DNA of 64,000 bases from Nematocida parisii ERTm1. Lineage: Eukaryota; Microsporidia. Position 1 is the stretch's first letter, and each line of letters opens with the position of its first letter. Of the stretch, positions 1-64,000 are shown in pieces. The position numbers and the translations under genes are program-made. The notes beneath the pieces were generated by a model. The model ran no database searches and was not told the DNA's origin. It saw only the letters and a list, made by a program, of their open reading frames with translations. The stretch is from positions 269,398 to 333,397 of the forward strand of contig NW_013524647.1 of NCBI RefSeq assembly GCF_000250985.1, written 5' to 3'.

Positions 1-1108
1 TATCTTTTATATACGGGTTCTGGAGTACTGAAATCATCCCTTCATATGAATATGTATACATATGCAGTTTAAGCAAATGAGTTAGGCCATTGTAAGCTGG
101 TCCTACAGGGATTCCTGCTTGTTCTAAACAAATGTTTGCCAAATCATGGACATACTTTGGTAGTTCACTTCCCCGCATCCCTAGCTGGTCTATCATTTCA
201 AAAATCTTTTCCTCTCTTGCTATAACTGCTTCTAAATCAATTAGAGATGAAAACACAAGAATCTTTCCTGAAATAATGTCATTTCGGGTTATTTCTATAT
301 ATTGGGATACTTCTGTGCTATTTAACGAGGGGTTTCCATTGCTATTTACTATAAATTCTTTCGCTGTATTAATTGCCGTCTGTACACCCTTTCTAATAAA
401 ATCCTTTGATGTTTTAGGAATGTCAGTCTGATCCAGATAATATGTGCTAAATACACTAAATATAACAACCATGCAGTAAAATACACTCTTCATTTCGGGC
501 GCCCATATAGAGAAGAAGTTCTTTGTATTTGTAAAAATATTTCTCTTTGGCCGTTTTATTCTTGGCAGTTCATTTTCTTTTTTGTTAATTATCTCTGGAG
601 TGCTTTTATTTGCAAATATGTCATAAATATACGGATGGTTGAAGACTGTTATACCATTAAAGTAATATCCAAACCAATTATTCTCCCTTTTGCCCAATTT
701 ATTGCCAGCAGGCACTTCCTCATCGCTGCTTTCATACATAATGCTGTCTTTTGCGTATTCATTAAATGTTGGATCGCATTGTAGCAGAAGACCAGTATTA
801 CTTTCGCATGTATCTCGGGGAGATTTTATAACACAATCAGATGTGTCTAGGTCTATTTCGTATATGTCATCAGAACCGTACTCTCTAATACTATCTGTAC
901 TTATAAATTTACTCAAGAATCTACTTCTTAACATGTCGATGGACTTAGTGATTTTATTCATTGTTCCTCCTATAGCATTCATAATACTTGAATTGGACTC
1001 TACCACAGCCCTTTCTTCTAATAAAACTTCTCCATCAGTATGCCCTGTGGACATTGATATTAGTGCGGTGATGCACACTATTTTGACTAATTTAGAGAAT
1101 ACCTGCAT
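1..1108 (-). CDS. Secreted or membrane protein, C-terminus beyond window (partial)
   Basis: The minus strand is open from an ATG at 1108 to the window edge, about 369 codons with no stop. An in-frame stop lies a short way upstream of the ATG and no other ATG intervenes. Residues 1-22 form a typical signal peptide (basic start, hydrophobic core VCITALISM, then STG). A second hydrophobic stretch near residues 207-225 (SVFYCMVVIFSVFSTYYL) is a likely transmembrane segment after a very basic stretch (RIKRPKRN). Between them the chain is acidic and Ser-rich with several Cys. I recognise no family. A lineage-specific secreted or single-pass protein is plausible, but its role is unknown. Confidence 0.75.
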   Translation of the reverse strand, partial: MQVFSKLVKIVCITALISMSTGHTDGEVLLEERAVVESNSSIMNAIGGTMNKITKSIDMLRSRFLSKFISTDSIREYGSDDIYEIDLDTSDCVIKSPRDTCESNTGLLLQCDPTFNEYAKDSIMYESSDEEVPAGNKLGKRENNWFGYYFNGITVFNHPYIYDIFANKSTPEIINKKENELPRIKRPKRNIFTNTKNFFSIWAPEMKSVFYCMVVIFSVFSTYYLDQTDIPKTSKDFIRKGVQTAINTAKEFIVNSNGNPSLNSTEVSQYIEITRNDIISGKILVFSSLIDLEAVIAREEKIFEMIDQLGMRGSELPKYVHDLANICLEQAGIPVGPAYNGLTHLLKLHMYTYSYEGMISVLQNPYIKD

Positions 1109-1453
1109 TATGCTATTAGAGCACAGCCAAACTAAACACTATAAATAGCTGCCGAATATAGTAAATTGTAATTGTAATACAGTTAGTTAAATAGTAATTT
1201 TTATTCTTATTTTCTATTTATTACTTGTTATAATGAAATGGCTATGTGACACAGAAATATTCTATAATCCTGATTTTTTTATATTTCTGGTAATTTCAAC
1301 AGACTGTTATTCTAATTTGTCATGTTTATATTTTTTAATTTTTTATTGCCCATGTAATATGATGATTCTCCAATGACGGGCGGTCTGAAGGTAGTGTAGA
1401 ATGTCATTGTATCTGATTACATTTAATTTTAAATTCTTAAGAAAATTCCTACA
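1109..1453. other. Intergenic, 345 bp
   Basis: AT-rich spacer between the divergently placed partial gene on the left and the 3' end of Yip1 on the right. It holds the promoter of the left gene. I see no RNA gene or repeat. Confidence 0.6.
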
Positions 1454-2023
1454 TTAAATGGTAGAAAGCATCATAAAGCATGAATATACCAAAAATATGG
1501 GATAACCTATTAAAACACCTCTGTCTTGTATTTGGAACCTTCTTATTATTTCTGTTGTGGAAACAACTGTTGACCAAATAGAAAAAAGTGCTCCAATAAA
1601 GAGTTTAAAGCTCTTTTCTGTTGGTAGGAATTTTCCAATTGTTGCAAATATCAGAATGGGTATTAGTGCGTACCCAAGCGCATTAATTATTCCCAGAATG
1701 CTAATTCTATTATTATTATTCATAAGAATTAGCAGCACATATATAAACATACAGCTAATTGTGGATAAGTAATAAAGATACCCAATGTGAACAGCACTGC
1801 GTATGAATAGAATAACTCCATATAGAATAATGAATAGGAGCGGGCCAACCATATCCATTGTATCCTTATGCTCCGTGCTTTTTATAAATACAATTCGGAG
1901 AGAGTCTCTTTTTATCGCATTAAAATCAATGCCCAGCTCATCCAGTAGGGGTTTATCTCCCTCTTTGTATCCGATTAAGGCATTCTTTATGCCAAGTGGC
2001 AGTGCAGACCCAAAAGTAGACAT
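1454..2023 (-). CDS. YIP1: Yip1-family Golgi/ER membrane protein
   Basis: A roughly 190-residue multi-pass protein. The N-terminal motif PLLDELGIDFNAIKRDSL matches the Yip1/YIPF5 signature (PLLEELGIxF), and DMVGPLLFIILYGVILF followed by HIGYLYYLS matches the DLaGP...GyiYG segment of the Yip1 domain. About four or five membrane segments follow to the C-terminus. Yip1 proteins bind Rab GTPases and act in ER-Golgi vesicle formation. The frame stays open to 2116, but the ATG at 2023 (MSTFGSALPL) is preferred because upstream starts would overlap the divergent TAF11 gene at 2047. A Rab-GAP gene lies close by, a second Rab-related function. Confidence 0.85.
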   Translation of the reverse strand: MSTFGSALPLGIKNALIGYKEGDKPLLDELGIDFNAIKRDSLRIVFIKSTEHKDTMDMVGPLLFIILYGVILFIRSAVHIGYLYYLSTISCMFIYVLLILMNNNNRISILGIINALGYALIPILIFATIGKFLPTEKSFKLFIGALFSIWSTVVSTTEIIRRFQIQDRGVLIGYPIFLVYSCFMMLSTI

Positions 2024-2046
2024 ACCGACAAAAAAACAAAAAAATA

Positions 2047-2406
2047 ATGAGAAGTAATGAAGCAGAGGCATTCGATACAGAAAGTGAGGAAATGGAAACA
2101 TATAATGCGCCAGCACAAGAAGAAACTGTAAACCTATCAGAAGATGAACTAAAGCGGTATGTGAAATTTAGAAGAACGGGGTTTAACAAAGGAGGCATCA
2201 GAAAGTTTGTAAGCCAAGTGCTTGACCAGACATGCAATCCAAACTTTTCAATTGTGCTCAGCGGTATTGCCAAAGTGTTTGTTGCTGAAATGGTTGAGGA
2301 GGCAAAGGACGTGCAGGAAGAGTGGAATGATGGCGGAGAACTTCTTCCTTCGCACATACACGAGGCATACAGAAGGCTTTCAAAGAAGATCCCAAATATG
2401 GAGTGA
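2047..2406 (+). CDS. TAF11: TFIID subunit TAF11 (histone fold)
   Basis: A 119-residue protein whose C-terminal about 80 residues form the TAFII28-type histone fold: RRTGFNKGGIRKFVSQVL, then LSGIAKVFVAEMVEEA and PSHIHEAYRRL, which match the TAF11 signatures (GiaKvFvGevVE, and P.HlreA.rRL). The N-terminus is short, acidic and disordered. TAF11 pairs with TAF13 in TFIID, the RNA polymerase II promoter factor. It is divergent from Yip1 with only 23 bp between the two ATGs, so the two promoters must overlap. The protein is much shorter than animal TAF11, as usual in Microsporidia. Confidence 0.9.
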   Translation: MRSNEAEAFDTESEEMETYNAPAQEETVNLSEDELKRYVKFRRTGFNKGGIRKFVSQVLDQTCNPNFSIVLSGIAKVFVAEMVEEAKDVQEEWNDGGELLPSHIHEAYRRLSKKIPNME

Positions 2407-2429
2407 GTTAATTTATAAATTAAAATATT

Positions 2430-3029
2430 ATGTGGATAGAGGTATACTTCCAGGATAAATTTGCAATAGAGAAGAAGATAGAAGAGGCACCCCCTGGAAA
2501 CTACTTTCAAAAACCAGGCAGGGAGAGTGAATATAAAGACATAAACAGCAGGAAGTTGCATAAAGCAGAAGATATTCAGAAGAAATGTGTAGATGATAGT
2601 GAAGAGGATTCGGAGTCTGTGGATATGGGGTATAGAACAGTAAGAGAATATATAGTAGATAAAGAGGTTGGCAGATATCGTCTTATTGATAAGAATTTAT
2701 CTGGGCCGGAGAGGGTTCTGTGCGGTAGCTGGTCTTTTAATAGAATAATTCGGTGGATTGAAGTCGGCGTGCCTGCCTTTTTTGAGACTCTTTCTTTTGG
2801 GCTGAGCATAGGTTCGTATATAAAAGCTTATGAAAGTACAGAGACTATCATTCTTGTAGGAAGCACTGGGATTTGTGTATTTTCTGTAGGCCACCGAACC
2901 ATAGTAGAATATAGTGTAATACGTGAAATAAAAGTGCACAAGAATATGGAGATAATATATATGGATAATGAATGGGTAGATAGTAATTTGTGCACTAGTA
3001 AGGCTCTTCGCAGGAAGAGTATGATGTGA
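2430..3029 (+). CDS. GRAM-like N-terminal part of a TBC Rab-GAP (frame 1 of 2)
   Basis: A 199-codon ORF starting at ATG 2430, 23 bp after TAF11. Its C-terminal half (GSTGICVFSVGHRTIVEYSV) resembles a GRAM/PH-like domain. The ORF ends at TGA 3027-3029, while the frame that is -1 to it is open from 3002 and encodes a second GRAM-like segment plus a TBC domain. Rab-GAPs of the TBC1D8/9 type carry two GRAM domains before TBC, so I infer one gene interrupted by a frame change rather than two genes. No A/T run lies in the 28-nt overlap. As a stand-alone protein it would have no clear function. Confidence 0.6.
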   Translation: MWIEVYFQDKFAIEKKIEEAPPGNYFQKPGRESEYKDINSRKLHKAEDIQKKCVDDSEEDSESVDMGYRTVREYIVDKEVGRYRLIDKNLSGPERVLCGSWSFNRIIRWIEVGVPAFFETLSFGLSIGSYIKAYESTETIILVGSTGICVFSVGHRTIVEYSVIREIKVHKNMEIIYMDNEWVDSNLCTSKALRRKSMM

Positions 3030-4543
3030 GCGCGGGCGCTCCATGCTCTGCAGAAAGTGCTACAAAGGAAACGAATTGTACTAAGCCAGAGAGTATTGAA
3101 AAGCATAAGCCACGCACTGCTTCTGATGAACAGCAGCTAGATTTTCATGTGGATAAGAGCGGAGAATCCAGTGGTGGAAACTATAAAAAGATAACTTGCT
3201 CTGTTTTTAACGATTTAGAGGAAGAGATTAGATCACTTGCACTTTCATCTGCAGAGGAAATCAGTTCTGTCTCAGAGTTGGTTTATATGCGAATCTGTGA
3301 ACGACTCTGTGTAACAATCCCTCTTTACAACCAGCACATACTCCATATTGCATCGCATTCTACAGGAACTATTACTATAACAAATGACTTTATCATTATA
3401 AAAGAGAATAGCCGGTATCTAGCCTTTCCTCTCTGCATGATCAGAAAAGTAGAAATAATCAAAGGGTGGAGCGTTCTTCTGCGCATTAGAGATGCAAATT
3501 ATAGAGAGTTTAAACTGTATCTAGAAAGAAATGACGATCTTTCCATAGAAGGCATACTTTTAAATATTGCCAGAGAAGACCCAAAGTTCAAAACAACCTA
3601 TTTTGAAGTTCTACTAGATCTATTGAAAAACAGCAAGTGCATGAATTATAACTTAAACAATGGGCATGGAGACTGGTCTATGGGAAGATCGTCAGAGTAC
3701 AGAATATACCTATGCATGAAAACAGCGGAGGGCGTGAGCCTACAGGTAAATAAGAATGACAGGCCATTTATTTGGCTTGGATGCTTCTGTATATGCGGCA
3801 TGGTGAGCGCACCAGATCTCTACCACGCATCAGTTGAAAAATCTAAAAAAACCTACTTTACTTCATATGAACAGATAGAGAAAGACATCCGTCGCTCTAT
3901 TTATGAGAGTGTACCTGATACAGTGTATGCTGGGCTAAAAAAGGTTATGCAAGCATTTACTGCTTATAATAATAATGAATACTTACAGGCGCATTCTATG
4001 ATTGGAGGAGTTCTTTATAGGATACTTGGCGAGTCTGGGTGCTTCTATGCACTCGTCCATATATTTACCAGAATACTTCCTGATTATATAGGTGCTGAAA
4101 TATATGGAATGCACAGAGACCTGTTTGTGTTCATTGAGTTTACAAAAGAGAAGTACCCAGGCCTGCACCATAACTTAATAGAAAAAGAAATTGAACTGGA
4201 AATACTTGTCACCCCATGGATACTTAGCTTATTCAGCACGATTTTTCAGAAAAAACACATTGAAGTAATATTTGACTACATCGCGTATTATGGGCCTAGC
4301 TTTGTTTTCAAACTCTCCCTAGCTCTTTTGGAGAGAATGTACTTAGGCATATCCAGATCAAAAAAGACAGGATCCATACTAAAAATATCTGCACAGTATT
4401 TCTTTAATAACACAAGCACTCCCTCTCTAAGTGACAGTGAATTCTCTCTTCTCATTAACTTAGCACAGACAGACAGTGTAGTTACTCCAGAGCGCGTTCA
4501 CTATAAAAGACAACAGTATGAACTTGCGCACAGAAAAGTATAA
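3002..4543 (+). CDS. TBC-domain Rab GTPase-activating protein (frame 2 of 2)
   Basis: The frame is open from 3002. The first in-frame ATG lies only about 88 codons after position 3026 (VYMRICERL), which favours read-through from the preceding ORF. It contains a GRAM-like segment (ITNDFIIIKENSRYLAFPL), then a TBC domain with IEKDIRRSI (IxxDxxR arginine finger) and EYLQAHSMI (YxQ glutamine finger), followed by the helical C-terminal half (PWILSLFSTIF...VIFDYI). Both catalytic fingers appear intact, so Rab-GAP activity is likely. It probably works on vesicle traffic Rabs. Product family: high confidence. Exact start and joining: uncertain. Confidence 0.75.
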   Translation, partial: GSSQEEYDVSAGAPCSAESATKETNCTKPESIEKHKPRTASDEQQLDFHVDKSGESSGGNYKKITCSVFNDLEEEIRSLALSSAEEISSVSELVYMRICERLCVTIPLYNQHILHIASHSTGTITITNDFIIIKENSRYLAFPLCMIRKVEIIKGWSVLLRIRDANYREFKLYLERNDDLSIEGILLNIAREDPKFKTTYFEVLLDLLKNSKCMNYNLNNGHGDWSMGRSSEYRIYLCMKTAEGVSLQVNKNDRPFIWLGCFCICGMVSAPDLYHASVEKSKKTYFTSYEQIEKDIRRSIYESVPDTVYAGLKKVMQAFTAYNNNEYLQAHSMIGGVLYRILGESGCFYALVHIFTRILPDYIGAEIYGMHRDLFVFIEFTKEKYPGLHHNLIEKEIELEILVTPWILSLFSTIFQKKHIEVIFDYIAYYGPSFVFKLSLALLERMYLGISRSKKTGSILKISAQYFFNNTSTPSLSDSEFSLLINLAQTDSVVTPERVHYKRQQYELAHRKV

Positions 4544-4670
4544 CAGAAAATAAACCATATTTAATATAAAGAACATGTTTAAGAAGTAAATAGATCAAAT
4601 ATCCTGATGTTTATTATAGGAAATGCACTAAATTTCTTTTTAGTGTAACCTGATACTGCCTTTAAGTATT

Positions 4671-5237
4671 TTACTGCTTTACTTCATTTGTATTTTTACT
4701 TCTATCTATTACTCTTTTCCAGTTTTTATTTTCTGTTATTTCTTTATATATGTCCTCTACTTTTTTGGGCTGCTTATTCTGAACAGTTTCTACTTTTATT
4801 ATTCTTTCAGCCTCTTCCTCATCCTCACAAAGTACTTCTATCACTTCGTTGTAAATTACTTCCATTATTTCCACCTGCAGATTTTCGTCTGTTTTGATTT
4901 TGTTATACCCTCTTTTCTGATACCTATCATAAAGTACACTTAACTCCGCAGAAAGTACAATTATTATGTCGAATTTAATAAAATGCACTATCTCTGGGTC
5001 GTGGGTGTCTATTATGTAACTGTCTCGGTCTTTTATTTTTTTTTCAAGATATCGCTCCACATCCTCTGGATTATATTCAAGAGTGTCATATATTTTGCAT
5101 TTATTTGTGAACAGTTTTTTCTTCGCAATTAAGTCGCTCATTTCAATTAGCCTATAATTTAAGCGGGTTTTCATATATTTTGTAAGAGTTGTCTTTCCCA
5201 CGCCGGGTGTGCCTGTTACAAGTATTTTATATCCCAT
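4671..5237 (-). CDS. FAP7: Adenylate kinase 6 / Fap7 ribosome-assembly ATPase
   Basis: A 188-residue P-loop protein: GTPGVGKT at residues 9-16, followed by the AK6/hCINAP features IIDTHDPEIV and YDRYQKRGYNKIKTDENLQVEIM, which match the lid and C-terminal signature (L.dRL..RgY...Ki.eNi..EIm). Fap7 is required for 20S pre-rRNA cleavage and late 40S maturation, binding uS11/Rps14. The acidic-basic C-terminal tail is longer than the core. It sits tail-to-tail with the Rab-GAP and head-to-head with the cullin gene, 52 bp apart. Dim1 and Mrd1, also small-subunit assembly factors, are in this window. Confidence 0.88.
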   Translation of the reverse strand: MGYKILVTGTPGVGKTTLTKYMKTRLNYRLIEMSDLIAKKKLFTNKCKIYDTLEYNPEDVERYLEKKIKDRDSYIIDTHDPEIVHFIKFDIIIVLSAELSVLYDRYQKRGYNKIKTDENLQVEIMEVIYNEVIEVLCEDEEEAERIIKVETVQNKQPKKVEDIYKEITENKNWKRVIDRSKNTNEVKQ

Positions 5238-5289
5238 TGGCTAATTACACTACAAAAAAATAGAAAAGAAAAGAATTTAAATACAGCGC

Positions 5290-7455
5290 ATGGCAGTAGA
5301 CCTAGGTGAAAAGGGCAGTAATGGAGAAAAGTATTTATCTGTAATAAAAGAGTCAATCAACAGACTGATATGTACACCAGAGGATAGAAAGTGCTATGCT
5401 GTATTTATGGATGGATATAACGCAGTGTATAAGTACTGTACAGAGAATACAAAGGAGAAGTACATCATTGAGGGAGCAGAGGTATATAAGATATATGACC
5501 AGCTATTGATCAAGCATTTAAAAAGACTTCCAGAGGACTATACGCTAGAAACATTTGTTAGGTTTATAGATGGGTATATCCGGGCAAATGAAAGAATATG
5601 CAAAATGCTCTCTTTTCTGCAGAGATACTTTGTGCGAGTTAATCTGGAGATATCCAATGCAAATGTAGTTGAGCTAAAGGATCTATACTATCAGCGGCTA
5701 TTTTCTATTCTTATAAATGGCAAAGAAAGTAAGCTGCATATGATGTTCGTGGATGAACTAAAGGAGTATCTGGAAATAAAGTTGCAAAAGAAGGTTGATG
5801 TAGGCGCATACAATAAGAAGCTGAAGATACTTCGGGTTATGGTGCGGGTTTATATAAAGATATGTGAAGTATCGGATCAGAAGAAGTCTCTAAAAAAGCT
5901 ATTTAATGCAATTGCAAAGTTTATTGCGATATTGAAGAAAAAAGTGAGTGAGAAAGAGCAAATTGATTACATTTACTATAAAATAGCTACTGTTGATGGT
6001 CTGTTTAAAAACAAAGAGAAAAGTAAAAAGAATCTATATCGAATGGTTGAGGAGAAGCTAGATGATCAAATTTTGAAAAACTTCATTGAAGGGTTTGTTT
6101 CTAAAATAATGAGGACAGGGATAAATAAGAAAAGCCATGCAGAAGTTGTGCCATTCTACTCATTTATCGATAGCTCGGTTAAAAGCAAGTCAATTTTTGT
6201 AAATACTGCCATTCTGATGAGCATAAAGATTGTTGAAAAAATAACTGACTGTAGCTCGTTTCTCAAGTTCTGTATATTCATGAACAAGCACTTTGAGTGC
6301 ATGCCGCGCACATCCGGCAGTGTTAAAAAGGTGTTTGAACTGGTTTTAAGAAGAAAGCTAGAATCACTACTTATAACAAACACAGATACGCTAGAATTTG
6401 AAAAGCAGTTGTTGGGAGACATTGAGACGCACATGAAACAGAGAAAACAACCTCTTTTAGAGCTTTCTTTAATTATTTCAAATGTTCCGGCGCATAGAAA
6501 TATGTTCTGGTCTGAGTTTATAATAGGAATAAAAAACAGACTTATTATGGGAAGTTTGGCGGCAACTGAAAAAAAGCTGATAAATCTTATCACAAAGCGG
6601 ATTGAGGCATATCGAGAGTCAAAGCTTAGGAAGAATTTAAAGGTGCATAAAACTGCACTGGAATACATAAATATAGAAACTCTCCATAAAACGCAGGAGT
6701 ACTATGATCCTGTAAATTTTGAAGAAATTCTTCTTTGTATAAAGGACATTGCAATAAGTGAAATATATTTCCGAACACATAAGTCAGATTTAAAGTCTGA
6801 TTGTTTTTTGCTCGCATGTATTAGATGGAACTATCCTGTAGTAAACATCCGCATCCCTGCTGAGCTAAAAGAGATGTGGAGTAATCTTAATAAGTACTGC
6901 ACAGAAAAAGGCCGTAAATTTATTCTTAAGCTTTGCCCTACAGTGTCCTCTGTTACTCTGGAGGTAAATGATATAGAGGTAGAGTGTGATGTTATACAAG
7001 GCACAATTCTTATACTTTTGGCTAGAGCAGGAATAGAAACATTGGACAGCCTAGTTTATGCAGTCTTGGTTGATGTAACTGATCAGGCCCAAGAAATGAT
7101 AAAAACAAAATTACAGACATTAATTGATGCATCTATAATTACAGAAAACAATGGAATATACGAAATCCATAAGAATCTTCCCAAAGAACCCAGGCGGATA
7201 AATATATTTTCCCCAGATACTCAAAGTACACTCAGTGAGATAACAACAGCTAAGTATGCATATTCAAAGAGTGCTATTGAGGCGTGCATAGTAAGAACAC
7301 TTAAAAAACAAACGGGGATGGAATCATCCGAACTTAAACAGATTGTTATGAAAACTTTCCCACTTGAAGACCAGGAATTGGATGCATATATAATGGCTCT
7401 CCAAGAAAAGGGCCTTATTTCTGCTTCATCAAATCTTCTTTATTTTGTACCGTAG
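5290..7455 (+). CDS. Cullin, ubiquitin-ligase scaffold
   Basis: A 721-residue protein with the cullin layout: N-terminal cullin repeats (ERICKMLSFLQRYFVRVNL resembles the LDRyYv segment), a C-terminal cullin-homology region, and a winged-helix neddylation domain (IEACIVRTLKKQTGMESSEL...YIMALQEKGLI). The Lys in IVRTLK aligns with the Nedd8 acceptor of IVRIMK. Cullins assemble RING E3 ligases. With Ufd2, a ubiquitin protease and Cdc20 this window is rich in ubiquitin functions. It is most likely the Cul1/Cdc53 type, but I cannot assign the subclass. ATG at 5290 starts right after a TTTAAATA box. Confidence 0.82.
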   Translation: MAVDLGEKGSNGEKYLSVIKESINRLICTPEDRKCYAVFMDGYNAVYKYCTENTKEKYIIEGAEVYKIYDQLLIKHLKRLPEDYTLETFVRFIDGYIRANERICKMLSFLQRYFVRVNLEISNANVVELKDLYYQRLFSILINGKESKLHMMFVDELKEYLEIKLQKKVDVGAYNKKLKILRVMVRVYIKICEVSDQKKSLKKLFNAIAKFIAILKKKVSEKEQIDYIYYKIATVDGLFKNKEKSKKNLYRMVEEKLDDQILKNFIEGFVSKIMRTGINKKSHAEVVPFYSFIDSSVKSKSIFVNTAILMSIKIVEKITDCSSFLKFCIFMNKHFECMPRTSGSVKKVFELVLRRKLESLLITNTDTLEFEKQLLGDIETHMKQRKQPLLELSLIISNVPAHRNMFWSEFIIGIKNRLIMGSLAATEKKLINLITKRIEAYRESKLRKNLKVHKTALEYINIETLHKTQEYYDPVNFEEILLCIKDIAISEIYFRTHKSDLKSDCFLLACIRWNYPVVNIRIPAELKEMWSNLNKYCTEKGRKFILKLCPTVSSVTLEVNDIEVECDVIQGTILILLARAGIETLDSLVYAVLVDVTDQAQEMIKTKLQTLIDASIITENNGIYEIHKNLPKEPRRINIFSPDTQSTLSEITTAKYAYSKSAIEACIVRTLKKQTGMESSELKQIVMKTFPLEDQELDAYIMALQEKGLISASSNLLYFVP

Positions 7456-7638
7456 CTGTATTCTATTCTACACATATAGTTATCATATCTTCTAAATTAT
7501 TAAGAATAAATACATTCAAATTCTACTGTATATACATTATTACCAAAGTCTTTAGTATACTTGTAATGCTTGTTTTACTGCCCTGTATTTAGATATAAAT
7601 ATGTATTAAAATAGTCTTTTTAGTTGTATTTCATTTAT

Positions 7639-7847
7639 GTGAACTACTCGTGATTTATTAAAAATACAATATTATTTATGCCTTATAATTTATATTTTCA
7701 GTGTAATTGCCAGAAATATCTTTAATGTAAATTTTATTTATTTAAAGGCGTATATATAAAAATTAAAATAAAGACTTAGTACTATACACTTTATTAAATG
7801 CAAGGCATAAATAATATTGTATTTTTAATAAATTATGCATAGTTCAC
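7639..7847. repeat. Inverted-repeat element, possible MITE-like remnant
   Basis: The arm at 7639-7684 is the near-perfect reverse complement of 7802-7847, with a 32-bp identical core (AAGGCATAAATAATATTG... continuing to AATAAAT) and matching outer ends (GTGAACTA / TAGTTCAC). A third, single copy of the arm lies at 28776-28823. Shared arms at two unlinked places suggest a small dispersed element. No target-site duplication could be recognised. Confidence 0.6.
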
Positions 7848-7934
7848 AGTTAATATTAAAATAAAATCTTGAATTGTTTCTAGAAAATTAGTATTTTAAT
7901 AACCAAGCAGCATAGAAGACATAAATAATAGACA

Positions 7935-7992
7935 AAGAGAATATTTAAATAATACAAAATGTGTTAATTATGCGTTATTTAAATATTCTCTT
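7935..7992. other. 18-bp hairpin in intergenic region
   Basis: AAGAGAATATTTAAATAA at 7935-7952 is perfectly complementary to TTATTTAAATATTCTCTT at 7975-7992, with a 22-nt loop. Function unknown. It could be part of an AT-rich repeat or a transcript end structure. Confidence 0.55.
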
Positions 7993-8426
7993 CTCATGCG
8001 CAAACTTATATTTGTTATATATAAAGCCTGGTATTTATTGATTTCCAGAAACTCTTTATATGGTTTAATTTATTATCATTTATAATTTCATCAATCATAA
8101 CACTATTAGAAGTGATATCTACACACATATAATACCATTAATAGCAATATTCACTCTTAGATTCACCACACCATCATTTAAATAAGATGCTTTGCTACCC
8201 CAGAGACATCTATAGTCTCCTGGCATACACAGAAAACCAGCACTTTGTATGAAAAGAAGTCTGAAATAATTTATAATTTAATTGTATTCTTATATTGTGT
8301 ATATTGTATACTTACATACTAGTAGAGTAGAACAGATGTATACAGTTTAGACTGGCACTTTCATATTTAATAGAAACAATAATACAGTAAATTATAAATA
8401 TGATTTAGTTTTAGAAAATAGGATTG

Positions 8427-8663
8427 ATGAACAATATTATACCACAAGAAACAAGAAAAGATAGTGAGAGTAGTTTTGTTACTATTTCTTTAAACAGCTC
8501 AATATCAGATGATGACAATTCAGACTTTATGATGATTTATCATGCACCGCCTCAATACGATGTAGCTGTTTATATGATAATTGTGTTTATTGTTTCATTT
8601 GTTTCTATTGCTGCATGTGGGATTATATACATAGAAGAACATACTGGAACAACCAAAAGTTAA
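8427..8663 (+). CDS. Small single-pass membrane protein, unknown
   Basis: A 78-residue ORF from ATG 8427. The in-frame TTG at 8424 is not used in eukaryotes. A Ser/Asp-rich N-terminal half is followed by a clear transmembrane stretch (VYMIIVFIVSFVSIAACGIIYI) and a short tail. It is a plausible small tail-anchored-like protein, but it has no recognised family and sits in an AT-rich region, so it may be lineage-specific or spurious. Confidence 0.45.
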   Translation: MNNIIPQETRKDSESSFVTISLNSSISDDDNSDFMMIYHAPPQYDVAVYMIIVFIVSFVSIAACGIIYIEEHTGTTKS

Positions 8664-8728
8664 GAAATGCATAAATATTTTGATGCAACCAGAAATATTA
8701 ATAAACTGTGTCTATATTGCAAATTTTT

Positions 8729-10423
8729 ATGGTGGAAACAGTTGCAAGGAAAGAATCCTTTGCTTTGAAAGATCTCTGTAAAGGGCACTTAAAAGCCCAT
8801 ATTATAGAAACAGACTCACTGGATAAGAAACTGCATGGAGGGCATTTATACTATCTTGCACACGCAGAAAGGTGTTTGAATGAAAGTATAGAGTGCACAT
8901 CGAATATAGAGGATGTTGATGATATGAAATGCAGCTGTATAGATTATTTGGTGTTTTTAAAGGGCGCGCTGACTAATGACAAGCTGGTTTGGAATAAGCT
9001 AGTCAAAGTAATAAAAAAAGTGCGCGAACTTAAAACAACGCATGAGTTAAGAGTAGGGTATGAAACAATACTACTTTTGGCCAAGCAGATGAGAAAAGTT
9101 ACAGAATCATCAGGCTTAATTAAGAGGGGCACGGAAAATACCACGAAAATTGAAACACCAGGATGCATTCTTAAGGACAATGAAGATCTGTTAGTGGAGA
9201 CATTAAACAGCATCATGAGCAATTCACATTTTGTTATTAGGAATATTATTAAGAATATTGTAAAGGAATTAGTGGGAGGTTGTTTAGAAAGCTCTTTGCT
9301 TAATAATGTAAATTGGTCTGTTCATAATAGAACAAGTATTACTTTGTCCATGAAATCAGTGAGACTGTCAGCAAGCGAGGGAGATATTTTCTTGCTAAAT
9401 GATAAAAAGTCTGGGGATAAAATAACAAAGCTTCTTCTATTAGCAGATCACATGCAGTATGCGAAAATGCTTCGAGAAGTTGATTTTACAAGCGTAGGTG
9501 CCAGAAACATTCGCATACTATCAAGCAAACTATCAAATGCTATTCGCAGAGAGATTTTTGCAATTTTAGTAGAGCACGGCTCGTTAAACTGTGTATTTTT
9601 TACTGATGCGTGTAGTGTTATTCCAGAGGATATGCATGAAAAATGCATTGGCACAAAAAATGAAAATGTAAGAGTTGAATACTTTGAAAGTCTTCTAAAG
9701 GACCAGGCTACTATTGAAAGCAGGCTAGGCAAAATAGTGCGGTGGCTGCAGTATAACCAAATACTTATGGCAAATGAGAACCAGAAAAGAGTCAGGCTGT
9801 TATTCTATACTGTAGTAAAGGCGATGCGATACAAGGTTGTAACTAAGTACAAATATTTAGTAGAGAACCAGCTGGAAGACAACAAAAACCAAAAAAGCAT
9901 GGTTCTTTTTAAAGAAATAATTGAAATTGTACTGGGGATGGCTGAAAGCACTAATTACTGCCGTGTGCTTCAGGGACTGCATTATTTGAAAGTTCTGATT
10001 GAAACAAAAGATGTGCAGGATCACGTACCAGAGAAAAGATTCAAGGAAATAATACTCAATGCACTGACAGAGACACACAAAGAAGTGCGGGAGATATCTG
10101 CATCGTTCAAAATGGATATAACAGCAAAGCAGATAGACTCTGCGGTAAAGTCAACTCAAAATAGCGAGTTGCATGGAATGGCTCTTCTTCTGGCAGATAA
10201 TATAACAGAAAAAAACAGAGACGTAATTCAGCAGATTATGAAAAATGCGCTTGAAAGGATTCAGAATGCACAGGATTTATCTAATGTGCATAAAGACATA
10301 CATGTGCTTTGGAGTGTATTCAATGCACTTCCGGCTGATCGGATATTCTTGGAGGGAAATCGAATAAATCCAGCACACATAGTGGAAACAAAAAAAGAAA
10401 GTCATTTGGTATGCCGGGTCTAA
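8729..10423 (+). CDS. THADA/Trm732-like protein, N-terminal part (frame 1 of 2)
   Basis: A helical, repeat-like protein of about 564 codons starting at ATG 8729 (MVETVARKES). The earlier GTG at 8708 is rejected. It ends at TAA 10421-10423, whereas the -1 frame, open from 10339, continues with the conserved DUF2428/THADA region. In this overlap an A7 run (10390-10396) lies in the reading phase A-AAA-AAA. I infer one long gene of Armadillo/HEAT-type repeats split by a -1 change. The yeast homologue Trm732 partners Trm7 in 2'-O-methylation of tRNA position 32. Confidence 0.6.
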   Translation: MVETVARKESFALKDLCKGHLKAHIIETDSLDKKLHGGHLYYLAHAERCLNESIECTSNIEDVDDMKCSCIDYLVFLKGALTNDKLVWNKLVKVIKKVRELKTTHELRVGYETILLLAKQMRKVTESSGLIKRGTENTTKIETPGCILKDNEDLLVETLNSIMSNSHFVIRNIIKNIVKELVGGCLESSLLNNVNWSVHNRTSITLSMKSVRLSASEGDIFLLNDKKSGDKITKLLLLADHMQYAKMLREVDFTSVGARNIRILSSKLSNAIRREIFAILVEHGSLNCVFFTDACSVIPEDMHEKCIGTKNENVRVEYFESLLKDQATIESRLGKIVRWLQYNQILMANENQKRVRLLFYTVVKAMRYKVVTKYKYLVENQLEDNKNQKSMVLFKEIIEIVLGMAESTNYCRVLQGLHYLKVLIETKDVQDHVPEKRFKEIILNALTETHKEVREISASFKMDITAKQIDSAVKSTQNSELHGMALLLADNITEKNRDVIQQIMKNALERIQNAQDLSNVHKDIHVLWSVFNALPADRIFLEGNRINPAHIVETKKESHLVCRV

Positions 10424-11967
10424 ACATTCTAGAAACATATAAAATAGATCTTGCATACGATATAAGCGATATATACAATGAGTTTATTCTTCCTCTATTT
10501 AGAAAATCCTTGAAGATTCTGCAGACCCGTGAGATATATCTCTCAGAGCACACCGAGGTGTTACATACAAGCAAGGAAAGGGATGAAGAAACTACTAGCT
10601 ATTTACTGAGCTGGTACACCATTAGAGAGTGCATTATGTTTATTGCAGTGCATGCTATAACAACTAATGATGTGCAGTGTTTGGACATTTTAACTGATGC
10701 ACTACTGACTGTTGGAGGGCATTTGGGAGTTATTATGATAGCATCTGATGTGATAAAGTCAATTCTTTTGTTCTGTGATGCCCCAGAAACAACTTTGAAC
10801 TATGCGAAAGATTTAATGAATCTAATCACAACCAAAGACCTAAAAAACATTAGAAGGGATGGAGGAATTCCATATGCCTTTAAGGCACTTAGTGCATCAG
10901 AAGGGAATTCAAAGAGCAAAATAGCCACACACTATGTTATGAAAGAGGCACTGCAGAGATCGTTTATGCTAATTGAAAATAGATTTGTATTTAAGCCGGT
11001 GCGTGACAATTTTGAACTCACATTTTCTTCTGATTGTGGTATATCCCAGCTGCAGATGGAAAAAGATGTGTCTAGTGTGGAGCCAAAAATAGAAAATGAA
11101 AAGTATCTAATACACTATCTCAACGTGCTTAAAAGTATATCAAGTGATGGGATATTCAAATACGACATGAGAGTGTATGAGCCATCCCTATTTCTGCTTT
11201 CTGCTATGCTTATTTCCCACAGCAACTGGAAAGTAAGAAACACATCGCTAATGCTATACACCACGCTAATTAAAAAAATGTGCAAAGAAACATTAAACAC
11301 CCTAGAAGATGCAAGGTATTCAAAAATATCTGTTAACAGCACCTCCAAGAAGGTACTGTGTGACTGCTTAGAATACTTTACTGCACAAAATGATAAAAAT
11401 GGAATTTTTTCATGCATAGTCTTCTTCCTGCGCATAAATCTAATTGACGAGAGAGAAAGAGGCCTGCTGTCCAAAATAAGAGCTACTTCTTCCTGTAAAA
11501 GAACATGCAAAAAGATAGACCAAATTCTACATAAAACAACAGAGCCAGCAAATGATATTATAATCAGTGCTCATACTGTGATACCCAGGGATGTAGAAAA
11601 CATTTTAGCAATGCTTGTCTCTAATGAAGATGAAAATGCTGTCGGAGTATATAACACAGGGAAAAAATGTGCTGGCATAGACAGTGGGTGTATGAAACTA
11701 GAAAGTGAAATACTCAATATCTTAGGTAGTGAAGATGAGTACATTAGAGACTACGTAGTAAATAAGTACATGCCAAACAGTTCATACGAATATGCACTTC
11801 ATGCACTTGTGTACAGAGCAAGGTGTAAAGTATGCCTAAAAGCGCGTATAGATAGTTCCATGGCCCAAATGCAGTGCATATTAGGAAGTGAGCAATTTCC
11901 ATCTGAAAGATTAAATATGTTCAGAGACTTTTCATATGAGCTATCTCTATTGCAGCGTGCATTGTGA
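10411..11967 (+). CDS. TRM732: THADA/Trm732-like protein, DUF2428 part (frame 2 of 2)
   Basis: A 518-codon ORF overlapping the preceding one by 13 bp in the -1 frame. It contains the THADA/Trm732 DUF2428 signature: SWYTIRECIMFIA, then IRRDGGIPYAFKALSASE, matching the conserved RRSAGLPfl segment, followed by HEAT-like helices (NWKVRNTSLMLYTTLI, the NWKVRNA-type motif of this family). An ATG exists at 10411, so independent initiation is possible, but in other eukaryotes this domain is always the middle of one long protein. Expected role: cofactor for the tRNA ribose methyltransferase Trm7. Confidence 0.7.
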   Translation: MPGLNILETYKIDLAYDISDIYNEFILPLFRKSLKILQTREIYLSEHTEVLHTSKERDEETTSYLLSWYTIRECIMFIAVHAITTNDVQCLDILTDALLTVGGHLGVIMIASDVIKSILLFCDAPETTLNYAKDLMNLITTKDLKNIRRDGGIPYAFKALSASEGNSKSKIATHYVMKEALQRSFMLIENRFVFKPVRDNFELTFSSDCGISQLQMEKDVSSVEPKIENEKYLIHYLNVLKSISSDGIFKYDMRVYEPSLFLLSAMLISHSNWKVRNTSLMLYTTLIKKMCKETLNTLEDARYSKISVNSTSKKVLCDCLEYFTAQNDKNGIFSCIVFFLRINLIDERERGLLSKIRATSSCKRTCKKIDQILHKTTEPANDIIISAHTVIPRDVENILAMLVSNEDENAVGVYNTGKKCAGIDSGCMKLESEILNILGSEDEYIRDYVVNKYMPNSSYEYALHALVYRARCKVCLKARIDSSMAQMQCILGSEQFPSERLNMFRDFSYELSLLQRAL

Positions 11968-12654
11968 TAGATAATTTCTAGAGCCACACTAATTAAAGAA
12001 TATAAAGATCGCTGGCATATATATTATTCTTGCCAATAACTATTATTATTTATAAAGGAAGGGATATTATAATAAAAACAAAATAAACTCTAAAAAGAAA
12101 ATAGACTAAACAACTACAATTATAGAAAGAATACAAATACAGATTTTAAACTTCAACCATAAAACAGCTGCATGCCCACAGAATAAACTTATCACATGTA
12201 ACATGTATGCAGAAATAGATAGAAGGAGCATATGATGGATACAGATAATCTGTATAGTATAGCAATCTAAACCCAATTTTTGTGTGTCTTGTTAATTATG
12301 AAATATCTTCTTTTTACAAAATGTACATAGAACCTAAACATTCAGGACGGGTTTTTATAAAAACACAAAACCCATTTTTAATTCTAGAAAAAGTATATTT
12401 TATTATGTAAATCACTCTGAAGCAGTAAAATCAGCTTTATCACAGTATAAAAGCAGCCCAGTATAAACAACAGGCGTGCATTTGAAGAGACTCAATTAAC
12501 TAAACACAATAGGCATTTATGTGCCATAAATCATTTCTATTATAGATTAAATAGAAGTAGTTCATTAGCACTGTGAAGGGGATTCACATTTCAATTAAGA
12601 CATACGGTATATTCATCTGCACGATATAAATACGCCAGCAAAACCCCAAATCAT
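11968..12654. other. Convergent intergenic region, 687 bp
   Basis: It lies between the 3' ends of the THADA-like gene and the ubiquitin protease. It is AT-rich, with a small GGGTTTT/AAAACCC stem at 12349-12373. No RNA gene or ORF is supported. Confidence 0.5.
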
Positions 12655-14622
12655 TCACTGCGTACATAGATCAGATCTTTTGTATAATATTCCGTATGGA
12701 TAGCCTGTGGATATTGCCTCATTTACAGAAGACTTAGTGATTGTGCTGTCATTGCAGTGGTACCACGTATTATTTCTTTTTGTGAATGCCACATAATGCC
12801 CGCCAATTCCGAAGCTATGGTGAACGAGTATTCCCACGAGAGAGTACACTGCGCCATCTAAAACCAAGCCATCTTTCTCTACAAAGAGTTTTTGCCTGTC
12901 TGACTTGTCGCCTTTAAATGGCCTTCCCAGACCAACTGGAAGTTGCACGCAAAAGTACTTTGAAAACCTTCTAAATTTAGTAGACTCTTCTACCGCATCA
13001 AAAGAAAACTTCTCTGTATCTTCAGGCGTTCTTTCTCTAACTGTTAAGTTCTCCCAGTTGCTCACTACACATTGAACATGCACACACTCTTTCACTTCAT
13101 ACTTTCTGTTCTTAATAATGTCAATATGGGCAGTTGCATCCCAGTACTTATTAGAAAGAACAACAACCATCGATCCAAAGTGTTTTTCTGTGCTTTCAAT
13201 GTTTTGCTGTATGTCAAGCACTGTGTTTGGCACATCTCGCCGCTTTATACGCAAATGGCTCTCCAAAAACTGCGCTATATTGCACTTTTTTCTTACAAGA
13301 AAAGGTATCTGAAATACGTTTTTTAGTCCGCTGAACAGTGAGGTAAAGAAGGCAAGGCCCTCTGCAATCGGGGTGTAGCTTATAAACAAAAATTCAATCG
13401 ACTCTATTTCCTCATCTGTTATGTAGAAAATAGGCTGCTCCAGAAGGTTTCGCTTGCAGGCCAGCAGGTCCTCATCTGCTACTTTTCCTACCTTCCCGTT
13501 AGATATAAGTATGCTTACTATTTTGCTTGTCTCCACGTGGAAGCTATTTGAAATCTTTTTCTTAATATTTCCAATGGTATCTCTTTCTGAGTGTATGCAC
13601 AGCCCAGTCACAATCAGCTGATTCTTGTGTATTACAAGCACGTGTGAATGCGGTCCACCTTCAGACCCGAAAGATCCGTTCAGCACAAACGATTTGTAAA
13701 GCGGCTTGACTTTTTTGCTCACCACCTCTTCTCCCTCTTTAAATATACGCACGCTCTCTGCAGAGTACATAAACAGATCGGGTATTAATTTTGCATACTT
13801 TGTTTTTTCAAACAGGTAGTTAAAATTCGTTAGTATCAGCGAAAAAACCTCGCCAGCATCTTCTTCTGTACACCCTCTGTATCGATTGTCAATGGCGCCT
13901 ATTGCTCTTTTGATCTCTCTCAATTTCCCTGCACAGTCCCCCTTTTTTCTAACTGTTCTGATTAGTTCTCTATACGCATTTAAAAGGTCACCACACTTTT
14001 TTCTGTTGTATCCCTTCTTACTGTCCTTTCTTTCTGAATACTTGCATATCTCATCTCTGCTCATTTCTTCAATTGCGCTTGATAGTTCACCCACGCCCAG
14101 CAGGACCTGCAGAGCAGTGTTCATGTAGCAGGTAAGACCTACATTTCTAAATTCAACTGGCTTGCACTCTTCCTTTTCTGGCACATTCTCTCTACTAACC
14201 TCAAATATTTCTATGCATACATCCTCAGCTTCACCCCGCACTAATTTCTCATCTAGACCTAGATTCGGGGTTATTTCATATCTAAACCTATTGGTAAACT
14301 CATCTCGCGACATCTTCTCTGTATACAGCACTATCTTAATTACATCAAATAGAACCTGGTCTGCCGGCACTGTAAACTTCTTTACAATTTCATTTGTATT
14401 TACTGTTAGATTGATGTGTATAGTCCCAAAAGGCACTTCTTCATCATACGAATGTACACTGATTAGACTATCCCACTCCCTACAGGAAATTACCAAATAA
14501 TCAGAGTCGGCATCTACTATTCCATCTCGCAGTATAATCTTGTTATTTATCACTGCTGATTTATCTATCTTACACAGGGCATAAGATTCGCTTGATATGG
14601 CATAGCCTACAGACAGAGTCAT
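12655..14622 (-). CDS. Ubiquitin carboxyl-terminal hydrolase (USP family)
   Basis: A 655-residue cysteine protease. The Cys box NVGLTCYMNTALQVLL puts catalytic Cys at about residue 165, and the C-terminal His box GGHYVAFTKRNNTWYHCND supplies His and Asp/Asn. A long middle segment between the two boxes looks like an inserted ubiquitin-like region. The N-terminal about 150 residues show no recognised zinc finger. USPs remove ubiquitin from proteins or recycle chains. It may be related to Ubp15/USP7, but the subtype is not assignable. It is divergent from EF-1alpha across a 672-bp spacer. Confidence 0.85.
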   Translation of the reverse strand: MTLSVGYAISSESYALCKIDKSAVINNKIILRDGIVDADSDYLVISCREWDSLISVHSYDEEVPFGTIHINLTVNTNEIVKKFTVPADQVLFDVIKIVLYTEKMSRDEFTNRFRYEITPNLGLDEKLVRGEAEDVCIEIFEVSRENVPEKEECKPVEFRNVGLTCYMNTALQVLLGVGELSSAIEEMSRDEICKYSERKDSKKGYNRKKCGDLLNAYRELIRTVRKKGDCAGKLREIKRAIGAIDNRYRGCTEEDAGEVFSLILTNFNYLFEKTKYAKLIPDLFMYSAESVRIFKEGEEVVSKKVKPLYKSFVLNGSFGSEGGPHSHVLVIHKNQLIVTGLCIHSERDTIGNIKKKISNSFHVETSKIVSILISNGKVGKVADEDLLACKRNLLEQPIFYITDEEIESIEFLFISYTPIAEGLAFFTSLFSGLKNVFQIPFLVRKKCNIAQFLESHLRIKRRDVPNTVLDIQQNIESTEKHFGSMVVVLSNKYWDATAHIDIIKNRKYEVKECVHVQCVVSNWENLTVRERTPEDTEKFSFDAVEESTKFRRFSKYFCVQLPVGLGRPFKGDKSDRQKLFVEKDGLVLDGAVYSLVGILVHHSFGIGGHYVAFTKRNNTWYHCNDSTITKSSVNEAISTGYPYGILYKRSDLCTQ

Positions 14623-15294
14623 TATTAACTTAGCAGCTAAACAAAAATAAAAAATAAAAGCACCCGGAATAAATTAATGCACCTAACAGAACATTACAAC
14701 ATAGTCCGAAATAATTAGTGCGCACTAAAAAGTCTCAATAAACACAGCGCACATACCCATTTACTGCATTATTTCAAATTTAGACAACTTCTACAAATTA
14801 TCATAAATAATATAAAGATACTATTTAATGCACATTGCATAAAAAGTAATAAGTTTTGGATTTTATTACACATTGTGTATTAAATTATTATTGTGCATGG
14901 TGGTTAATTTAATATTCAATGTGTAATAAATAAATTAATAATTACCATATGTGTAATATATTATGACTTATTATATATAGTAGCAAAAAAACTGGGCTGA
15001 ATATATTTTATTATACAATGTGTGTTAAGTTTTGTATGTTAATGCTTAATAGAATGAGTAATTGATTTTAAAGGATACTTACAGCGCAGGGTGAATGTCT
15101 GCAGCAGAATTCTTATTCATTCTGTATAGTGTATGACATGTCTGTACGATAGAATATTTTAGGTTAGTTCGGGTTATACTAAGTATCTAATTATTATAAT
15201 ACCCGGGAAAGAGCTTTTTTAATTAGTAATTAAACAGTTACTTTAATTACGAAAAAAAATAAAGAATAAAATGTAAAAAATTTTATACCATGTA
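14623..15294. other. Divergent promoter region, 672 bp, with palindromes
   Basis: A spacer between the ubiquitin protease and EF-1alpha. It carries several copies of a palindrome-like motif TACACATTGTGTA or half-sites (about 14867, 14917, 14948, 15014), an exact TTCGGGTTAT at 15168-15177 and a CCCGGG at 15203. The EF-1alpha promoter must lie in its right part. Confidence 0.55.
15168..15177 (+). promoter_or_regulatory. TTCGGGTTAT motif upstream of EF-1alpha
   Basis: An exact copy of the dispersed 10-mer, 118 bp before the EF-1alpha ATG. Role unknown; see the finding on this motif. Confidence 0.45.
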
Positions 15295-16701
15295 ATGACT
15301 GAGCAGAAAGAACAATATATAAATGTATGCTTCCTTGGACACGTAGACAGTGGTAAGAGTACTACCATTGGACACTTGTGTTACAAGCTAGGAGTAATTG
15401 ACAAGAGAACACTTGACAAGTTGGAAGAAGTAGCAAAGGAGCACGGAAAAGGATCCTTCAGTTACGCTTTCTTCTGTGATAACAACAAGGCAGAGAGAGA
15501 GTCTGGTATTACCATTCAGGTATCAATGAAGGTTGTGAAGACAGCAAAGCACACTGTAAACATCCTTGACTGCCCAGGGCACAGAGGATTCCTTAAGAAC
15601 ATGATCACCGGAACTGCCCAGGCAGATGTCGCTGTCATTATTGTGCCAGCTGCACAGGGTGAGTTCGAGAGAGCCATTGCAGACACCAGTACTTTATATG
15701 AGCACATCGTTCTTGCACACACTCTTGGTGTATCCAAGGCCATCGTTGCCATCAACAAGTTAGATACTCTTGGATCTGACGCAGAGGCAAAGGCTAGATT
15801 TGAAGAAATCAGCGAAAACATCAAAGGAAGAATGAAGAAGATGTACAACATGAAGACCACCCCAATCATTGCTATCTCCGGATTCAAGGGATACGGTTTA
15901 ACCGCCGAGGGTGAGAAGTTTGACTGGTTCAAGGGATGGACTCCAGAAGAGACCCCAGACGCAACCCCAATCAGATCATTAGAAGAGGCTATTGACTACT
16001 ACCCAATTCCAAAGAGAATGACCGAGGCTCCACTCAGAATTCCTCTGACAAACATTCTTGAGATCAAGGGTATTGGTAGAGTATACACCGGAAGAGTTGA
16101 GTCTGGAACATGCTTAGCTGGTATGAAGGTAAACATCGCCCCAGCAGGAGTAGCCACTGAAGTCAAGACCATGGAAATCCACAAGACCGCCAGAAAGAAG
16201 GTTGAGGCTGGAGAAAACTGTGGTATCACACTAAAGACTAACCAGGACACTGATAAGATCAAGCAGGGTGCAGTCATCGCAGATGCAGCCAACCCATGCA
16301 TTAAAGGATTCGCAGCATACGCTACAGTCATTTTCATTGGAAAGGTCAAGTGCATCAAGGCTGGATATGCTCCTACTATGGACATTGCTGCCACCCACGT
16401 CAGCACTATCTTCGCCAAGCTCTGTGACATTGGAAGCAAGAAAGGAAAGGAGTTTGTAGTAACAAACGACAAGCCAACTGAGATCTCTGGAACTAGACCA
16501 TGCGCCAGAGTTATCATTGTCCCATCCAAGCCAACTGTTATGGAGAAGTTCTCTGAGTTCCCATTCCTTGGAAGATTCGCTCTTAGAGACATGGGTAAGA
16601 CCATTGGTGTAGGTATCATCCACGAAGTCTTGGATAAGGCCGCCACTGAGACAAGAGTACCAGAGTACTTCGCAACTGGTAAGAAGACCGCTAAGAAATA
16701 A
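15295..16701 (+). CDS. TEF1: Translation elongation factor 1-alpha
   Basis: A 468-residue GTPase that carries aminoacyl-tRNA to the ribosome. G1 GHVDSGKS is at residues 15-22, followed by the switch segment RESGITIQV, DCPGH (G3), NKLD (G4) and the beta-barrel domains II and III ending in a basic tail (GKKTAKK). The sequence is divergent in the microsporidian way. Codon use differs from neighbours: many C- or G-ending codons (AAG, GAG, ATC, GGA), as expected for the most highly expressed gene. ATG at 15295 is preceded by a T/A-rich stretch and ACCATGTA. Confidence 0.97.
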   Translation: MTEQKEQYINVCFLGHVDSGKSTTIGHLCYKLGVIDKRTLDKLEEVAKEHGKGSFSYAFFCDNNKAERESGITIQVSMKVVKTAKHTVNILDCPGHRGFLKNMITGTAQADVAVIIVPAAQGEFERAIADTSTLYEHIVLAHTLGVSKAIVAINKLDTLGSDAEAKARFEEISENIKGRMKKMYNMKTTPIIAISGFKGYGLTAEGEKFDWFKGWTPEETPDATPIRSLEEAIDYYPIPKRMTEAPLRIPLTNILEIKGIGRVYTGRVESGTCLAGMKVNIAPAGVATEVKTMEIHKTARKKVEAGENCGITLKTNQDTDKIKQGAVIADAANPCIKGFAAYATVIFIGKVKCIKAGYAPTMDIAATHVSTIFAKLCDIGSKKGKEFVVTNDKPTEISGTRPCARVIIVPSKPTVMEKFSEFPFLGRFALRDMGKTIGVGIIHEVLDKAATETRVPEYFATGKKTAKK

Positions 16702-16734
16702 AGCAACTTAGTTTCATTTTATTCTAAATTTTTT

Positions 16735-17403
16735 ATGGACACAGAGTTGGACAGCTCATATATACTTTTAGAGAGCAAAGAACAGGACCTTCCCACGCCT
16801 ACAGTAGAAAAAGTGGAGCCACTGGGAGAGCATCCATTCCCAGGAAAAGATGTGCACAGAGTATACCCAGCATCAGATGAAAAGATTCCTAAAGAAATTC
16901 CCAGGCAGTGCGAGGATTCACACCAAAAAAACTTGTCTCTAGAAAAGAACCTATGCGAGCAGGAGAACAGTGAAAAGCACAGACGAGTGGACACAGACAA
17001 CCAGATTGAGGCCTCTGTGGTAAGCACTGCTCCAGAGCCAGATAAAAGCAAGAACGGCGCAGACCACAGCACAGTATTTAATACAACAGACAATGCATCA
17101 CCGAACAGAAATAAAATGAAAAGAAAGTACGCAGAGCAGGATAAGTTCATTAATATTCTTACACCAAAGAAAGAGAAAAGCACAATATTTTTGACTCCTG
17201 TGAAAAGAACCAGACGGTCGGTTATTAATGGGCTCAAGACAGGAAATATAAAGCTATTTGATAATTCTGTAGAGGTCAGAGATAATAATACACCGTACAC
17301 GTCCCTTGTAGAGTGCTTTAAAAGACTTGAGAAAGCAGAAAGAACAGAGCGCAGGGATAGCATTGATAGAATAGTTAGGAAATACTCAAATGAGAATAAA
17401 TAA
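16735..17403 (+). CDS. Disordered basic/acidic protein, probably nuclear
   Basis: A 222-residue protein starting 33 bp after EF-1alpha. It is hydrophilic and rich in Glu, Lys, Ser and Thr, with a central SPNRNKMKRKYAE and TPKKEKSTIFLTPVKRTRRS that look like nuclear-localisation and CDK-type S/T-P sites. The C-terminus (VECFKRLEKAERTERRDSIDRIVRKY) is helical and charged. No family was recognised. Its minus-strand shadow ORF is an artefact of composition. Real gene likely because of compact spacing and codon use. Confidence 0.6.
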   Translation: MDTELDSSYILLESKEQDLPTPTVEKVEPLGEHPFPGKDVHRVYPASDEKIPKEIPRQCEDSHQKNLSLEKNLCEQENSEKHRRVDTDNQIEASVVSTAPEPDKSKNGADHSTVFNTTDNASPNRNKMKRKYAEQDKFINILTPKKEKSTIFLTPVKRTRRSVINGLKTGNIKLFDNSVEVRDNNTPYTSLVECFKRLEKAERTERRDSIDRIVRKYSNENK

Positions 17404-17871
17404 CACCGGAATCCCAGACATCTATAAATTTATGTTGTACTTCCTTACTAAGAGCACAGAAATTATCCTCTGGCTAGAATTTAAATATTCAAGATATTTA
17501 AGCCTATAATAATATACGATAAGTTACTAATAAATAGTTCATTTATATCAGTATTTAATTATATTCGGGTTAAATATTCATTAAATTATTCCAGATGAAA
17601 TACAAAAAAATAAAAGATTACATTCTATAAATATTCCAATACAAGAAATAAATAATTAACACAGAAAGAATAAAAAATAGAAAGAAAGAAGTAGGAATAG
17701 AGAGATGAGAAAAGAATGGAAATATTTAAATGTTAATTTGGGTTATTTAAGATAATAGTTATTATAAGAACAGTATGCTTTATTATACGATTAGTACAAA
17801 TTCAGTTTAACAGAACAAGAATATAAGAGTGTATATCTGAGTGTATATAAAGCATATATGCACTCTTGGTA
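17404..17871. other. Convergent intergenic region, 468 bp
   Basis: AT-rich spacer between two 3' ends. It contains TTCGGGTTAA at 17564-17573 and TTTGGGTTAT near 17737, relatives of the dispersed motif. No gene was seen. Confidence 0.5.
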
Positions 17872-18903
17872 TTATTGATTACTTGTTAGTTTACTTACTT
17901 TTTTATACAGACTTATACACTGAGGCATAGTAATGGACACTGAAGTAAAAGCATTGCAGTCACAGGCAGATTTTTGAAGGGAAGGATGTGGGCAGTGTGT
18001 AAATGGCGGGTGAGTATACCCAATGTCTTCAAAGTAGTGGACTTCTTTGCTATTTAAGAATATAGAGGCTGCGATTGAATGGACAGGAGCATCTCCCCAC
18101 CTCTCATAGAAAAATCCGCCTGATCTGTCTAGGTAGTTAAAGAACATTCTGTATTTCTTGCTTCTGAAGAAGGAAAAGTCTGCTATTTCAAAGTTAGACC
18201 AAAAGTGGCACATATTGTATTGCGTATACATTTCATCTGTGATGAACCTGTGTAGGTTAATTGGCTCTATTATTGTCCAGTAGTCACCAGGCTTATAAAA
18301 TGTATTGTATGAGGAAATAAACTGCTGAACAGTTTTCCATAAAGAAGCCACTGTCTGTGGGTACTCATAGAGTGCTATTGTAAATCCGTACTTCTTTTTG
18401 TTTATGCGCATGTACTCAAACACGTCATACTCTATTGGACAGTGAAGGGACGTGTCTGGCTCTACTCTCCAGTAGTACTGATACTTTGCAGTGAGTGGGT
18501 GGTTAAAAAAGAACCCAGAAAAGTATCTGCACATGTGTCTATACGATTCACTCCCGCCATACAACACATTGTCTTTTTGCATTTTATCTCTTCTTTCCTT
18601 GGCCTTCTTCTTATCGATCCAGACGGGATAGCTCCATTGCTCAGTGGGAATTATTCCAAATTCCACTGTGTTTCCTGTGAGTGATGTAAATTCTTTTTTA
18701 AAGTCTTCAGTGAACGGGACGTCATTCACTAGAACATATGGGTACTGGTATTTTTTGTTAAAGTATTTTTCGAATTTCGTTATTGTTGGCTTGAGCCCAG
18801 ATATGTCGCTGTTTCTGCACAGAATGAAAATGCATGCGCTCTCCTTCTGCACGGTCTCTTTTACAGCCAAGCACAGTGCATAGAGAATACCCCAAATATA
18901 CAT
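17872..18903 (-). CDS. Alpha-1,2-mannosyltransferase, Kre2/Mnt1 family (GT15)
   Basis: A 343-residue protein with an N-terminal signal/anchor (MYIWGILYALCLAV) and GT15 hallmarks: ACIFILCRNSDISGLKPTI at the start of the catalytic domain, YPYVLVNDVPFTEDFKKEF, SYRHMCRYFSGFFF and YYWRVEPDTSLHCPIEYD. The last contains the nucleotide/metal-binding region of Kre2 (YyWRvEP...C). The family adds alpha-1,2-mannose from GDP-mannose to O-linked glycans in the Golgi lumen. In Microsporidia it would serve O-mannosylation of spore wall and polar tube proteins. It is divergent from Dom34 by 25 bp. Confidence 0.92.
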   Translation of the reverse strand: MYIWGILYALCLAVKETVQKESACIFILCRNSDISGLKPTITKFEKYFNKKYQYPYVLVNDVPFTEDFKKEFTSLTGNTVEFGIIPTEQWSYPVWIDKKKAKERRDKMQKDNVLYGGSESYRHMCRYFSGFFFNHPLTAKYQYYWRVEPDTSLHCPIEYDVFEYMRINKKKYGFTIALYEYPQTVASLWKTVQQFISSYNTFYKPGDYWTIIEPINLHRFITDEMYTQYNMCHFWSNFEIADFSFFRSKKYRMFFNYLDRSGGFFYERWGDAPVHSIAASIFLNSKEVHYFEDIGYTHPPFTHCPHPSLQKSACDCNAFTSVSITMPQCISLYKKVSKLTSNQ

Positions 18904-18928
18904 AAATAGTTATACACAATAACAGAGA

Positions 18929-19978
18929 ATGAAAATATTTAAAAAGACCCAGACAAAGTACAATGTTTTCTTAGATGTATTTCCAGAGGATATTGATGAT
19001 ATATATGAGCTGTACCGGATAATTGATGCAAAAGACACAGTAAAGACAGTAACGCAGAGAAGTATTCCTGGAGAAGGGGGGAAATCGAAAATAAGAGTTA
19101 CTCTTCTGCTGGAGGTAGAAGTAGAGGCGGTAACAGTAGACTTAGCAGTGGGTATATTATTTATCAAGGGAAAGATTCTAAATGAAACAGAGTACACCAA
19201 GACAGGGACATTCCACACTCTAGAAATATCTGTGAACCAAAGAATGTCTCTTAAGAAGGACCATCTCTCTGCGGCCTCTATAAAAATGCTGGAGAGTCTT
19301 ACACTAGAAAACAAAGCAAGCATGGGATATTTTATATGCAGAAAAGATGGGTACTCATTACTTCTAGCAACAGAGTATACATTGCGGCGTGTACCTCTCC
19401 CAGACAAAGTAAAGTCAAAGGACAAGCTGTTCAAGCAAATTCTAAGCTATTTAAAGAGCAACTTAACCGTGTTTGCTATTATAGGCCCAGATAAAGAAGT
19501 AGATGACTACTTCCGCCAGCAGCCACAGCTAAAGAACCTTGTTGTTTTTATTAAAAAGCAAGTGGCAACAAGCAACACACACAAAGGTGACACGGAAGAA
19601 ATAGATGCGATATTTAAAACCCCAGATCTGCTCAGAAAGTTAAAAGGCATTAAGAAGGGAAATGAGCTTCTTGCACTGAATAATTACTACAGACTGGAGG
19701 ATACAGGCACAAAAGGCATTGCAGTCGGACTTAAAGAGGTAATGTGTGCTTGTGAGAATTACATAACTAAAACAATAATTATATCCGACGGCCTAATAAA
19801 ATCAGAGATACCAAAGGAAAGAATGGCGGCAGAAGAAATAATTAAACTTTCCAAGCAGACTAATGCAGAAGTAAATATAATTTCACAGTATACAAGTGAA
19901 GGGGATAAGATTAAAGGAAGAGGCGGTGTAGTTGCCATTCTAACACAGCCTATAGATATATCTACATTATTAGAATAA
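18929..19978 (+). CDS. DOM34: Dom34/Pelota ribosome-rescue factor
   Basis: A 349-residue protein with the Pelota domain order. An N-terminal Sm-like domain begins PEDIDDIYELYRIIDAKDTV, with VTQRSIPGEGGKSKIRVTLLLEVE and TGTFHTLEISVNQ (GayHTldle). It is followed by eRF1-like domains 2 and 3. It lacks the GGQ and NIKS motifs that define eRF1. Dom34 with Hbs1 splits stalled ribosomes in no-go decay. That role would matter if frameshifting or slippage is frequent in this genome. Confidence 0.92.
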   Translation: MKIFKKTQTKYNVFLDVFPEDIDDIYELYRIIDAKDTVKTVTQRSIPGEGGKSKIRVTLLLEVEVEAVTVDLAVGILFIKGKILNETEYTKTGTFHTLEISVNQRMSLKKDHLSAASIKMLESLTLENKASMGYFICRKDGYSLLLATEYTLRRVPLPDKVKSKDKLFKQILSYLKSNLTVFAIIGPDKEVDDYFRQQPQLKNLVVFIKKQVATSNTHKGDTEEIDAIFKTPDLLRKLKGIKKGNELLALNNYYRLEDTGTKGIAVGLKEVMCACENYITKTIIISDGLIKSEIPKERMAAEEIIKLSKQTNAEVNIISQYTSEGDKIKGRGGVVAILTQPIDISTLLE

Positions 19979-20338
19979 ATTTTGGGGCATTTCCGATTAT
20001 AATATTCTTTATTATTTGTATACGTAAATTCGGCACTTGTCTTTTTATAAATACATTAGAAGTAGTATTATAATCCAATCAAAAAATATCTGAAGAATAC
20101 CTTAGTAAAATAGATAGCATAATCGTAAAGAACCCCGCGGATGGGCTAAAGTTGCTCATAATAGTTTGCTAGTATAGTGTAGAAGTATGATTTATGTATA
20201 CATAACTAACTAAATAACCCGAAATTAGATGAAATACTCCAAAACAGTATACTTAGTGCATATACTGAACAAGAAATAATAGAAAATTTAAAATGTGTTT
20301 AGCACGTATAAAATAGTGGAGATTTTTAAAAATCAATT
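19979..20338. other. Convergent intergenic region, 360 bp
   Basis: It lies between the 3' ends of Dom34 and Gwt1. It holds an exact ATAACCCGAA at 20214-20223, a place where no promoter is expected. Nothing else was recognised. Confidence 0.5.
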
Positions 20339-21568
20339 TTATTTTACCTTCTTCTTTTCAACCAATGTTGTGTGCTTTTTATACAGATATACAGGAAGAC
20401 CAAAGGTTAAAAATAGATAAACAATGTTGCACATATGAGATTGCATGCGCGAATACTTTTGCCAGTCAAATATGAGGTTGCCAATTAGCACGTATAGATT
20501 AGACAGTAAAAACAACGGATTCATCAGCCGGCTCAGTCCAGAAATAAACTCAATACTGCTTACTGTGTAGACACATGCCAGGCCGTATAACAAACACATG
20601 GGAAATACAATTGCAGCACAGCAGAAAGAAATAAAAGAAATGGAGCAGAGCCTTCTTGATGGCTCTAACACTGGAATGAACAACAAATGGATTATATGCA
20701 GCGAAGTGTAGACCGCCACTAGCTTTAAAAGCTTGCTTAGATTCGTTTGGTTCTTCTTCAGTAAGATATTCCCTACACCCTTCCCTAGAAGCAAAACTGC
20801 AGTGTACGGCATGATGGAAATAAGTCCTTCTTTATTTGCACTGAGAAGGTTGTCTCTTGCGCCAAAAAATACATACTCAACTACAGACTTTCTTGAAATG
20901 GCCATTTCATGCAGTGCAAGTATTAAACCACTAGCTATCATTGGATTTACATGCTTGAATATTAGACTGACATTCTCTGAGAGAAGATACACGAAGTAGA
21001 AGTTAAGATGCAGGCCGTACTCAGTTGGGTCTGCGTGATACCCTGAAAGAATAACACATAGTCGAACTAACCCCATACAAATCATATAAAGCGATTTTTT
21101 CAGCCTAAACCTGTGGGAAAGAGAGGAAAGAATCCCTGCATTGACCATAAAAGCCACAACACCAAAGTCCATTAATGATATTCCAAAGTACTTGCTCTTG
21201 TACTTGTGCAGTGGGTATATAGAAAAATCACATGCAAATATGGAAATGCAAACTAAACTGCACACAATGTATCTCAGCCCATTAATCACTAGCTGCGGCG
21301 TTTCTGTGTCTATTTTATTTGCCTGGAACGTCTTTTCTTTTCTAGCTTTCAAGAAGAAAAGAGTAACTGAGGCAGCACATAAAACCTGACCAAAAACAGG
21401 AGTAGATGAAATTGTGATTATATAGTGAATTATAGACAATCCGCATAATAAAACCCAGAAACTCTTGATTTGGAAGTAGTCTAAGATAACTAGCCAATAG
21501 ACAGAGCTGGACGTGCTGTGAAGCAGTTCTGTCCGGGAGTATAGAGTAGCAGCTAAATCGGCCATCAT
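20339..21568 (-). CDS. GWT1: GPI-inositol acyltransferase Gwt1/PIG-W
   Basis: A 409-residue multi-pass ER protein. RYIVCSLVCISIFACDFSIYP and FGISLMDFGVVAFMVNAGI match the Gwt1 signatures (ilAvDF.iFPrrf, and G.slMDlGvg). GYHADPTEYGLHLNFYF matches GYQ.H.tEYGvHWNFFfT, and ARDNLLSANKEGLISIMPYTAVLLLG matches the NrEGi.sl.GY segment. It acylates the inositol of GlcN-PI during GPI-anchor synthesis in the ER. The family is the target of antifungal manogepix. Two adjacent Met codons start it; the first is 21568. Confidence 0.9.
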   Translation of the reverse strand: MMADLAATLYSRTELLHSTSSSVYWLVILDYFQIKSFWVLLCGLSIIHYIITISSTPVFGQVLCAASVTLFFLKARKEKTFQANKIDTETPQLVINGLRYIVCSLVCISIFACDFSIYPLHKYKSKYFGISLMDFGVVAFMVNAGILSSLSHRFRLKKSLYMICMGLVRLCVILSGYHADPTEYGLHLNFYFVYLLSENVSLIFKHVNPMIASGLILALHEMAISRKSVVEYVFFGARDNLLSANKEGLISIMPYTAVLLLGKGVGNILLKKNQTNLSKLLKLVAVYTSLHIIHLLFIPVLEPSRRLCSISFISFCCAAIVFPMCLLYGLACVYTVSSIEFISGLSRLMNPLFLLSNLYVLIGNLIFDWQKYSRMQSHMCNIVYLFLTFGLPVYLYKKHTTLVEKKKVK

Positions 21569-21601
21569 AATATAAATAGAAAAATAAAAATAGAAAAATA
21601 A

Positions 21602-24350
21602 ATGGAAGAATTAAAGGCAGCACTTTCTGTTGAAACAGATGAGAGAAAGAGAGCAAAGCTAGAGAAAAAGATGAGCAAACTAGCAAAGTTCATGAGCAAA
21701 AATGGAGATTCAGAAGAATATGCCAAAGAAGGAAAATCAAAAAGAAAAAAAGAAACTGGAATTTGAAGAGGGAGAGTTTATACCGGAAGGAGAAAAAAAG
21801 ACTGTTACAAAGCTTAATGGCCAGTTCAACCCAAAGACCGTGGAGAATGGATGGTTTTCATGGTGGAACAAAGAAGGATTTTTCACTCCAGAATACAAAA
21901 CCAAGGCATGTAATGGAAAGATGTTTAGTATAGTGTTACCTCCTCCAAATGTGACAGGATCTCTTCACTTAGGGCACGCTATGATGGCCTCAATTGAAGA
22001 TACACTTGTTAGGTGGAAGAGAATGCAGGGGTACAAGACTCTCTACCTTCCTGGAACTGATCACGCAGGAATAGCAACACAGGTGGTTGTAGAGAAGTCG
22101 CTTGAGAAGCAGGGGATGTACAGGAAAGACATGACTAGAGAGGCATTTTTAGAAAAAGTATGGGAGTGGAAGAACCAGTATGGCAGCCGTATCTCAGAGC
22201 AGTTTAAGTCGCTGGGCACTAGTCTGGACTTTACTAGAGAGAAGTTTACAATGGATGCAGATGTTTCTCTAGCAGTAACAGAAGCCTTTGTTAGATTCTA
22301 TGAAGAGGGTTTGATTTATCGAGGAAATAGGCTGTCCAACTGGTGTGCAAAAATACAAACCAGCTTAAGTGACCTAGAGGTGGACTACAAGATGGTTGAA
22401 CCATATGGAAAAATATTCACTGACGGGAAGGAGTATGTTGCTGGGAGAATATTTACAATTAAGTACAGTGTGGAGGTTGATGGAAAGATGGAAACAATCC
22501 ATGTACAAACAACAAGGCCTGAGACTATTTTTGGCGATGTAGCACTGTGTGCTAATCCAAATGACAGCCGGTATGCCAAATTTAAGGGCAGCTCGCCTAT
22601 CAATCCACTTACACAGAAGAAGATGCAGTTTGTATTTGATGAGGCAGCTGATATGTCTTTTGGAACCGGTGTGCTAAAAATAACACCTGCCCATGATCAC
22701 GTTGACTTCGAGGTAGGAGAAAAACACAATCTTGAGATGATATCTATTTTAGACATTAACAACAGAATGACAGTTGGGCCGTTTAAAGGACTTCTTAGAT
22801 TTGATGCAAGGGAAGAGACTGTAAAACTTCTCAGAGAATTGGGAGTTTTGGTGAAAGAAGAGGGCCACTCTTCAAACCTTCCAATTTGCTCAAGAACAGG
22901 GGAGGTGATAGAGCCTAGGCTTACACCACAGTGGTGGATGAACTGCCAGAAGCTTGCAAAGAAGGCGCTTGAAGCCTCGCAGTCTGGAGAGTTGAAGATT
23001 GTTCCAGAGGAGATGAACAAGACATGGGAGGGATGGCTCCTGAACATTAAAGACTGGTGCCTTTCCCGTCAGCTGTGGTGGGGGCACAGAATACCCGCGT
23101 ATGCTAAGGATGGAAAGTGGTACATTGCAAGAAGTAAAGAGGAGGCAGAGAAGCAGGCAGGCGGGCCGGTTGAGCAGGAAGAAGATGTTCTCGACACATG
23201 GTTCTCCTCTGGGCTGTGGCCGTTCTCTACCCTTGGATGGCCAAATGAAACCGAAGACCTGAAGACCTTCTACCCAACATCTCTTTTAGAAACAGGAAAA
23301 GATATTATTTTCTTCTGGGTGGCCAGAATGGTGATGATGGGAATTGCCCTAACAGGAAAATGTCCATTCAAGATGGTTCTATTCCACAGCATAGTAAGAG
23401 ATGCAAAGGGAGAGAAAATGAGTAAGAGTAAAGGGAATGTCATTGACCCAGTTGATGTTATATCCGGCACCACTCTAGAAAACCTTCTGTCCAAGCTGAA
23501 GACAGGGAATCTGTCCCAGAATGAGGTGGAAAAGGCAACGGACAGTATAACACAGGAGTATCCAGCAGGAATTGAAGCATGTGGAAGTGATGCTCTGCGA
23601 TATGCGCTTCTTTCCAGTGCTTCTCTAGGGCGGGATGTAAACCTAAGCATTGATAAAGTTCTAAGCTGCAGGCGATTCTGTAACAAGATATGGAATGGAA
23701 TGAAGTTCGCACTTTCACAGAAGCCAGGAGAAGGCAATGAAAAGGTTAAAAAGGGATCATTTGAGGATATCACAGACCGCTGGATTGAAAGCAGATTTAA
23801 CAAGGCCATTGCTAGTGTAAATGGCTCTTTAGAGTCCTCTAACTTCATGAAAGCCGCAGTAGATGTGCACCAGTTTATGGTCTATGAGTTCTGTGACTTC
23901 TACTTAGAGCTGTTTAAGGGCAGAAAGGATATATCTGGTATTAACACTCTGCGAACAGTCTCTCTTAACTTTATTAAGCTTATACACCCACTCTTCCCCT
24001 TTTTAACAGAAGAGATATATCAAGCAATGAAGAGCACCTGGGAGATAGAAGGATACACATGGATGGACTCCATTACTGTTGAAGACTACCCAGCAGCAAG
24101 CGCTGATATAGATGAGGGCAGTGAAGATTTACAACGGATTGAGTCTATCATAGAGTTCATTAAGGATGCTCGGTCTAAAATAGCCACACAAACCACTATA
24201 ATCAAGGTTGTGATAAAGCTATCTAAAATAACTGAAGACTTAGCCATGCACCAAGAAACAATGAAAAAGCTAATTGGAGTTGAGATTGAATGCACCAGCA
24301 CTGGCGTGTTTAATGAGTCTGCTGCTGGCATAGAGTACTCTTTAGTCTAA
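21602..24350 (+). CDS. VAS1: Valyl-tRNA synthetase, N-terminus in another frame
   Basis: The main frame (ATG 21702 to 24350) encodes a class I synthetase: PPPNVTGSLHLGHAMM (HIGH box HLGH), the CP1 editing domain with TTRPETIFGDVAL, GEKMSKSKGNV (KMSKS box) and an anticodon-binding domain. Upstream, an ATG at 21602 opens a 54-codon ORF with ERKRAKLEKKMSKLAKF, the Lys-rich extension typical of eukaryotic ValRS (K.aKlaKF). This runs into a stop at 21764-21766 in a different frame. A change of +1 (or -2) within 21696-21766 joins them, and an A7 run at 21745-21751 is the best candidate. Starting at 21702 would also give a near-complete enzyme. Confidence 0.93.
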
Positions 24351-24671
24351 TTATAGCGCATCATATAAAAACAAAAGTATAATAAATTTATGCAACTGTT
24401 TAATATTGTGTTTAATTATTCCAGTTCTACTCAATTCATTTCCATTATTGTACAGTTATAGTGTTTGGGGCTTAAATAAACTCTCATATTATAACTGAAA
24501 TAAAAATAGAAACTGGCTAATATAGGTAAATCCATATTCTATTCTTTTTGGTATTTCTTGATACACTAACAATACTGTATGACCTGAGTTTTTAATGCTT
24601 TTACTCAGTCATATGTAAATGCAGCGAATTAAATTTATCTAGATACGAATAACTAAGAGCTATTTATTTTG
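24351..24671. other. Convergent intergenic region, 321 bp
   Basis: AT-rich, between the 3' ends of ValRS and the TMEM33-like gene. No feature was recognised. Confidence 0.5.
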
Positions 24672-25406
24672 CTAATTACCATGTATATGTGATGGTTTCG
24701 CATGAACAGAACCATGTGCACCCTCATTTACTGGTATTCTTGTCTTAACATAGTTCTTTAGAGATATATATCTATCCCTAACAGAGTTTGGTACATTTGA
24801 TGATCCAACTAATCTATCTACTACTTCAATTATTTCATACACTGCGCTTTTCATTCGCGGATTAGTAGTGTACTCATACCACACCATACTAGCATAACTA
24901 ACAAATACAAATAAATCTGCTGTTCCAAATATTAAATGTACTAATATTAATGGAAGAGAGAGGGCTTCAATCTTCAGAGCCAACAGGTTTACTCTGTCTT
25001 TCTGGCAAATGAGATTTTGTGCTACTCCTATGATCTGAGTCTTTTCAAATTTGTTTTTGTTCTTAATGACATATCCTGCTACAGAGAGGGTGGTCATTAG
25101 TAAAAACGGCAGCATAGGAATAACCATGCTTCGCACACTAAGAAGTGAGCATGCGACTAATAAGCATCTAAAATTGCCATCTCTCAATAGCTTCTGGATG
25201 TTTATTGCAGAACTCTTAAAGAATATGCAGGAGCTGTACGTAACTATAAGAGATAAGCATGATACAATGTGAAGTACCCTTTTGTTAATGCCCAGACCAG
25301 TTATTGCCTTTACAACTAGCATGCTGTAAACACACATAAAAACTGCGCTGCTCCATAGCCAAACCTGCTCAATAAGGAAGTCCTTTCCTACTGTACTCTT
25401 TTTCAT
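24672..25406 (-). CDS. TMEM33/Pom33-like multi-pass membrane protein
   Basis: A 244-residue protein with four or five hydrophobic segments. Two features resemble the TMEM33/Pom33/Tts1 family: LLRDGNFRCLLVACSLL (LL.dxNFhYLLya) and, near the C-terminus, VSYASMVWYEYTTNPRMKSA...VPNSVRDRYISLKNYVKTRIP (RY.SsRNpyt+..., P..Vr..i..i..fi). Family members shape ER tubules and the nuclear envelope and help distribute nuclear pores. The match is by pattern only. The start at 25406 is an ATG, divergent from eIF1A with 28 bp between. Confidence 0.55.
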   Translation of the reverse strand: MKKSTVGKDFLIEQVWLWSSAVFMCVYSMLVVKAITGLGINKRVLHIVSCLSLIVTYSSCIFFKSSAINIQKLLRDGNFRCLLVACSLLSVRSMVIPMLPFLLMTTLSVAGYVIKNKNKFEKTQIIGVAQNLICQKDRVNLLALKIEALSLPLILVHLIFGTADLFVFVSYASMVWYEYTTNPRMKSAVYEIIEVVDRLVGSSNVPNSVRDRYISLKNYVKTRIPVNEGAHGSVHAKPSHIHGN

Positions 25407-25434
25407 TTAATGTGCAAAAGAAATTTTACAGAAT

Positions 25435-25806
25435 ATGAAGGGAAAAAGAAAAGGATGCAAAAAGAAGAACAGTTCGAATCAACCAATGGTGTTCATGGAT
25501 GAAGCCGAAAAAACCATTTATGGGCAGGTAATCTGTGCGTTGGGGTCTTCCCGATTTGATGTGCTGTGCATTGACGCAATAACTAGAAAGTGCGTTCTCA
25601 GAGGAAGTATGCACAAGTCTGTCTGGGTGCAGCAGAACGACATTGTCTTGGTATCACTCGCAGATGACCAAAAAGACACTGGTTACATCTGTAAAAAGTA
25701 TTTCCCATCTGAGATAAAAATACTCAGAGAGAATAACCTGATTCCAGAGAACTTTAAGCAGGAGGCAGAGGATAACCAGGCTGAGTTCCAATTTGAAAGA
25801 ATATAA
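25435..25806 (+). CDS. TIF11: Translation initiation factor eIF1A
   Basis: A 123-residue protein with a basic N-terminal tail (KGKRKGCKKKN) and an OB-fold: FMDEAEKTIYGQVICALGSSRFDVLCID, CVLRGSMHKSVWVQQNDIVLVSL (the conserved iRGklrkkvWI..gDiiLv), YICKKYFPSEIKIL and a short acidic tail. eIF1A binds the 40S A site and supports scanning. Length and domain content are normal for the family, with a shortened C-terminal tail. Confidence 0.92.
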   Translation: MKGKRKGCKKKNSSNQPMVFMDEAEKTIYGQVICALGSSRFDVLCIDAITRKCVLRGSMHKSVWVQQNDIVLVSLADDQKDTGYICKKYFPSEIKILRENNLIPENFKQEAEDNQAEFQFERI

Positions 25807-26251
25807 TTGGTCTATTAAAATAAAGAAGCTCTTTAGAATAACCCGAATTTATAATGACAACCCGAAATATCTCAAATAATACTTGAATTTATAAATAGAA
25901 CTATTGCACAAGATACAATGTGTAATAAAGCATCACACCAGATATAACCCGAAATTACGCATTTTTTTGCGGATTTTTTATAGAAAATTAAATCTTTATT
26001 TTTTTGAAATTCGGGTCATCAAATTAATCACCCTCTAAAGATATATATAAAGAAGATTTTATTTAAAAATAGTAGTAGATGTTTATTACTCAATTTAGAT
26101 ATCAGGTTATTGGGCTATATCTGATTCGGTATACACTTATATGGGAATGTGGGTGTGGCTGCCTATAATTTATGCTGATGCATTTTAGGTCACACTGTGA
26201 TATATGCACAGTCTGTTTATTGTGACGTATGCTGATTATTTGCTCCCTGGC
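25807..26251. other. Convergent intergenic region, 445 bp
   Basis: It lies between the 3' ends of eIF1A and the SWIB protein. It is the densest cluster of the AACCCGAA motif in the window (four copies) and has one ACAATGTGTAATAA half-palindrome near 25915. No ORF or RNA gene was seen. Confidence 0.55.
25838..26019. promoter_or_regulatory. Cluster of four AACCCGAA motifs
   Basis: Copies at 25838-25847 (exact), 25857-25866 (ACAACCCGAA), 25944-25953 (exact) and, in the opposite orientation, 26010-26019 (TTCGGGTCAT). They sit between two convergent genes, so they fit a terminator, insulator or chromatin-factor site better than a promoter. This is inference only. Confidence 0.4.
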
Positions 26252-27376
26252 TTATTTATAGTTCTGAAGGAGCTGGTAAACACTCTCCTGTATCTCTTTC
26301 TGAGCATAGAATCCGTCATTTACATCAAATAAGTCGTCTGCAATTAAGTGAAGATCTTTTGAACTGTCTAAAATCCAGTTGGTTATGTATTCCTTTGGGC
26401 TTTCAGTGAATCTTCTTAATCCATCAATTTTCTCATTCTGCTTTTCTATTCTCAGCTGGATGTCTTCTATTTTTTTGTTTAGGATGGATATCTTGTTGTT
26501 ATTCGCATATGCGTATTCTCTGGTGATTGGATCCAGCTCAGCGGTTATGTCATATGAACACTGTGACTTACTTCCAGGCTGGGTTGGAATGGGAAAGTCG
26601 AAACTAATCATATCAATGGGGGATAACAGTTGGTTTAACCCTTGGATTATTTCTGTAAAGATCATCTCGTCCTTTTGGAATATTTGCTTGAATATATCAT
26701 TGCATACTATTATTTTGGGCCTAGCCGGATCTCTCATCTTCTGCGCTGTAATGTACTTCCAAATACCTAGAAGAATTGCTGGTTTCGTCCCTTTTTTAAT
26801 TCCAATTGGCTGCGCTAAATCATCACATAGCTCAAAAATACCAGTATAGCTAATAAAGCTAATAAATAACCTGCCGTGCGATGACTTGGCAGTTGTTTTT
26901 ATTTCAAACTCAGATACATCAGAGGGCGGAGCTCTGTTGTGCCACTCAAAAAATGTCTCACTTCGATCATTTGTTGTCATTTTTACTCTTTTGCTTAATG
27001 CGCCAGAAGAATCATCTCTATGCGCTTCTTGTATACCACTATTACTGCTTCCACTTAGACTAGATTCAGAATTTTCTGATAATTCAACGTACAATTTACT
27101 CACTACAGAACCAATTGACTTTGTCTCAGTATTACTCTCTGCACTGTCTCCTGGCTGCGGCTCTTCCTTGACCTTTCCTCCAATTAGAATGAAAAGAGAA
27201 TTTTCTGAAGTCTTTTCAAGTGATATGTTTATTCTTACTGTGCATATTTTCTTTATCTTTTTAAAATGAGCCTCTTCAACCGCCATCTTCTTTTGTGTAA
27301 TGGTCTGGTCCAATCTCTTCTCCACCACAACTAACGATTCAAATAGTTCCATTAGTCTTTCACTCCTTTCTTTCAT
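26252..27376 (-). CDS. SWI/SNF subunit Swp73/BAF60 (SWIB domain)
   Basis: About 374 residues from ATG 27376 (MKERSERL). The longer reading to 27439 begins with GTG and is rejected. After a coiled-coil-like N-terminus and a Ser-rich linker comes the SWIB/MDM2 domain: GIKKGTKPAILLGIWKYITAQKMRDP and IIVCNDIFKQIF match the Swp73/SMARCD pattern (gik..tr..iv.alWqYIk...LqDp....i.cd..l.qiF). The C-terminal coiled coil (NKKIEDIQLRIEKQNEKIDGL) is also as in the family. It would be a subunit of a SWI/SNF or RSC chromatin remodeller. Confidence 0.88.
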   Translation of the reverse strand: MKERSERLMELFESLVVVEKRLDQTITQKKMAVEEAHFKKIKKICTVRINISLEKTSENSLFILIGGKVKEEPQPGDSAESNTETKSIGSVVSKLYVELSENSESSLSGSSNSGIQEAHRDDSSGALSKRVKMTTNDRSETFFEWHNRAPPSDVSEFEIKTTAKSSHGRLFISFISYTGIFELCDDLAQPIGIKKGTKPAILLGIWKYITAQKMRDPARPKIIVCNDIFKQIFQKDEMIFTEIIQGLNQLLSPIDMISFDFPIPTQPGSKSQCSYDITAELDPITREYAYANNNKISILNKKIEDIQLRIEKQNEKIDGLRRFTESPKEYITNWILDSSKDLHLIADDLFDVNDGFYAQKEIQESVYQLLQNYK

Positions 27377-27539
27377 TTTCAAAAATAAATTTACACAGAA
27401 ATTAAAACCAATGGATGCAACAGCAGAATCTGTGCACACTTCAACAAAGTAAAAATCGAAATGTTTTGAGATAAGTCTGGTTTGTTCCGTATATGCATAT
27501 ATTCTGTTTATTGACTAGGTATATTTATTAGTTGGTATT

Positions 27540-27560
27540 TTCGGGTTATGTCGGGTTATT
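27540..27560 (+). promoter_or_regulatory. Double TCGGGTTAT motif
   Basis: Two tandem copies (TTCGGGTTAT then GTCGGGTTAT) lie between the Swp73 start and the Rpc37-like stop. This is the only directly adjacent pair in the window. Confidence 0.4.
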
Positions 27561-27597
27561 CAGATTTTTGGTAATATTTGGGATATATTTCAGGTTA

Positions 27598-28431
27598 TTA
27601 CATTGTATTTTCATTATATCCCTTTAACACATACACATGGTCTTGTTTATACGCTATCTGATTAAGAAGATATGTAAATTCTTCTGATTGATCTATTAAT
27701 TCATCTTTTGTAAATGTAAATACACCATTTCCTTCCTCTATTCTCTTTAATATACTAATTAATAGAGTGGATAGGTCATTAAAGTATTCTATTTTTAATA
27801 TGTATCTGCCTAGAAAGGGAATGGTCATCTCTGATACTGCTTGGTTTATATCTGAAATAGGGCTAGTTGGATATATGTTTTTGAGTTCTGGAATGTTTAC
27901 TACTCTTGCATTATAAATAGTTTCTTTTATCTTTTCTAGCGGGATGTTTGCTATTTGTGTAGATATCGGCCTAGAAGGCTCTTGTACTACTTGCGACTCT
28001 TTATACTCTGTCAGCTTGTACTCTACCCACGGGGTTTTGTTTACTTTTTCTACAATGTAATTAGGATTTTTCATTCTGTTTTCTAATTCATCCTGGGATT
28101 CATTTAGCGCAAATACTTTGGTTTCCTTTTTTTCTGATAGCTTTATAGTCTCTTCTGTTTCTGGTAAAAACGGTCTTAGTTGGGTTATTGACTTTACCTG
28201 CAGCCCCACTACTTCGCTCTCTTTTATGTTTAGTATATAGTACTTGTTTATTGTGTCCCCGCTTATTCCTTTATAATTTACTGTTCCAGTTGGCTCGCTT
28301 GTTGATATTTGAACGTATTTGTCATCACATTTTGTATTTACTGTCTGTACATTTGGTACCTCTAAACTGAGTGGATACTGAAATAACAGTGCATTTTCTT
28401 GAGTATCCAAGAATACATCTAACTCCTTCAT
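27598..28431 (-). CDS. RNA polymerase III subunit Rpc37/RPC5-like
   Basis: A 277-residue protein. The N-terminus KELDVFLDTQENALLFQYPLS matches the start of the RPC5/Rpc37 family (pVfLs....lyllQYPlRp), where this segment dimerises with Rpc53. The remaining sequence (KSITQLRPFLP..., and C-terminal FTFTKDELIDQSEEFTYLLNQI) fits an elongated, partly disordered subunit but has no other diagnostic motif. Rpc37 works in Pol III termination and reinitiation. Identification rests mainly on the first 25 residues and overall size. Confidence 0.6.
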   Translation of the reverse strand: MKELDVFLDTQENALLFQYPLSLEVPNVQTVNTKCDDKYVQISTSEPTGTVNYKGISGDTINKYYILNIKESEVVGLQVKSITQLRPFLPETEETIKLSEKKETKVFALNESQDELENRMKNPNYIVEKVNKTPWVEYKLTEYKESQVVQEPSRPISTQIANIPLEKIKETIYNARVVNIPELKNIYPTSPISDINQAVSEMTIPFLGRYILKIEYFNDLSTLLISILKRIEEGNGVFTFTKDELIDQSEEFTYLLNQIAYKQDHVYVLKGYNENTM

Positions 28432-28857
28432 ACGAGTGTAAATTTAGCTAAAATTATTTATATAAATAGAAGTATTCTGTACTGGTCCAGAAAGAAAAAT
28501 AGTTTAATGCTAAAATATTCCAAAATATCCGATAATTATACAGTGCATTGGATTATTCGGGTTATTTATAAGATATTCTAGTCTGTTGCGGGAATTGCTC
28601 TTAACTAGTTTTAGTAATTTAAATCTTTAAGTACTTCAAATGCAAAGCATTTCTGGATGCATATAGAGTTGTTCTCCTATTTTTATTTTGAATAGATGTT
28701 TGCTAGAGAAGCCATAGTCGTATATGCTGTATTACTACAAACTATTATACATTTTTGTTGTTATATACTATATGTAAGGCATAAATAATATTTATTTTTA
28801 ATAAATCATGCATAGTTCACACTATATAAATTCCCTTTATTTCTTTATATTCATATA
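28432..28857. other. Intergenic region, 426 bp, with repeat copy
   Basis: It is upstream of the Rpc37-like gene and downstream of Ufd2. It has an exact TTCGGGTTAT at 28556-28565 and the dispersed repeat arm at 28776-28823. Confidence 0.55.
28776..28823 (+). repeat. Third copy of the 7.6/7.8-kb inverted-repeat arm
   Basis: TAAGGCATAAATAATATT... to ATGCATAGTTCACA is nearly identical to 7802-7847. It is single here, with no inverted partner nearby. Confidence 0.6.
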
Positions 28858-31413
28858 CTAAGAATTGTTAGATAGGAAGTCTTGTATCTTTTGATACATT
28901 TCCTTGTCTTCTATTACATCTTCTTCTGTGAGTGGGTCTCTAGTAAATGGGTCTGTTGGATCTGTCATTAGTATCATTGCTGCTGTAGACCGGTCTACAC
29001 GGGTATTACTGGTTTTAAGTATAACAGGATCCTTCATTAGCCCAAAAGTCAGTGGATCGATGAACTCGTCTGGGTATGCAACTGAACTGACTATTCTTTG
29101 TTCCTTCAGATTTGCAACTCTCTTAATGAATAGAATTGAGTATGCTTTGTCTCTCTGAGTAAGCACCCCCTTTCTATCGCATATTTCAATTGCTTTGTTA
29201 AATAAGTCTGGCTTAAACATGTCTTCATCCTCTGCCACTGCCCGCACAAATGCTATTGTTTTTAAGGCTATATACATTTTAATTCTGTTCCCCAGTAGAC
29301 TCACTGGAGAAAATGTGCTTTTTGGGTCTTTTAGCCTTAGCTCCGAGGATTTCTTGTTTGTTAGTGTGATTAAAGACGCATTCAGCAAAGATGCAAGCCT
29401 GCTTAGTATCAGCGATGACAAGAAAGCTTTGGGCGATACTTCTATAAGTGTAAATATAATGCGGTCTATTATATCCACAATGTAAAAATATGAGTTAGAA
29501 TGTTCAATTGCAGTTTCAATAGTATCTGCTGTGTCATTATTATTCTTTGCCGTGTGTATTTTTCTTAGCTCTTCAAACCCACGCTCTTGCATTTCAAACA
29601 ATGAAGAAAGCATGTGGAGTAGGAAAACAGTCTTTGTGTCTTTGTGGTCTTCTGCAGTATTTGATACTTCCAAAATCTTTTTCATTTCCTCTTTTCCCTT
29701 GTAGTTGTTTAGTAGGTAGTCTAGTATACAAGAGGCTCGGCCTCTTTCCTGCAGCTGCTCTGACTGGTTTCTTATCTCCACCTGTACATCAATAAAATAC
29801 GTTATAATTGACGAAACAATCCCTGGTGTATATTCACATTCTGCTGTGTTTATGTACGACAGAATAAGCTTTACCACCTCCTGTTTATAATTTACGTTAA
29901 TGCGTAGGTTTAGAACGTGCACACATAGCATGTGCACCTTTTTAATTTCATCTACAGAAAGTTTTCTTTCCAACTTTATACGAGTAAGCCTCTCCAGTGA
30001 TATAATTGTATTCTCCAGTATGAAAACCGGCACTTCAGTTAGCCTACTAGTCTGGGCCATGTGATTCAGGAACGCAACAATGTACATTAGAACCACCCCT
30101 TCTACCTGCATGGCATCACTGCTTAGTATTGCTGTAACGTACTCAAATTCTGATTTTAAAATACTCAGCACATACTTCATTCTATGATCATCCGGTGTAC
30201 CAGATAGTGTCTGCTCTGTCCTAGAAATATCCTCTGTATATGTATTGTAGTTGGTGTATATGTGATTATAGGATATCTTATTGTACAGTAGCTTTCCATA
30301 GAACAGCTCAGACAAAAACGTACTATTTGTCTTAGGAGAACTGCAGTTCTGTAGGTTAATGCTACTTGGTGAGGATATTTGGGTGTATTGCCGCGGTGTG
30401 TTTGGTGTGCTGCTGGCAACTGGAAAGCTTGTGTTTTTCAGATATGTGCATTTTTGCAGTGCATCTGCAGGAATACTTCGCATCTTTGTAATGTCATGCG
30501 ATATTGGCTGGATAAGCCGGCTCAGCAGATTTGATATAGTGAATATCTTTGCATCTGACTCGGCATCCGTTAATTTGTACCGAGTTTTTTCTCTTTCTGT
30601 GTTTTCTTCATATATTTTATATATGGACGATATAAAATTCTTTTTTATATCTTTATTCGCCATTATTAGTGTTTTGAAAATATTAAAGAATCTGATGTTA
30701 GTCTGGTCTATTACCCTGTGCAATATTAGCCTTGCCTTTCTTATATCTTCCTTGGTCTTATTAAAAAACTCTGGATACATTGTGTATATCCCTATTTGCT
30801 CTCCTGTATAGTATGCCGGACATAAATTTAGAATATACGAGGAATCAGTGTTAAACAGTGTGCTGTTCTTGCACTGATTATATATCCACTCATTCTCGCT
30901 TAATACTGGTTCAAGCCCCCACATGCTTTCCTTTTCTAATATTTTATTTGTCATAGGATTTTTCAGTAAATCTTCATGCACTACAAGATTATAGAATGAA
31001 TCCTCTTCAATTCTTTGAAGAGTATTATATTTATACAGTGGCCTTTTACTCTGTGGCTTTTTATACACACCATGTAATAGCACAGTAAGTATTTCCTCAC
31101 CAGTCTCATTAATATTTAGAATGGAATGCATTGACAGCTTATAATACGCACAAGTTAAATAAAATATTTCTACTGTTCTATATATATCACTGTTTACAAA
31201 ATCAAACACTTCTGGCTCTCTTATCACCATTAGTAAGTACCTGTATAGCATTTGTAACTGGTCTGTTGTTCTAGAAATTTCTTCCGTACTTATACTTTTA
31301 ATTACTCCGCATAGTATGTTAATTACCTCTGATATGCTTTCTTCTTCTTGTATTAGCTCTAAGATTAATTCGTCAGAATACTCGTCAACACTTCTCAAGA
31401 CCTCTTCCATCAT
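28858..31413 (-). CDS. UFD2: Ubiquitin chain elongation factor Ufd2 (U-box E4)
   Basis: An 851-residue protein: a long helical Ufd2 core followed by a C-terminal U-box at about residues 775-848 (DEFIDPLTFGLMKDPVILKTSNTRVDRSTAA, then DPFTRDPLTEEDVIED). The conserved P..F.dPi...lM.dPV.l..S and cross-brace hydrophobics are visible. Ufd2 extends ubiquitin chains on substrates and cooperates with Cdc48 in protein quality control. The start is a double ATG at 31413. There is no sign of truncation, although yeast Ufd2 is somewhat longer. Confidence 0.93.
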   Translation of the reverse strand: MMEEVLRSVDEYSDELILELIQEEESISEVINILCGVIKSISTEEISRTTDQLQMLYRYLLMVIREPEVFDFVNSDIYRTVEIFYLTCAYYKLSMHSILNINETGEEILTVLLHGVYKKPQSKRPLYKYNTLQRIEEDSFYNLVVHEDLLKNPMTNKILEKESMWGLEPVLSENEWIYNQCKNSTLFNTDSSYILNLCPAYYTGEQIGIYTMYPEFFNKTKEDIRKARLILHRVIDQTNIRFFNIFKTLIMANKDIKKNFISSIYKIYEENTEREKTRYKLTDAESDAKIFTISNLLSRLIQPISHDITKMRSIPADALQKCTYLKNTSFPVASSTPNTPRQYTQISSPSSINLQNCSSPKTNSTFLSELFYGKLLYNKISYNHIYTNYNTYTEDISRTEQTLSGTPDDHRMKYVLSILKSEFEYVTAILSSDAMQVEGVVLMYIVAFLNHMAQTSRLTEVPVFILENTIISLERLTRIKLERKLSVDEIKKVHMLCVHVLNLRINVNYKQEVVKLILSYINTAECEYTPGIVSSIITYFIDVQVEIRNQSEQLQERGRASCILDYLLNNYKGKEEMKKILEVSNTAEDHKDTKTVFLLHMLSSLFEMQERGFEELRKIHTAKNNNDTADTIETAIEHSNSYFYIVDIIDRIIFTLIEVSPKAFLSSLILSRLASLLNASLITLTNKKSSELRLKDPKSTFSPVSLLGNRIKMYIALKTIAFVRAVAEDEDMFKPDLFNKAIEICDRKGVLTQRDKAYSILFIKRVANLKEQRIVSSVAYPDEFIDPLTFGLMKDPVILKTSNTRVDRSTAAMILMTDPTDPFTRDPLTEEDVIEDKEMYQKIQDFLSNNS

Positions 31414-32053
31414 CTATATTAAATAATAAAAAAATAAAACAATTAAATGCTTGTATTTCTAAGATATGCATATGGTTTAAAGCATTACACGCCAGAAATA
31501 CTTCTACTCACTGCGTGTAGATACAAATACTCCTATTTACATTCAGTATTGTTCTGTAATATATAAATCTTAAATTAAATTTATATAATATTCAATGTGT
31601 TTAAAACTAAAATAGTTTCTATATTTTGTTGTGTATATTGCCTGTATTGTTTATGCGCTTCTGTTTGTTCGTATTTTATTGCTTTAGTTTGAGTTGTTTA
31701 GTATTTTCTATTGCTTTCTGTTTTAATATTTTTTGCATTTTTAAATTATTTTAGAATAAAACTCTTCAGTAAAGAAAATAAAATGAATAGATTTAATTTA
31801 GAAATTTATTTAAATTTAAACAGAGTAAATAATTAAGTTTTCTAATGGATTATTACACCTCGAATGATTAAATAATACATTTAGTAAATTTAGTATAAAT
31901 GAATGAATTTAGTTATATAATATACAAATAGGTATATTCGGGTTATATGATCTGGGTGATAGTTTATACAATATCAATAAACGCAGACAAATCAATGTGA
32001 TTTAGTGCAAACCTATATATTGAATTAAGATTTAAGGAATACTCAAATTTAGC
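31414..32053. other. Divergent intergenic region, 640 bp
   Basis: It lies between Ufd2 and the integrase-like gene. It is very AT-rich, with an exact TTCGGGTTAT at 31937-31946. I looked for long terminal repeats or inverted ends matching the region after the integrase gene and saw none. Confidence 0.5.
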
Positions 32054-33304
32054 ATGACAATCTTATACAAACAAAATCAGATAGAAAAGGATAAAGACCT
32101 CTTCTACCACACACTCTGTGACGGTAAAGAAGATTGCGGTGTGTGTCAAGCAGTTATTCGAGGAGTTATGAAGAAAATAGTATTTACACAGGGAAGAAAC
32201 TCTGTAGAGAAATCTATGTCAGAGCTAGAGAAAATGCACGGTGGGTGGATGGCATTTAATGCCTTTGCTAAGCTCAGAGAGTGGTGCCATGAGATGAACA
32301 GACGCACTGGGGCATTTATGTTATCACTACAGCAAGAGACTGATGTGCAGATTTCTAAAATAGGAAAAAGTAGAGAGAAGTGGAACAAGAAGGACTGGGA
32401 AGCATTCATAGAAAGAATGCTAGAGTATATAGAAGAAAACAAAGAGAATACGCTAGCAGATGCACCTAAATTGTTGGACTACAAGCCAATGGGCAATAAA
32501 CAGTATATTACATGGGCAAGTGTATTTAATTGGCATGTACAGATGCATAAATTTACATATGACCAAGTAAATTTAGAGTTTAAAACCAATCATATTCTTT
32601 ATCCTAGCAGAGCAAGAGAAACATGGAGCTTGGTGGATGGAAATATCAGAAAAGCGCAAGAGGCTCTTTACAGAGTTTGCCGCACTCTGGACAAAGAAAC
32701 CGCAATGAAGAAATCAAAAAAAGTACTGGAAGCATCTAAGGCAGGGATAGAAAGAGGCACTGAGTTATTTGAGCGCAAGTTATATATTGATACTACAGAA
32801 CCCGGAGAAATAATGGGAATAGATTTAATGACTTACCAGAGCACGTATGTATTAATAATGATTGATTACTATAGCCGACTGGCATTTGGGTTTGAGCTTG
32901 AATCAAAGGACACAAATAGCATACTAGTAAAGATTATTCAAGTTTTTAAGAAATTTCCTTTTCGAAAGATTATTTTTGGACAAAGCCAAGAATTTAGTAA
33001 TACTAAAATAAAAGAATGGGCATTTAGAAATAAAATAGCAATTTATTACAAAAAAGCATACTACAAAGAAGACACAGGAAGGATAAAGTGCTTAATTGCA
33101 ACACTGAGAAATTCTTTAAATAAGACAAGCGATGCATTAAACACAAAGCTAGAGAGTGTAATTGAGAAATATAACCAGTCTAAACATAGAACAATTGGCA
33201 TGTCACCAAATTCCGCGCTGGATCCAAGCAGGTGGGCAGAAGTTAATAATTCTGTGGAAAAATATAAGAAGCGATTTGTATCATCAAACAAAATGAAATT
33301 GTAA
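32054..33304 (+). CDS. Integrase-like protein with degraded catalytic triad
   Basis: A 416-residue intact ORF. The central and C-terminal part has the retroviral/Ty3-type integrase fold pattern: GEIMGIDLMTYQSTYVLIMIDYYSRLAF (first Asp, then the DrfSr-like DYYSR), IIFGQSQEFSN where SDnG.EF is expected, and YKEDTGRIKCLIATLRNSL where DG..Er.N.tL is expected. Thus the second Asp (now Gln/Ser context) and the Glu (now Lys) appear lost. The final PNSAL (sP..al) motif is present. No gag, protease or reverse transcriptase lies nearby. It looks like a domesticated or dead integrase kept as an ORF. Confidence 0.7.
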   Translation: MTILYKQNQIEKDKDLFYHTLCDGKEDCGVCQAVIRGVMKKIVFTQGRNSVEKSMSELEKMHGGWMAFNAFAKLREWCHEMNRRTGAFMLSLQQETDVQISKIGKSREKWNKKDWEAFIERMLEYIEENKENTLADAPKLLDYKPMGNKQYITWASVFNWHVQMHKFTYDQVNLEFKTNHILYPSRARETWSLVDGNIRKAQEALYRVCRTLDKETAMKKSKKVLEASKAGIERGTELFERKLYIDTTEPGEIMGIDLMTYQSTYVLIMIDYYSRLAFGFELESKDTNSILVKIIQVFKKFPFRKIIFGQSQEFSNTKIKEWAFRNKIAIYYKKAYYKEDTGRIKCLIATLRNSLNKTSDALNTKLESVIEKYNQSKHRTIGMSPNSALDPSRWAEVNNSVEKYKKRFVSSNKMKL

Positions 33305-33853
33305 ACACTACAGAAGATTCTTACACAGAAAAGCATATAAAAATTAAAGACTTGAAATAAGAAGATAGTTGAATTTTGTATCATATGGCTAGGATTAAGC
33401 CAAATTAAAGATGTTAAAAAATAGAGCACATGCGCCTATATAAACTGTAGTGTTAATTATAAACATCTTATAAGTAAAATACCCTTTGATTACCTATAAT
33501 ACGAACAATGGATCAATGCATTAAATAAATTTCTGTTAAGCAATATTAGTATACATATTTATATAACCAAAAATGTTCTATTTTAAATTGTATTTGTTAC
33601 ACAATAATGTAGTAGAGCCAGTGAATTTTTCTTTTTATACTATTCTCTATGCTGCGAAACTTATATAAATAATTTCATTTTCGAGTTGTTTCAGGTTCTT
33701 TGGTATAGCAGTCTGGCTACTAATTTGGTCTGTTTCTATAGTAGTTGTGTGGCTTTCAGTTATTTCTAAAATGAATTCACACCCAGTGCATAAAAATAAG
33801 AATTGTGTATTCCTGCTACAATATAAAATTGTTTATTTTTAGTAAAAATAGAA
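33305..33853. other. Intergenic region, 549 bp
   Basis: It is downstream of the integrase-like gene and upstream of the Cdc20-like gene. AT-rich. No repeats or RNA genes were recognised. Confidence 0.5.
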
Positions 33854-35011
33854 ATGGGTCATTCTGGTCTAGATGATCTGTGGGACATATCCTTTGAGGG
33901 ATTAATAGAGCCAAGATATGAAAGAATAAAGAAGAGAAAGAATATTAAAGAGCGGTATGGGATAGAGCAGAAGAAGCGGACATTGGGGTTTTCCCTAGGA
34001 ACCGCGTATAGCGGTCCTTTGAAAATCGAGTCTAGAATAGATAGAATGAGTAAAAGGCCTCTTCCTACTAGTCCGTTTCGAGTGTTGGATGCGCCTTCTA
34101 TTCTAAATGACTACTATCTGAATCTGCTGGATTGGAGCAAAGACAATCTCATATCTCTAGGATTGAGTGAGCAGCTGTATTTATGGAATGCTTCAAATAA
34201 GTCAGTTTCACATGTTGTTGATGCGCCTGATGATCACCATATCTCATCTGTCTCTTTCTCCCAAGAAGGCTTGCTAGCGTATGGAATGTCAGATGGAAGG
34301 GCTTCTGTTCTAGATGTAGTAGTAGGAAAACCGGTTTGCAGTCTGCCTGGCAGGGGAGTGCGGGTGGCTTCTATTTCATGGGGCAATAAAATAGTTAGTA
34401 CTGGTGGAAGAGATGGGAACATATTCAATTATGACATTCGCAGTGCAGAGCATGTGTCAAGTTTTTTACACCATACACAAGAGGTCTGTGGACTTAAATG
34501 GGATGCAGATGGAGTGTATCTAGCGAGTGGTGCCAATGACAATAATGTATGCGTGTGGAGGTCTGGATATGACAGGCCCAGACTAAAGCTGACAGATCAC
34601 ACAGCAGCAGTTAGGGCGGTTGGATGGTGCCCATGGAAGAAAGGAATACTCTCTACAGGAGGAGGTACATCAGACAGAACAATCCGAACCTGGGATGTAG
34701 ATAAGGGAATATGTCTTAATAGCACAGACAGTGGTTCGCAGGTGTGCAGTATTGTTTTTAGTGAAAGATATAAAGAGCTTATTACAACGCATGGTTTCTC
34801 AGATAATACTGTGTCAGTGTGGAAGTACTGTAGTATGAGAAAAGTAGGAAATATGAATGGACATACAGGGAGAGTGCTATTCAGTGCAATGTCACCAGAT
34901 GGGGAAGTGCTGGCTACCTGTGGGGCAGATGAAAATCTTAACTTTTGGAATCTATTTGATAATAAAACCGCTAAGAGAGAGTCTATTTTAGATACAATTG
35001 CATTCAGGTAG
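33854..35011 (+). CDS. APC/C activator Cdc20/Cdh1-type WD40 protein
   Basis: A 385-residue protein. After a short basic N-terminus, RPLPTSPFRVLDAPSILNDYYLNLLDWS is the Cdc20/Cdh1 signature preceding the propeller (R.I...P.kvLDAP.l.DDfYLNLldWs). Seven WD repeats follow (SVSFS, VASISWGNKIVSTGGRDGNIFNYDIR, VCGLKWDADGVYLASGANDN, VRAVGWCPW, ITTHGFSDNTVSVW, GEVLATCGADENLNFW). The chain ends in DTIAFR, a variant of the C-terminal Ile-Arg tail that docks APC/C. I see no clear C-box (DRFIP). It selects substrates for the anaphase-promoting complex. Whether it is Cdc20 or Cdh1 is not decided. Confidence 0.9.
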   Translation: MGHSGLDDLWDISFEGLIEPRYERIKKRKNIKERYGIEQKKRTLGFSLGTAYSGPLKIESRIDRMSKRPLPTSPFRVLDAPSILNDYYLNLLDWSKDNLISLGLSEQLYLWNASNKSVSHVVDAPDDHHISSVSFSQEGLLAYGMSDGRASVLDVVVGKPVCSLPGRGVRVASISWGNKIVSTGGRDGNIFNYDIRSAEHVSSFLHHTQEVCGLKWDADGVYLASGANDNNVCVWRSGYDRPRLKLTDHTAAVRAVGWCPWKKGILSTGGGTSDRTIRTWDVDKGICLNSTDSGSQVCSIVFSERYKELITTHGFSDNTVSVWKYCSMRKVGNMNGHTGRVLFSAMSPDGEVLATCGADENLNFWNLFDNKTAKRESILDTIAFR

Positions 35012-35221
35012 ATGTTTTTTTCATAAAAGACTAATTTGAACATCTATACAATGTATCTCTAAACCCCATTAGGCCCGCCGGCATTCTATAATAGTGTAAA
35101 CCAGAGTGAAATAGTAAATTAGCTCGCCTCAGAATAGGATAAAATCAAGAAAGTAAATATTAAGATGAGTTTATTATGTGTTTATCTAGCAAAAAGGAGC
35201 ATCTTTTTAACTTGTCTTTGT

Positions 35222-35983
35222 TTAATGCAGAACAGTATGTGGCAATACTTTTTCTAGCACAGTGTATGTATTGTCAATTGTTGCAAAAATTAGATCAAGA
35301 AGTTTTTTATGGTCCATTGCAATTTCCAGCGATGTGTCTAGTATATACCTAAAGAGGAACACTTGAAGAATAGATGAGGCACATGCCCATACTCTAGGCA
35401 AGCACGTAAGAACAACAGAGGATGCAGAGTCTTTTGATATAACGACCTTATTCCAGGCGCTGTATGCATGCTGTGCAACTGAAATAATGAATAAGACATA
35501 TAAAAGTTCGCACACTAGCTTGCCAAGCATCCATCCTCTCTCGGGCTTTTTAAAGAATTCGAAAACAAAAGGCCTGGCCATACCAAATGAAAAGGGAAGA
35601 AGGAGAGATATTTGCATGAGATCTATTAAGTAGAAGCCCTTGACTTTAATGTCTGCAAATGATTCTTTCTTTTCCACCTTCTTTACTACAGGTACTACTA
35701 TAAATGCATTAATAAGAGCACGGGTGGATAGTCCTAGAGACATTATAATGGGTATTAGTGAGATGCATATGGAAAGCAGCGACTCACTGTCTGCAGAGAA
35801 GTAAGACCGAATTATATGGTTTAGGCGCACGCCATATCCCTGCAAGGAAGATAACTGCAAGAACAAAAGAGGAAGCAGGACATGCTGCCTGTGCAATTGT
35901 AAGTAGCCTTTCAAAAAGAGAAGTTTTTTCGGCTGGTACTGTAAGTATTCCCTCTTTTGTTTTTGTAAGCTCAGAAGAAACAC
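35222..35983 (-). CDS. Multi-pass membrane protein, C-terminal part (frame 2 of 2)
   Basis: The reading region has no ATG at its start (the apparent start is GTG) and overlaps the 3' end of the ORF at 35784-37127 in the +1 frame. It encodes at least four hydrophobic segments (SICISLIPIIMSLGLSTRALI, DLMQISLLLPFSFGM, VCELLYVLFIISVA, and VWACASSILQVFLF) and ends in KKLLDLIFATIDNTYTVLEKVLP. It is best read as the membrane half of the upstream acidic protein. No family was recognised; the overall layout could be an ER or nuclear-envelope protein. Confidence 0.55.
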   Translation of the reverse strand: MFLLSLQKQKREYLQYQPKKLLFLKGYLQLHRQHVLLPLLFLQLSSLQGYGVRLNHIIRSYFSADSESLLSICISLIPIIMSLGLSTRALINAFIVVPVVKKVEKKESFADIKVKGFYLIDLMQISLLLPFSFGMARPFVFEFFKKPERGWMLGKLVCELLYVLFIISVAQHAYSAWNKVVISKDSASSVVLTCLPRVWACASSILQVFLFRYILDTSLEIAMDHKKLLDLIFATIDNTYTVLEKVLPHTVLH

Positions 35984-37127
35984 ATTCTGTTTTCTCTGCT
36001 GGTATACTTTGAGTGTTTATCTTTTCGGGAAGAGTAGCAGATAATTGTGCTGCTGACTGTTCATTTTTATCTAATGTAGGCATGTCCACAGTATGAGGAA
36101 GCTTTCTAGATCGTTCTTTATCTGCTTTAATGGTTTCTTCAAATACATTCCTTGGACAAGGTGCAGATAGTGTTCCAGTGGTTATTGTTTTAAGAGTCTT
36201 CTGTGCTTGCTCAGAGTTACTGAATTCTTTGGAATGAACATCTAAAATATCCTCAGTTTCTACTTTTGTATCCTGTGTGGCTGAAATATATAAACTGTCT
36301 TCTGTATTTGAAGAAATATCCTTTTCTAGTTTTTCCAGTTTGTTTTTTTCTTGAGCTTCTTCATCGCTATTAGTAGAATTAGTGCTGGCAGGTGCATAAT
36401 TCATAGGCTCCGGAGAGTATACTAGGTCATCGGACTCTTCTTCTAAAGAAACAAATACTAGGCTTTCATTATCAGAGGCATTCTTAGGAGCATCTAAAGG
36501 CTCTTCATAGGTTTCATTTTGTATACACGTCTCTTCTGTGTGTAATAAATCCACCAATTCACTGGACTGCTCTAAAATATTAGGGATATCATTATCTTCT
36601 ATTTTTTCTTCTTCAATTTGATCCTCTTCCAATGAAGTATCCATTTCGCACGCATCCACCTCTGGAGCTTCTTTTATTTCCTCTAAATCTTCATCTTCTA
36701 GTTCTAATTCTTCACTTTGCTCTCTACTCTCCTCATCTAGTTCAATAATTTCTTCATCTGGGGCACTTTCTTCCATTTCATAAGCGCTTTCTAATGGAGA
36801 TTTATTATGTGCACTCTGCGCATTGGCTGTGCACATTTTAGTAGCCTCCTCCATTAAACTGGCATTCTTTCGCTGGTATTCCTCCCAAGTGGTTTTTGGG
36901 CGGGAAGCAGGTGCTTCATCAGACTCATCCTCCCCGGAATATGCTATTTCTGAATAGTCCAGAACTGTGTCGGGCATTTCTAATATAAATGCATCACTAG
37001 GTGTGGTGCACGGTGTATCAGTCTCTTTTCCATCTAAAGTACTATCAGTAGACTTGGGGGTTTCGATTAACCCGGTTTCTGTCTTAGTTGGTTCATTAAT
37101 CTCTTTCTTTTCTCTAAGCGCTAACAT
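35784..37127 (-). CDS. Acidic disordered protein, N-terminal part (frame 1 of 2)
   Basis: A 447-codon ORF from ATG 37127. About 370 residues are strongly acidic and Ser/Thr-rich (repeated EE, ED and SDEE clusters), then a hydrophobic stretch (SSFVLAVIFLAGIW) and an abrupt stop. The +1 frame continues with several membrane segments, so a single gene with a cytosolic acidic domain and a membrane domain is likely. Candidate shift sites in the overlap are an A6 run (T6 on the plus strand at 35924-35929) or any point before the stop. No homologous family was recognised. Confidence 0.6.
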   Translation of the reverse strand: MLALREKKEINEPTKTETGLIETPKSTDSTLDGKETDTPCTTPSDAFILEMPDTVLDYSEIAYSGEDESDEAPASRPKTTWEEYQRKNASLMEEATKMCTANAQSAHNKSPLESAYEMEESAPDEEIIELDEESREQSEELELEDEDLEEIKEAPEVDACEMDTSLEEDQIEEEKIEDNDIPNILEQSSELVDLLHTEETCIQNETYEEPLDAPKNASDNESLVFVSLEEESDDLVYSPEPMNYAPASTNSTNSDEEAQEKNKLEKLEKDISSNTEDSLYISATQDTKVETEDILDVHSKEFSNSEQAQKTLKTITTGTLSAPCPRNVFEETIKADKERSRKLPHTVDMPTLDKNEQSAAQLSATLPEKINTQSIPAEKTECVSSELTKTKEGILTVPAEKTSLFERLLTIAQAACPASSFVLAVIFLAGIWRAPKPYNSVLLLCRQ

Positions 37128-37439
37128 AGAGTTATTGTTTGAGTTATGGCTTTATACTCTGCCATCACATACACAAACAAATAGAGTTTCCATTGTTTGT
37201 GACTTTGTTTCGGGTTATACCACATAATGATTTATGCCCTAAATCACTGTATATTATAATCAAATTTAAATAAAATATGCTCTATGCTTCCTTGCAGTGT
37301 AGTATTCGTTATTTTTCTATTTTATTTAAATTTCTAAATTTCTACTTTTTGTTGTATTCTATTGTTTATTCTACACTTAAGTACTTTTCATTTAATAATA
37401 ATCCAAGAATTTATTCTTTGCTTTTAGTTTTATAGTAGA
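37128..37439. other. Divergent promoter region, 312 bp
   Basis: It lies between the acidic membrane protein and the acyltransferase. An exact TTCGGGTTAT at 37209-37218. Nothing else. Confidence 0.5.
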
Positions 37440-38312
37440 ATGGAAGTGCATGGGTATTTATATACGGCATATAAATCAGTGTTGTCTTTATATTTAATAT
37501 TTCTACTCGGAGTATTGCTTATTATTCAGCTGGTTACCTTCCCCATTGCAATAATTAATAAAAGGCCAATTGTGCATATAATGAACCTGTACAATCGGCA
37601 TATGGCAGGTGTTTGTCTGTTTCTGATAAAGATAGGAAATAGAAATTCAATTCAAATGATATACACGAATCCTGCACTGCTGAATGAATTAAACAATAAG
37701 AGCAGCTCAATTTTAATAATAAGCAATCACATATGTGCATTTGATGGAGCCATTCTAACTATTTTATCAAACCAGTTAGGAAAGGACAGTAGGTTTGTTG
37801 GGAAGAGTGCATTAAGATGGATTCCTATTATTGGATGGGGAATGTATCTGTCAGATTATTTATTTGTTAAGAGAGTCTGGAAAAAAGACTGTGAAAGAAT
37901 TAAAAAATGGTGTAAGCACCAGAAAAATGGAGTATCTTTAGTTATATATCCAGAAGGAAGTAGATACACAGAAAAAAAGCAGAAGAAATCAGCAGACTTT
38001 TCAATATCTAAATCTCTACCAGTTCTTCAGAACGTACTGTATCCGAGAACTAAAGGATATAATTTATGTGTAAATATACTGCCAAATCCACCATTTACTA
38101 CAATCCTTAATGTGACAATGGTATACCTAGTAAATGGAAAGAGGCAGAATCCTCCTTCATATATAAAGTGTGTTACACAAAGATTGCCTGGAGTATTCAA
38201 AGTAATTATAGAGGCAGAGAGAATCACAGAAGGTATAAAGAAGGCAGAGTATGTGGTTGATAAGTTTAAAGAGAAAGATGCATTGATTAATCAATATACT
38301 TCTGGATACTAA
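37440..38312 (+). CDS. 1-acylglycerol-3-phosphate acyltransferase-like (PlsC)
   Basis: A 290-residue protein. An N-terminal membrane segment (LYLIFLLGVLLIIQLVTFPI) is followed by the PlsC motifs: NHICAFDGAIL (block I, NHxxxxD), GKSALRWIPIIGWGMYLSDYLFVKR (block II), and VIYPEGSRYTEKK (block III, PEGSRt). It resembles the LCLAT1/AGPAT type. It acylates lysophosphatidic acid or a lysophospholipid at the ER for membrane lipid synthesis. The C-terminus is soluble. Catalytic His and Asp are intact. Confidence 0.9.
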   Translation: MEVHGYLYTAYKSVLSLYLIFLLGVLLIIQLVTFPIAIINKRPIVHIMNLYNRHMAGVCLFLIKIGNRNSIQMIYTNPALLNELNNKSSSILIISNHICAFDGAILTILSNQLGKDSRFVGKSALRWIPIIGWGMYLSDYLFVKRVWKKDCERIKKWCKHQKNGVSLVIYPEGSRYTEKKQKKSADFSISKSLPVLQNVLYPRTKGYNLCVNILPNPPFTTILNVTMVYLVNGKRQNPPSYIKCVTQRLPGVFKVIIEAERITEGIKKAEYVVDKFKEKDALINQYTSGY

Positions 38313-38489
38313 GTGTATTATTGCTATTGCTCGATTTATATACTATATATTAAATAATATACACAGACTATATAGTATATTATTATAATCTGAAAGCACC
38401 GCAGTGAAAAAGCCAATTTCGCATATAATAAAAGCTTTTTACTCTTTTATTCCATAAGAATAATTTTTTATACAAGAATATCCTGTGCC

Positions 38490-38960
38490 ATGGAAGAAAT
38501 TAAAGTAGATAGACCATTAAATCCCATTAAAGACATTCTTATATTTGAAAAACAGTTAAATAACAAATATATACATGAAACAAAAAGAAGGTTTATATAC
38601 TTTGTTGTATTAATGATTATGGTGTGTTCATATGTTTTATATATTAATAGGAAGATGTACAATATCTTATGGGATGTATATAGCAGGGACTCAATCTATT
38701 TGACAGGACTTGTATTTAAAATATACTTGAAAACAATTGGGGTAATTATGCTACAAGGATATGTATTTATACGATTGCTTAGAAGATCATCAACGGTGAC
38801 AAATTCACTGACTGAGCAGTTAAAACTGCTAAACATATTTTTTAACAACCAAAAACTGAGTTTATGCGAGATAAAGACGCCAAGAAACATAAAAATAGCA
38901 ATTAACACGTTTAGAGATGAAGAGCAGAAGAAAAAGGCACAGTGGATGAAGAAGGAGTGA
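38490..38960 (+). CDS. Spo7/NEP1-R1-like membrane protein
   Basis: A 156-residue protein with two membrane segments (FIYFVVLMIMVCSYVLYI and TGLVFKIYLKTIGVIMLQGYVFI). It begins with an amphipathic start (IKDILIFEKQLNNKYIHETKRRF) and ends in a basic tail with LNIFFNNQKLSLCEIKTPRNIKI, resembling the fnm..d..gkL.lk.rp segment of Spo7/NEP1-R1. That protein anchors the lipin phosphatase Nem1 at the nuclear membrane. It lies next to a phosphatidate-synthesis gene, which fits lipid control, but the assignment rests on layout and short similarity. Confidence 0.45.
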   Translation: MEEIKVDRPLNPIKDILIFEKQLNNKYIHETKRRFIYFVVLMIMVCSYVLYINRKMYNILWDVYSRDSIYLTGLVFKIYLKTIGVIMLQGYVFIRLLRRSSTVTNSLTEQLKLLNIFFNNQKLSLCEIKTPRNIKIAINTFRDEEQKKKAQWMKKE

Positions 38961-39023
38961 ACTTTTTTTTACTGGAGTATTTTCTGCATTGGGCAAGTAG
39001 CTATATAAAATTTATTTTTACTG

Positions 39024-39036
39024 CCCCAGTACAGAA
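39024..39036 (+). promoter_or_regulatory. C-rich initiator of eS12
   Basis: CCCC at 39024-39027 is 9 bp before the ATG, after TTTATTTTTACTG and a TATATAAAA further up. Similar C-runs precede other ribosomal-protein starts here, as known for microsporidian genes with very short 5' leaders. Confidence 0.5.
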
Positions 39037-39435
39037 ATGGAAATGAACTTACAACAGGGAGAGAATGCAATGACAACTACACAGGCATCTGAAAGCATGT
39101 GCATCTCGAGTTTAAAAGTAGGAGGTATGGTTAAAGGATTTAGACAGGTGACAAAGTCTTTAATAGGAGGAAGATCTAAGCTTGTTATTATGTCCAAGGA
39201 GATCAATGAGAGAAAGATGAAGGACATCATTGATGGATTGGTTAAGCAGTATGATGTGCCAGTTCTGAAGGTAGAAAGCCACGTAGAGCTTGCCAGATAC
39301 GTTGGAATTTGCAAATTTGATGAGACTGGAAAGATCGTAAAAGATGCAAAGTGCGCAGTTGCATCCATTGAGGATTTCGGAGAGAACACTCTAGGAAGAG
39401 ACACTCTGTTTGGAAACATGGGATTAGCTGAATAA
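39037..39435 (+). CDS. RPS12: 40S ribosomal protein eS12
   Basis: A 132-residue L7Ae-family protein. VGGMVKGFRQVTKSLIGGRSKLVIMSKE, VKQYDVPVLKVESHVELARYVGICKFDETG and VASIEDFG follow the eS12 pattern (g.l.rGi.e..KaL......lcvLa......y..lv.alc.....pl..V.....LG.w.Gl.k.d..g). It is part of the small-subunit beak. ATG 39037 is preceded by a C-rich initiator. A second eL30-type L7Ae protein is encoded at 42.6 kb. Confidence 0.9.
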   Translation: MEMNLQQGENAMTTTQASESMCISSLKVGGMVKGFRQVTKSLIGGRSKLVIMSKEINERKMKDIIDGLVKQYDVPVLKVESHVELARYVGICKFDETGKIVKDAKCAVASIEDFGENTLGRDTLFGNMGLAE

Positions 39436-39502
39436 GAGAATAAGAATAAATAAACCGAAATGGAAGTAGGAATATATAGAAGTATTTTTGTAAAAGTTTT
39501 AA

Positions 39503-39988
39503 ATGCGGATTATAGTTAAGAATTTACCAGTAACTGCAACAAAGCAGGATATAAAAGAGCATTTTTCTGAAAAGGGGGTTCCGACGGACGTGCGCCTTCT
39601 AAGCACGATGCGTGGTGAAAGCCGAGGAATTGCATTTATAGGATATAAGACCGAAGAGGAATCTGAGGCCAGTATAGTGCACTATAACCGGGCATACTAT
39701 AATGGAAACAAGTTGGTTGTGCAGAAAAGCGAGAGCAAGGAGGCTCGTAATAGGACTATGCAAGAAGACCGCCCAGTGAAGCAACAAAAAGCGGTAATTG
39801 ATGGGCTTGAGGTGGGAGAGATGAAAGAAATACTAAAGCTTCTTCAGGCCAAAAAAGAGAATGTGTGGTCTATGACGGTAGATGATGAAAGTCCAGAAAA
39901 GGAAAAAAAGAAAAGAAGGAGAAGTCACTCAAGGATATTGTTGAGAAGTATCGAAAAACAGCAGAGACAAAAAACAAAGAGAAAGTAA
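39503..39988 (+). CDS. MRD1: Mrd1/RBM19 rRNA-processing protein, RRM1 part (frame 1 of 2)
   Basis: Starts at ATG 39503. Residues 1-75 form an RRM (RIIVKNLPVTATKQDI and RGIAFIGYKTEEESEASI are RNP2 and RNP1), followed by a helical, basic linker. This frame ends at 39988 after an Arg/Lys-rich stretch. From the A7 run at 39903-39909 onward the -1 frame gives EKKEKKEKSLKDIVEKYRKT, a more natural continuation that enters RRM2. In the zero frame the run is phased A-AAA-AAG, the classic -1 slippery heptamer. Mrd1 is a single multi-RRM protein needed for early 18S rRNA cleavage in the 90S pre-ribosome. Confidence 0.8.
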   Translation: MRIIVKNLPVTATKQDIKEHFSEKGVPTDVRLLSTMRGESRGIAFIGYKTEEESEASIVHYNRAYYNGNKLVVQKSESKEARNRTMQEDRPVKQQKAVIDGLEVGEMKEILKLLQAKKENVWSMTVDDESPEKEKKKRRRSHSRILLRSIEKQQRQKTKRK

Positions 39989-41082
39989 TGGAGAGTGGAG
40001 AGGTATTTGTCAATGGTATACCATACACTGCAACAGAAGAGGAGGTTGAGCAGGAATTCAGTAAATACGGAATGGTGGCAGAGGTGTTTATGAAGTACAA
40101 AGAAAGAACAGATTCATGGGGTGAGGGCCAGACGCTAAACACTGGCTTTGCGATAGTTACATATACATTTCCTAAGGATGCGTGTGAAATATTAGGAGAG
40201 ACAATTCTATTCCAGGGAAAGCATATTAAAATACTACCAAGCAGAGGAAAGCCTGTAGAGGAGGCAACTGATAAAAACAAGAGCAATCTATCACATGGAA
40301 GATACAACCCAGTGTTCTTTAACTTTACTGCAGTTCTTGGTGTTGCATCAAAAGAAAAGAAAGTTTCTAAGCGAGACATTCTTAAAGACAGAGGTATTGG
40401 TGTGGGTGGTAAAATAGCGCTATTAGAAAGCGAACTTATTGAAAGAACCCGCATGTTTTTAAAGGACGAGGGAATCTCTGAAGAGTGCACTTGCAGTAAA
40501 AAACCGTGCATCTGCATGTTTATATCCAAGAAGTCCATATTGGTTAAGAATGTACCATACGGAATAAGAGAGGGAGAAATTAGAGAACACTTTACCAAAT
40601 ACATAAGAGCAGTATTCTCTCCATCCAAGACTCTTATTATTCTAGAATATGGAAATAAGTCTGATGCTATGGCAGAGCTTAAACAAAACAACTTTACCAG
40701 AATAAGAGACCAGCCAATATATATAGAATATCTAAAGGTAACAAAAGAAAGGTATGCTAGAGAAATGGCAGGCCTTCCGCCTATCACAGGACTAAAATCT
40801 GCAGAGAATGAGCTTAAGAAAGAGAAAGAAGACCCTCTTATGCTTAAGCTTATACTAAAGAATGTACCATTCCAGGCAGGCCGGGGAGAGCTATCAGAGC
40901 TACTGACAGGTCTTATAGGAACAGATTATACACTTCGAATGCCTTTAAAGGCAGATGGGACACACCGAGGATTCTGTTTTGTTGAGATGCAGTCAAGTGA
41001 TGCAGCAAACACTCTTCTTAGAAAGTTAAAGCATGTCCATCTCTATGGAAGACACATTGTAGCTGAGAAAGCACAGCTGTAG
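39988..41082 (+). CDS. MRD1: Mrd1/RBM19 rRNA-processing protein, RRM2-4 part (frame 2 of 2)
   Basis: A 364-codon ORF. Its ATG overlaps the previous stop (TAATG), but its frame is open upstream to the A7 run. It carries three RRMs: GEVFVNGIPYTATEEEVEQEF with FAIVTYTF, KSILVKNVPYGIREGEIREHF with a degenerate RNP1 (LIILEYGN), and LKLILKNVPFQAGRGELSELL with RGFCFVEM. Between RRM2 and 3 the NPVFFNFTAVLGVASKEKKVSKRDIL segment is a Mrd1-specific linker (nslF.r.da.....a...g.sk.dil). Gene identity is firm. Whether the two ORFs are one protein needs RNA or peptide evidence. Confidence 0.88.
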   Translation: MESGEVFVNGIPYTATEEEVEQEFSKYGMVAEVFMKYKERTDSWGEGQTLNTGFAIVTYTFPKDACEILGETILFQGKHIKILPSRGKPVEEATDKNKSNLSHGRYNPVFFNFTAVLGVASKEKKVSKRDILKDRGIGVGGKIALLESELIERTRMFLKDEGISEECTCSKKPCICMFISKKSILVKNVPYGIREGEIREHFTKYIRAVFSPSKTLIILEYGNKSDAMAELKQNNFTRIRDQPIYIEYLKVTKERYAREMAGLPPITGLKSAENELKKEKEDPLMLKLILKNVPFQAGRGELSELLTGLIGTDYTLRMPLKADGTHRGFCFVEMQSSDAANTLLRKLKHVHLYGRHIVAEKAQL

Positions 41083-41873
41083 TACTCAGCATAGAAAGTA
41101 ACAAGATCGTTTTTCTGGTTGTGTTTTACAGATATTTATCTATGTTTATACAGCAAGATGCAAATCGTATTTTATTTCAATTGTCCAACTAATAATAACG
41201 ATTTAATAAAAATAGTATTAGAAAGAGACATAAACACTTGAAAATTAAATGAATTTTTATTTTAGAAGTAACAGATAGAAGACATAGCTCAGAATACTTC
41301 ACAAAATAAGGAAATATCCCAATATAGCTAGAAGTTCAATCTAATTGTAGGGATACGGCAGGAATTAACTGTTTATTCTTATTCCGGGTTATATTCGAAT
41401 GCATAGCTATATACAATCTGAATATTATAGGGTGTGTTTAAGTGTGTTATAATGTCTGATTACATGCGTACTGTATATGTTTTTAAATATTACCATATAT
41501 ATACTGTTTAGAATATGTAAGAATTCCAGGATAGAATGAAAATTGTTTTGGCCTATAGTATAGAAGAGTATATGAGAATAGCAATAATTTTTAATTATTA
41601 TGCTATACGTATAATATAATACAACATAACTCAATAGCTCTAACAAAAACATAGAGTAATTTTAGATTATACCTATAATATGCACTAGAAAGAATTTTAG
41701 TGTGTATTTCTGGTTAAATTGTCTATATCCCAGTCTAATCAATAGAAATATGTTCCTACTCTTATATTGTGCTTGTTTTAAATTATTCTAATGACAGATG
41801 TACTTATTCGGGGCGTGCTTAAATTTTCTTAGCTATGTAATTAATATTTAATATTAGAATATTAAAACACTGA
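41083..41873. other. Long AT-rich intergenic region, 791 bp
   Basis: It has a TCCGGGTTAT at 41393-41402. A minus-strand 75-codon ORF at 41425-41652 is hydrophobic and low complexity and is not supported. No RNA gene was recognised. Confidence 0.5.
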
Positions 41874-42521
41874 ATGACACCATTTCAGATATTTATAGCA
41901 GCCAGAAGATCAAATGATAAGAAGATTTTACATCTAAGAGAAGACACAGCATCTGTTCTGATTGGAATTCCTCTTTCAGCAATCATAAGGCTTATTGTGA
42001 AATGTGCATTAATAGACTATTCTGCTGCTGGTGCTCTTCTGATTATTCTATACATAGCATACATAATATTTCTGCGCGCATCCAATGTTATAGCCGAATA
42101 CGATACAGACAGTGCATGCAGAATAGCTATATACTTCATTCTGTCCAAGTGGTCAATACTAGGTATGATAACACTCTACACTTACTCTCCATACAGCCTG
42201 GTGTTTATTCTGAACATGATAATTCCGGATGAATTATATGTCTACACAATGATGCTTTTGCTTATGGGATATTCCTCTCTATTTGCCATAAGCATAGATT
42301 CGCACATAAACACAATTGGACTCTATCCTGCAGTGATTCTTGCCTTGTCTCTGGCGCACTTCATTCTTCTATTTCAGGAAGAACCGTTTAAAAAAACAAA
42401 AAGACTTTTTATTTTAGGTATTAACTCTGTAAATATTTTATTTTTTGGATACCTTGTCTTCTACTGGAGTTTCTTCATTTGCTCTTATGAATATAAAAGA
42501 AAATTAGCATTCTTTGCATAG
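41874..42521 (+). CDS. Multi-pass membrane protein, unknown
   Basis: A 215-residue protein with about six hydrophobic segments (SVLIGIPLSAIIRLIV, AAGALLIILYIAYIIFL, YFILSKWSILGMITLY, YVYTMMLLLMGYSSLFAI, YPAVILALSLAHFILL and SVNILFFGYLVFYWSFFI) and short loops. No diagnostic motif was seen, so the transporter or ER protein class cannot be named. ATG 41874 follows an AT-rich leader. It is convergent with eL30. Confidence 0.6.
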   Translation: MTPFQIFIAARRSNDKKILHLREDTASVLIGIPLSAIIRLIVKCALIDYSAAGALLIILYIAYIIFLRASNVIAEYDTDSACRIAIYFILSKWSILGMITLYTYSPYSLVFILNMIIPDELYVYTMMLLLMGYSSLFAISIDSHINTIGLYPAVILALSLAHFILLFQEEPFKKTKRLFILGINSVNILFFGYLVFYWSFFICSYEYKRKLAFFA

Positions 42522-42586
42522 AAATAAGAATACTTCCAAGGCAGCGCAGAGAATAAATAAAATTGTAGTAGACCACATTATGCTTT

Positions 42587-42913
42587 TTATTCGGTTAATT
42601 GGATAAGGTCTGCTTCTCCATCATCCAGAATAGAAATAACTCCCATTCTAAAGTGAGCTCCGCACAAGTTTGCTAAGTCTCTGTTAGATCCATCAAACAT
42701 GTATACTGGTACATTTCCTCCAAGTTTGGCGTAGTACTCTACCTGCATTTTCTTTACCTCTGGGTAGTTCTTGGTAAGAATAATGTACTTGCTTGTTTCA
42801 TTTATCAGTGAACTCATGGTCTGTCTGAACCCTACGTGGTATTTTCCTGTTTTAATAACTAATGGAAGCTGTGAGGCAACACTTAAAACATTCGTCTTTG
42901 CTTTTCTACTCAT
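42587..42913 (-). CDS. RPL30: 60S ribosomal protein eL30
   Basis: A 108-residue L7Ae-type protein. LVIKTGKYHVGFRQTMSSLINETSKYIILTKNYPEVKKMQVEYYAKLGGNVPVYMFDGSNRDLANLCGAHFRMGVISILDDGEADLI follows eL30 from end to end (k.GkY.lG...tlk.lr.gkaklvi.a.N.p...ks.ieyyAml....V..y.G.n.eLGtacGk.frv..l.i.d.GdsDi). It belongs to the large subunit. The minus-strand leader has CCCCC 9 bp before the ATG. Confidence 0.95.
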   Translation of the reverse strand: MSRKAKTNVLSVASQLPLVIKTGKYHVGFRQTMSSLINETSKYIILTKNYPEVKKMQVEYYAKLGGNVPVYMFDGSNRDLANLCGAHFRMGVISILDDGEADLIQLTE

Positions 42914-42926
42914 TTTGTTCTGGGGG
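42914..42926 (-). promoter_or_regulatory. C-rich initiator of eL30
   Basis: On the minus strand TTTTTTACCCCCAGAACAAA directly precedes the ATG; the five C are at 42922-42926. It matches the pattern at eS12, uS9 and eL42. Confidence 0.5.
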
Positions 42927-43382
42927 TAAAAAAGTAAAACTAAATATATCCAAAATGCAACGGATTATAAAAATAAAATTGTAGAAACTCAGAATACACA
43001 GAAAAACGTATTTACAAAGAGCTTTCCTGTTATACTTAGAATTCTTCTATAGTACAGCAGTAATTTAAATAGAATAATCTTATTTAAAAGAGAATTTGTG
43101 TTGCACTCTATAATTATAGCATAATTTATACTAGAATAGTAAAAGCATAAAAACTAACCAAACAGACTTTTTGGGATGTTTAAGTATAAATATGTATTAT
43201 AAATAATATTAATATCTTGATACTTCTTATTTTAAACAATTATAAGATTTCCTTTATATCTCGGGCAGCATCTGTTTCTCATAGAATATTTAATTCTTTA
43301 CCAGTAATTTAATAAGAGTATTTTCAGAGAAGACACGTTCTGAAAGTAAAACTTAAATATTTTAGGCATTTAAATAATTTCA
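42927..43382. other. Intergenic region, about 460 bp
   Basis: AT-rich divergent spacer between eL30 and a small ORF. No gene or repeat was recognised. Confidence 0.45.
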
Positions 43383-43688
43383 ATGCACCAGGGAACACCA
43401 GAAGATCTTTTTAATAAAGAAACAATTACAATAGAGAATGTAAAAATAGAAACATTCACACACAACAATGGAATAATCATAATACCAAACACAGAGAGCA
43501 ATTGCAAGGCAGTAAATTTAATAACCACAAAAAGCATCCAGAGCATATATACGATTCTTGAGGAAAGAGAAGAGGATCCTGCAATAACTACTTATACCAA
43601 GTATTTATATTTGCTTAAAAGGAGAACAGCTGCATCAAGGTATAAAAAAGGAAGTGCAGATGGCATGCGAATGAATAAGTCGCATTAA
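43383..43688 (+). CDS. Small protein, unknown
   Basis: A 101-residue ORF starting at ATG 43383 after ATTTAAATAATTTCA. The N-terminal half looks like a small beta-rich fold (ITIENVKIETFTHNNGIIIIPNTES) and the C-terminal part is helical and basic. It ends 34 bp before V-ATPase F in the same direction. No family was recognised. Regular sequence and compact spacing argue for a real gene. Confidence 0.5.
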   Translation: MHQGTPEDLFNKETITIENVKIETFTHNNGIIIIPNTESNCKAVNLITTKSIQSIYTILEEREEDPAITTYTKYLYLLKRRTAASRYKKGSADGMRMNKSH

Positions 43689-43722
43689 CTATTTAAATTC
43701 AATTTCGAATTTAAATTTTTAA

Positions 43723-44113
43723 ATGACACATAATACTGGGCTCTCTTCACGTACTAAAATTGCTTTTCTAGCAGATGAAGCCACAATTAATGGATTTAAA
43801 CTTACGGGAATAAATGGATCTGAGTGGACCTGCCAGTCTGTGCATGGGGTGTTCAACTATTTTTATGTTGTATCTGACACAACTGACCCAGCTGAGGTAA
43901 TATCTAAGTACAACATATTCATAGAAAGAAAAGAAATAGCAATGATATTTCTGGGAAGAAAGGCAGCGGACGCACTAAAGGACGAGATACCCAAAAAAAA
44001 AGGAAATGTTCCCGCTGGTAATGGAGATTCCATCAAAAAATACGGCGCCGAGTATTGCAGAAATCAAATTGATGAAGAGGCTGAGTGACTTATCTGGAGT
44101 AAATACAAAATAA
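43723..44113 (+). CDS. VMA7: V-type ATPase subunit F, interrupted by a frame change at A9
   Basis: The start frame gives TKIAFLADEATINGFKLTGIN, NYFYVVSDTTDPAEVISKYN and IERKEIAMIFLGRKAADALKDEIPK, matching Vma7 (iaviGDedTv.GFlLaGi, ..f...er.DiaillI.q..Ae.ir). After an A9 run at 43993-44001 this frame loses similarity and stops at 44088. The +1 (or -2) frame gives FPLVMEIPSKNTAPSIAEIKL and ends at 44113, matching the family's PavLEIPSKd.pY. So the complete subunit needs a shift at the A run. Vma7 lies in the central stalk of the proton pump of acidic vesicles. Confidence 0.85.
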
Positions 44114-44233
44114 ACCAGGCAGATACAATACACCGTGCAGAAATAGCCCAAAATATAATTTTACAGTGCGCGCATAGAGAATACAAAGAACTGTGCTGTT
44201 TATTTATAGATGGCCACGATACACCCAGAATTT

Positions 44234-44747
44234 CTAGTCTATACCAGATCGGTCTATTTCTATGCCAAGTATGCTGTTTACACCATTTTTATCTAAATAA
44301 TCGATTAAATCTTCGTTGTTGTCGTTTTCTTCGTTGTTTTGCAGGACATTCTTCAGAAGTGGATCATTTTCCGTGCATATTTCAGAAAGAGCTATAATCT
44401 CATTCACCGGAAGATTCAGCTGACTGCCCAGCTCTCTTATAATTGACTCCAGTACTAAAATTCTGCTAGTGAGTGTACTCTGCGGCTCTTTTACAAGACT
44501 GAGTGCTTTTTTTGTCTGGACCTTTTCCTCTTTTTTCAGCGCTTGCTGCCTTTCTTTCGTATATAGACAAGTGCTTCTTAGTACTTCGCAGCAACTCTTT
44601 TAACCTCTCAACCTCTTCCTGAAGAGTCCCTACTTTTTTATAAAGAACCCCAATTCTGTCCCGCTCCTTTCGGCTGTTTTCCTTCAGCTCTGCAATCACA
44701 TCTTCTTTTTCGTGCAGCTCTTTTAGTAGCCGGTCACTCCGCTCCAT
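44234..44747 (-). CDS. Coiled-coil protein with a frame change at an A run
   Basis: From ATG 44747 the frame encodes a heptad-type coiled coil (LKELHEKEDVIAELKENSRK, VGTLQEEVERLKELLRS) and stops at 44466. The +1 frame is open over the end of this ORF and continues as ALKKEEKVQTKKALSLVKEP, then ILVLESIIRELGSQLNLPVNEIIALSEIC, and an acidic C-terminus, stopping at 44234-44236. Two A runs (T6 at 44531-44536 and T7 at 44507-44513 on the plus strand) lie in the overlap. The combined protein would have about 170 residues. No family was recognised; a kinetochore, cytoskeletal or vesicle-tether component is possible. Confidence 0.6.
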
Positions 44748-44802
44748 GCGCTATAAAATAATTTAGAATCATAGAATATAAAATAGTAGGCATTTATTCC
44801 CC

Positions 44803-45234
44803 TCATCGGAAAGACTTCTGGTATCTTGCACGGGCACCTGGTCCTCCTGCTTTCTTTGGCTCCTTTCTTCTTGAGTCAGTTACTACCATGTATCTATCGT
44901 ACTTAACTATCATTTCTTTTATGTCTGCTCTAAGTTGCTCATCTACATACTTACCGTAGTATGCGATTAAAGACTTGGCTAGTGCTTGTCTTACTGCGTA
45001 TAATTTAGCTACATCACCTCCTCCTCGTACTTCTACAGTGAATGATAGTCCTTCGTAGTACTTCTTATCAAGAATAGTAAATAACTCCATGACCTTGGAT
45101 AGAATCATCTTTGGGTTGAATAAGTGTAGTGGCCTTTTGTTAACTGTAACCTCAAATTTCCCAGTGTTCTTACATGTGCTAACTGCCACAGCGGTCTTTT
45201 TACCTCCTTTTGCTGTTATGCTCTGAATACTCAT
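44803..45234 (-). CDS. RPS16: 40S ribosomal protein uS9 (S16)
   Basis: 143 residues from ATG 45234 (MSIQSITAKGGKKTAVAVSTC). The upstream in-frame ATG at 45315 would add a hydrophobic extension absent from the family and is rejected. VTVNKRPLHLFNPKMILSKVMELFTIL, FTVEVRGGGDVAKLYAVRQALAKSLIAYY and the invariant C-terminal YQKSFR (yQKSYR) identify uS9. GGGPGARAR-type basic tail residues reach the P site. GGGG on the plus strand at 45239-45242 gives a C-rich initiator 4 bp before the ATG. Confidence 0.95.
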   Translation of the reverse strand: MSIQSITAKGGKKTAVAVSTCKNTGKFEVTVNKRPLHLFNPKMILSKVMELFTILDKKYYEGLSFTVEVRGGGDVAKLYAVRQALAKSLIAYYGKYVDEQLRADIKEMIVKYDRYMVVTDSRRKEPKKAGGPGARARYQKSFR

Positions 45235-45452
45235 ACAAGGGGAGTAAAAAATTAAAATATTTATGATTTTCATTAGAAGTAAACATCTGGTGTTCACCAA
45301 GTGGACTATACTCATTTAGTAATAATCAGCATATTTTACTGCTTATGTAATTAATTTGCTTATAATTCTGCGAGCGTCTCTTTATTTCTAAGCAAATTTA
45401 CTCTTTGCATGAAAGTATTTAAATACTTTTTTTTAATTCTTTATACAGGGAT

Positions 45453-46061
45453 ATGAAACACAATAACGCATTAAGTACCGGACACTACAAAAAGACTTCT
45501 CTGAGATTCAAGACCTGGTTCCACCAGCCAATCCAGAAAAAGCTTAGAAGCCAGATAAGAAAGGAGAAGGCACAGAAAATAGCTCCAATGAACGTAGAGC
45601 TGCTTAGACCCATAGTCAGAGCAAACAGCAGAAGATACAACATCAAGCAGAGACTTGGAAGAGGATTTTCCATTGTTGAGGTAATGCAGGCTGGATTAGA
45701 CGTAAAGAAGGCAAGACAGCTGGGAATCTCAGTTGATATGAAGAGATACACCAGATCCGTTGAGTCTCTTAACCTTAACGTAGAGAGAATCAAGGAGTAT
45801 TTATCAAAGATCACCGTCTATGAAACAAAGAAGGAGGCAATTGAAGCAGGAGCAGTACAGCACAAGACTACCATCATGCCAATAGAAAAGAAGAAGATTG
45901 TTATTGAGTCTATGCCACTGTCTGAGGTCAAGCCAGAAGTATCTGCATGCGACGAGATGTTCAAGCTGAGAGAGGAGACCATCAGAATGAAGTCTTGGAA
46001 AGAGAAGCACGGTCTTTTAAAGCCACTCAACCCAAAGCACAGACAGGAAGCTAGCAAGTAA
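45453..46061 (+). CDS. RPL13: 60S ribosomal protein eL13
   Basis: A 202-residue protein with the eL13 order: KHNNALSTGHYKKTSLRFKTWFHQPIQKK (n.hF.kdwq.rvktwFnQPark.rR), KIAPMNVELLRPIVRANSRRYNIKQRLGRGFSIVEVMQAGL and ARQLGISVDMKRYTRSVESLNLNVERIKEYLSK (arTIGIsVD.rR.n.s.Esl..NvqRLK.Y..kl). It is complete, with normal length. CAGGGAT precedes the ATG by 3-6 bp, a purine version of the initiator element. Codons are biased toward AAG and AGA, as for high expression. Confidence 0.95.
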   Translation: MKHNNALSTGHYKKTSLRFKTWFHQPIQKKLRSQIRKEKAQKIAPMNVELLRPIVRANSRRYNIKQRLGRGFSIVEVMQAGLDVKKARQLGISVDMKRYTRSVESLNLNVERIKEYLSKITVYETKKEAIEAGAVQHKTTIMPIEKKKIVIESMPLSEVKPEVSACDEMFKLREETIRMKSWKEKHGLLKPLNPKHRQEASK

Positions 46062-46079
46062 AAAATCAGTTCAATTCGT

Positions 46080-46135
46080 GGTTTTATGTGCCAGTGATGG
46101 ACAGGAGTCAGACAAGGGCGTCTGAATCAATCAGT
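46080..46135. other. GC-richer hairpin between eL13 and Sec63
   Basis: The 98-bp convergent spacer includes an unusually GC-rich block with a TCAGAC/GTCTGA stem around AAGGGC (about 46110-46127), and TGATGG and CTGA elements that weakly recall a C/D snoRNA. Evidence is thin; it may be a transcript-end structure. Confidence 0.25.
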
Positions 46136-46159
46136 GGAGATAAAAATAAAGATAAGAAT

Positions 46160-47809
46160 TTATTTAATTAGAACTGATAGCTTTTTTGTGGCATCTCTAT
46201 TAAAGTACTTTTCGCAGATTAGCTTAATTTCTATCTCTGCTCTTCTTGTTGAAATAATGCTTGCCAGTGCAGGGACCTTAAAAAATACATCAGTGCCTGC
46301 TTTGCTTGGCGTGAATGGATGCGACTCAAATAGCACGTCCTTATTCACCATCAGCACGCATGTCCATGTGTATAAGAGGTCATCAAAGTACATCGGCGCA
46401 TGCACGGGTTCAAAATGAGTTCCTTTGATTTTTATAGGATACTTCTCTAGCGATGAGGGGTACAGTTCTTCATAATTATGCTCTAAATCCGCAAGATCCC
46501 CAGAGTCGCTTATCTTGCTATCACTCTTTTTAATGACTGTGGGGGTGTATGAATTTACTCCCTCCCTATCTATCCGCAGCTTTATTATTGCATCCACAGA
46601 TCCAGTTATAAACATGCCATCCTTAACAATTCCATCAAATACGTTATACATATCCATGCCAGATATAGCAATCTTAAACATCTTTTTGTCTATTTCTGTG
46701 CTCTCGTCTACCGGTTTGTTCTTATACTTAGAAACAAATATGTCAGAAAAGGATATTCCTGCCTGCATTGGGTAGTACATTGGGTCTGGCACACTCTGAA
46801 TAATGCTTCTTTCTAGATCTATCGACAGTGTATACAAAAAACTGTTCTTAACCGCCGCAGCCAGGTTCTTTGTTGCGTGCGAAGATAGAACCAGCCAGTT
46901 CTGTAAATACTCCACATCCTTTCCATTCACTAAGGCCAGAACCTCTGGATCTCTCAATAGAAGTATGGACACACATAGAATAAATACATTTGTGTCCATA
47001 GGAAGAGACATACCATAGTTCTCCTTGATTATCTTTCTTAGCTTCTCAATGTTTTTCGGGTCTGTTTTCTCTTTATACTGTGACATTTCTATAGTGTACT
47101 TGCTTAGCAGTGCTAATAGCCCAACTACGTCCTCAACTACTATGTGCTTTAGTGCACTGTACAGTGACTCTGTGCTTTTATACAATATTCCACTTGATGA
47201 ATACTCAAAGGAATACATCCACATATAAGACACACACTTAGGAAGAAGCACGCCAAGAACCAGTACGTATAAGAAAATAAGAACAACTGGATTGTACTTG
47301 CTCATAATCCAAGAAGGTATGGCTATAGTGTGGTTATTCACCACGGGTGCATCTCCAAAGGCATCCCACCGCTCTCTTGCTTTGTCATCTAGCAGCAGGT
47401 CTTTTGCCTTGAGAATGCTCTGCACAAGCTCTTTTTGCTTTGTTTTGTCTATCTTTACAAATTTGGCCTTCTTTATTGTTGTACGATACGCCTTTTCAAT
47501 TTCCTTTTTTGTTGCGTTCTGTGATATATTTAGCAGCTTATACGGATCGTTGTTCGTATTCTTTCCGTATTGGTTGAATAGTATATTGTACACTGGAACA
47601 ATTAAAAGAAGTAGCAGGCCATAGAACATCCAATTATACTTGTTAATTCTGTATTTCTTTTTCATTCTTAAGCACTGCGTACACGTACACTTTGTCTGTG
47701 CCTTCTTTGTTCCAGATGCGAAGTATACTGTTGCAATTGTAGGCAGCAGGAGGCCAACTGCTAGTAACGATGAAGATAACCCAGTTGTATCATAACCATT
47801 CGTGTCCAT
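46160..47809 (-). CDS. SEC63: Sec63-like translocon protein with HPD-less J domain
   Basis: A 549-residue ER membrane protein. There are two N-terminal membrane segments (LLAVGLLLPTIATVYFA and MFYGLLLLLIVPVYNIL), a J domain (NDPYKLLNISQNATKKEIEKAYRTTIKKAKF...AKDLLLDDKARERWDAFG), a third membrane segment, then a Sec63/Brl region of helices and an FN3-like C-terminus (FEPVHAPMYFDDLLYTWTCVLMV). Sec63 recruits BiP to the Sec61 channel. Unusually, the HPD tripeptide that activates Hsp70 is replaced (KFV at the aligned position). It is convergent with eL13. Confidence 0.82.
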   Translation of the reverse strand: MDTNGYDTTGLSSSLLAVGLLLPTIATVYFASGTKKAQTKCTCTQCLRMKKKYRINKYNWMFYGLLLLLIVPVYNILFNQYGKNTNNDPYKLLNISQNATKKEIEKAYRTTIKKAKFVKIDKTKQKELVQSILKAKDLLLDDKARERWDAFGDAPVVNNHTIAIPSWIMSKYNPVVLIFLYVLVLGVLLPKCVSYMWMYSFEYSSSGILYKSTESLYSALKHIVVEDVVGLLALLSKYTIEMSQYKEKTDPKNIEKLRKIIKENYGMSLPMDTNVFILCVSILLLRDPEVLALVNGKDVEYLQNWLVLSSHATKNLAAAVKNSFLYTLSIDLERSIIQSVPDPMYYPMQAGISFSDIFVSKYKNKPVDESTEIDKKMFKIAISGMDMYNVFDGIVKDGMFITGSVDAIIKLRIDREGVNSYTPTVIKKSDSKISDSGDLADLEHNYEELYPSSLEKYPIKIKGTHFEPVHAPMYFDDLLYTWTCVLMVNKDVLFESHPFTPSKAGTDVFFKVPALASIISTRRAEIEIKLICEKYFNRDATKKLSVLIK

Positions 47810-48453
47810 AGTGTTAATTTACAAAATAAATAAATAATCCAATGTATAAATTAATACACATAATAAATCTGTTGTACAGTACAGAATACTGATTACACAC
47901 AAGAAACAGAAACAAATGACAATATAGCATAAATTATCTCAATAAGTAAACAAATACCATAAAAAGATAAACTGCTCTGAAGATAGATAATATACATTAA
48001 AAGGTCTATATTATCAGTTAGATCTATTATATGCGCTGCTCTAATTACTCAGAAATTTATTCTTTTGTTCAGAACAGACTCTTCTTATACACACCTCTTA
48101 AATATTAAACAGTACTTTTATAGAGTATACCAGAGTATAAGCCAAATGTAATATATTATATAAATAAGCACAGACCGTGTAATTATGGTAGTGTATATAT
48201 TTCTATTTGAATTTCGGGTTATTTCTTATAATACGCTCTAATTTGAAGTCTATTATTGAAATTTAGACTATGGATACATTTGGGGTATTAAGAAAAAACC
48301 TGTGACTGCCTTGTAAAACGGTAATTATTGTTGTCAATTCAGGTATTAGAAAGTGAATTTAGTCTGCCTTACTTTAAATTATGTAAGAATATGCGACTCT
48401 AACAAAGGATTTTACTTCTACAATAAAAATAAGAAAATATTAGAATTTTCATA
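47810..48453. other. Divergent intergenic region, 644 bp
   Basis: It lies between Sec63 and Dim1. AT-rich; an exact TTCGGGTTAT at 48213-48222, about 230 bp before the Dim1 ATG. No gene was seen. Confidence 0.5.
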
Positions 48454-49350
48454 ATGGATGGACGGTTTAAGAAGACGTTTGGCCAGCACATTTTAAAAAA
48501 CCCAGGAATTGTAACTAATATGATTGACAAGGCAAAAATCAAGCCAACTGACACTGTTCTGGAGATAGGGCCCGGTACAGGAAATTTAACGCTAAAGCTA
48601 TTAGACAAGTGCAAGCGGGTGGTTGCCATAGAAAAAGATAGAAAAATAGCATCTGATCTTATAAAAAGAATAGGTGCAAGAAAAAACAAGCTGCAACTTC
48701 TGATTGAAGATGCGATAGATGCAAACTATCCATATTTTGATCTGTGTGTATCAAACACTCCGTACCAAATAAGCAGTCCTTTGGTTTTTAAGCTGCTAGA
48801 GTATCCCTTTAGGGCGTGCGTTCTTATGTTCCAGAAAGAGTTTGCGGACAGACTCTGTGCTGCTCCGGGGACAAGCAGCTACTGCAGGCTTTCTGTGTCT
48901 GTGCAAATTCGGGCAGTTGTCACGCACATTATGCGGGTTTCAAAAAAGAACTTCCGCCCACCTCCAAAGGTAGAGTCAAGCATTGTAAAGATTGAGCCAA
49001 GAAGAAATAAAGTGGATATAGACCTAACAGAGTTTGATGGCATGCTGCGCATATGCTTCAGCAGAAAGAACAAAACCATTGGGTCAATATTTAGGCAGAA
49101 CACAATAAAGAACCTTCTCTTTATGAACAGAGACAAAATAGCAGACATAGCAGAGGAAGATGATACACTAGCAGAGCCTGCTTTGACAGAAGAGCCATCC
49201 CGGAAGATATCCCCAGAACAAGAGGCTATTCTTAATAAAGTGCTAGAAGAAAGCAAACTAGAAAAAGAACGTGCAGCAAAAATGATAGTTGAAGATTTTC
49301 TGTTCCTTCTTATTAAATTCAAAGAAGCAGGAATATCGTTTAAAGCATAG
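48454..49350 (+). CDS. DIM1: 18S rRNA dimethyladenosine transferase Dim1
   Basis: A 298-residue Rossmann methyltransferase: GQHILKNPGIVTNMID at the start, SAM motif VLEIGPGTGNLT (residues 35-46), AIEKDRKI, the catalytic SNTPYQISSPLVF (N-L-P-Y type; Thr replaces Leu), MFQKEFADRLCAAPGTSSYCRLSV and FRPPPKVESSIVKI. It dimethylates two adjacent adenosines near the 3' end of 18S rRNA and also has a structural role in 40S maturation. The C-terminal extension is as in eukaryotic Dim1. It is followed 80 bp later by eL42. Confidence 0.93.
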   Translation: MDGRFKKTFGQHILKNPGIVTNMIDKAKIKPTDTVLEIGPGTGNLTLKLLDKCKRVVAIEKDRKIASDLIKRIGARKNKLQLLIEDAIDANYPYFDLCVSNTPYQISSPLVFKLLEYPFRACVLMFQKEFADRLCAAPGTSSYCRLSVSVQIRAVVTHIMRVSKKNFRPPPKVESSIVKIEPRRNKVDIDLTEFDGMLRICFSRKNKTIGSIFRQNTIKNLLFMNRDKIADIAEEDDTLAEPALTEEPSRKISPEQEAILNKVLEESKLEKERAAKMIVEDFLFLLIKFKEAGISFKA

Positions 49351-49424
49351 GCCAACTGCCCAGAATTTAATTTCGAATTTCAAACTGAAATTTTGCCATC
49401 CAGAAATTAATTTTATTTTTGTAG

Positions 49425-49430
49425 CCCTGC
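49425..49430 (+). promoter_or_regulatory. C-rich initiator of eL42
   Basis: TTTTATTTTTGTAGCCCTGC is immediately before the ATG; CCC at 49425-49427. Same pattern as other ribosomal-protein genes here. Confidence 0.45.
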
Positions 49431-49745
49431 ATGGTAAACTACCCAAAGACAAGAAAAACACATTGCCAGAAGTGCAATACACACGAAGTACACAAAGTAT
49501 CTCTCTACAAGAAGAGCAAGGAAAGACCAACCGCACAGGGTGCTCGTAGATACGCAAGAAAGCAGAGAGGGTTTGGAGGTCAAACCAAGCCTATTTTAAG
49601 AAGAAAGGCCAAGACAACCAAGAAAGTAGTTTTAAAGATGGAGTGCTCAAAGTGCAAGAGAAAGCAGTGCAAAGTGTTCAAGAGAGCAAAGCACGTAGAA
49701 ATTGGTGCACAGAAGAAAGCAAAGGGTGAGGCATTGAACTACTAA
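49431..49745 (+). CDS. RPL42: 60S ribosomal protein eL42 (L44/L36a)
   Basis: 104 residues: [59 protein letters not shown] and [25 protein letters not shown]. This is the complete eL42 sequence pattern with the four zinc-binding Cys (CxxC twice) and the GGQTKP loop at the 60S E site. It is one of the most conserved proteins in the window. Confidence 0.97.
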
Positions 49746-49970
49746 GATCTTATGCTATTTCGTTAAATAAATTCGGGTTGTGTCTTGATATAAAAACATA
49801 TTATGTGCTATAAGCTGTTCTTTACTCATATTTATGCGCACATGGGCTGTGCACTTTTATTTTGTATAAATGTTCTTTTATTTTATGAATGGTTTATTCT
49901 TAACAGCTGGTGCTCATTCCATAATATCCTGTTTCTTTACGTTCGTTTATGCAGAAATAATTTTAAGCAT

Positions 49971-50411
49971 ATGAACGAGTCACCGGATGTGTGCACAGAA
50001 AAGTCTCCAGAGTATGTGATTGAATGGGAGAATAAAGAAATAGTTGTGAATAAAATGAGCATTTTTCAAATTATCAGAAATATACGTGATCCAGAGCACA
50101 GCTACACATTAGAAGATTTAAAAGTAGTAAGTATTGACAGAATATTCATAGATAAAACACCAGCAGGAGAGTTTGTTCGTGTTGTAGTAATCCCAACTAT
50201 TCCACACTGCTCAATGGTTGGTCTAATTGGTCTTTCAATTCTGTACAAGTTATTTAATACGCTGAGCAGTAAGTATATTGTAAGAGTGGAAGTACAGGAG
50301 GACAGCCACACTCTAGCAAATGATGTGACGAAACAGCTGTCAGATATAGAAAGAACCTATGCTGCGTTTTTAAACCCAAATATTATAGAAGCAATAATTC
50401 CACTACTTTAA
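49971..50411 (+). CDS. CIA2: Cytosolic Fe-S assembly factor Cia2 (MIP18 family)
   Basis: 146 residues from ATG 49971 (MNESPDV). A longer reading to 49803 adds a hydrophobic stretch not found in the family. IIRNIRDPEHSYTLEDLKVVSIDRIFID, VVVIPTIPHCSMVGLIGLSILYKL and VRVEVQEDSHTLANDVTKQLSDIERTYAAFLNPNI match FAM96/Cia2 (iRDPE.P.tLe.L.Vv....i......v.i.ftPTvPHCsmatLIGLcir.kL, h..e..vNKQL.DKeRVaAA.En..l). The reactive Cys in PHCS is present. Cia2 delivers Fe-S clusters to nuclear and cytosolic enzymes, the pathway that makes mitosomes essential. Confidence 0.92.
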   Translation: MNESPDVCTEKSPEYVIEWENKEIVVNKMSIFQIIRNIRDPEHSYTLEDLKVVSIDRIFIDKTPAGEFVRVVVIPTIPHCSMVGLIGLSILYKLFNTLSSKYIVRVEVQEDSHTLANDVTKQLSDIERTYAAFLNPNIIEAIIPLL

Positions 50412-50667
50412 ATACTCTTGATATAAATAAATCAGTTTTAACGAATATTTATAGTATTTTAGTGTATTTACTGCTTTTATAAGTAATTATGCAATAAAAT
50501 AGATTTTAATCCCAAGACGTACACTAATCCTATTAAATATCTTAATTATTTCTGATTTACACTCTATCGTATAAGTACTTCTTTCTGTAATATTCATTAT
50601 TACTGGCCTATTCATATAAAAATAAATTATTAGCCATATACTGCAGTATAAACATACACATATTTTA

Positions 50668-51129
50668 TTATTCTGTTGTATATTTTCTCATATCATACGC
50701 ATCCTCCTCTGGCTCTGTATAATACTTCTCTATTGTTTTGTGTACAACGTATCCACATTTTTTATAAAAATTAACTGCCACATTATTTGATACCCTAACA
50801 AACAAATCAATAAACTTCGACTTCCCCTTTTTAGCATTTAAATCATACATTTGCAAAAGGTTCCTTCCTATCCCATGCCTCCTAAATTCCTGTGAAATAC
50901 TCAGTGCTGTGACATGTGAATATAATGCTTTTGTATCTTTATATGTACCGTAATTCCCAATAATATATCCAATGGCATTACCAGATGAACTAACTGACAG
51001 GCAATAATCTGAATGGTTAGATAAATACCTTAAATAAAAATCAGGAGAGAACGAGCACGTGTTCTCATCTAAGTTTGGCAAATTCAAGTCAAGGAGGTCT
51101 AACGCAGTAAACTCTTTATAGACAAGCAT
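50668..51129 (-). CDS. NAT3: NatB N-terminal acetyltransferase catalytic subunit
   Basis: 153 residues from ATG 51129 (MLVYKEFTALDLLDL). The longer frame to 51225 reads through a tRNA gene and is rejected. FTALDLLDLNLPNLDENTCSFSPDFYLRYL matches the Naa20 start (f...dLf.fnnvNlD..tEnf...fYl.Yl). SHVTALSISQEFRRHGIGRNLL is the acetyl-CoA site (RxxGxG/A), and FIDLFVRVSNNVAVNFYKKCGYVVHKTIEKYY...DAYDMRKY closes the GNAT fold. NatB acetylates Met-Asp/Glu/Asn N-termini on the ribosome. Confidence 0.93.
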   Translation of the reverse strand: MLVYKEFTALDLLDLNLPNLDENTCSFSPDFYLRYLSNHSDYCLSVSSSGNAIGYIIGNYGTYKDTKALYSHVTALSISQEFRRHGIGRNLLQMYDLNAKKGKSKFIDLFVRVSNNVAVNFYKKCGYVVHKTIEKYYTEPEEDAYDMRKYTTE

Positions 51130-51159
51130 GGCTAAAAAATATTTAAAACATAAAAATAA

Positions 51160-51231
51160 TTCCGCTTCAGGGAATCGAACCCCGGCCGTCGCCGTGAGAG
51201 GGCGAAATCCTAGCCACTGGACCAAAGCGGA
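51160..51231 (-). tRNA. tRNA-Glu (CTC anticodon)
   Basis: 72 nt on the minus strand with a complete cloverleaf. The acceptor stem is TCCGCTT/AAGCGGA (7 bp). The anticodon arm is CGCC-CTCTCAC-GGCG, placing CTC at the anticodon. The T arm has GGTTCGATTCC with a CCGGG/CCCTG-type stem. The discriminator base is A. No intron. The TGGTCCAGTGGCTAGGA A-box and GGTTCGATTCC B-box are typical internal Pol III promoters. It lies 30 bp upstream of the NatB start codon. Confidence 0.93.
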
Positions 51232-51424
51232 TACATTATTTGTTTACATTACCCCATCGTACGTATTTATACTTATACCTATACTTATTTATGCACATTG
51301 TGTATAAAATATTTTTAATACATATATATATTGTTTATACACATTGTGTATAAAATGCTATAACTTATAAATAATTGTGTAAATAATTTATTACTTTTAA
51401 GTCATTGGTTTTTTAGTTCTATAC

Positions 51425-51739
51425 TTATTCCGGTGTGTTGTACTCTTCTGATATTTTCTTATTTGTTACTCCTTTTATTTCTGCCAACTTCCCTAAAATA
51501 TCTTGTGCAGTGTCTTTTAGTTTGTTATATTTATATAATTGCTGTATATTCTCGTTTGATCTTTTTTCAATCTCTTTCACCCTGTTAATGCTCTTGTAAT
51601 ATACATTATTTATAAATAAAAGCATTGCATAGTTGGTGTTGAAATTATCTGTTATGTTCATATTAAACAGTCTAAATAGCATTTGTATTCTTTTCTTGTG
51701 CTCTAAGTTTGTTTCAGATTCTTGCAGTACTTCTCTCAT
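51425..51739 (-). CDS. Small helical protein, unknown
   Basis: A 104-residue ORF from ATG 51739: charged and helical (LEHKKRIQMLFRLFNM, VKEIEKRSNENIQQLYKYNKLKDTAQDILGKLAEI), likely a short coiled coil. No family was recognised. It sits in an AT-rich zone between tRNA-Glu and eL34. Its regular amino-acid composition argues for a real gene, but independent support is lacking. Confidence 0.45.
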   Translation of the reverse strand: MREVLQESETNLEHKKRIQMLFRLFNMNITDNFNTNYAMLLFINNVYYKSINRVKEIEKRSNENIQQLYKYNKLKDTAQDILGKLAEIKGVTNKKISEEYNTPE

Positions 51740-52126
51740 ACAGGAAATAAAATAAACTATGACTTATAGAACTATGTACTAAAAATAATATATTTTATTG
51801 TATTATGTGTAATATATAATAAAATATATTATACATTGTATAATAATTACTGTATAATATTTTATTTCTGGATGTAGTACATTACTTATACTACATAGTA
51901 TTATTAATTCTGTTTTTTGTATGAGTATTTTTTATTGTACATATACTACTAAGTTATATTATAAGATATATTTTGTCTACGATTTATAGTTTATTATTAT
52001 ACAGTTTATAGGGTATTTATGGGTTTATTATAGCTCTATTCTCTCTTGTACCGTAAAGAATAGCAGTTATTTTTAACGAATTCTTTTTTCTGTGCTGTTT
52101 TATTTTTATTTTTTTATGCCTTGTAA
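51740..52126. other. AT-rich divergent spacer, 387 bp
   Basis: It lies between the small helical protein and eL34. It contains an imperfect TATACATTGTATA palindrome near 51832. It ends in TTTATTTTTTTATGCCTTGTAA directly before the eL34 ATG. Confidence 0.45.
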
Positions 52127-52450
52127 ATGGCACAAAGAGTAGTTAGAGCAGGATACAATCCATACATTACACCAAGTAATGTCATGGTGTTCGCAAAGGA
52201 TAAAGAGACCGGGAAATTATACTTCAAGAAACAGAAGAAGACAGGCAGCCCACAGAAGTGCGGAGACTGCAAGAAAAAGCTTGAGGGTATCCCAACACTT
52301 AGACCAGCAGCATTTGCAAGACTTCCAAAGTCTCAAAGAACCATTAACAGAGCATACGGAGGAACTGTATGCGGTGTGTGCGTAGAGAAAAGAATTCTCA
52401 AAAATTTCTTGACTGCTGAAGAGAAACAAATCAAAGAAATGACCCAATAA
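52127..52450 (+). CDS. RPL34: 60S ribosomal protein eL34
   Basis: 107 residues: RVVRAGYNPYITPSN, GKLYFKKQKKTGSPQKCGDCKKKLEGIPTLRP, FARLPKSQRTINRAYGGTVCGVCVEKRIL. These match eL34 (Y.tksnk.r.vkTPGgkl...y.kK....pkCgdc...L.Gip.lRp...arl.k..ktv.RaYGG..C..CVr.RI). The two CxxC pairs bind zinc. Complete and of normal length. Confidence 0.96.
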   Translation: MAQRVVRAGYNPYITPSNVMVFAKDKETGKLYFKKQKKTGSPQKCGDCKKKLEGIPTLRPAAFARLPKSQRTINRAYGGTVCGVCVEKRILKNFLTAEEKQIKEMTQ

Positions 52451-52490
52451 AACTATTTTATCCTTTAAAACACTAGTATTGTCATCTTTT

Positions 52491-54145
52491 ATGCGCGCAC
52501 CCTGGAATATTCTTGTATTGGCACTGAGGGCACGGGCCTTTCGAGTGTTCAGTGATAACATTACAATTAGATTAAATAACCACGGCATAGACAGAATTGA
52601 GTCTATTTCCTCTGAGGGCCGTAAAACTATTTCTGCAGCGATTCCTGTGAATAAGGAATCAGTTGAAGTGGATAGTAGCCAGTACAAATATGGAGACAAA
52701 GACAGAGTATCTAGCATGCAGAGCAGTACTTATCTGGACAATACTACCAAAGCTGCCCAGAATAAGAGGAAATGCTTAAAAAACTGCGGGAGTTGGAAGA
52801 GAGCCGAAAAAACAAGAGAACGGTGGAAGAAACAGAGAAGAGGAACAGTAAACTGCCGAATGATTCTAGAAACTGCGTTGTTTTAGAAATAATCCATCAT
52901 TTAAGCGCAGACCAAGAGAAACAGCTTAAAGAAAGCATAGAAAAGAGAAATGGATACTTACAATACGTATATAAAAATACTATTGAAGGATTCTCTGTCT
53001 GTAATTTATCGGAAGAGGCAATTGATGAAACATTATCAGAAATTAATACAGTAAAGCTGAACTTGGAGAGAAACACACAGTACTCTCTAGCGTATAAACA
53101 AACAGACTTACCTGATAATTTTTATACTGTAATCAACAGCCAGCAGCGCCTATTTAATGTGAAATGGCTGGATTCCTTCATTAATCGATATATCCGAAAT
53201 GGGTATCTTATAAAAAAATCCAGTTTATTTCGCTGGTACAGAAATAAGTATTTTCCTCTACAGAGTAACTATACTGGAAAAGGCATGCAGATAGAGATAC
53301 TTGATGCTGACATTGGGGTGGTTCATAAAGAAGTGTCAGGCCGGGTGAAAATAGTTCGAAAATATGCACAGCACCCGCCGAGCAGCCATCCTACATCTAT
53401 AATGACAGCTGCTGCTGGCATAACAACAGGGCTAGCAAAAGAAGCTAGAATTGTTTTACACCCCGTGTTTAAATTCGGTGTTGCCGACCTTTCTGATATT
53501 CTTTATGTGTTAGATGGAATATCCGTTAAAGAAAACAAGAAAATCATTTTACTCCCATTTACTGGCGAGAAGTCGGCTATATTAGACAAGTCATTGAAAA
53601 TGTTCTATGATGCAAATATCCCTGTAGTTGTTGCTGCAGGGAACAGTGCTGAGTCAGCATGTAACTATAGCCCATCTAGGTCTAAATATACAATCACTGT
53701 GGGAAGTATGTCTGACACACTCTACCCAGAAGTATGGTCCAACACAGGAGAATGTGTTGACACATATGCCCCAGGGTCTGCAACAGTTGGGGAAGTGTCA
53801 GAAATGTCTCCTGCTGTTAAGTATAGAATTCGGGAAGGAACAAGTCTATCTGCCGCTTACATGGCAGGATATCTTGCGGTTTTAATGCAAAGCACGAGAG
53901 TTTCTGTCTCTGAGATGAGAGAATACTTAACAAACAAGCTGTCCATCCATCTTCCTATGCTGCTAACAGCCGGAGAAAGTACTCCATTTGTTACTAGTGA
54001 TTTTGTGTATTACAGCGTGTTCATTGACGTCTGTATTGTTCTGTGTCCTATTTTGTTGCTTTTCTGGTTAATTAGTATTTACTGGAAGTCCAATAAAAAA
54101 GACCCATTTGTAAAACACAAATCCCGAAAGAAATCTTCTGTGTAA
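52491..54145 (+). CDS. Subtilisin-like serine protease, signal peptide in another frame
   Basis: The ORF 52772-54145 carries an inhibitor-like propeptide, then the S8 domain: EILDADIG (Asp), PSSHPTSIMTAAAG (His in place of SHGTH), VVVAAGNSAESA (oxyanion Asn) and REGTSLSAAYMAG (Ser). A C-terminal membrane segment (CIVLCPILLLFWLISIYW) ends in a basic tail. It lacks a signal peptide, but an upstream ORF from ATG 52491 (MRAPWNILVLALRARA) supplies a hydrophobic start and overlaps it in frame zero. A -1 change at the A6 run 52778-52783, phased A-AAA-AAC, joins them. Microsporidian subtilisins are secretory-pathway proteases linked to spore wall or polar tube maturation. Confidence 0.85.
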
Positions 54146-54542
54146 AACAGTACTTAAAACACTTAACTTATTTAATAAATATCATATATTTCACATTGGG
54201 CTTCTTTTGAAATACGATTGTAATGGATAAAGAATACTTCTTAATTATGCTATTTTAAACAAACACACTTTTTACTATATAGTTCGCATTATATCTCTCT
54301 TATACAACATAAATACTAAAGTACATTCTAAATGTATTAATCTAAAATGTGCTGCAATTGGTCTGTATATCTGCTTGATTGGCACTATACAATCTAAATA
54401 ATCTGTAAATACATTCAATAAGTGCCTATTTGATTAATTTGTAAAAATATTTTTTTTAAAACAGTAAAGTTTGAGGGGCCTTGAACGTGTAAAAATATTT
54501 TAATTCTTCTATTTTGCATAATCACAAAAACTAATTTTTATA
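54146..54542. other. Intergenic region, 397 bp
   Basis: AT-rich spacer between the protease and a lineage-specific gene. No feature was recognised. Confidence 0.45.
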
Positions 54543-55817
54543 ATGAGCTATAGTGAAGACAAGCTAAGAATTAAACTACAGACAGAATTATTTAGTAGCA
54601 CAGGCAAGGTTATTCCAGGGCTTAAAGATATATTAATCCGTATACTATCCGACATGAACAAACAAGAACCATTATTTGAAACAAAATATGCACCACTAAA
54701 CAATCTAGCGTATAATTCACTTGTTTTGCAAATATTGAACTCTGTTAATGAAAATAGTCCTTATGATGAAAACTGCATTATAGCCATAGTTAATAAGTCT
54801 ATAAAAAATACAAAAATAATTATGAACACAATTATAGACCCGAATAACCATTTATCTGATTATAAAAAGAAACACGCATACTACGATATAATGAATAATA
54901 ATCATTTGGTTGCAGCGCAGGTCTATAAAAAAAGACAGAACTTCTTCTGTCATACCATTAATAAATTATGTGCTCTGCATAATATATATGTGTTACCAGA
55001 TGTTATACTATCTAGTGATGCACTAGCGAATCTCTTTGAAATAGTTCATTCTATAGATATTCCAAGAATACAAAGAGCATTAGAAGTAATATTAAAGCAT
55101 GGAGACAGTCTTATTACAATAAATGAGAACGGAGAGGAAAAATCAAATATAATTGAACTTGGACTAAATAATGGTGATATTTATTCGTTACATCTACTTA
55201 CAAGAGTAGATACTAATGATATACATTGGCTTATAAATATAGCATACGATTCAATTTTTGTTGAAAGTAGTAGCAAGCATAATAACAAATACTTTTCTTC
55301 TCTGTATTATTTATTATACTTTCCAATATGGCAAATGTGCATAAAAACCGAAACAGACCATATTCTATCTTATATACACAAAGAAGTGAACAACTTTCAA
55401 AGATCATTGGATATTTTTAAAGGCATGAAATCATTAGTTATCTATGATGCAAGAGTACAATTTAATATTAATTCTATCTGGAAAAGTCCAAATTTTACAT
55501 TTGATACTTTTAAGAATAACTTGGTTCTAAAACATACAAGTAGTATAATCGATAAAATATCAGTTATTGCTAATAGACCCATTAGCACTAAAGTAATTAT
55601 TACATCAGAAGAGAATAATTATCAGAAAACTCGAAATGGCAATAGATACTTAAATATAAAGGGTAGGTTTGCCAGAACTTTCCTAGTTATTATGGTAATA
55701 TTTGCTCTTCTATTAATTTTTTGTGGTATGTTTGTATTATACCCTAATGAAGTAAATTTATTTATTTCTAATATTTTCTATTTTTTATTTAAGAAATGTA
55801 AATTTTCTTTACATTAA
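54543..55817 (+). CDS. Tail-anchored lineage-specific protein, unknown
   Basis: A 424-residue protein without a signal peptide. It is helical, with Asn/Lys/Ile-rich composition and one strong membrane segment near the C-terminus (TFLVIMVIFALLLIFCGMFVLYP) followed by a short hydrophobic tail. Parts (LEVILKHGDSLITINENGEEKSNIIELGLNNGDIYSLHLL) faintly recall ankyrin-type repeats, without a clear consensus. Composition is more AT-driven than in the housekeeping genes. It opens the block of lineage-specific genes at the right end. Confidence 0.65.
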   Translation: MSYSEDKLRIKLQTELFSSTGKVIPGLKDILIRILSDMNKQEPLFETKYAPLNNLAYNSLVLQILNSVNENSPYDENCIIAIVNKSIKNTKIIMNTIIDPNNHLSDYKKKHAYYDIMNNNHLVAAQVYKKRQNFFCHTINKLCALHNIYVLPDVILSSDALANLFEIVHSIDIPRIQRALEVILKHGDSLITINENGEEKSNIIELGLNNGDIYSLHLLTRVDTNDIHWLINIAYDSIFVESSSKHNNKYFSSLYYLLYFPIWQMCIKTETDHILSYIHKEVNNFQRSLDIFKGMKSLVIYDARVQFNINSIWKSPNFTFDTFKNNLVLKHTSSIIDKISVIANRPISTKVIITSEENNYQKTRNGNRYLNIKGRFARTFLVIMVIFALLLIFCGMFVLYPNEVNLFISNIFYFLFKKCKFSLH

Positions 55818-56383
55818 GAATAAAATATGAATAGGTTTATTTAAAATTAGAATAATTTATTATAAAGAATAAATAATTAAATAATTACATAAATATGATT
55901 TATTAAAATACAAAACAATTTAGATCTTACATACCCTAATGATATATTCACCAACATATCACTTAGATTATGTTTATATGCACATTTAAAGCCATTTGAT
56001 ATATTTATATCGTCTGGTTTTTCAGATTCATCTTGGTATTCTTTCTTATGTATATTCCTATCCCGTACAGCTATGCGTATACTATATTCTTTTTAGTAAT
56101 CTGTATGATATTGTTTTTAAAAATAAACTAGTATTACTTTTGCCTTTATTTGCACATATAAATCTATTTTACTCCCTTTATTCTTATTGTCATATGCTTT
56201 TTATCTATTTCTTGGCCTATTCTGACATCTATTAAGCACTTATATTTAATATCTCAGAGATAACCCCTGTAATATAAATATAATTTTATATTCCTTCTAA
56301 TATAAATGTATCATATGATTATATTTAATCTAATATTGATTTATTTTATAAATATAAATATAACTCAAAAAAATAAAAAATAA
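55818..56383. other. 5' flank of the first large secreted gene
   Basis: Its right part, from about 56080, matches the flank of the second copy (59500-59799), for example the ATATCTCAGAGATA block and CCCCTGTAATATAAATATAA. A 79-codon ORF at 55996-56235 is probably not a gene. Confidence 0.55.
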
Positions 56384-58918
56384 ATGTACTTTATTAGACA
56401 CATACTTGTGCTATTCTATATAATATGTATAAAAGCAAGAATGGTATGGGAAGATGTAAAAGAATTTAAATCAACTTGTATAGGTTTATATAGGGGCAAC
56501 GAAAGAATGGTATCTTCACTTGTGTCATTACACCCGGCAATCTTATATGTTAATAATAGGCTTGGATTAATACATAACCTAAGCATGTTTTCTTATGAAA
56601 TAGATAGAAAATTGAAATTGGAAATTAAATGTAATGCATTTGGCGGTAATAGTTATAAATGCCGTAAAACATCTGATAAGAATGGGGTTCATCGTTTAAA
56701 ACATAGCAATCGATACTTATCGATTATGCATTTAAATTTACATAGGTGTTTAATTGACATGTTTCCTATAGTAGATGGAAGAGCAATAATTTATTCAAAA
56801 GAAAAAAATTCATTTTTTAGTTTTATTGATGAGATCCCATCGAACAATAACAAGTTTGGCTTGCTTGCTTCTTTATTTCTACTTTCTGAAGGGATAGATA
56901 TTTCTTTGGAAATAAAAAGGAATGACCTTAAAGAGGATATGCTTGTTCTTAAAACATCTAAAAATAGCACTAAGAATTACTTTACCGATGAATTGAGACT
57001 AGAGAGCAAATGTTACCCAGATTTAGATGAAAAAAAACTATCTGTATCTGATAAAAATTTTAGACGTCGTATACGTAATAAGTATTACCAGAAACAAACT
57101 AAAGATATAGTTAATTTTTATAAAGAAGTTAAAGATAGAATATTAAAAAATTTGTCTAATTGCAGTAAAGATAAAATCAATCAGCATGAAGATGATTATA
57201 TAAACAAGGCCCAATTACTTATACAAATGTATATATTCGAGTATATATCCACTAAAAAAGACATGAAAGCGTATCTTATAGAAACATTTAATATACTAAA
57301 AGAACACGTTGATGCAGTAGAAAAAGAAGAGTCTAATGATATAGGAGAATTTGCTATAAATGTTTTTAACAGTCTTTTCTGCCCTATAAATAAGAAAGCG
57401 CTAGATGAAGAAGCGAAAACTATGAAAAATATAACTGAAATCCATAAGAATCTGAGTAACTGTGTGTTTGTTCCCTTTCATAGAGAACCATCTATGCCAG
57501 ATATTTTACACACTTGCGAAAAAATCAATGAATTATTATTAATTGGCATGGCTTCTAACTCTAACTGTATAACTAATGCTCTCACCAACAGCTTCTATTC
57601 CAGTGAAGACACCCCTTTTCAATTAAAATCGCTTACTATTGGGACCGAAATTGGCATACTTACTCTGCTCTGCTGTTGTTTCTATGACAGCCAAGGAATG
57701 GAGTACACTCTTAAAACAATTAAATATCCTCCTAACGAATTAAAATTGTTTTTCACTAAGTACAGAGACCTATTTGACACAGAAGATTTAAGTGTTCATT
57801 ACGACTGGCATAGGATAATTAATTATATGAAAGTCGGGGATGAATTTTGCGAACGCAGTAAAACCCAGTATTATAATGGGGGTTTGCTAAGTATGCTTTC
57901 TATTATTTTAGATATAACTAATGGGCCTAATAACATAATGGTAGAATTAGATGAGCTTATTGACAAAGTAAGAAAACGAAAGATATCTGACCCATGTATA
58001 ACGATGAGTATTTGTGATTTAGTTGAAAAAATACTGAATGGACTTTCATATAATAAACAAATGAAAGTAACATCAGATTCTTGCCTTAAAATAGATAAAG
58101 CTAAAGACTGTGAATTTGATGCATTTGGAAAACTGTCTTTAATAATCTCTGGCGATTCTAAAATTGTAAGAATACTGACTATGGAGTTTAGCCTTGATAA
58201 AGTAACTTCTACGTATGATGATGTATATGAGTGTATGAATAAAACTGAGAATGATTCTTCTCTAAAATCTAGTATAAAGAAAATAGTTGATATAGGTATT
58301 TCTTACGACCAAAAAAACATCACTAGAATTGGCAAAACAATTGTAAAATACGCTAACTACATAACAGGTGCAATTTATAATATAGTGGATAAAAATACAA
58401 AACCGTGCTATGTTCAATATTTAAATTCAGCCCAAAAGCGGAATATTATGCCAGATCAATGCGAAGCATTTTCATATGGAAGAATTATATATACACCTGA
58501 CAAAATGCATTTAATAAAGTCTATCTCGGCAATTAAATATATTGAGGAGCCACTGAAACATTTGTTTTATCGAAATATTATTATTAGTGTTATAGGAAGT
58601 ATGCTAAATTTCAAAGAAAGCGCAATAGATAAATTCATTTGTGCTATTGCTGCTGATTTGGGAATTGACTCCTTTAATGACAATATAATAATGAATGAAG
58701 ATATTTATTCGAAATTAATAGCTGGTACTATATTTGTGATGCCAGAATTAGATTTAGATGAAGATTCAGATAATTCAGATGAAGATTCATATAAAGAAGC
58801 GGATGAAGATTCAGATAATTCGGGTTATTCAGATAAAGATTTAGATAATTCAGATAATTCAGATGAAGATTCATATAAAGAAGCGGATGATGATTCAGAT
58901 AACTCAGATGAAGATTAA
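56384..58918 (+). CDS. Large secreted protein of a lineage-specific family, copy 1
   Basis: An 844-residue protein with an N-terminal signal peptide (HILVLFYIICIKA), so probably exported. Landmarks shared with copy 2 are MVW-DVKEFK after the signal, CLIDM-P-VDGRA-IYS, SLEIK, FVPFHRE-SMPDIL-TC, LTIGTE--ILTLLCCCFY, FFTKYRDLFDTEDLSVHYDW, and YGRIIYTPDK. The C-terminus is a low-complexity Asp/Ser/Glu tail (NSDEDSYKEADEDSDNS). There are no enzyme motifs. The layout agrees with the large host-exposed gene families of Nematocida, which is an inference from general knowledge and not a match. Confidence 0.8.
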   Translation: MYFIRHILVLFYIICIKARMVWEDVKEFKSTCIGLYRGNERMVSSLVSLHPAILYVNNRLGLIHNLSMFSYEIDRKLKLEIKCNAFGGNSYKCRKTSDKNGVHRLKHSNRYLSIMHLNLHRCLIDMFPIVDGRAIIYSKEKNSFFSFIDEIPSNNNKFGLLASLFLLSEGIDISLEIKRNDLKEDMLVLKTSKNSTKNYFTDELRLESKCYPDLDEKKLSVSDKNFRRRIRNKYYQKQTKDIVNFYKEVKDRILKNLSNCSKDKINQHEDDYINKAQLLIQMYIFEYISTKKDMKAYLIETFNILKEHVDAVEKEESNDIGEFAINVFNSLFCPINKKALDEEAKTMKNITEIHKNLSNCVFVPFHREPSMPDILHTCEKINELLLIGMASNSNCITNALTNSFYSSEDTPFQLKSLTIGTEIGILTLLCCCFYDSQGMEYTLKTIKYPPNELKLFFTKYRDLFDTEDLSVHYDWHRIINYMKVGDEFCERSKTQYYNGGLLSMLSIILDITNGPNNIMVELDELIDKVRKRKISDPCITMSICDLVEKILNGLSYNKQMKVTSDSCLKIDKAKDCEFDAFGKLSLIISGDSKIVRILTMEFSLDKVTSTYDDVYECMNKTENDSSLKSSIKKIVDIGISYDQKNITRIGKTIVKYANYITGAIYNIVDKNTKPCYVQYLNSAQKRNIMPDQCEAFSYGRIIYTPDKMHLIKSISAIKYIEEPLKHLFYRNIIISVIGSMLNFKESAIDKFICAIAADLGIDSFNDNIIMNEDIYSKLIAGTIFVMPELDLDEDSDNSDEDSYKEADEDSDNSGYSDKDLDNSDNSDEDSYKEADDDSDNSDED
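58760..58918 (+). repeat. Acidic minisatellite at the 3' end of copy 1
   Basis: Repeated GATTCAGATAATTCAGATGAA-type units (6, 9 and 18 bp periods) encode the Asp-Ser-Asp-Asn-Ser tail. One unit is altered to contain TTCGGGTTAT (58819-58828), encoding NSGYS instead of NSDNS. Confidence 0.8.
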
Positions 58919-59799
58919 TATGAATAAGGAGGCTGTGTTATATACTAAGTATATATACATTTCATATGTCTGTGTACTAAGCTATATAATATATCTAGAG
59001 TGACTTAAAAGAAAGAGTTAGTGATTTCCGGCCATGCTATACAGATATAATCAGAAAAACACTCAATAAGACTTTTTACTTTATACTAGCCAGTAGTGGT
59101 TGCATCCCATCCAATATGCCAACTATTATGGATAGCATAACAATAAAAGAAATAATTTTAGGATTTCTATATTTTAAGGAATTATTTTAATCCCAGCAGA
59201 ATGTAATTAATAAGAAGTATACCAAATTCAGACTTAGCTTCAGCTTTTTTTATTATTCTTGCCATATAAAATTTTAAACATTTACATATTATAGCACTAG
59301 ATGACTTCGCATAGATATGTGTGTGGTACCCACACTAGGCATGGTTCATCATATAATATAAGCCATTGGTTGATTCTTTAAAAGGAACATTAAGACACTT
59401 TAATGTTTATTGGATTTGAATATGCCTTTATATACCGCATGTTCAATTTAATTCATATTAACTTGTTTATGTAATCATTCAGATAACTCATATTACTATA
59501 TTTGTACTAGTCTTGCCATACAGCATAAACTAGTATTGTTTTGTCTCTATTTGCCTCTTAGAATCTTGGGCTGCTCATTTTACTCCTTTATTTTTATTAT
59601 TATACAATTGTGTATATTTTTTTCACCCTATTTTATCATCTATTAACTACTTATAACCCGAATATCTCAGAGATAGCCCCTGTAATATAAATATAATTTT
59701 ATATTTCTTAAATATGACATATGATTATATTTAACCCGAATAGCTGTTTAATTAAATCAAAAATTTAAAGTATAAATATAACTCAAAAATAAAAATTAT
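58919..59799. other. Spacer between the two tandem copies, 881 bp
   Basis: It holds the shared 3' flank of copy 1, a minus-strand C-terminal coding remnant near 59076-59180 and the 5' flank of copy 2. Two motif copies lie at 59653-59662 and 59731-59740. No intact gene. Confidence 0.55.
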
Positions 59800-60339
59800 A
59801 TGTACTTTAGATACTGTATAGTGCTATTATACATAACAAATATAAAAGCAAGAATGGTATGGAAAGATGTAAAAGAATTTAAAAAAATTGTTGTTGGTTC
59901 ATATAAAGATGTGGATAGAATGGTATCTCCACATAGCTCTAAGCATCCTACAAACTTATATATCAATGGTAAGCTTGGATTTATCTATAATCTAAGCGAG
60001 TTTGGTTGTGAAATAGATGTAAAATATAAAATGGAAGTTGCAACTAGTGAATCTGGCGGTAATATCTATAAATGCAAAAAAACATCTGATAAGAATGGCA
60101 TTCGTAGTTTAGACAATAACCAATCTCTCTCTTCAAATATATCTTTGAAATGTTGTAGGTGTTTAATTGACATGCTTCCTACAGTGGATGGAAGAGCAAC
60201 AATTTATTCAGAAGAAAAATATTCATTTTTAGCTTTTCTTAATAATATTTCAGAGAAAAAAGACAGACTGAGACTGCTTGCTTCATTTGTTTTTACTTTC
60301 TATGGGGGTAGATGTTTCTTTAGAAATAAAAACAAATGA
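59800..60339 (+). CDS. Large secreted protein, copy 2, N-terminal part (frame 1 of 2)
   Basis: 179 codons parallel to residues 1-165 of copy 1, with the same signal peptide layout (YCIVLLYITNIKA) and MVWKDVKEFK. Alignment with copy 1 shows one extra T near 60290-60294 (TTTGTTTTTAC against TTTATTTCTAC), after which this frame reads nonsense and stops. The gene is therefore frameshifted relative to its sister, and may be a recent pseudogene or read by slippage. Confidence 0.7.
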   Translation: MYFRYCIVLLYITNIKARMVWKDVKEFKKIVVGSYKDVDRMVSPHSSKHPTNLYINGKLGFIYNLSEFGCEIDVKYKMEVATSESGGNIYKCKKTSDKNGIRSLDNNQSLSSNISLKCCRCLIDMLPTVDGRATIYSEEKYSFLAFLNNISEKKDRLRLLASFVFTFYGGRCFFRNKNK

Positions 60340-62401
60340 AGCTAAACATGACGTGCTTGTTCTTAAAACATCTAGATATAGCACTGAGAATTACTTTAGT
60401 ACTGAATTAAAGCTAGGAAATAGAATTTACAAAAATAAAATGCATGAAAATGAACCATGCTTGCTAGATGATAAATATTATTACACGCAAACTGAAAATA
60501 TAGTTGATTTCTATAAAGAAGCTAAATATAAAGAATTAGAAAATAGATTCGATCCTACTACTGATTTCAATACTAAATATGCTGTGCGTATGGCTAAATT
60601 ACTTATACAAATATATATATTTGAGTATATATCCAGTAATGAAGATGTAAAAGCATACCATATAGAAACATTTAATATACTAAAAGAACATGTTGAAGCA
60701 ATAGAAAACCAAAAACATTTAAAGTTAAATTCTGCAGACAGGCTCGCTATAACTGTTTTTAAAGATATATTCTGTCCTATAAATGAAGAATTTTTAGATA
60801 TAGAAGCAGAAAAAATTGAAAATATAGAAAGTGCTAATAATTATGTGAGTAAATATGTGTTTATTCCCTTTCATAGAGAACTATCCATGCCAGATATTTT
60901 ACGTACTTGCTACAAAAATAATGAATTGTCCCTAACTGGCATGGCTTCTAGTTCTATGAATACATCCAACCCATCCATGCATTTCTCTCCTACTAACCTA
61001 GAATATCTTTCTGGTTTAGAAAAGCTTACTATTGGGACAGAAACTAGCATACTTACTCTACTTTGCTGCTGCTTCTATAACAGCACAGATATGGAGTACA
61101 CTCTTAAAAGAATTGAAAGTTCTCCCGTAGAATTAAAGCAGTTCTTTACTAAGTACAGAGACCTATTTGACACAGAAGATTTAAGTGTTCACTATGACTG
61201 GTATAAGTTAATTAATGATTTGACACATAAGAATTCATCAAATTCTAGCCTTAAACCCCAGTATTGTAATGGAGGCTTGCTAAGCATGCTTTCTATTATT
61301 TTAGACATAACTAATATGTTTGAAGTCATAAAGGAAGAACTAAATGAGCTTATTAAAAAAGTAAGAGAAGAAAAAAACTTAAGCTCAAAACTGACGGCGG
61401 ATACTAATAATTTAGTTAATAAAATATTGGCCTTGCTTTCATTCAATAAAGAAATGAAAGTATCGGCAGACACAGATCTTAGAATAGGCACACTTGAAAA
61501 CCATGAATCTGATATATTTGGGAAATTGCATATAAGCATCTCCACTACTCCTTCAATTGTGAGAAAATTAACTATCAATTTTAATTTTGATAAAACAACT
61601 GCTGAATATGTGGGCATGTCATATAACGGCGATTATGTGATAAACAAGTATATTGATTCTATGTGTAATATAGCAAATAAAATCGAATTTCATCCTACTG
61701 GCGCCGATTTAAATGAAATTTTTAGTTTCATTATGCACAAAGTGGATAAATTAAATAGTATGCTATATAGAAAGGAACCGCTATACTCTACTATATCTTT
61801 TAATTATGCTCTACTTAAGCTTAAACAATTCGATCTATATTATCTATTTTCATGCGGAAGAATTATATATACATCCGATAAAAAGCAGATAGTAAAATGT
61901 ATCTCGTCATTTGATTATAATAATAGTGATAAAAATAACTATTTCATTGGTAGAAATGTTATTATTAATATTGTAGGAAGTATGATAAATTTCAAAACAA
62001 GCGCAATAGATAAAGTATTTTGTGCTATTGCTTCTGATTGGGGGGTTGAGTGCTTTAATGATAATATAATAATGGATAAAAAAGTTTATTCAAAATTAAA
62101 ACCTGGTACTAGATTTGAGATGCCAAATTTAGATTATGATGTTGATTCAGATAAAGAAGCAGATAAAGATTCAGATAAAGAAGCAAATAAAGATTCAGAT
62201 AAAGATTCAGATAAAGAAGCAAATAAAGAAGCAGATAAAGATTCAGATAAAGAAGCAGATAATTTATATGATGATTCTGATGAAGAAGCAGATGAAGATT
62301 CAGATAATTTATATGATGATTCATATGATGATTCAGATAATTCATATGAAGATTCAGATAAAGAAACGGATGATGATTCTGATAATTCAGATGAAGATTA
62401 A
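60278..62401 (+). CDS. Large secreted protein, copy 2, main part (frame 2 of 2)
   Basis: The frame carries all conserved landmarks of copy 1 (FIPFHRELSMPDILRTC, LTIGTETSILTLLCCCFY, FFTKYRDLFDTEDLSVHYDW, IGRNVIINIVGSM) with roughly 50 percent identity by eye, then a longer acidic tail (DKEADKDSDKEANKDSDK). No further stop occurs in about 700 codons, so the reading frame has been under selection until recently, or still is. The apparent start at 60278 is TTG and not a real start. Divergence from copy 1 is large for a tandem pair, implying an old duplication. Confidence 0.7.
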   Translation: MLHLFLLSMGVDVSLEIKTNEAKHDVLVLKTSRYSTENYFSTELKLGNRIYKNKMHENEPCLLDDKYYYTQTENIVDFYKEAKYKELENRFDPTTDFNTKYAVRMAKLLIQIYIFEYISSNEDVKAYHIETFNILKEHVEAIENQKHLKLNSADRLAITVFKDIFCPINEEFLDIEAEKIENIESANNYVSKYVFIPFHRELSMPDILRTCYKNNELSLTGMASSSMNTSNPSMHFSPTNLEYLSGLEKLTIGTETSILTLLCCCFYNSTDMEYTLKRIESSPVELKQFFTKYRDLFDTEDLSVHYDWYKLINDLTHKNSSNSSLKPQYCNGGLLSMLSIILDITNMFEVIKEELNELIKKVREEKNLSSKLTADTNNLVNKILALLSFNKEMKVSADTDLRIGTLENHESDIFGKLHISISTTPSIVRKLTINFNFDKTTAEYVGMSYNGDYVINKYIDSMCNIANKIEFHPTGADLNEIFSFIMHKVDKLNSMLYRKEPLYSTISFNYALLKLKQFDLYYLFSCGRIIYTSDKKQIVKCISSFDYNNSDKNNYFIGRNVIINIVGSMINFKTSAIDKVFCAIASDWGVECFNDNIIMDKKVYSKLKPGTRFEMPNLDYDVDSDKEADKDSDKEANKDSDKDSDKEANKEADKDSDKEADNLYDDSDEEADEDSDNLYDDSYDDSDNSYEDSDKETDDDSDNSDED
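62140..62400 (+). repeat. Acidic minisatellite at the 3' end of copy 2
   Basis: GATTCAGATAAAGAAGCA-type 18-bp units and shorter derivatives, longer than in copy 1. Both other frames stay open through it, which creates false ORFs on both strands. Confidence 0.85.
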
Positions 62402-63198
62402 TATGAATAAGGAGGCTGTGTTATATACTAAGTACATATACGCTTCATACGTCTGTGTACTAAGCTATATAATATATCTAGAGTGACTTAAAAGAAAGAG
62501 TTGATGATTTCCGGGTATGCTATACAGATATAACCCGAGCACTCAATAAGACTTTTTACTTTATACTAGCCAGCAGTGGTTGCATCCCATCCAATATGCC
62601 AACTATTATGGATAGCATAACAATAAAAGAGATAATATAAAATGGATAGTTTTTCTTAAATATAACCGGTGTGTAACTTGAATTGGCTGCCCAGCCTTTT
62701 AATATCTGATTGGTGTAGTTAAATTCTTCTATCACCAGTTTATTTATGTCTTCAAGTGTTTCTGTTATTATTCTTGGTCTAATTCATCTGTATTGTTTTT
62801 ACAGTAATTTCTATTTCTTTATTTTTATACAAGCATCCACTGAAGATAATTTAAATTTTACAATAAAGTACACTTTTATAAAACTAGTCAGAAATTTACT
62901 GCTTAACATAATAATATTAATACAGAAAATACAAAAATATATTAAACCACACAAATTAAACAACCACATATAAAATATAACACAATACAGCAGAAACACT
63001 CAAATATACTATAGATACCCTATACTGAATACATTACTTGTATTTAAGTGTAGTAGGTACATCACAACTAAATAGTATTATTATGATTATTTTGAACCGG
63101 GATATTGGATTTTTAATATAGAAGGGTCTTAGACCAGGTCTTTTATTTGTTTATCACAAATCACGTGTATATTAGGGTTTGTTGATGTTTGCACGCAA
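62402..63198. other. Right flank of the duplication, 797 bp
   Basis: It contains the shared 3' flank (to about 62640), the minus-strand coding remnant (62556-62783), an ATAACCCGAG at 62530-62539 and then AT-rich sequence up to the last gene. A 75-codon plus-strand ORF at 62746 is not supported. Confidence 0.55.
62556..62783 (-). pseudogene. C-terminal remnant of a membrane-protein gene
   Basis: The minus strand is open for 76 codons from just after a stop, with no useful ATG: RIITETLEDINKLVIEEF, GWAANSSYTPVIF, then a membrane segment FYIISFIVMLSIIVGILDG and a stop. The last 24 codons (ISFIVMLSIIVGILDGMQPL...) are conserved exactly in the flank of copy 1 (from 59076). It looks like the 3' end of a lost gene carried along in the duplication. 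Confidence 0.4.
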
Positions 63199-64000
63199 AT
63201 GCAGAAGAAAAAAGAGCATCAGAAGACTAAATCAGAGAAGACTTCTTTGTACGGAAAAGTAAAAAGATTCTTTTTTGGCACGTCCAAGAGAAAGGCTGTA
63301 GCAGATGCGCCTAAAGACGCACACACTGCAGAAGAAGTCCCGCCTAAAAAAAGGAACACCAAAACACTGCCATCCTCTTCGGAAGTAATAGCACTCAAAG
63401 ACAATAGGAAACACAAAGACAGTGAGGATAGCGAGCCTGCCATGCCACTTGTACAAGAGGAGCAGGCTGCTCCCATACTATTGCTGGAAGCGCCTGTCAC
63501 TACAGAAGTGCCATTGTTAGAAAACAAAAAAAGTCTGGTAGAAGTACCTGTGCCCACACTAGAGAGCATTTCTGTAGAAGAGTCAGCTGCCGCAACTGAC
63601 CAAGCTGTAATCACTGCCATTATGGTATGCGAATCTTCAAAGGACTACCCAACCACTGAACACACGCCAGCCACTGTGCCAGTGAATGGCCCTGTGCTAG
63701 TGCATGAAAACACAGTGAGTCAAGCTGTTAGTGGCAGTATACAGAGCACAGTAGAGTCAGATAAGCAGTCTGAGGAGTCTGCTATTACTGAGCAGCAGAG
63801 TGCTCTAAGCAGCCTTCTATTCTTCATAAACGAGATGAATGAGATTGCCATGTGCACAGATGCAATGAGTGACATCACATACTTCCCGGCTCTAGTCTTC
63901 TTCAATGAAACCAGAAAAGGCAATAGTATGCCAGATGACATTGTTTCGTCAAACTATGCATTTCACAGCCTGGGCAAGTGCCAGCCAGCAAACACAACCG
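63199..64000 (+). CDS. Ser/Thr/Glu-rich protein, C-terminus beyond window (partial)
   Basis: Open from ATG 63199 to the window end (267 codons). An earlier ATG at about 63184 is in a frame that stops quickly. The N-terminus is basic (KKKEHQKTKSEKTSLYGKVKRFFFGTSKRK), and is followed by a long Val/Thr/Ser/Glu-rich segment and then a more ordered region (SALSSLLFFINEMNEIAMCTDAMSDITYFPALVFFNE). The base composition is GC-richer than its neighbours. No family was recognised. The minus-strand ORFs here are mirror images of the biased composition. Confidence 0.65.
   Translation, partial: MQKKKEHQKTKSEKTSLYGKVKRFFFGTSKRKAVADAPKDAHTAEEVPPKKRNTKTLPSSSEVIALKDNRKHKDSEDSEPAMPLVQEEQAAPILLLEAPVTTEVPLLENKKSLVEVPVPTLESISVEESAAATDQAVITAIMVCESSKDYPTTEHTPATVPVNGPVLVHENTVSQAVSGSIQSTVESDKQSEESAITEQQSALSSLLFFINEMNEIAMCTDAMSDITYFPALVFFNETRKGNSMPDDIVSSNYAFHSLGKCQPANTT

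What the first reader, a model, noticed from the sequence alone, without database searches (positions are those of the whole stretch)
2430..62401. Nine of about 46 genes need a frame change, mostly at A/T runs
Seen directly: GRAM/TBC, THADA-like, ValRS, acidic membrane protein, Mrd1, V-ATPase F, coiled-coil, subtilisin and secreted copy 2 each continue in another frame after an overlap. Six or seven coincide with a run of 5-9 A or T. ValRS, Vma7 and Mrd1 are expected to be essential, so true inactivation is unlikely. Three explanations remain: homopolymer errors in the assembly, transcriptional slippage at A runs (known in AT-rich bacterial endosymbionts), or ribosomal frameshifting. Many A6-A7 runs in other genes (for example 16926-16932) cause no shift, so run length alone is not sufficient.
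Basis: partly seen in the sequence, partly recalled or inferred. Interest (0 to 1): 0.85.

Follow-up and report, generated by a model that had tools for sequence, protein, structure and literature searches.

The report
Frame breaks in one assembly only
Nine genes of a worm-infecting microsporidian look broken here most likely because this draft genome has single-base length errors; close relatives carry the same genes unbroken, so this is ordinary.

Summary
The window belongs to the draft genome of the microsporidian Nematocida parisii ERTm1. The nine frame breaks are in the letters. They look like faults of this assembly and not a trait of the species. For each of the nine genes at least one relative has a single protein that matches both pieces, with 53 mismatches in 5,102 compared residues; three genes show none in 632, 424 and 122 residues. 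The nine Mrd1 and ten V-ATPase F relatives compared are all single proteins. Five breaks go one way, four the other. Five of nine touch an A/T run of 5 or more, against 0.89 expected (p=0.00135). A codon model sees breaks elsewhere too. This fits consensus errors better than recoding, conserved slippage or introns, which Nematocida reportedly lacks (PMC3749934, passage). About a fifth of genes affected resembles what is reported for 454 assemblies of low-GC genomes (PMC3277595, passages); the ERTm1 platform was not verified. Without reads, real indels private to ERTm1, perhaps heterozygous, remain possible.

The parts
2430..4540 (+). TBC-domain protein in two frames (pieces 2424-3026 and 3002-4540)
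   Evidence: (RabGAP-TBC on the second piece); single protein P0121 (704 aa, N. parisii) matches both, 2 mismatches in 702
8729..11964 (+). THADA-like protein (DUF2428) in two frames (pieces 8705-10420 and 10339-11964)
   Evidence: single proteins P0124 (1079 aa, N. parisii; 4 mismatches in 1,075) and P0141 (N. ausubeli)
21602..24347 (+). Valyl-tRNA synthetase; the first 30-odd residues are in another frame than the rest
   Evidence: single proteins P0001 and P0002 (915 aa each); 12 mismatches in 911 against P0001
35225..37127 (-). Acidic membrane protein in two frames (pieces 35787-37151 and 35225-36016)
   Evidence: single protein P0131 (634 aa, N. parisii), 0 mismatches in 632
39503..41079 (+). 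Mrd1 (multiple RNA-binding domain protein 1) in two frames (pieces 39503-39985 and 39889-41079)
   Evidence: nine single proteins match both pieces; 30 mismatches in 521 against P0125 (AWRm78)
43723..44110 (+). V-ATPase subunit F (Vma7); the last 30-odd residues are in another frame
   Evidence: (ATP-synt_F); ten single proteins match both pieces; 0 mismatches in 122 against P0146 (ERTm5)
44237..44747 (-). Small coiled-coil protein in two frames (pieces 44469-44750 and 44237-44599)
   Evidence: single proteins P0147, P0154 and P0155; 2 mismatches in 167 against P0147 (AWRm78)
52491..54142 (+). Subtilisin-like protease in two frames (pieces 52443-52883 and 52766-54142)
   Evidence: (Peptidase_S8); one single protein, P0126 (551 aa, N. 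parisii), 3 mismatches in 548
59800..62398 (+). Secreted large-family protein, copy 2, in two frames (pieces 59782-60336 and 60272-62398)
   Evidence: P0122 (partial entry, 428 aa, N. parisii) matches both pieces, 0 mismatches in 424; family members P0138, P0139, P0142, P0144, P0145 span the break

Best explanation
The nine breaks are most likely single-base length errors in the consensus of this one draft assembly (N. parisii ERTm1), concentrated at homopolymer runs. In the living organism the genes are most likely continuous. Shown: breaks in the letters; a near-identical relative with a single protein for each gene; breaks in both directions; an excess at A/T runs; similar breaks elsewhere by a codon model. 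Inferred: that the fault lies in reads or consensus and not in ERTm1's DNA, and that the platform was prone to homopolymer errors.
For: Identity of the assembly: a protein named NEPG_02175 of N. parisii ERTm1 is listed with a contig of 389,905 bases, G000:C5 has that length, and the protein lies there at 100%. Single proteins matching both pieces for 9 of 9 genes. Indels rival substitutions: in the five genes whose best relative is labelled N. parisii there are 9 amino-acid mismatches in 3,381 compared residues against 5 frame breaks, hard to square with evolution under selection. Five breaks one way, four the other. Excess at A/T runs. Elsewhere: 11 frame changes with both segments of 300 nt or more in 190,856 non-N bases of 20 loci; without three loci set aside afterwards, 8 in 163,776, one of them at a stretch of N; the window has 5 by the same rule; p=0.37 for a difference. 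Literature: 454 assemblies of low-GC genomes may have 20% or more of genes with frameshift errors (PMC3277595, passages); here 9 of about 45.
Against: No reads could be examined. The platform of ERTm1 was not found: the primary paper is not held, and 454 is my recollection only. Two of nine breaks touch no run of 3 or more. The relatives are other strains and species, so a change private to ERTm1 is not excluded. The protein collection is clustered at 90% and shows one representative per cluster, so broken members of the same clusters would not be seen; short broken pieces were also outside the length limits of the searches. How the NEPAR strains were annotated was not confirmed.
Confidence: 0.88

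Rival explanations
1. Real single-base indels private to ERTm1 or few strains, perhaps heterozygous in a diploid, so that the other allele still makes the protein.
For: ERTm1, ERTm2 and ERTm3 are described as likely diploid with heterozygous regions (PMC4172269, whole text). Longer runs mutate faster in real DNA too (general knowledge), so the excess at runs does not tell error from mutation.
Against: Indels would rival amino-acid substitutions in number, would hit about one gene in five, and would hit genes expected to be essential that show no second copy here.
Confidence: 0.09
2. Transcriptional slippage or programmed ribosomal frameshifting makes full-length proteins from shifted genes.
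For: Slippage at long poly(A) runs is known in AT-rich bacterial endosymbionts (PMC5009743, passages), and five of nine breaks touch A/T runs of 5 or more.
Against: Relatives need no shift in 9 of 9 genes. Directions are mixed. Two breaks touch no run of 3 or more. Only five breaks touch A/T runs of 5 or more, of which 305 lie in 45 long frames.
Confidence: 0.02
3. Pseudogenes: the genes are decaying.
For: Copy 2 belongs to a large family (24 matching stretches in this assembly), so loss of one copy would be tolerable.
Against: Few or no substitutions and one break per gene; housekeeping genes are included.
Confidence: 0.01

Closest known systems
Homopolymer-associated frameshift errors in draft assemblies (Roche 454 type; PMC3277595)
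   Same: Single-base breaks in coding frames, worse in A- and T-rich DNA, about 20% of genes in low-GC genomes, continuous orthologues in other assemblies
   Different: Platform of this assembly not verified; two of nine breaks touch no run of 3 or more
Transcriptional slippage at poly(A) runs in bacterial endosymbionts (PMC5009743)
   Same: Breaks at A runs in a small AT-rich genome of an intracellular organism
   Different: Not needed in relatives; both directions; runs often short or absent
Frequent ribosomal frameshifting in Euplotes (PMC5009743)
   Same: Many nuclear genes of one organism appear to need a shift
   Different: Here directions are mixed and relatives need no shift; the rules of the Euplotes shift (+1, at stop codons) are recalled

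Membership tests
Consensus (homopolymer) errors in an assembly | Other sequences of the same or sister species lack the break | tested here: met
   For 9 of 9 genes a single protein matches both pieces; five of the nine best relatives are labelled N. parisii; for copy 2 it is a partial entry; cluster members other than the representative were not visible
Consensus (homopolymer) errors in an assembly | Breaks enriched at homopolymers | tested here: met
   5 of 9 at A/T runs of 5 or more, 0.89 expected, p=0.00135, somewhat flattering
Consensus (homopolymer) errors in an assembly | Both insertions and deletions | tested here: met
   Five one way, four the other
Consensus (homopolymer) errors in an assembly | Scattered over the assembly | tested here: inconclusive
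   Codon model finds frame changes in other loci; not checked against relatives there
Consensus (homopolymer) errors in an assembly | Raw DNA reads disagree with the consensus | not testable with these tools
   No reads held
Programmed ribosomal frameshifting | Shift conserved in relatives | tested here: not met
   Relatives are single proteins across the break
Programmed ribosomal frameshifting | One direction | tested here: not met
   Directions mixed
Programmed ribosomal frameshifting | Common shift motif and stimulator | not tested
   No motif or structure search was made
Transcriptional slippage at A/T runs | Every break at a long run | tested here: not met
   Two of nine touch no run of 3 or more, two more only runs of 3 and 4
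Transcriptional slippage at A/T runs | RNA of mixed run length | not testable with these tools
   No RNA reads held
Spliceosomal introns | Organism has introns and a spliceosome | not tested
   Reported lost in Nematocida (PMC3749934, passage)
Pseudogenes | Further decay: several breaks, many substitutions | tested here: not met
   One break per gene; 53 mismatches in 5,102 residues, 42 of them in ValRS and Mrd1, whose relatives are ERTm5 and AWRm78

The most novel reading that the evidence does not exclude
Strain ERTm1 truly carries frame-breaking indels in about a fifth of its genes, mostly at A/T runs, and makes full-length proteins by slippage of its RNA polymerase or from a second, intact allele, a state that the strains and species around it do not share.
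Probability: 0.03. Interest if true: 0.85.

Novelty: not a real feature. Interest (0 to 1): 0.1.

Why it matters
ERTm1 is in regular laboratory use (PMC10393165, section 15), and its genome appears in comparative studies (PMC3879972 and PMC3749934, passages). If about one gene in five of this assembly is split by consensus errors, gene counts, presence/absence calls and lists of host-exposed proteins drawn from it carry false truncations. The cut product of copy 2 (699 aa, P0123) already stands in the protein collection that was searched (its source is hidden). It also warns against reading recoding into a single draft assembly.

Tried and rejected
Introns: set aside on the literature (PMC3749934 passage). 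A second intact gene copy in the assembly: none seen for V-ATPase F, Mrd1 or ValRS (only best candidates are scored, and the third ValRS hit is a 30% match on C8). Long-read origin: my first guess, dropped when the assembly proved to be ERTm1; no long-read N. parisii genome appears in the listed rows (one search listed 15 of 16,624). Platform of ERTm1: primary paper not held; one search listed 20 of 48 papers and none; passages of two of those papers give no platform. A published report of such errors in ERTm1: none among the rows listed (11 rows; none; 8 of 167); titles and abstract starts only, open-licence papers only. Three of the 20 sampled loci (L017, L022, L023, with 18 of the 30 frame changes) were set aside after I saw their counts, because they look like repeats, decayed stretches or contig ends; figures with and without them are given.

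Full report
What the window is. The window is bases 269398-333397 of contig C2 in an assembly of 3.98 Mb and 11 contigs; C2 has 702,481 bases. Its valyl-tRNA synthetase is 99% identical to that of Nematocida sp. ERTm5 and 85% to that of N. ausubeli. Contig C5 has 389,905 bases, the contig length listed for the protein NEPG_02175 of Nematocida parisii ERTm1, and that protein lies on C5 at 100% identity. The window therefore comes from the ERTm1 assembly, a microsporidian parasite of Caenorhabditis nematodes. Two of the 20 stretches sampled contain N, either gaps or withheld stretches.

The observation. All nine frame changes are in the letters. A codon-phase model that knows no homology finds eight of them in both runs and misses V-ATPase F. 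It also flags 46037/46038 in both runs and 52445/52446 alone; I take these for noise and for a step between two genes. By hand count's segments there are 45 coding units, one doubtful. Frame-aware alignment to a relative places each break within 4 to 19 bases. Five breaks touch an A or T run of 5 or more (9, 7, 7, 5, 5), one a run of 4, one a run of 3, two none of 3 or more. Random placement of intervals of the same lengths in the coding part of the window gives 0.89 at 5 or more (p=0.00135), 0.11 at 7 or more against 3 seen (p=0.0002), 2.11 at 4 or more against 6 seen (p=0.0072), and no excess at 3 or more (7 seen, 4.94 expected, p=0.14). The p values are somewhat flattering, because a run itself widens the interval in which a break can lie.

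What relatives show. I searched with pieces from one side of each break and then compared both pieces of each gene, kept apart, with the proteins found. For nine of nine genes at least one single protein matches both pieces. Outside the break intervals there are 53 mismatches in 5,102 compared residues: TBC 2 of 702, THADA-like 4 of 1,075, ValRS 12 of 911, acidic protein 0 of 632, Mrd1 30 of 521, V-ATPase F 0 of 122, coiled-coil 2 of 167, subtilisin 3 of 548, secreted copy 2 0 of 424. The best relatives of TBC, THADA-like, acidic protein, subtilisin and copy 2 are labelled N. parisii; the other four are ERTm5 or AWRm78. The relative of copy 2 is a partial entry of 428 residues; family members P0138, P0139, P0142, P0144 and P0145 span the break, P0135 and P0140 begin after it and say nothing. 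P0123 is the cut product encoded by this window. Nine Mrd1 and ten V-ATPase F proteins match both pieces, from several Nematocida species and unnamed metagenome sources.

Limits of that comparison. The collection is clustered at 90% and shows one representative per cluster, so a broken gene in another strain could hide inside a cluster. The searches also had length limits, so short pieces could be missed. The paper on nematode-infecting microsporidia (PMC10393165; section 15 and passages) called genes with Prodigal on assemblies of paired-end reads; that Prodigal joins no exons and no frames is recalled. It names an N. minor protein with the tag NEMIN, so P0143 (NEMIN01_0804) should be such a call. 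The tag NEPAR was not found in its main text, so I cannot say how those strains were annotated.

Mechanism. Recoding or slippage that the species relies on should be needed by its close relatives; for these genes it is not. Directions are mixed, five one way and four the other. 305 A/T runs of 5 or more lie in 45 long frames, while only five breaks touch such runs. Introns are reported lost in Nematocida (PMC3749934, passage). Pseudogenes would show more decay. What fits is single-base length error in the consensus, more likely at longer runs. In a comparison of platforms, 454 assemblies of low-GC genomes are said to have possibly 20% or more of genes with frameshift errors (PMC3277595, passages); here it is 9 of about 45 genes at about 35% GC. 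That ERTm1 was sequenced with 454 is my recollection and no call confirmed it.

Elsewhere in the assembly. In 20 other stretches (190,856 non-N bases) the model finds 30 frame changes, 11 of them with at least 300 nt of coding on both sides. Eighteen of the 30 lie in three loci that I set aside after seeing the counts (L017, L022, L023). In the other 17 loci (163,776 non-N bases) 8 pass the 300-nt rule, one of them at a stretch of N; the window has 5 by the same rule, no significant difference (p=0.37). The model was not checked against relatives outside the window, and in the window the 300-nt rule keeps only five of the nine, so these are rough figures.

Remaining doubt. Homopolymers also mutate faster in real DNA, so enrichment at runs alone does not separate error from mutation. 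The stronger argument is the count: in the five genes whose best relative is labelled N. parisii, 5 frame breaks stand against 9 amino-acid differences in 3,381 residues. ERTm1 and others are described as likely diploid with heterozygous regions (PMC4172269, whole text), so heterozygous indels remain the main rival. For ValRS the argument from essentiality is weak, because an ATG in the second frame follows the break at once and only the N-terminal extension would be lost. V-ATPase F would lose its last 30-odd residues, and Mrd1 would be cut before its later domains; no second copy of either was seen.

Verdict.

Noticed in passing
56384-58915 and 59782-62398: Two tandem members of a large secreted family with acidic tails; 24 matching stretches at 1e-20 or better lie in this assembly, a lower bound. 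NemLGF1 as the family name is my inference from the description in PMC10393165.
   Followed up: partly
G000:C7:162908-165236: Another member of the same family, near the end of its contig, also appears in two frames with several stops.
   Followed up: no
L023 (G000:C11:5001-15000) and L017 (G000:C5:100001-110000): The codon-phase model sees eight and seven frame changes there, perhaps decayed or repetitive sequence; not examined.
   Followed up: no
51160-51231: tRNA-Glu (CTC) on the minus strand inside the stop-free frame 50671-51243, just upstream of an acetyltransferase-like reading frame (the acetyltransferase label is recalled).
   Followed up: no
L010 and L014: Stretches with 920 and 362 N, gaps or withheld; one frame change coincides with the latter.
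   Followed up: no
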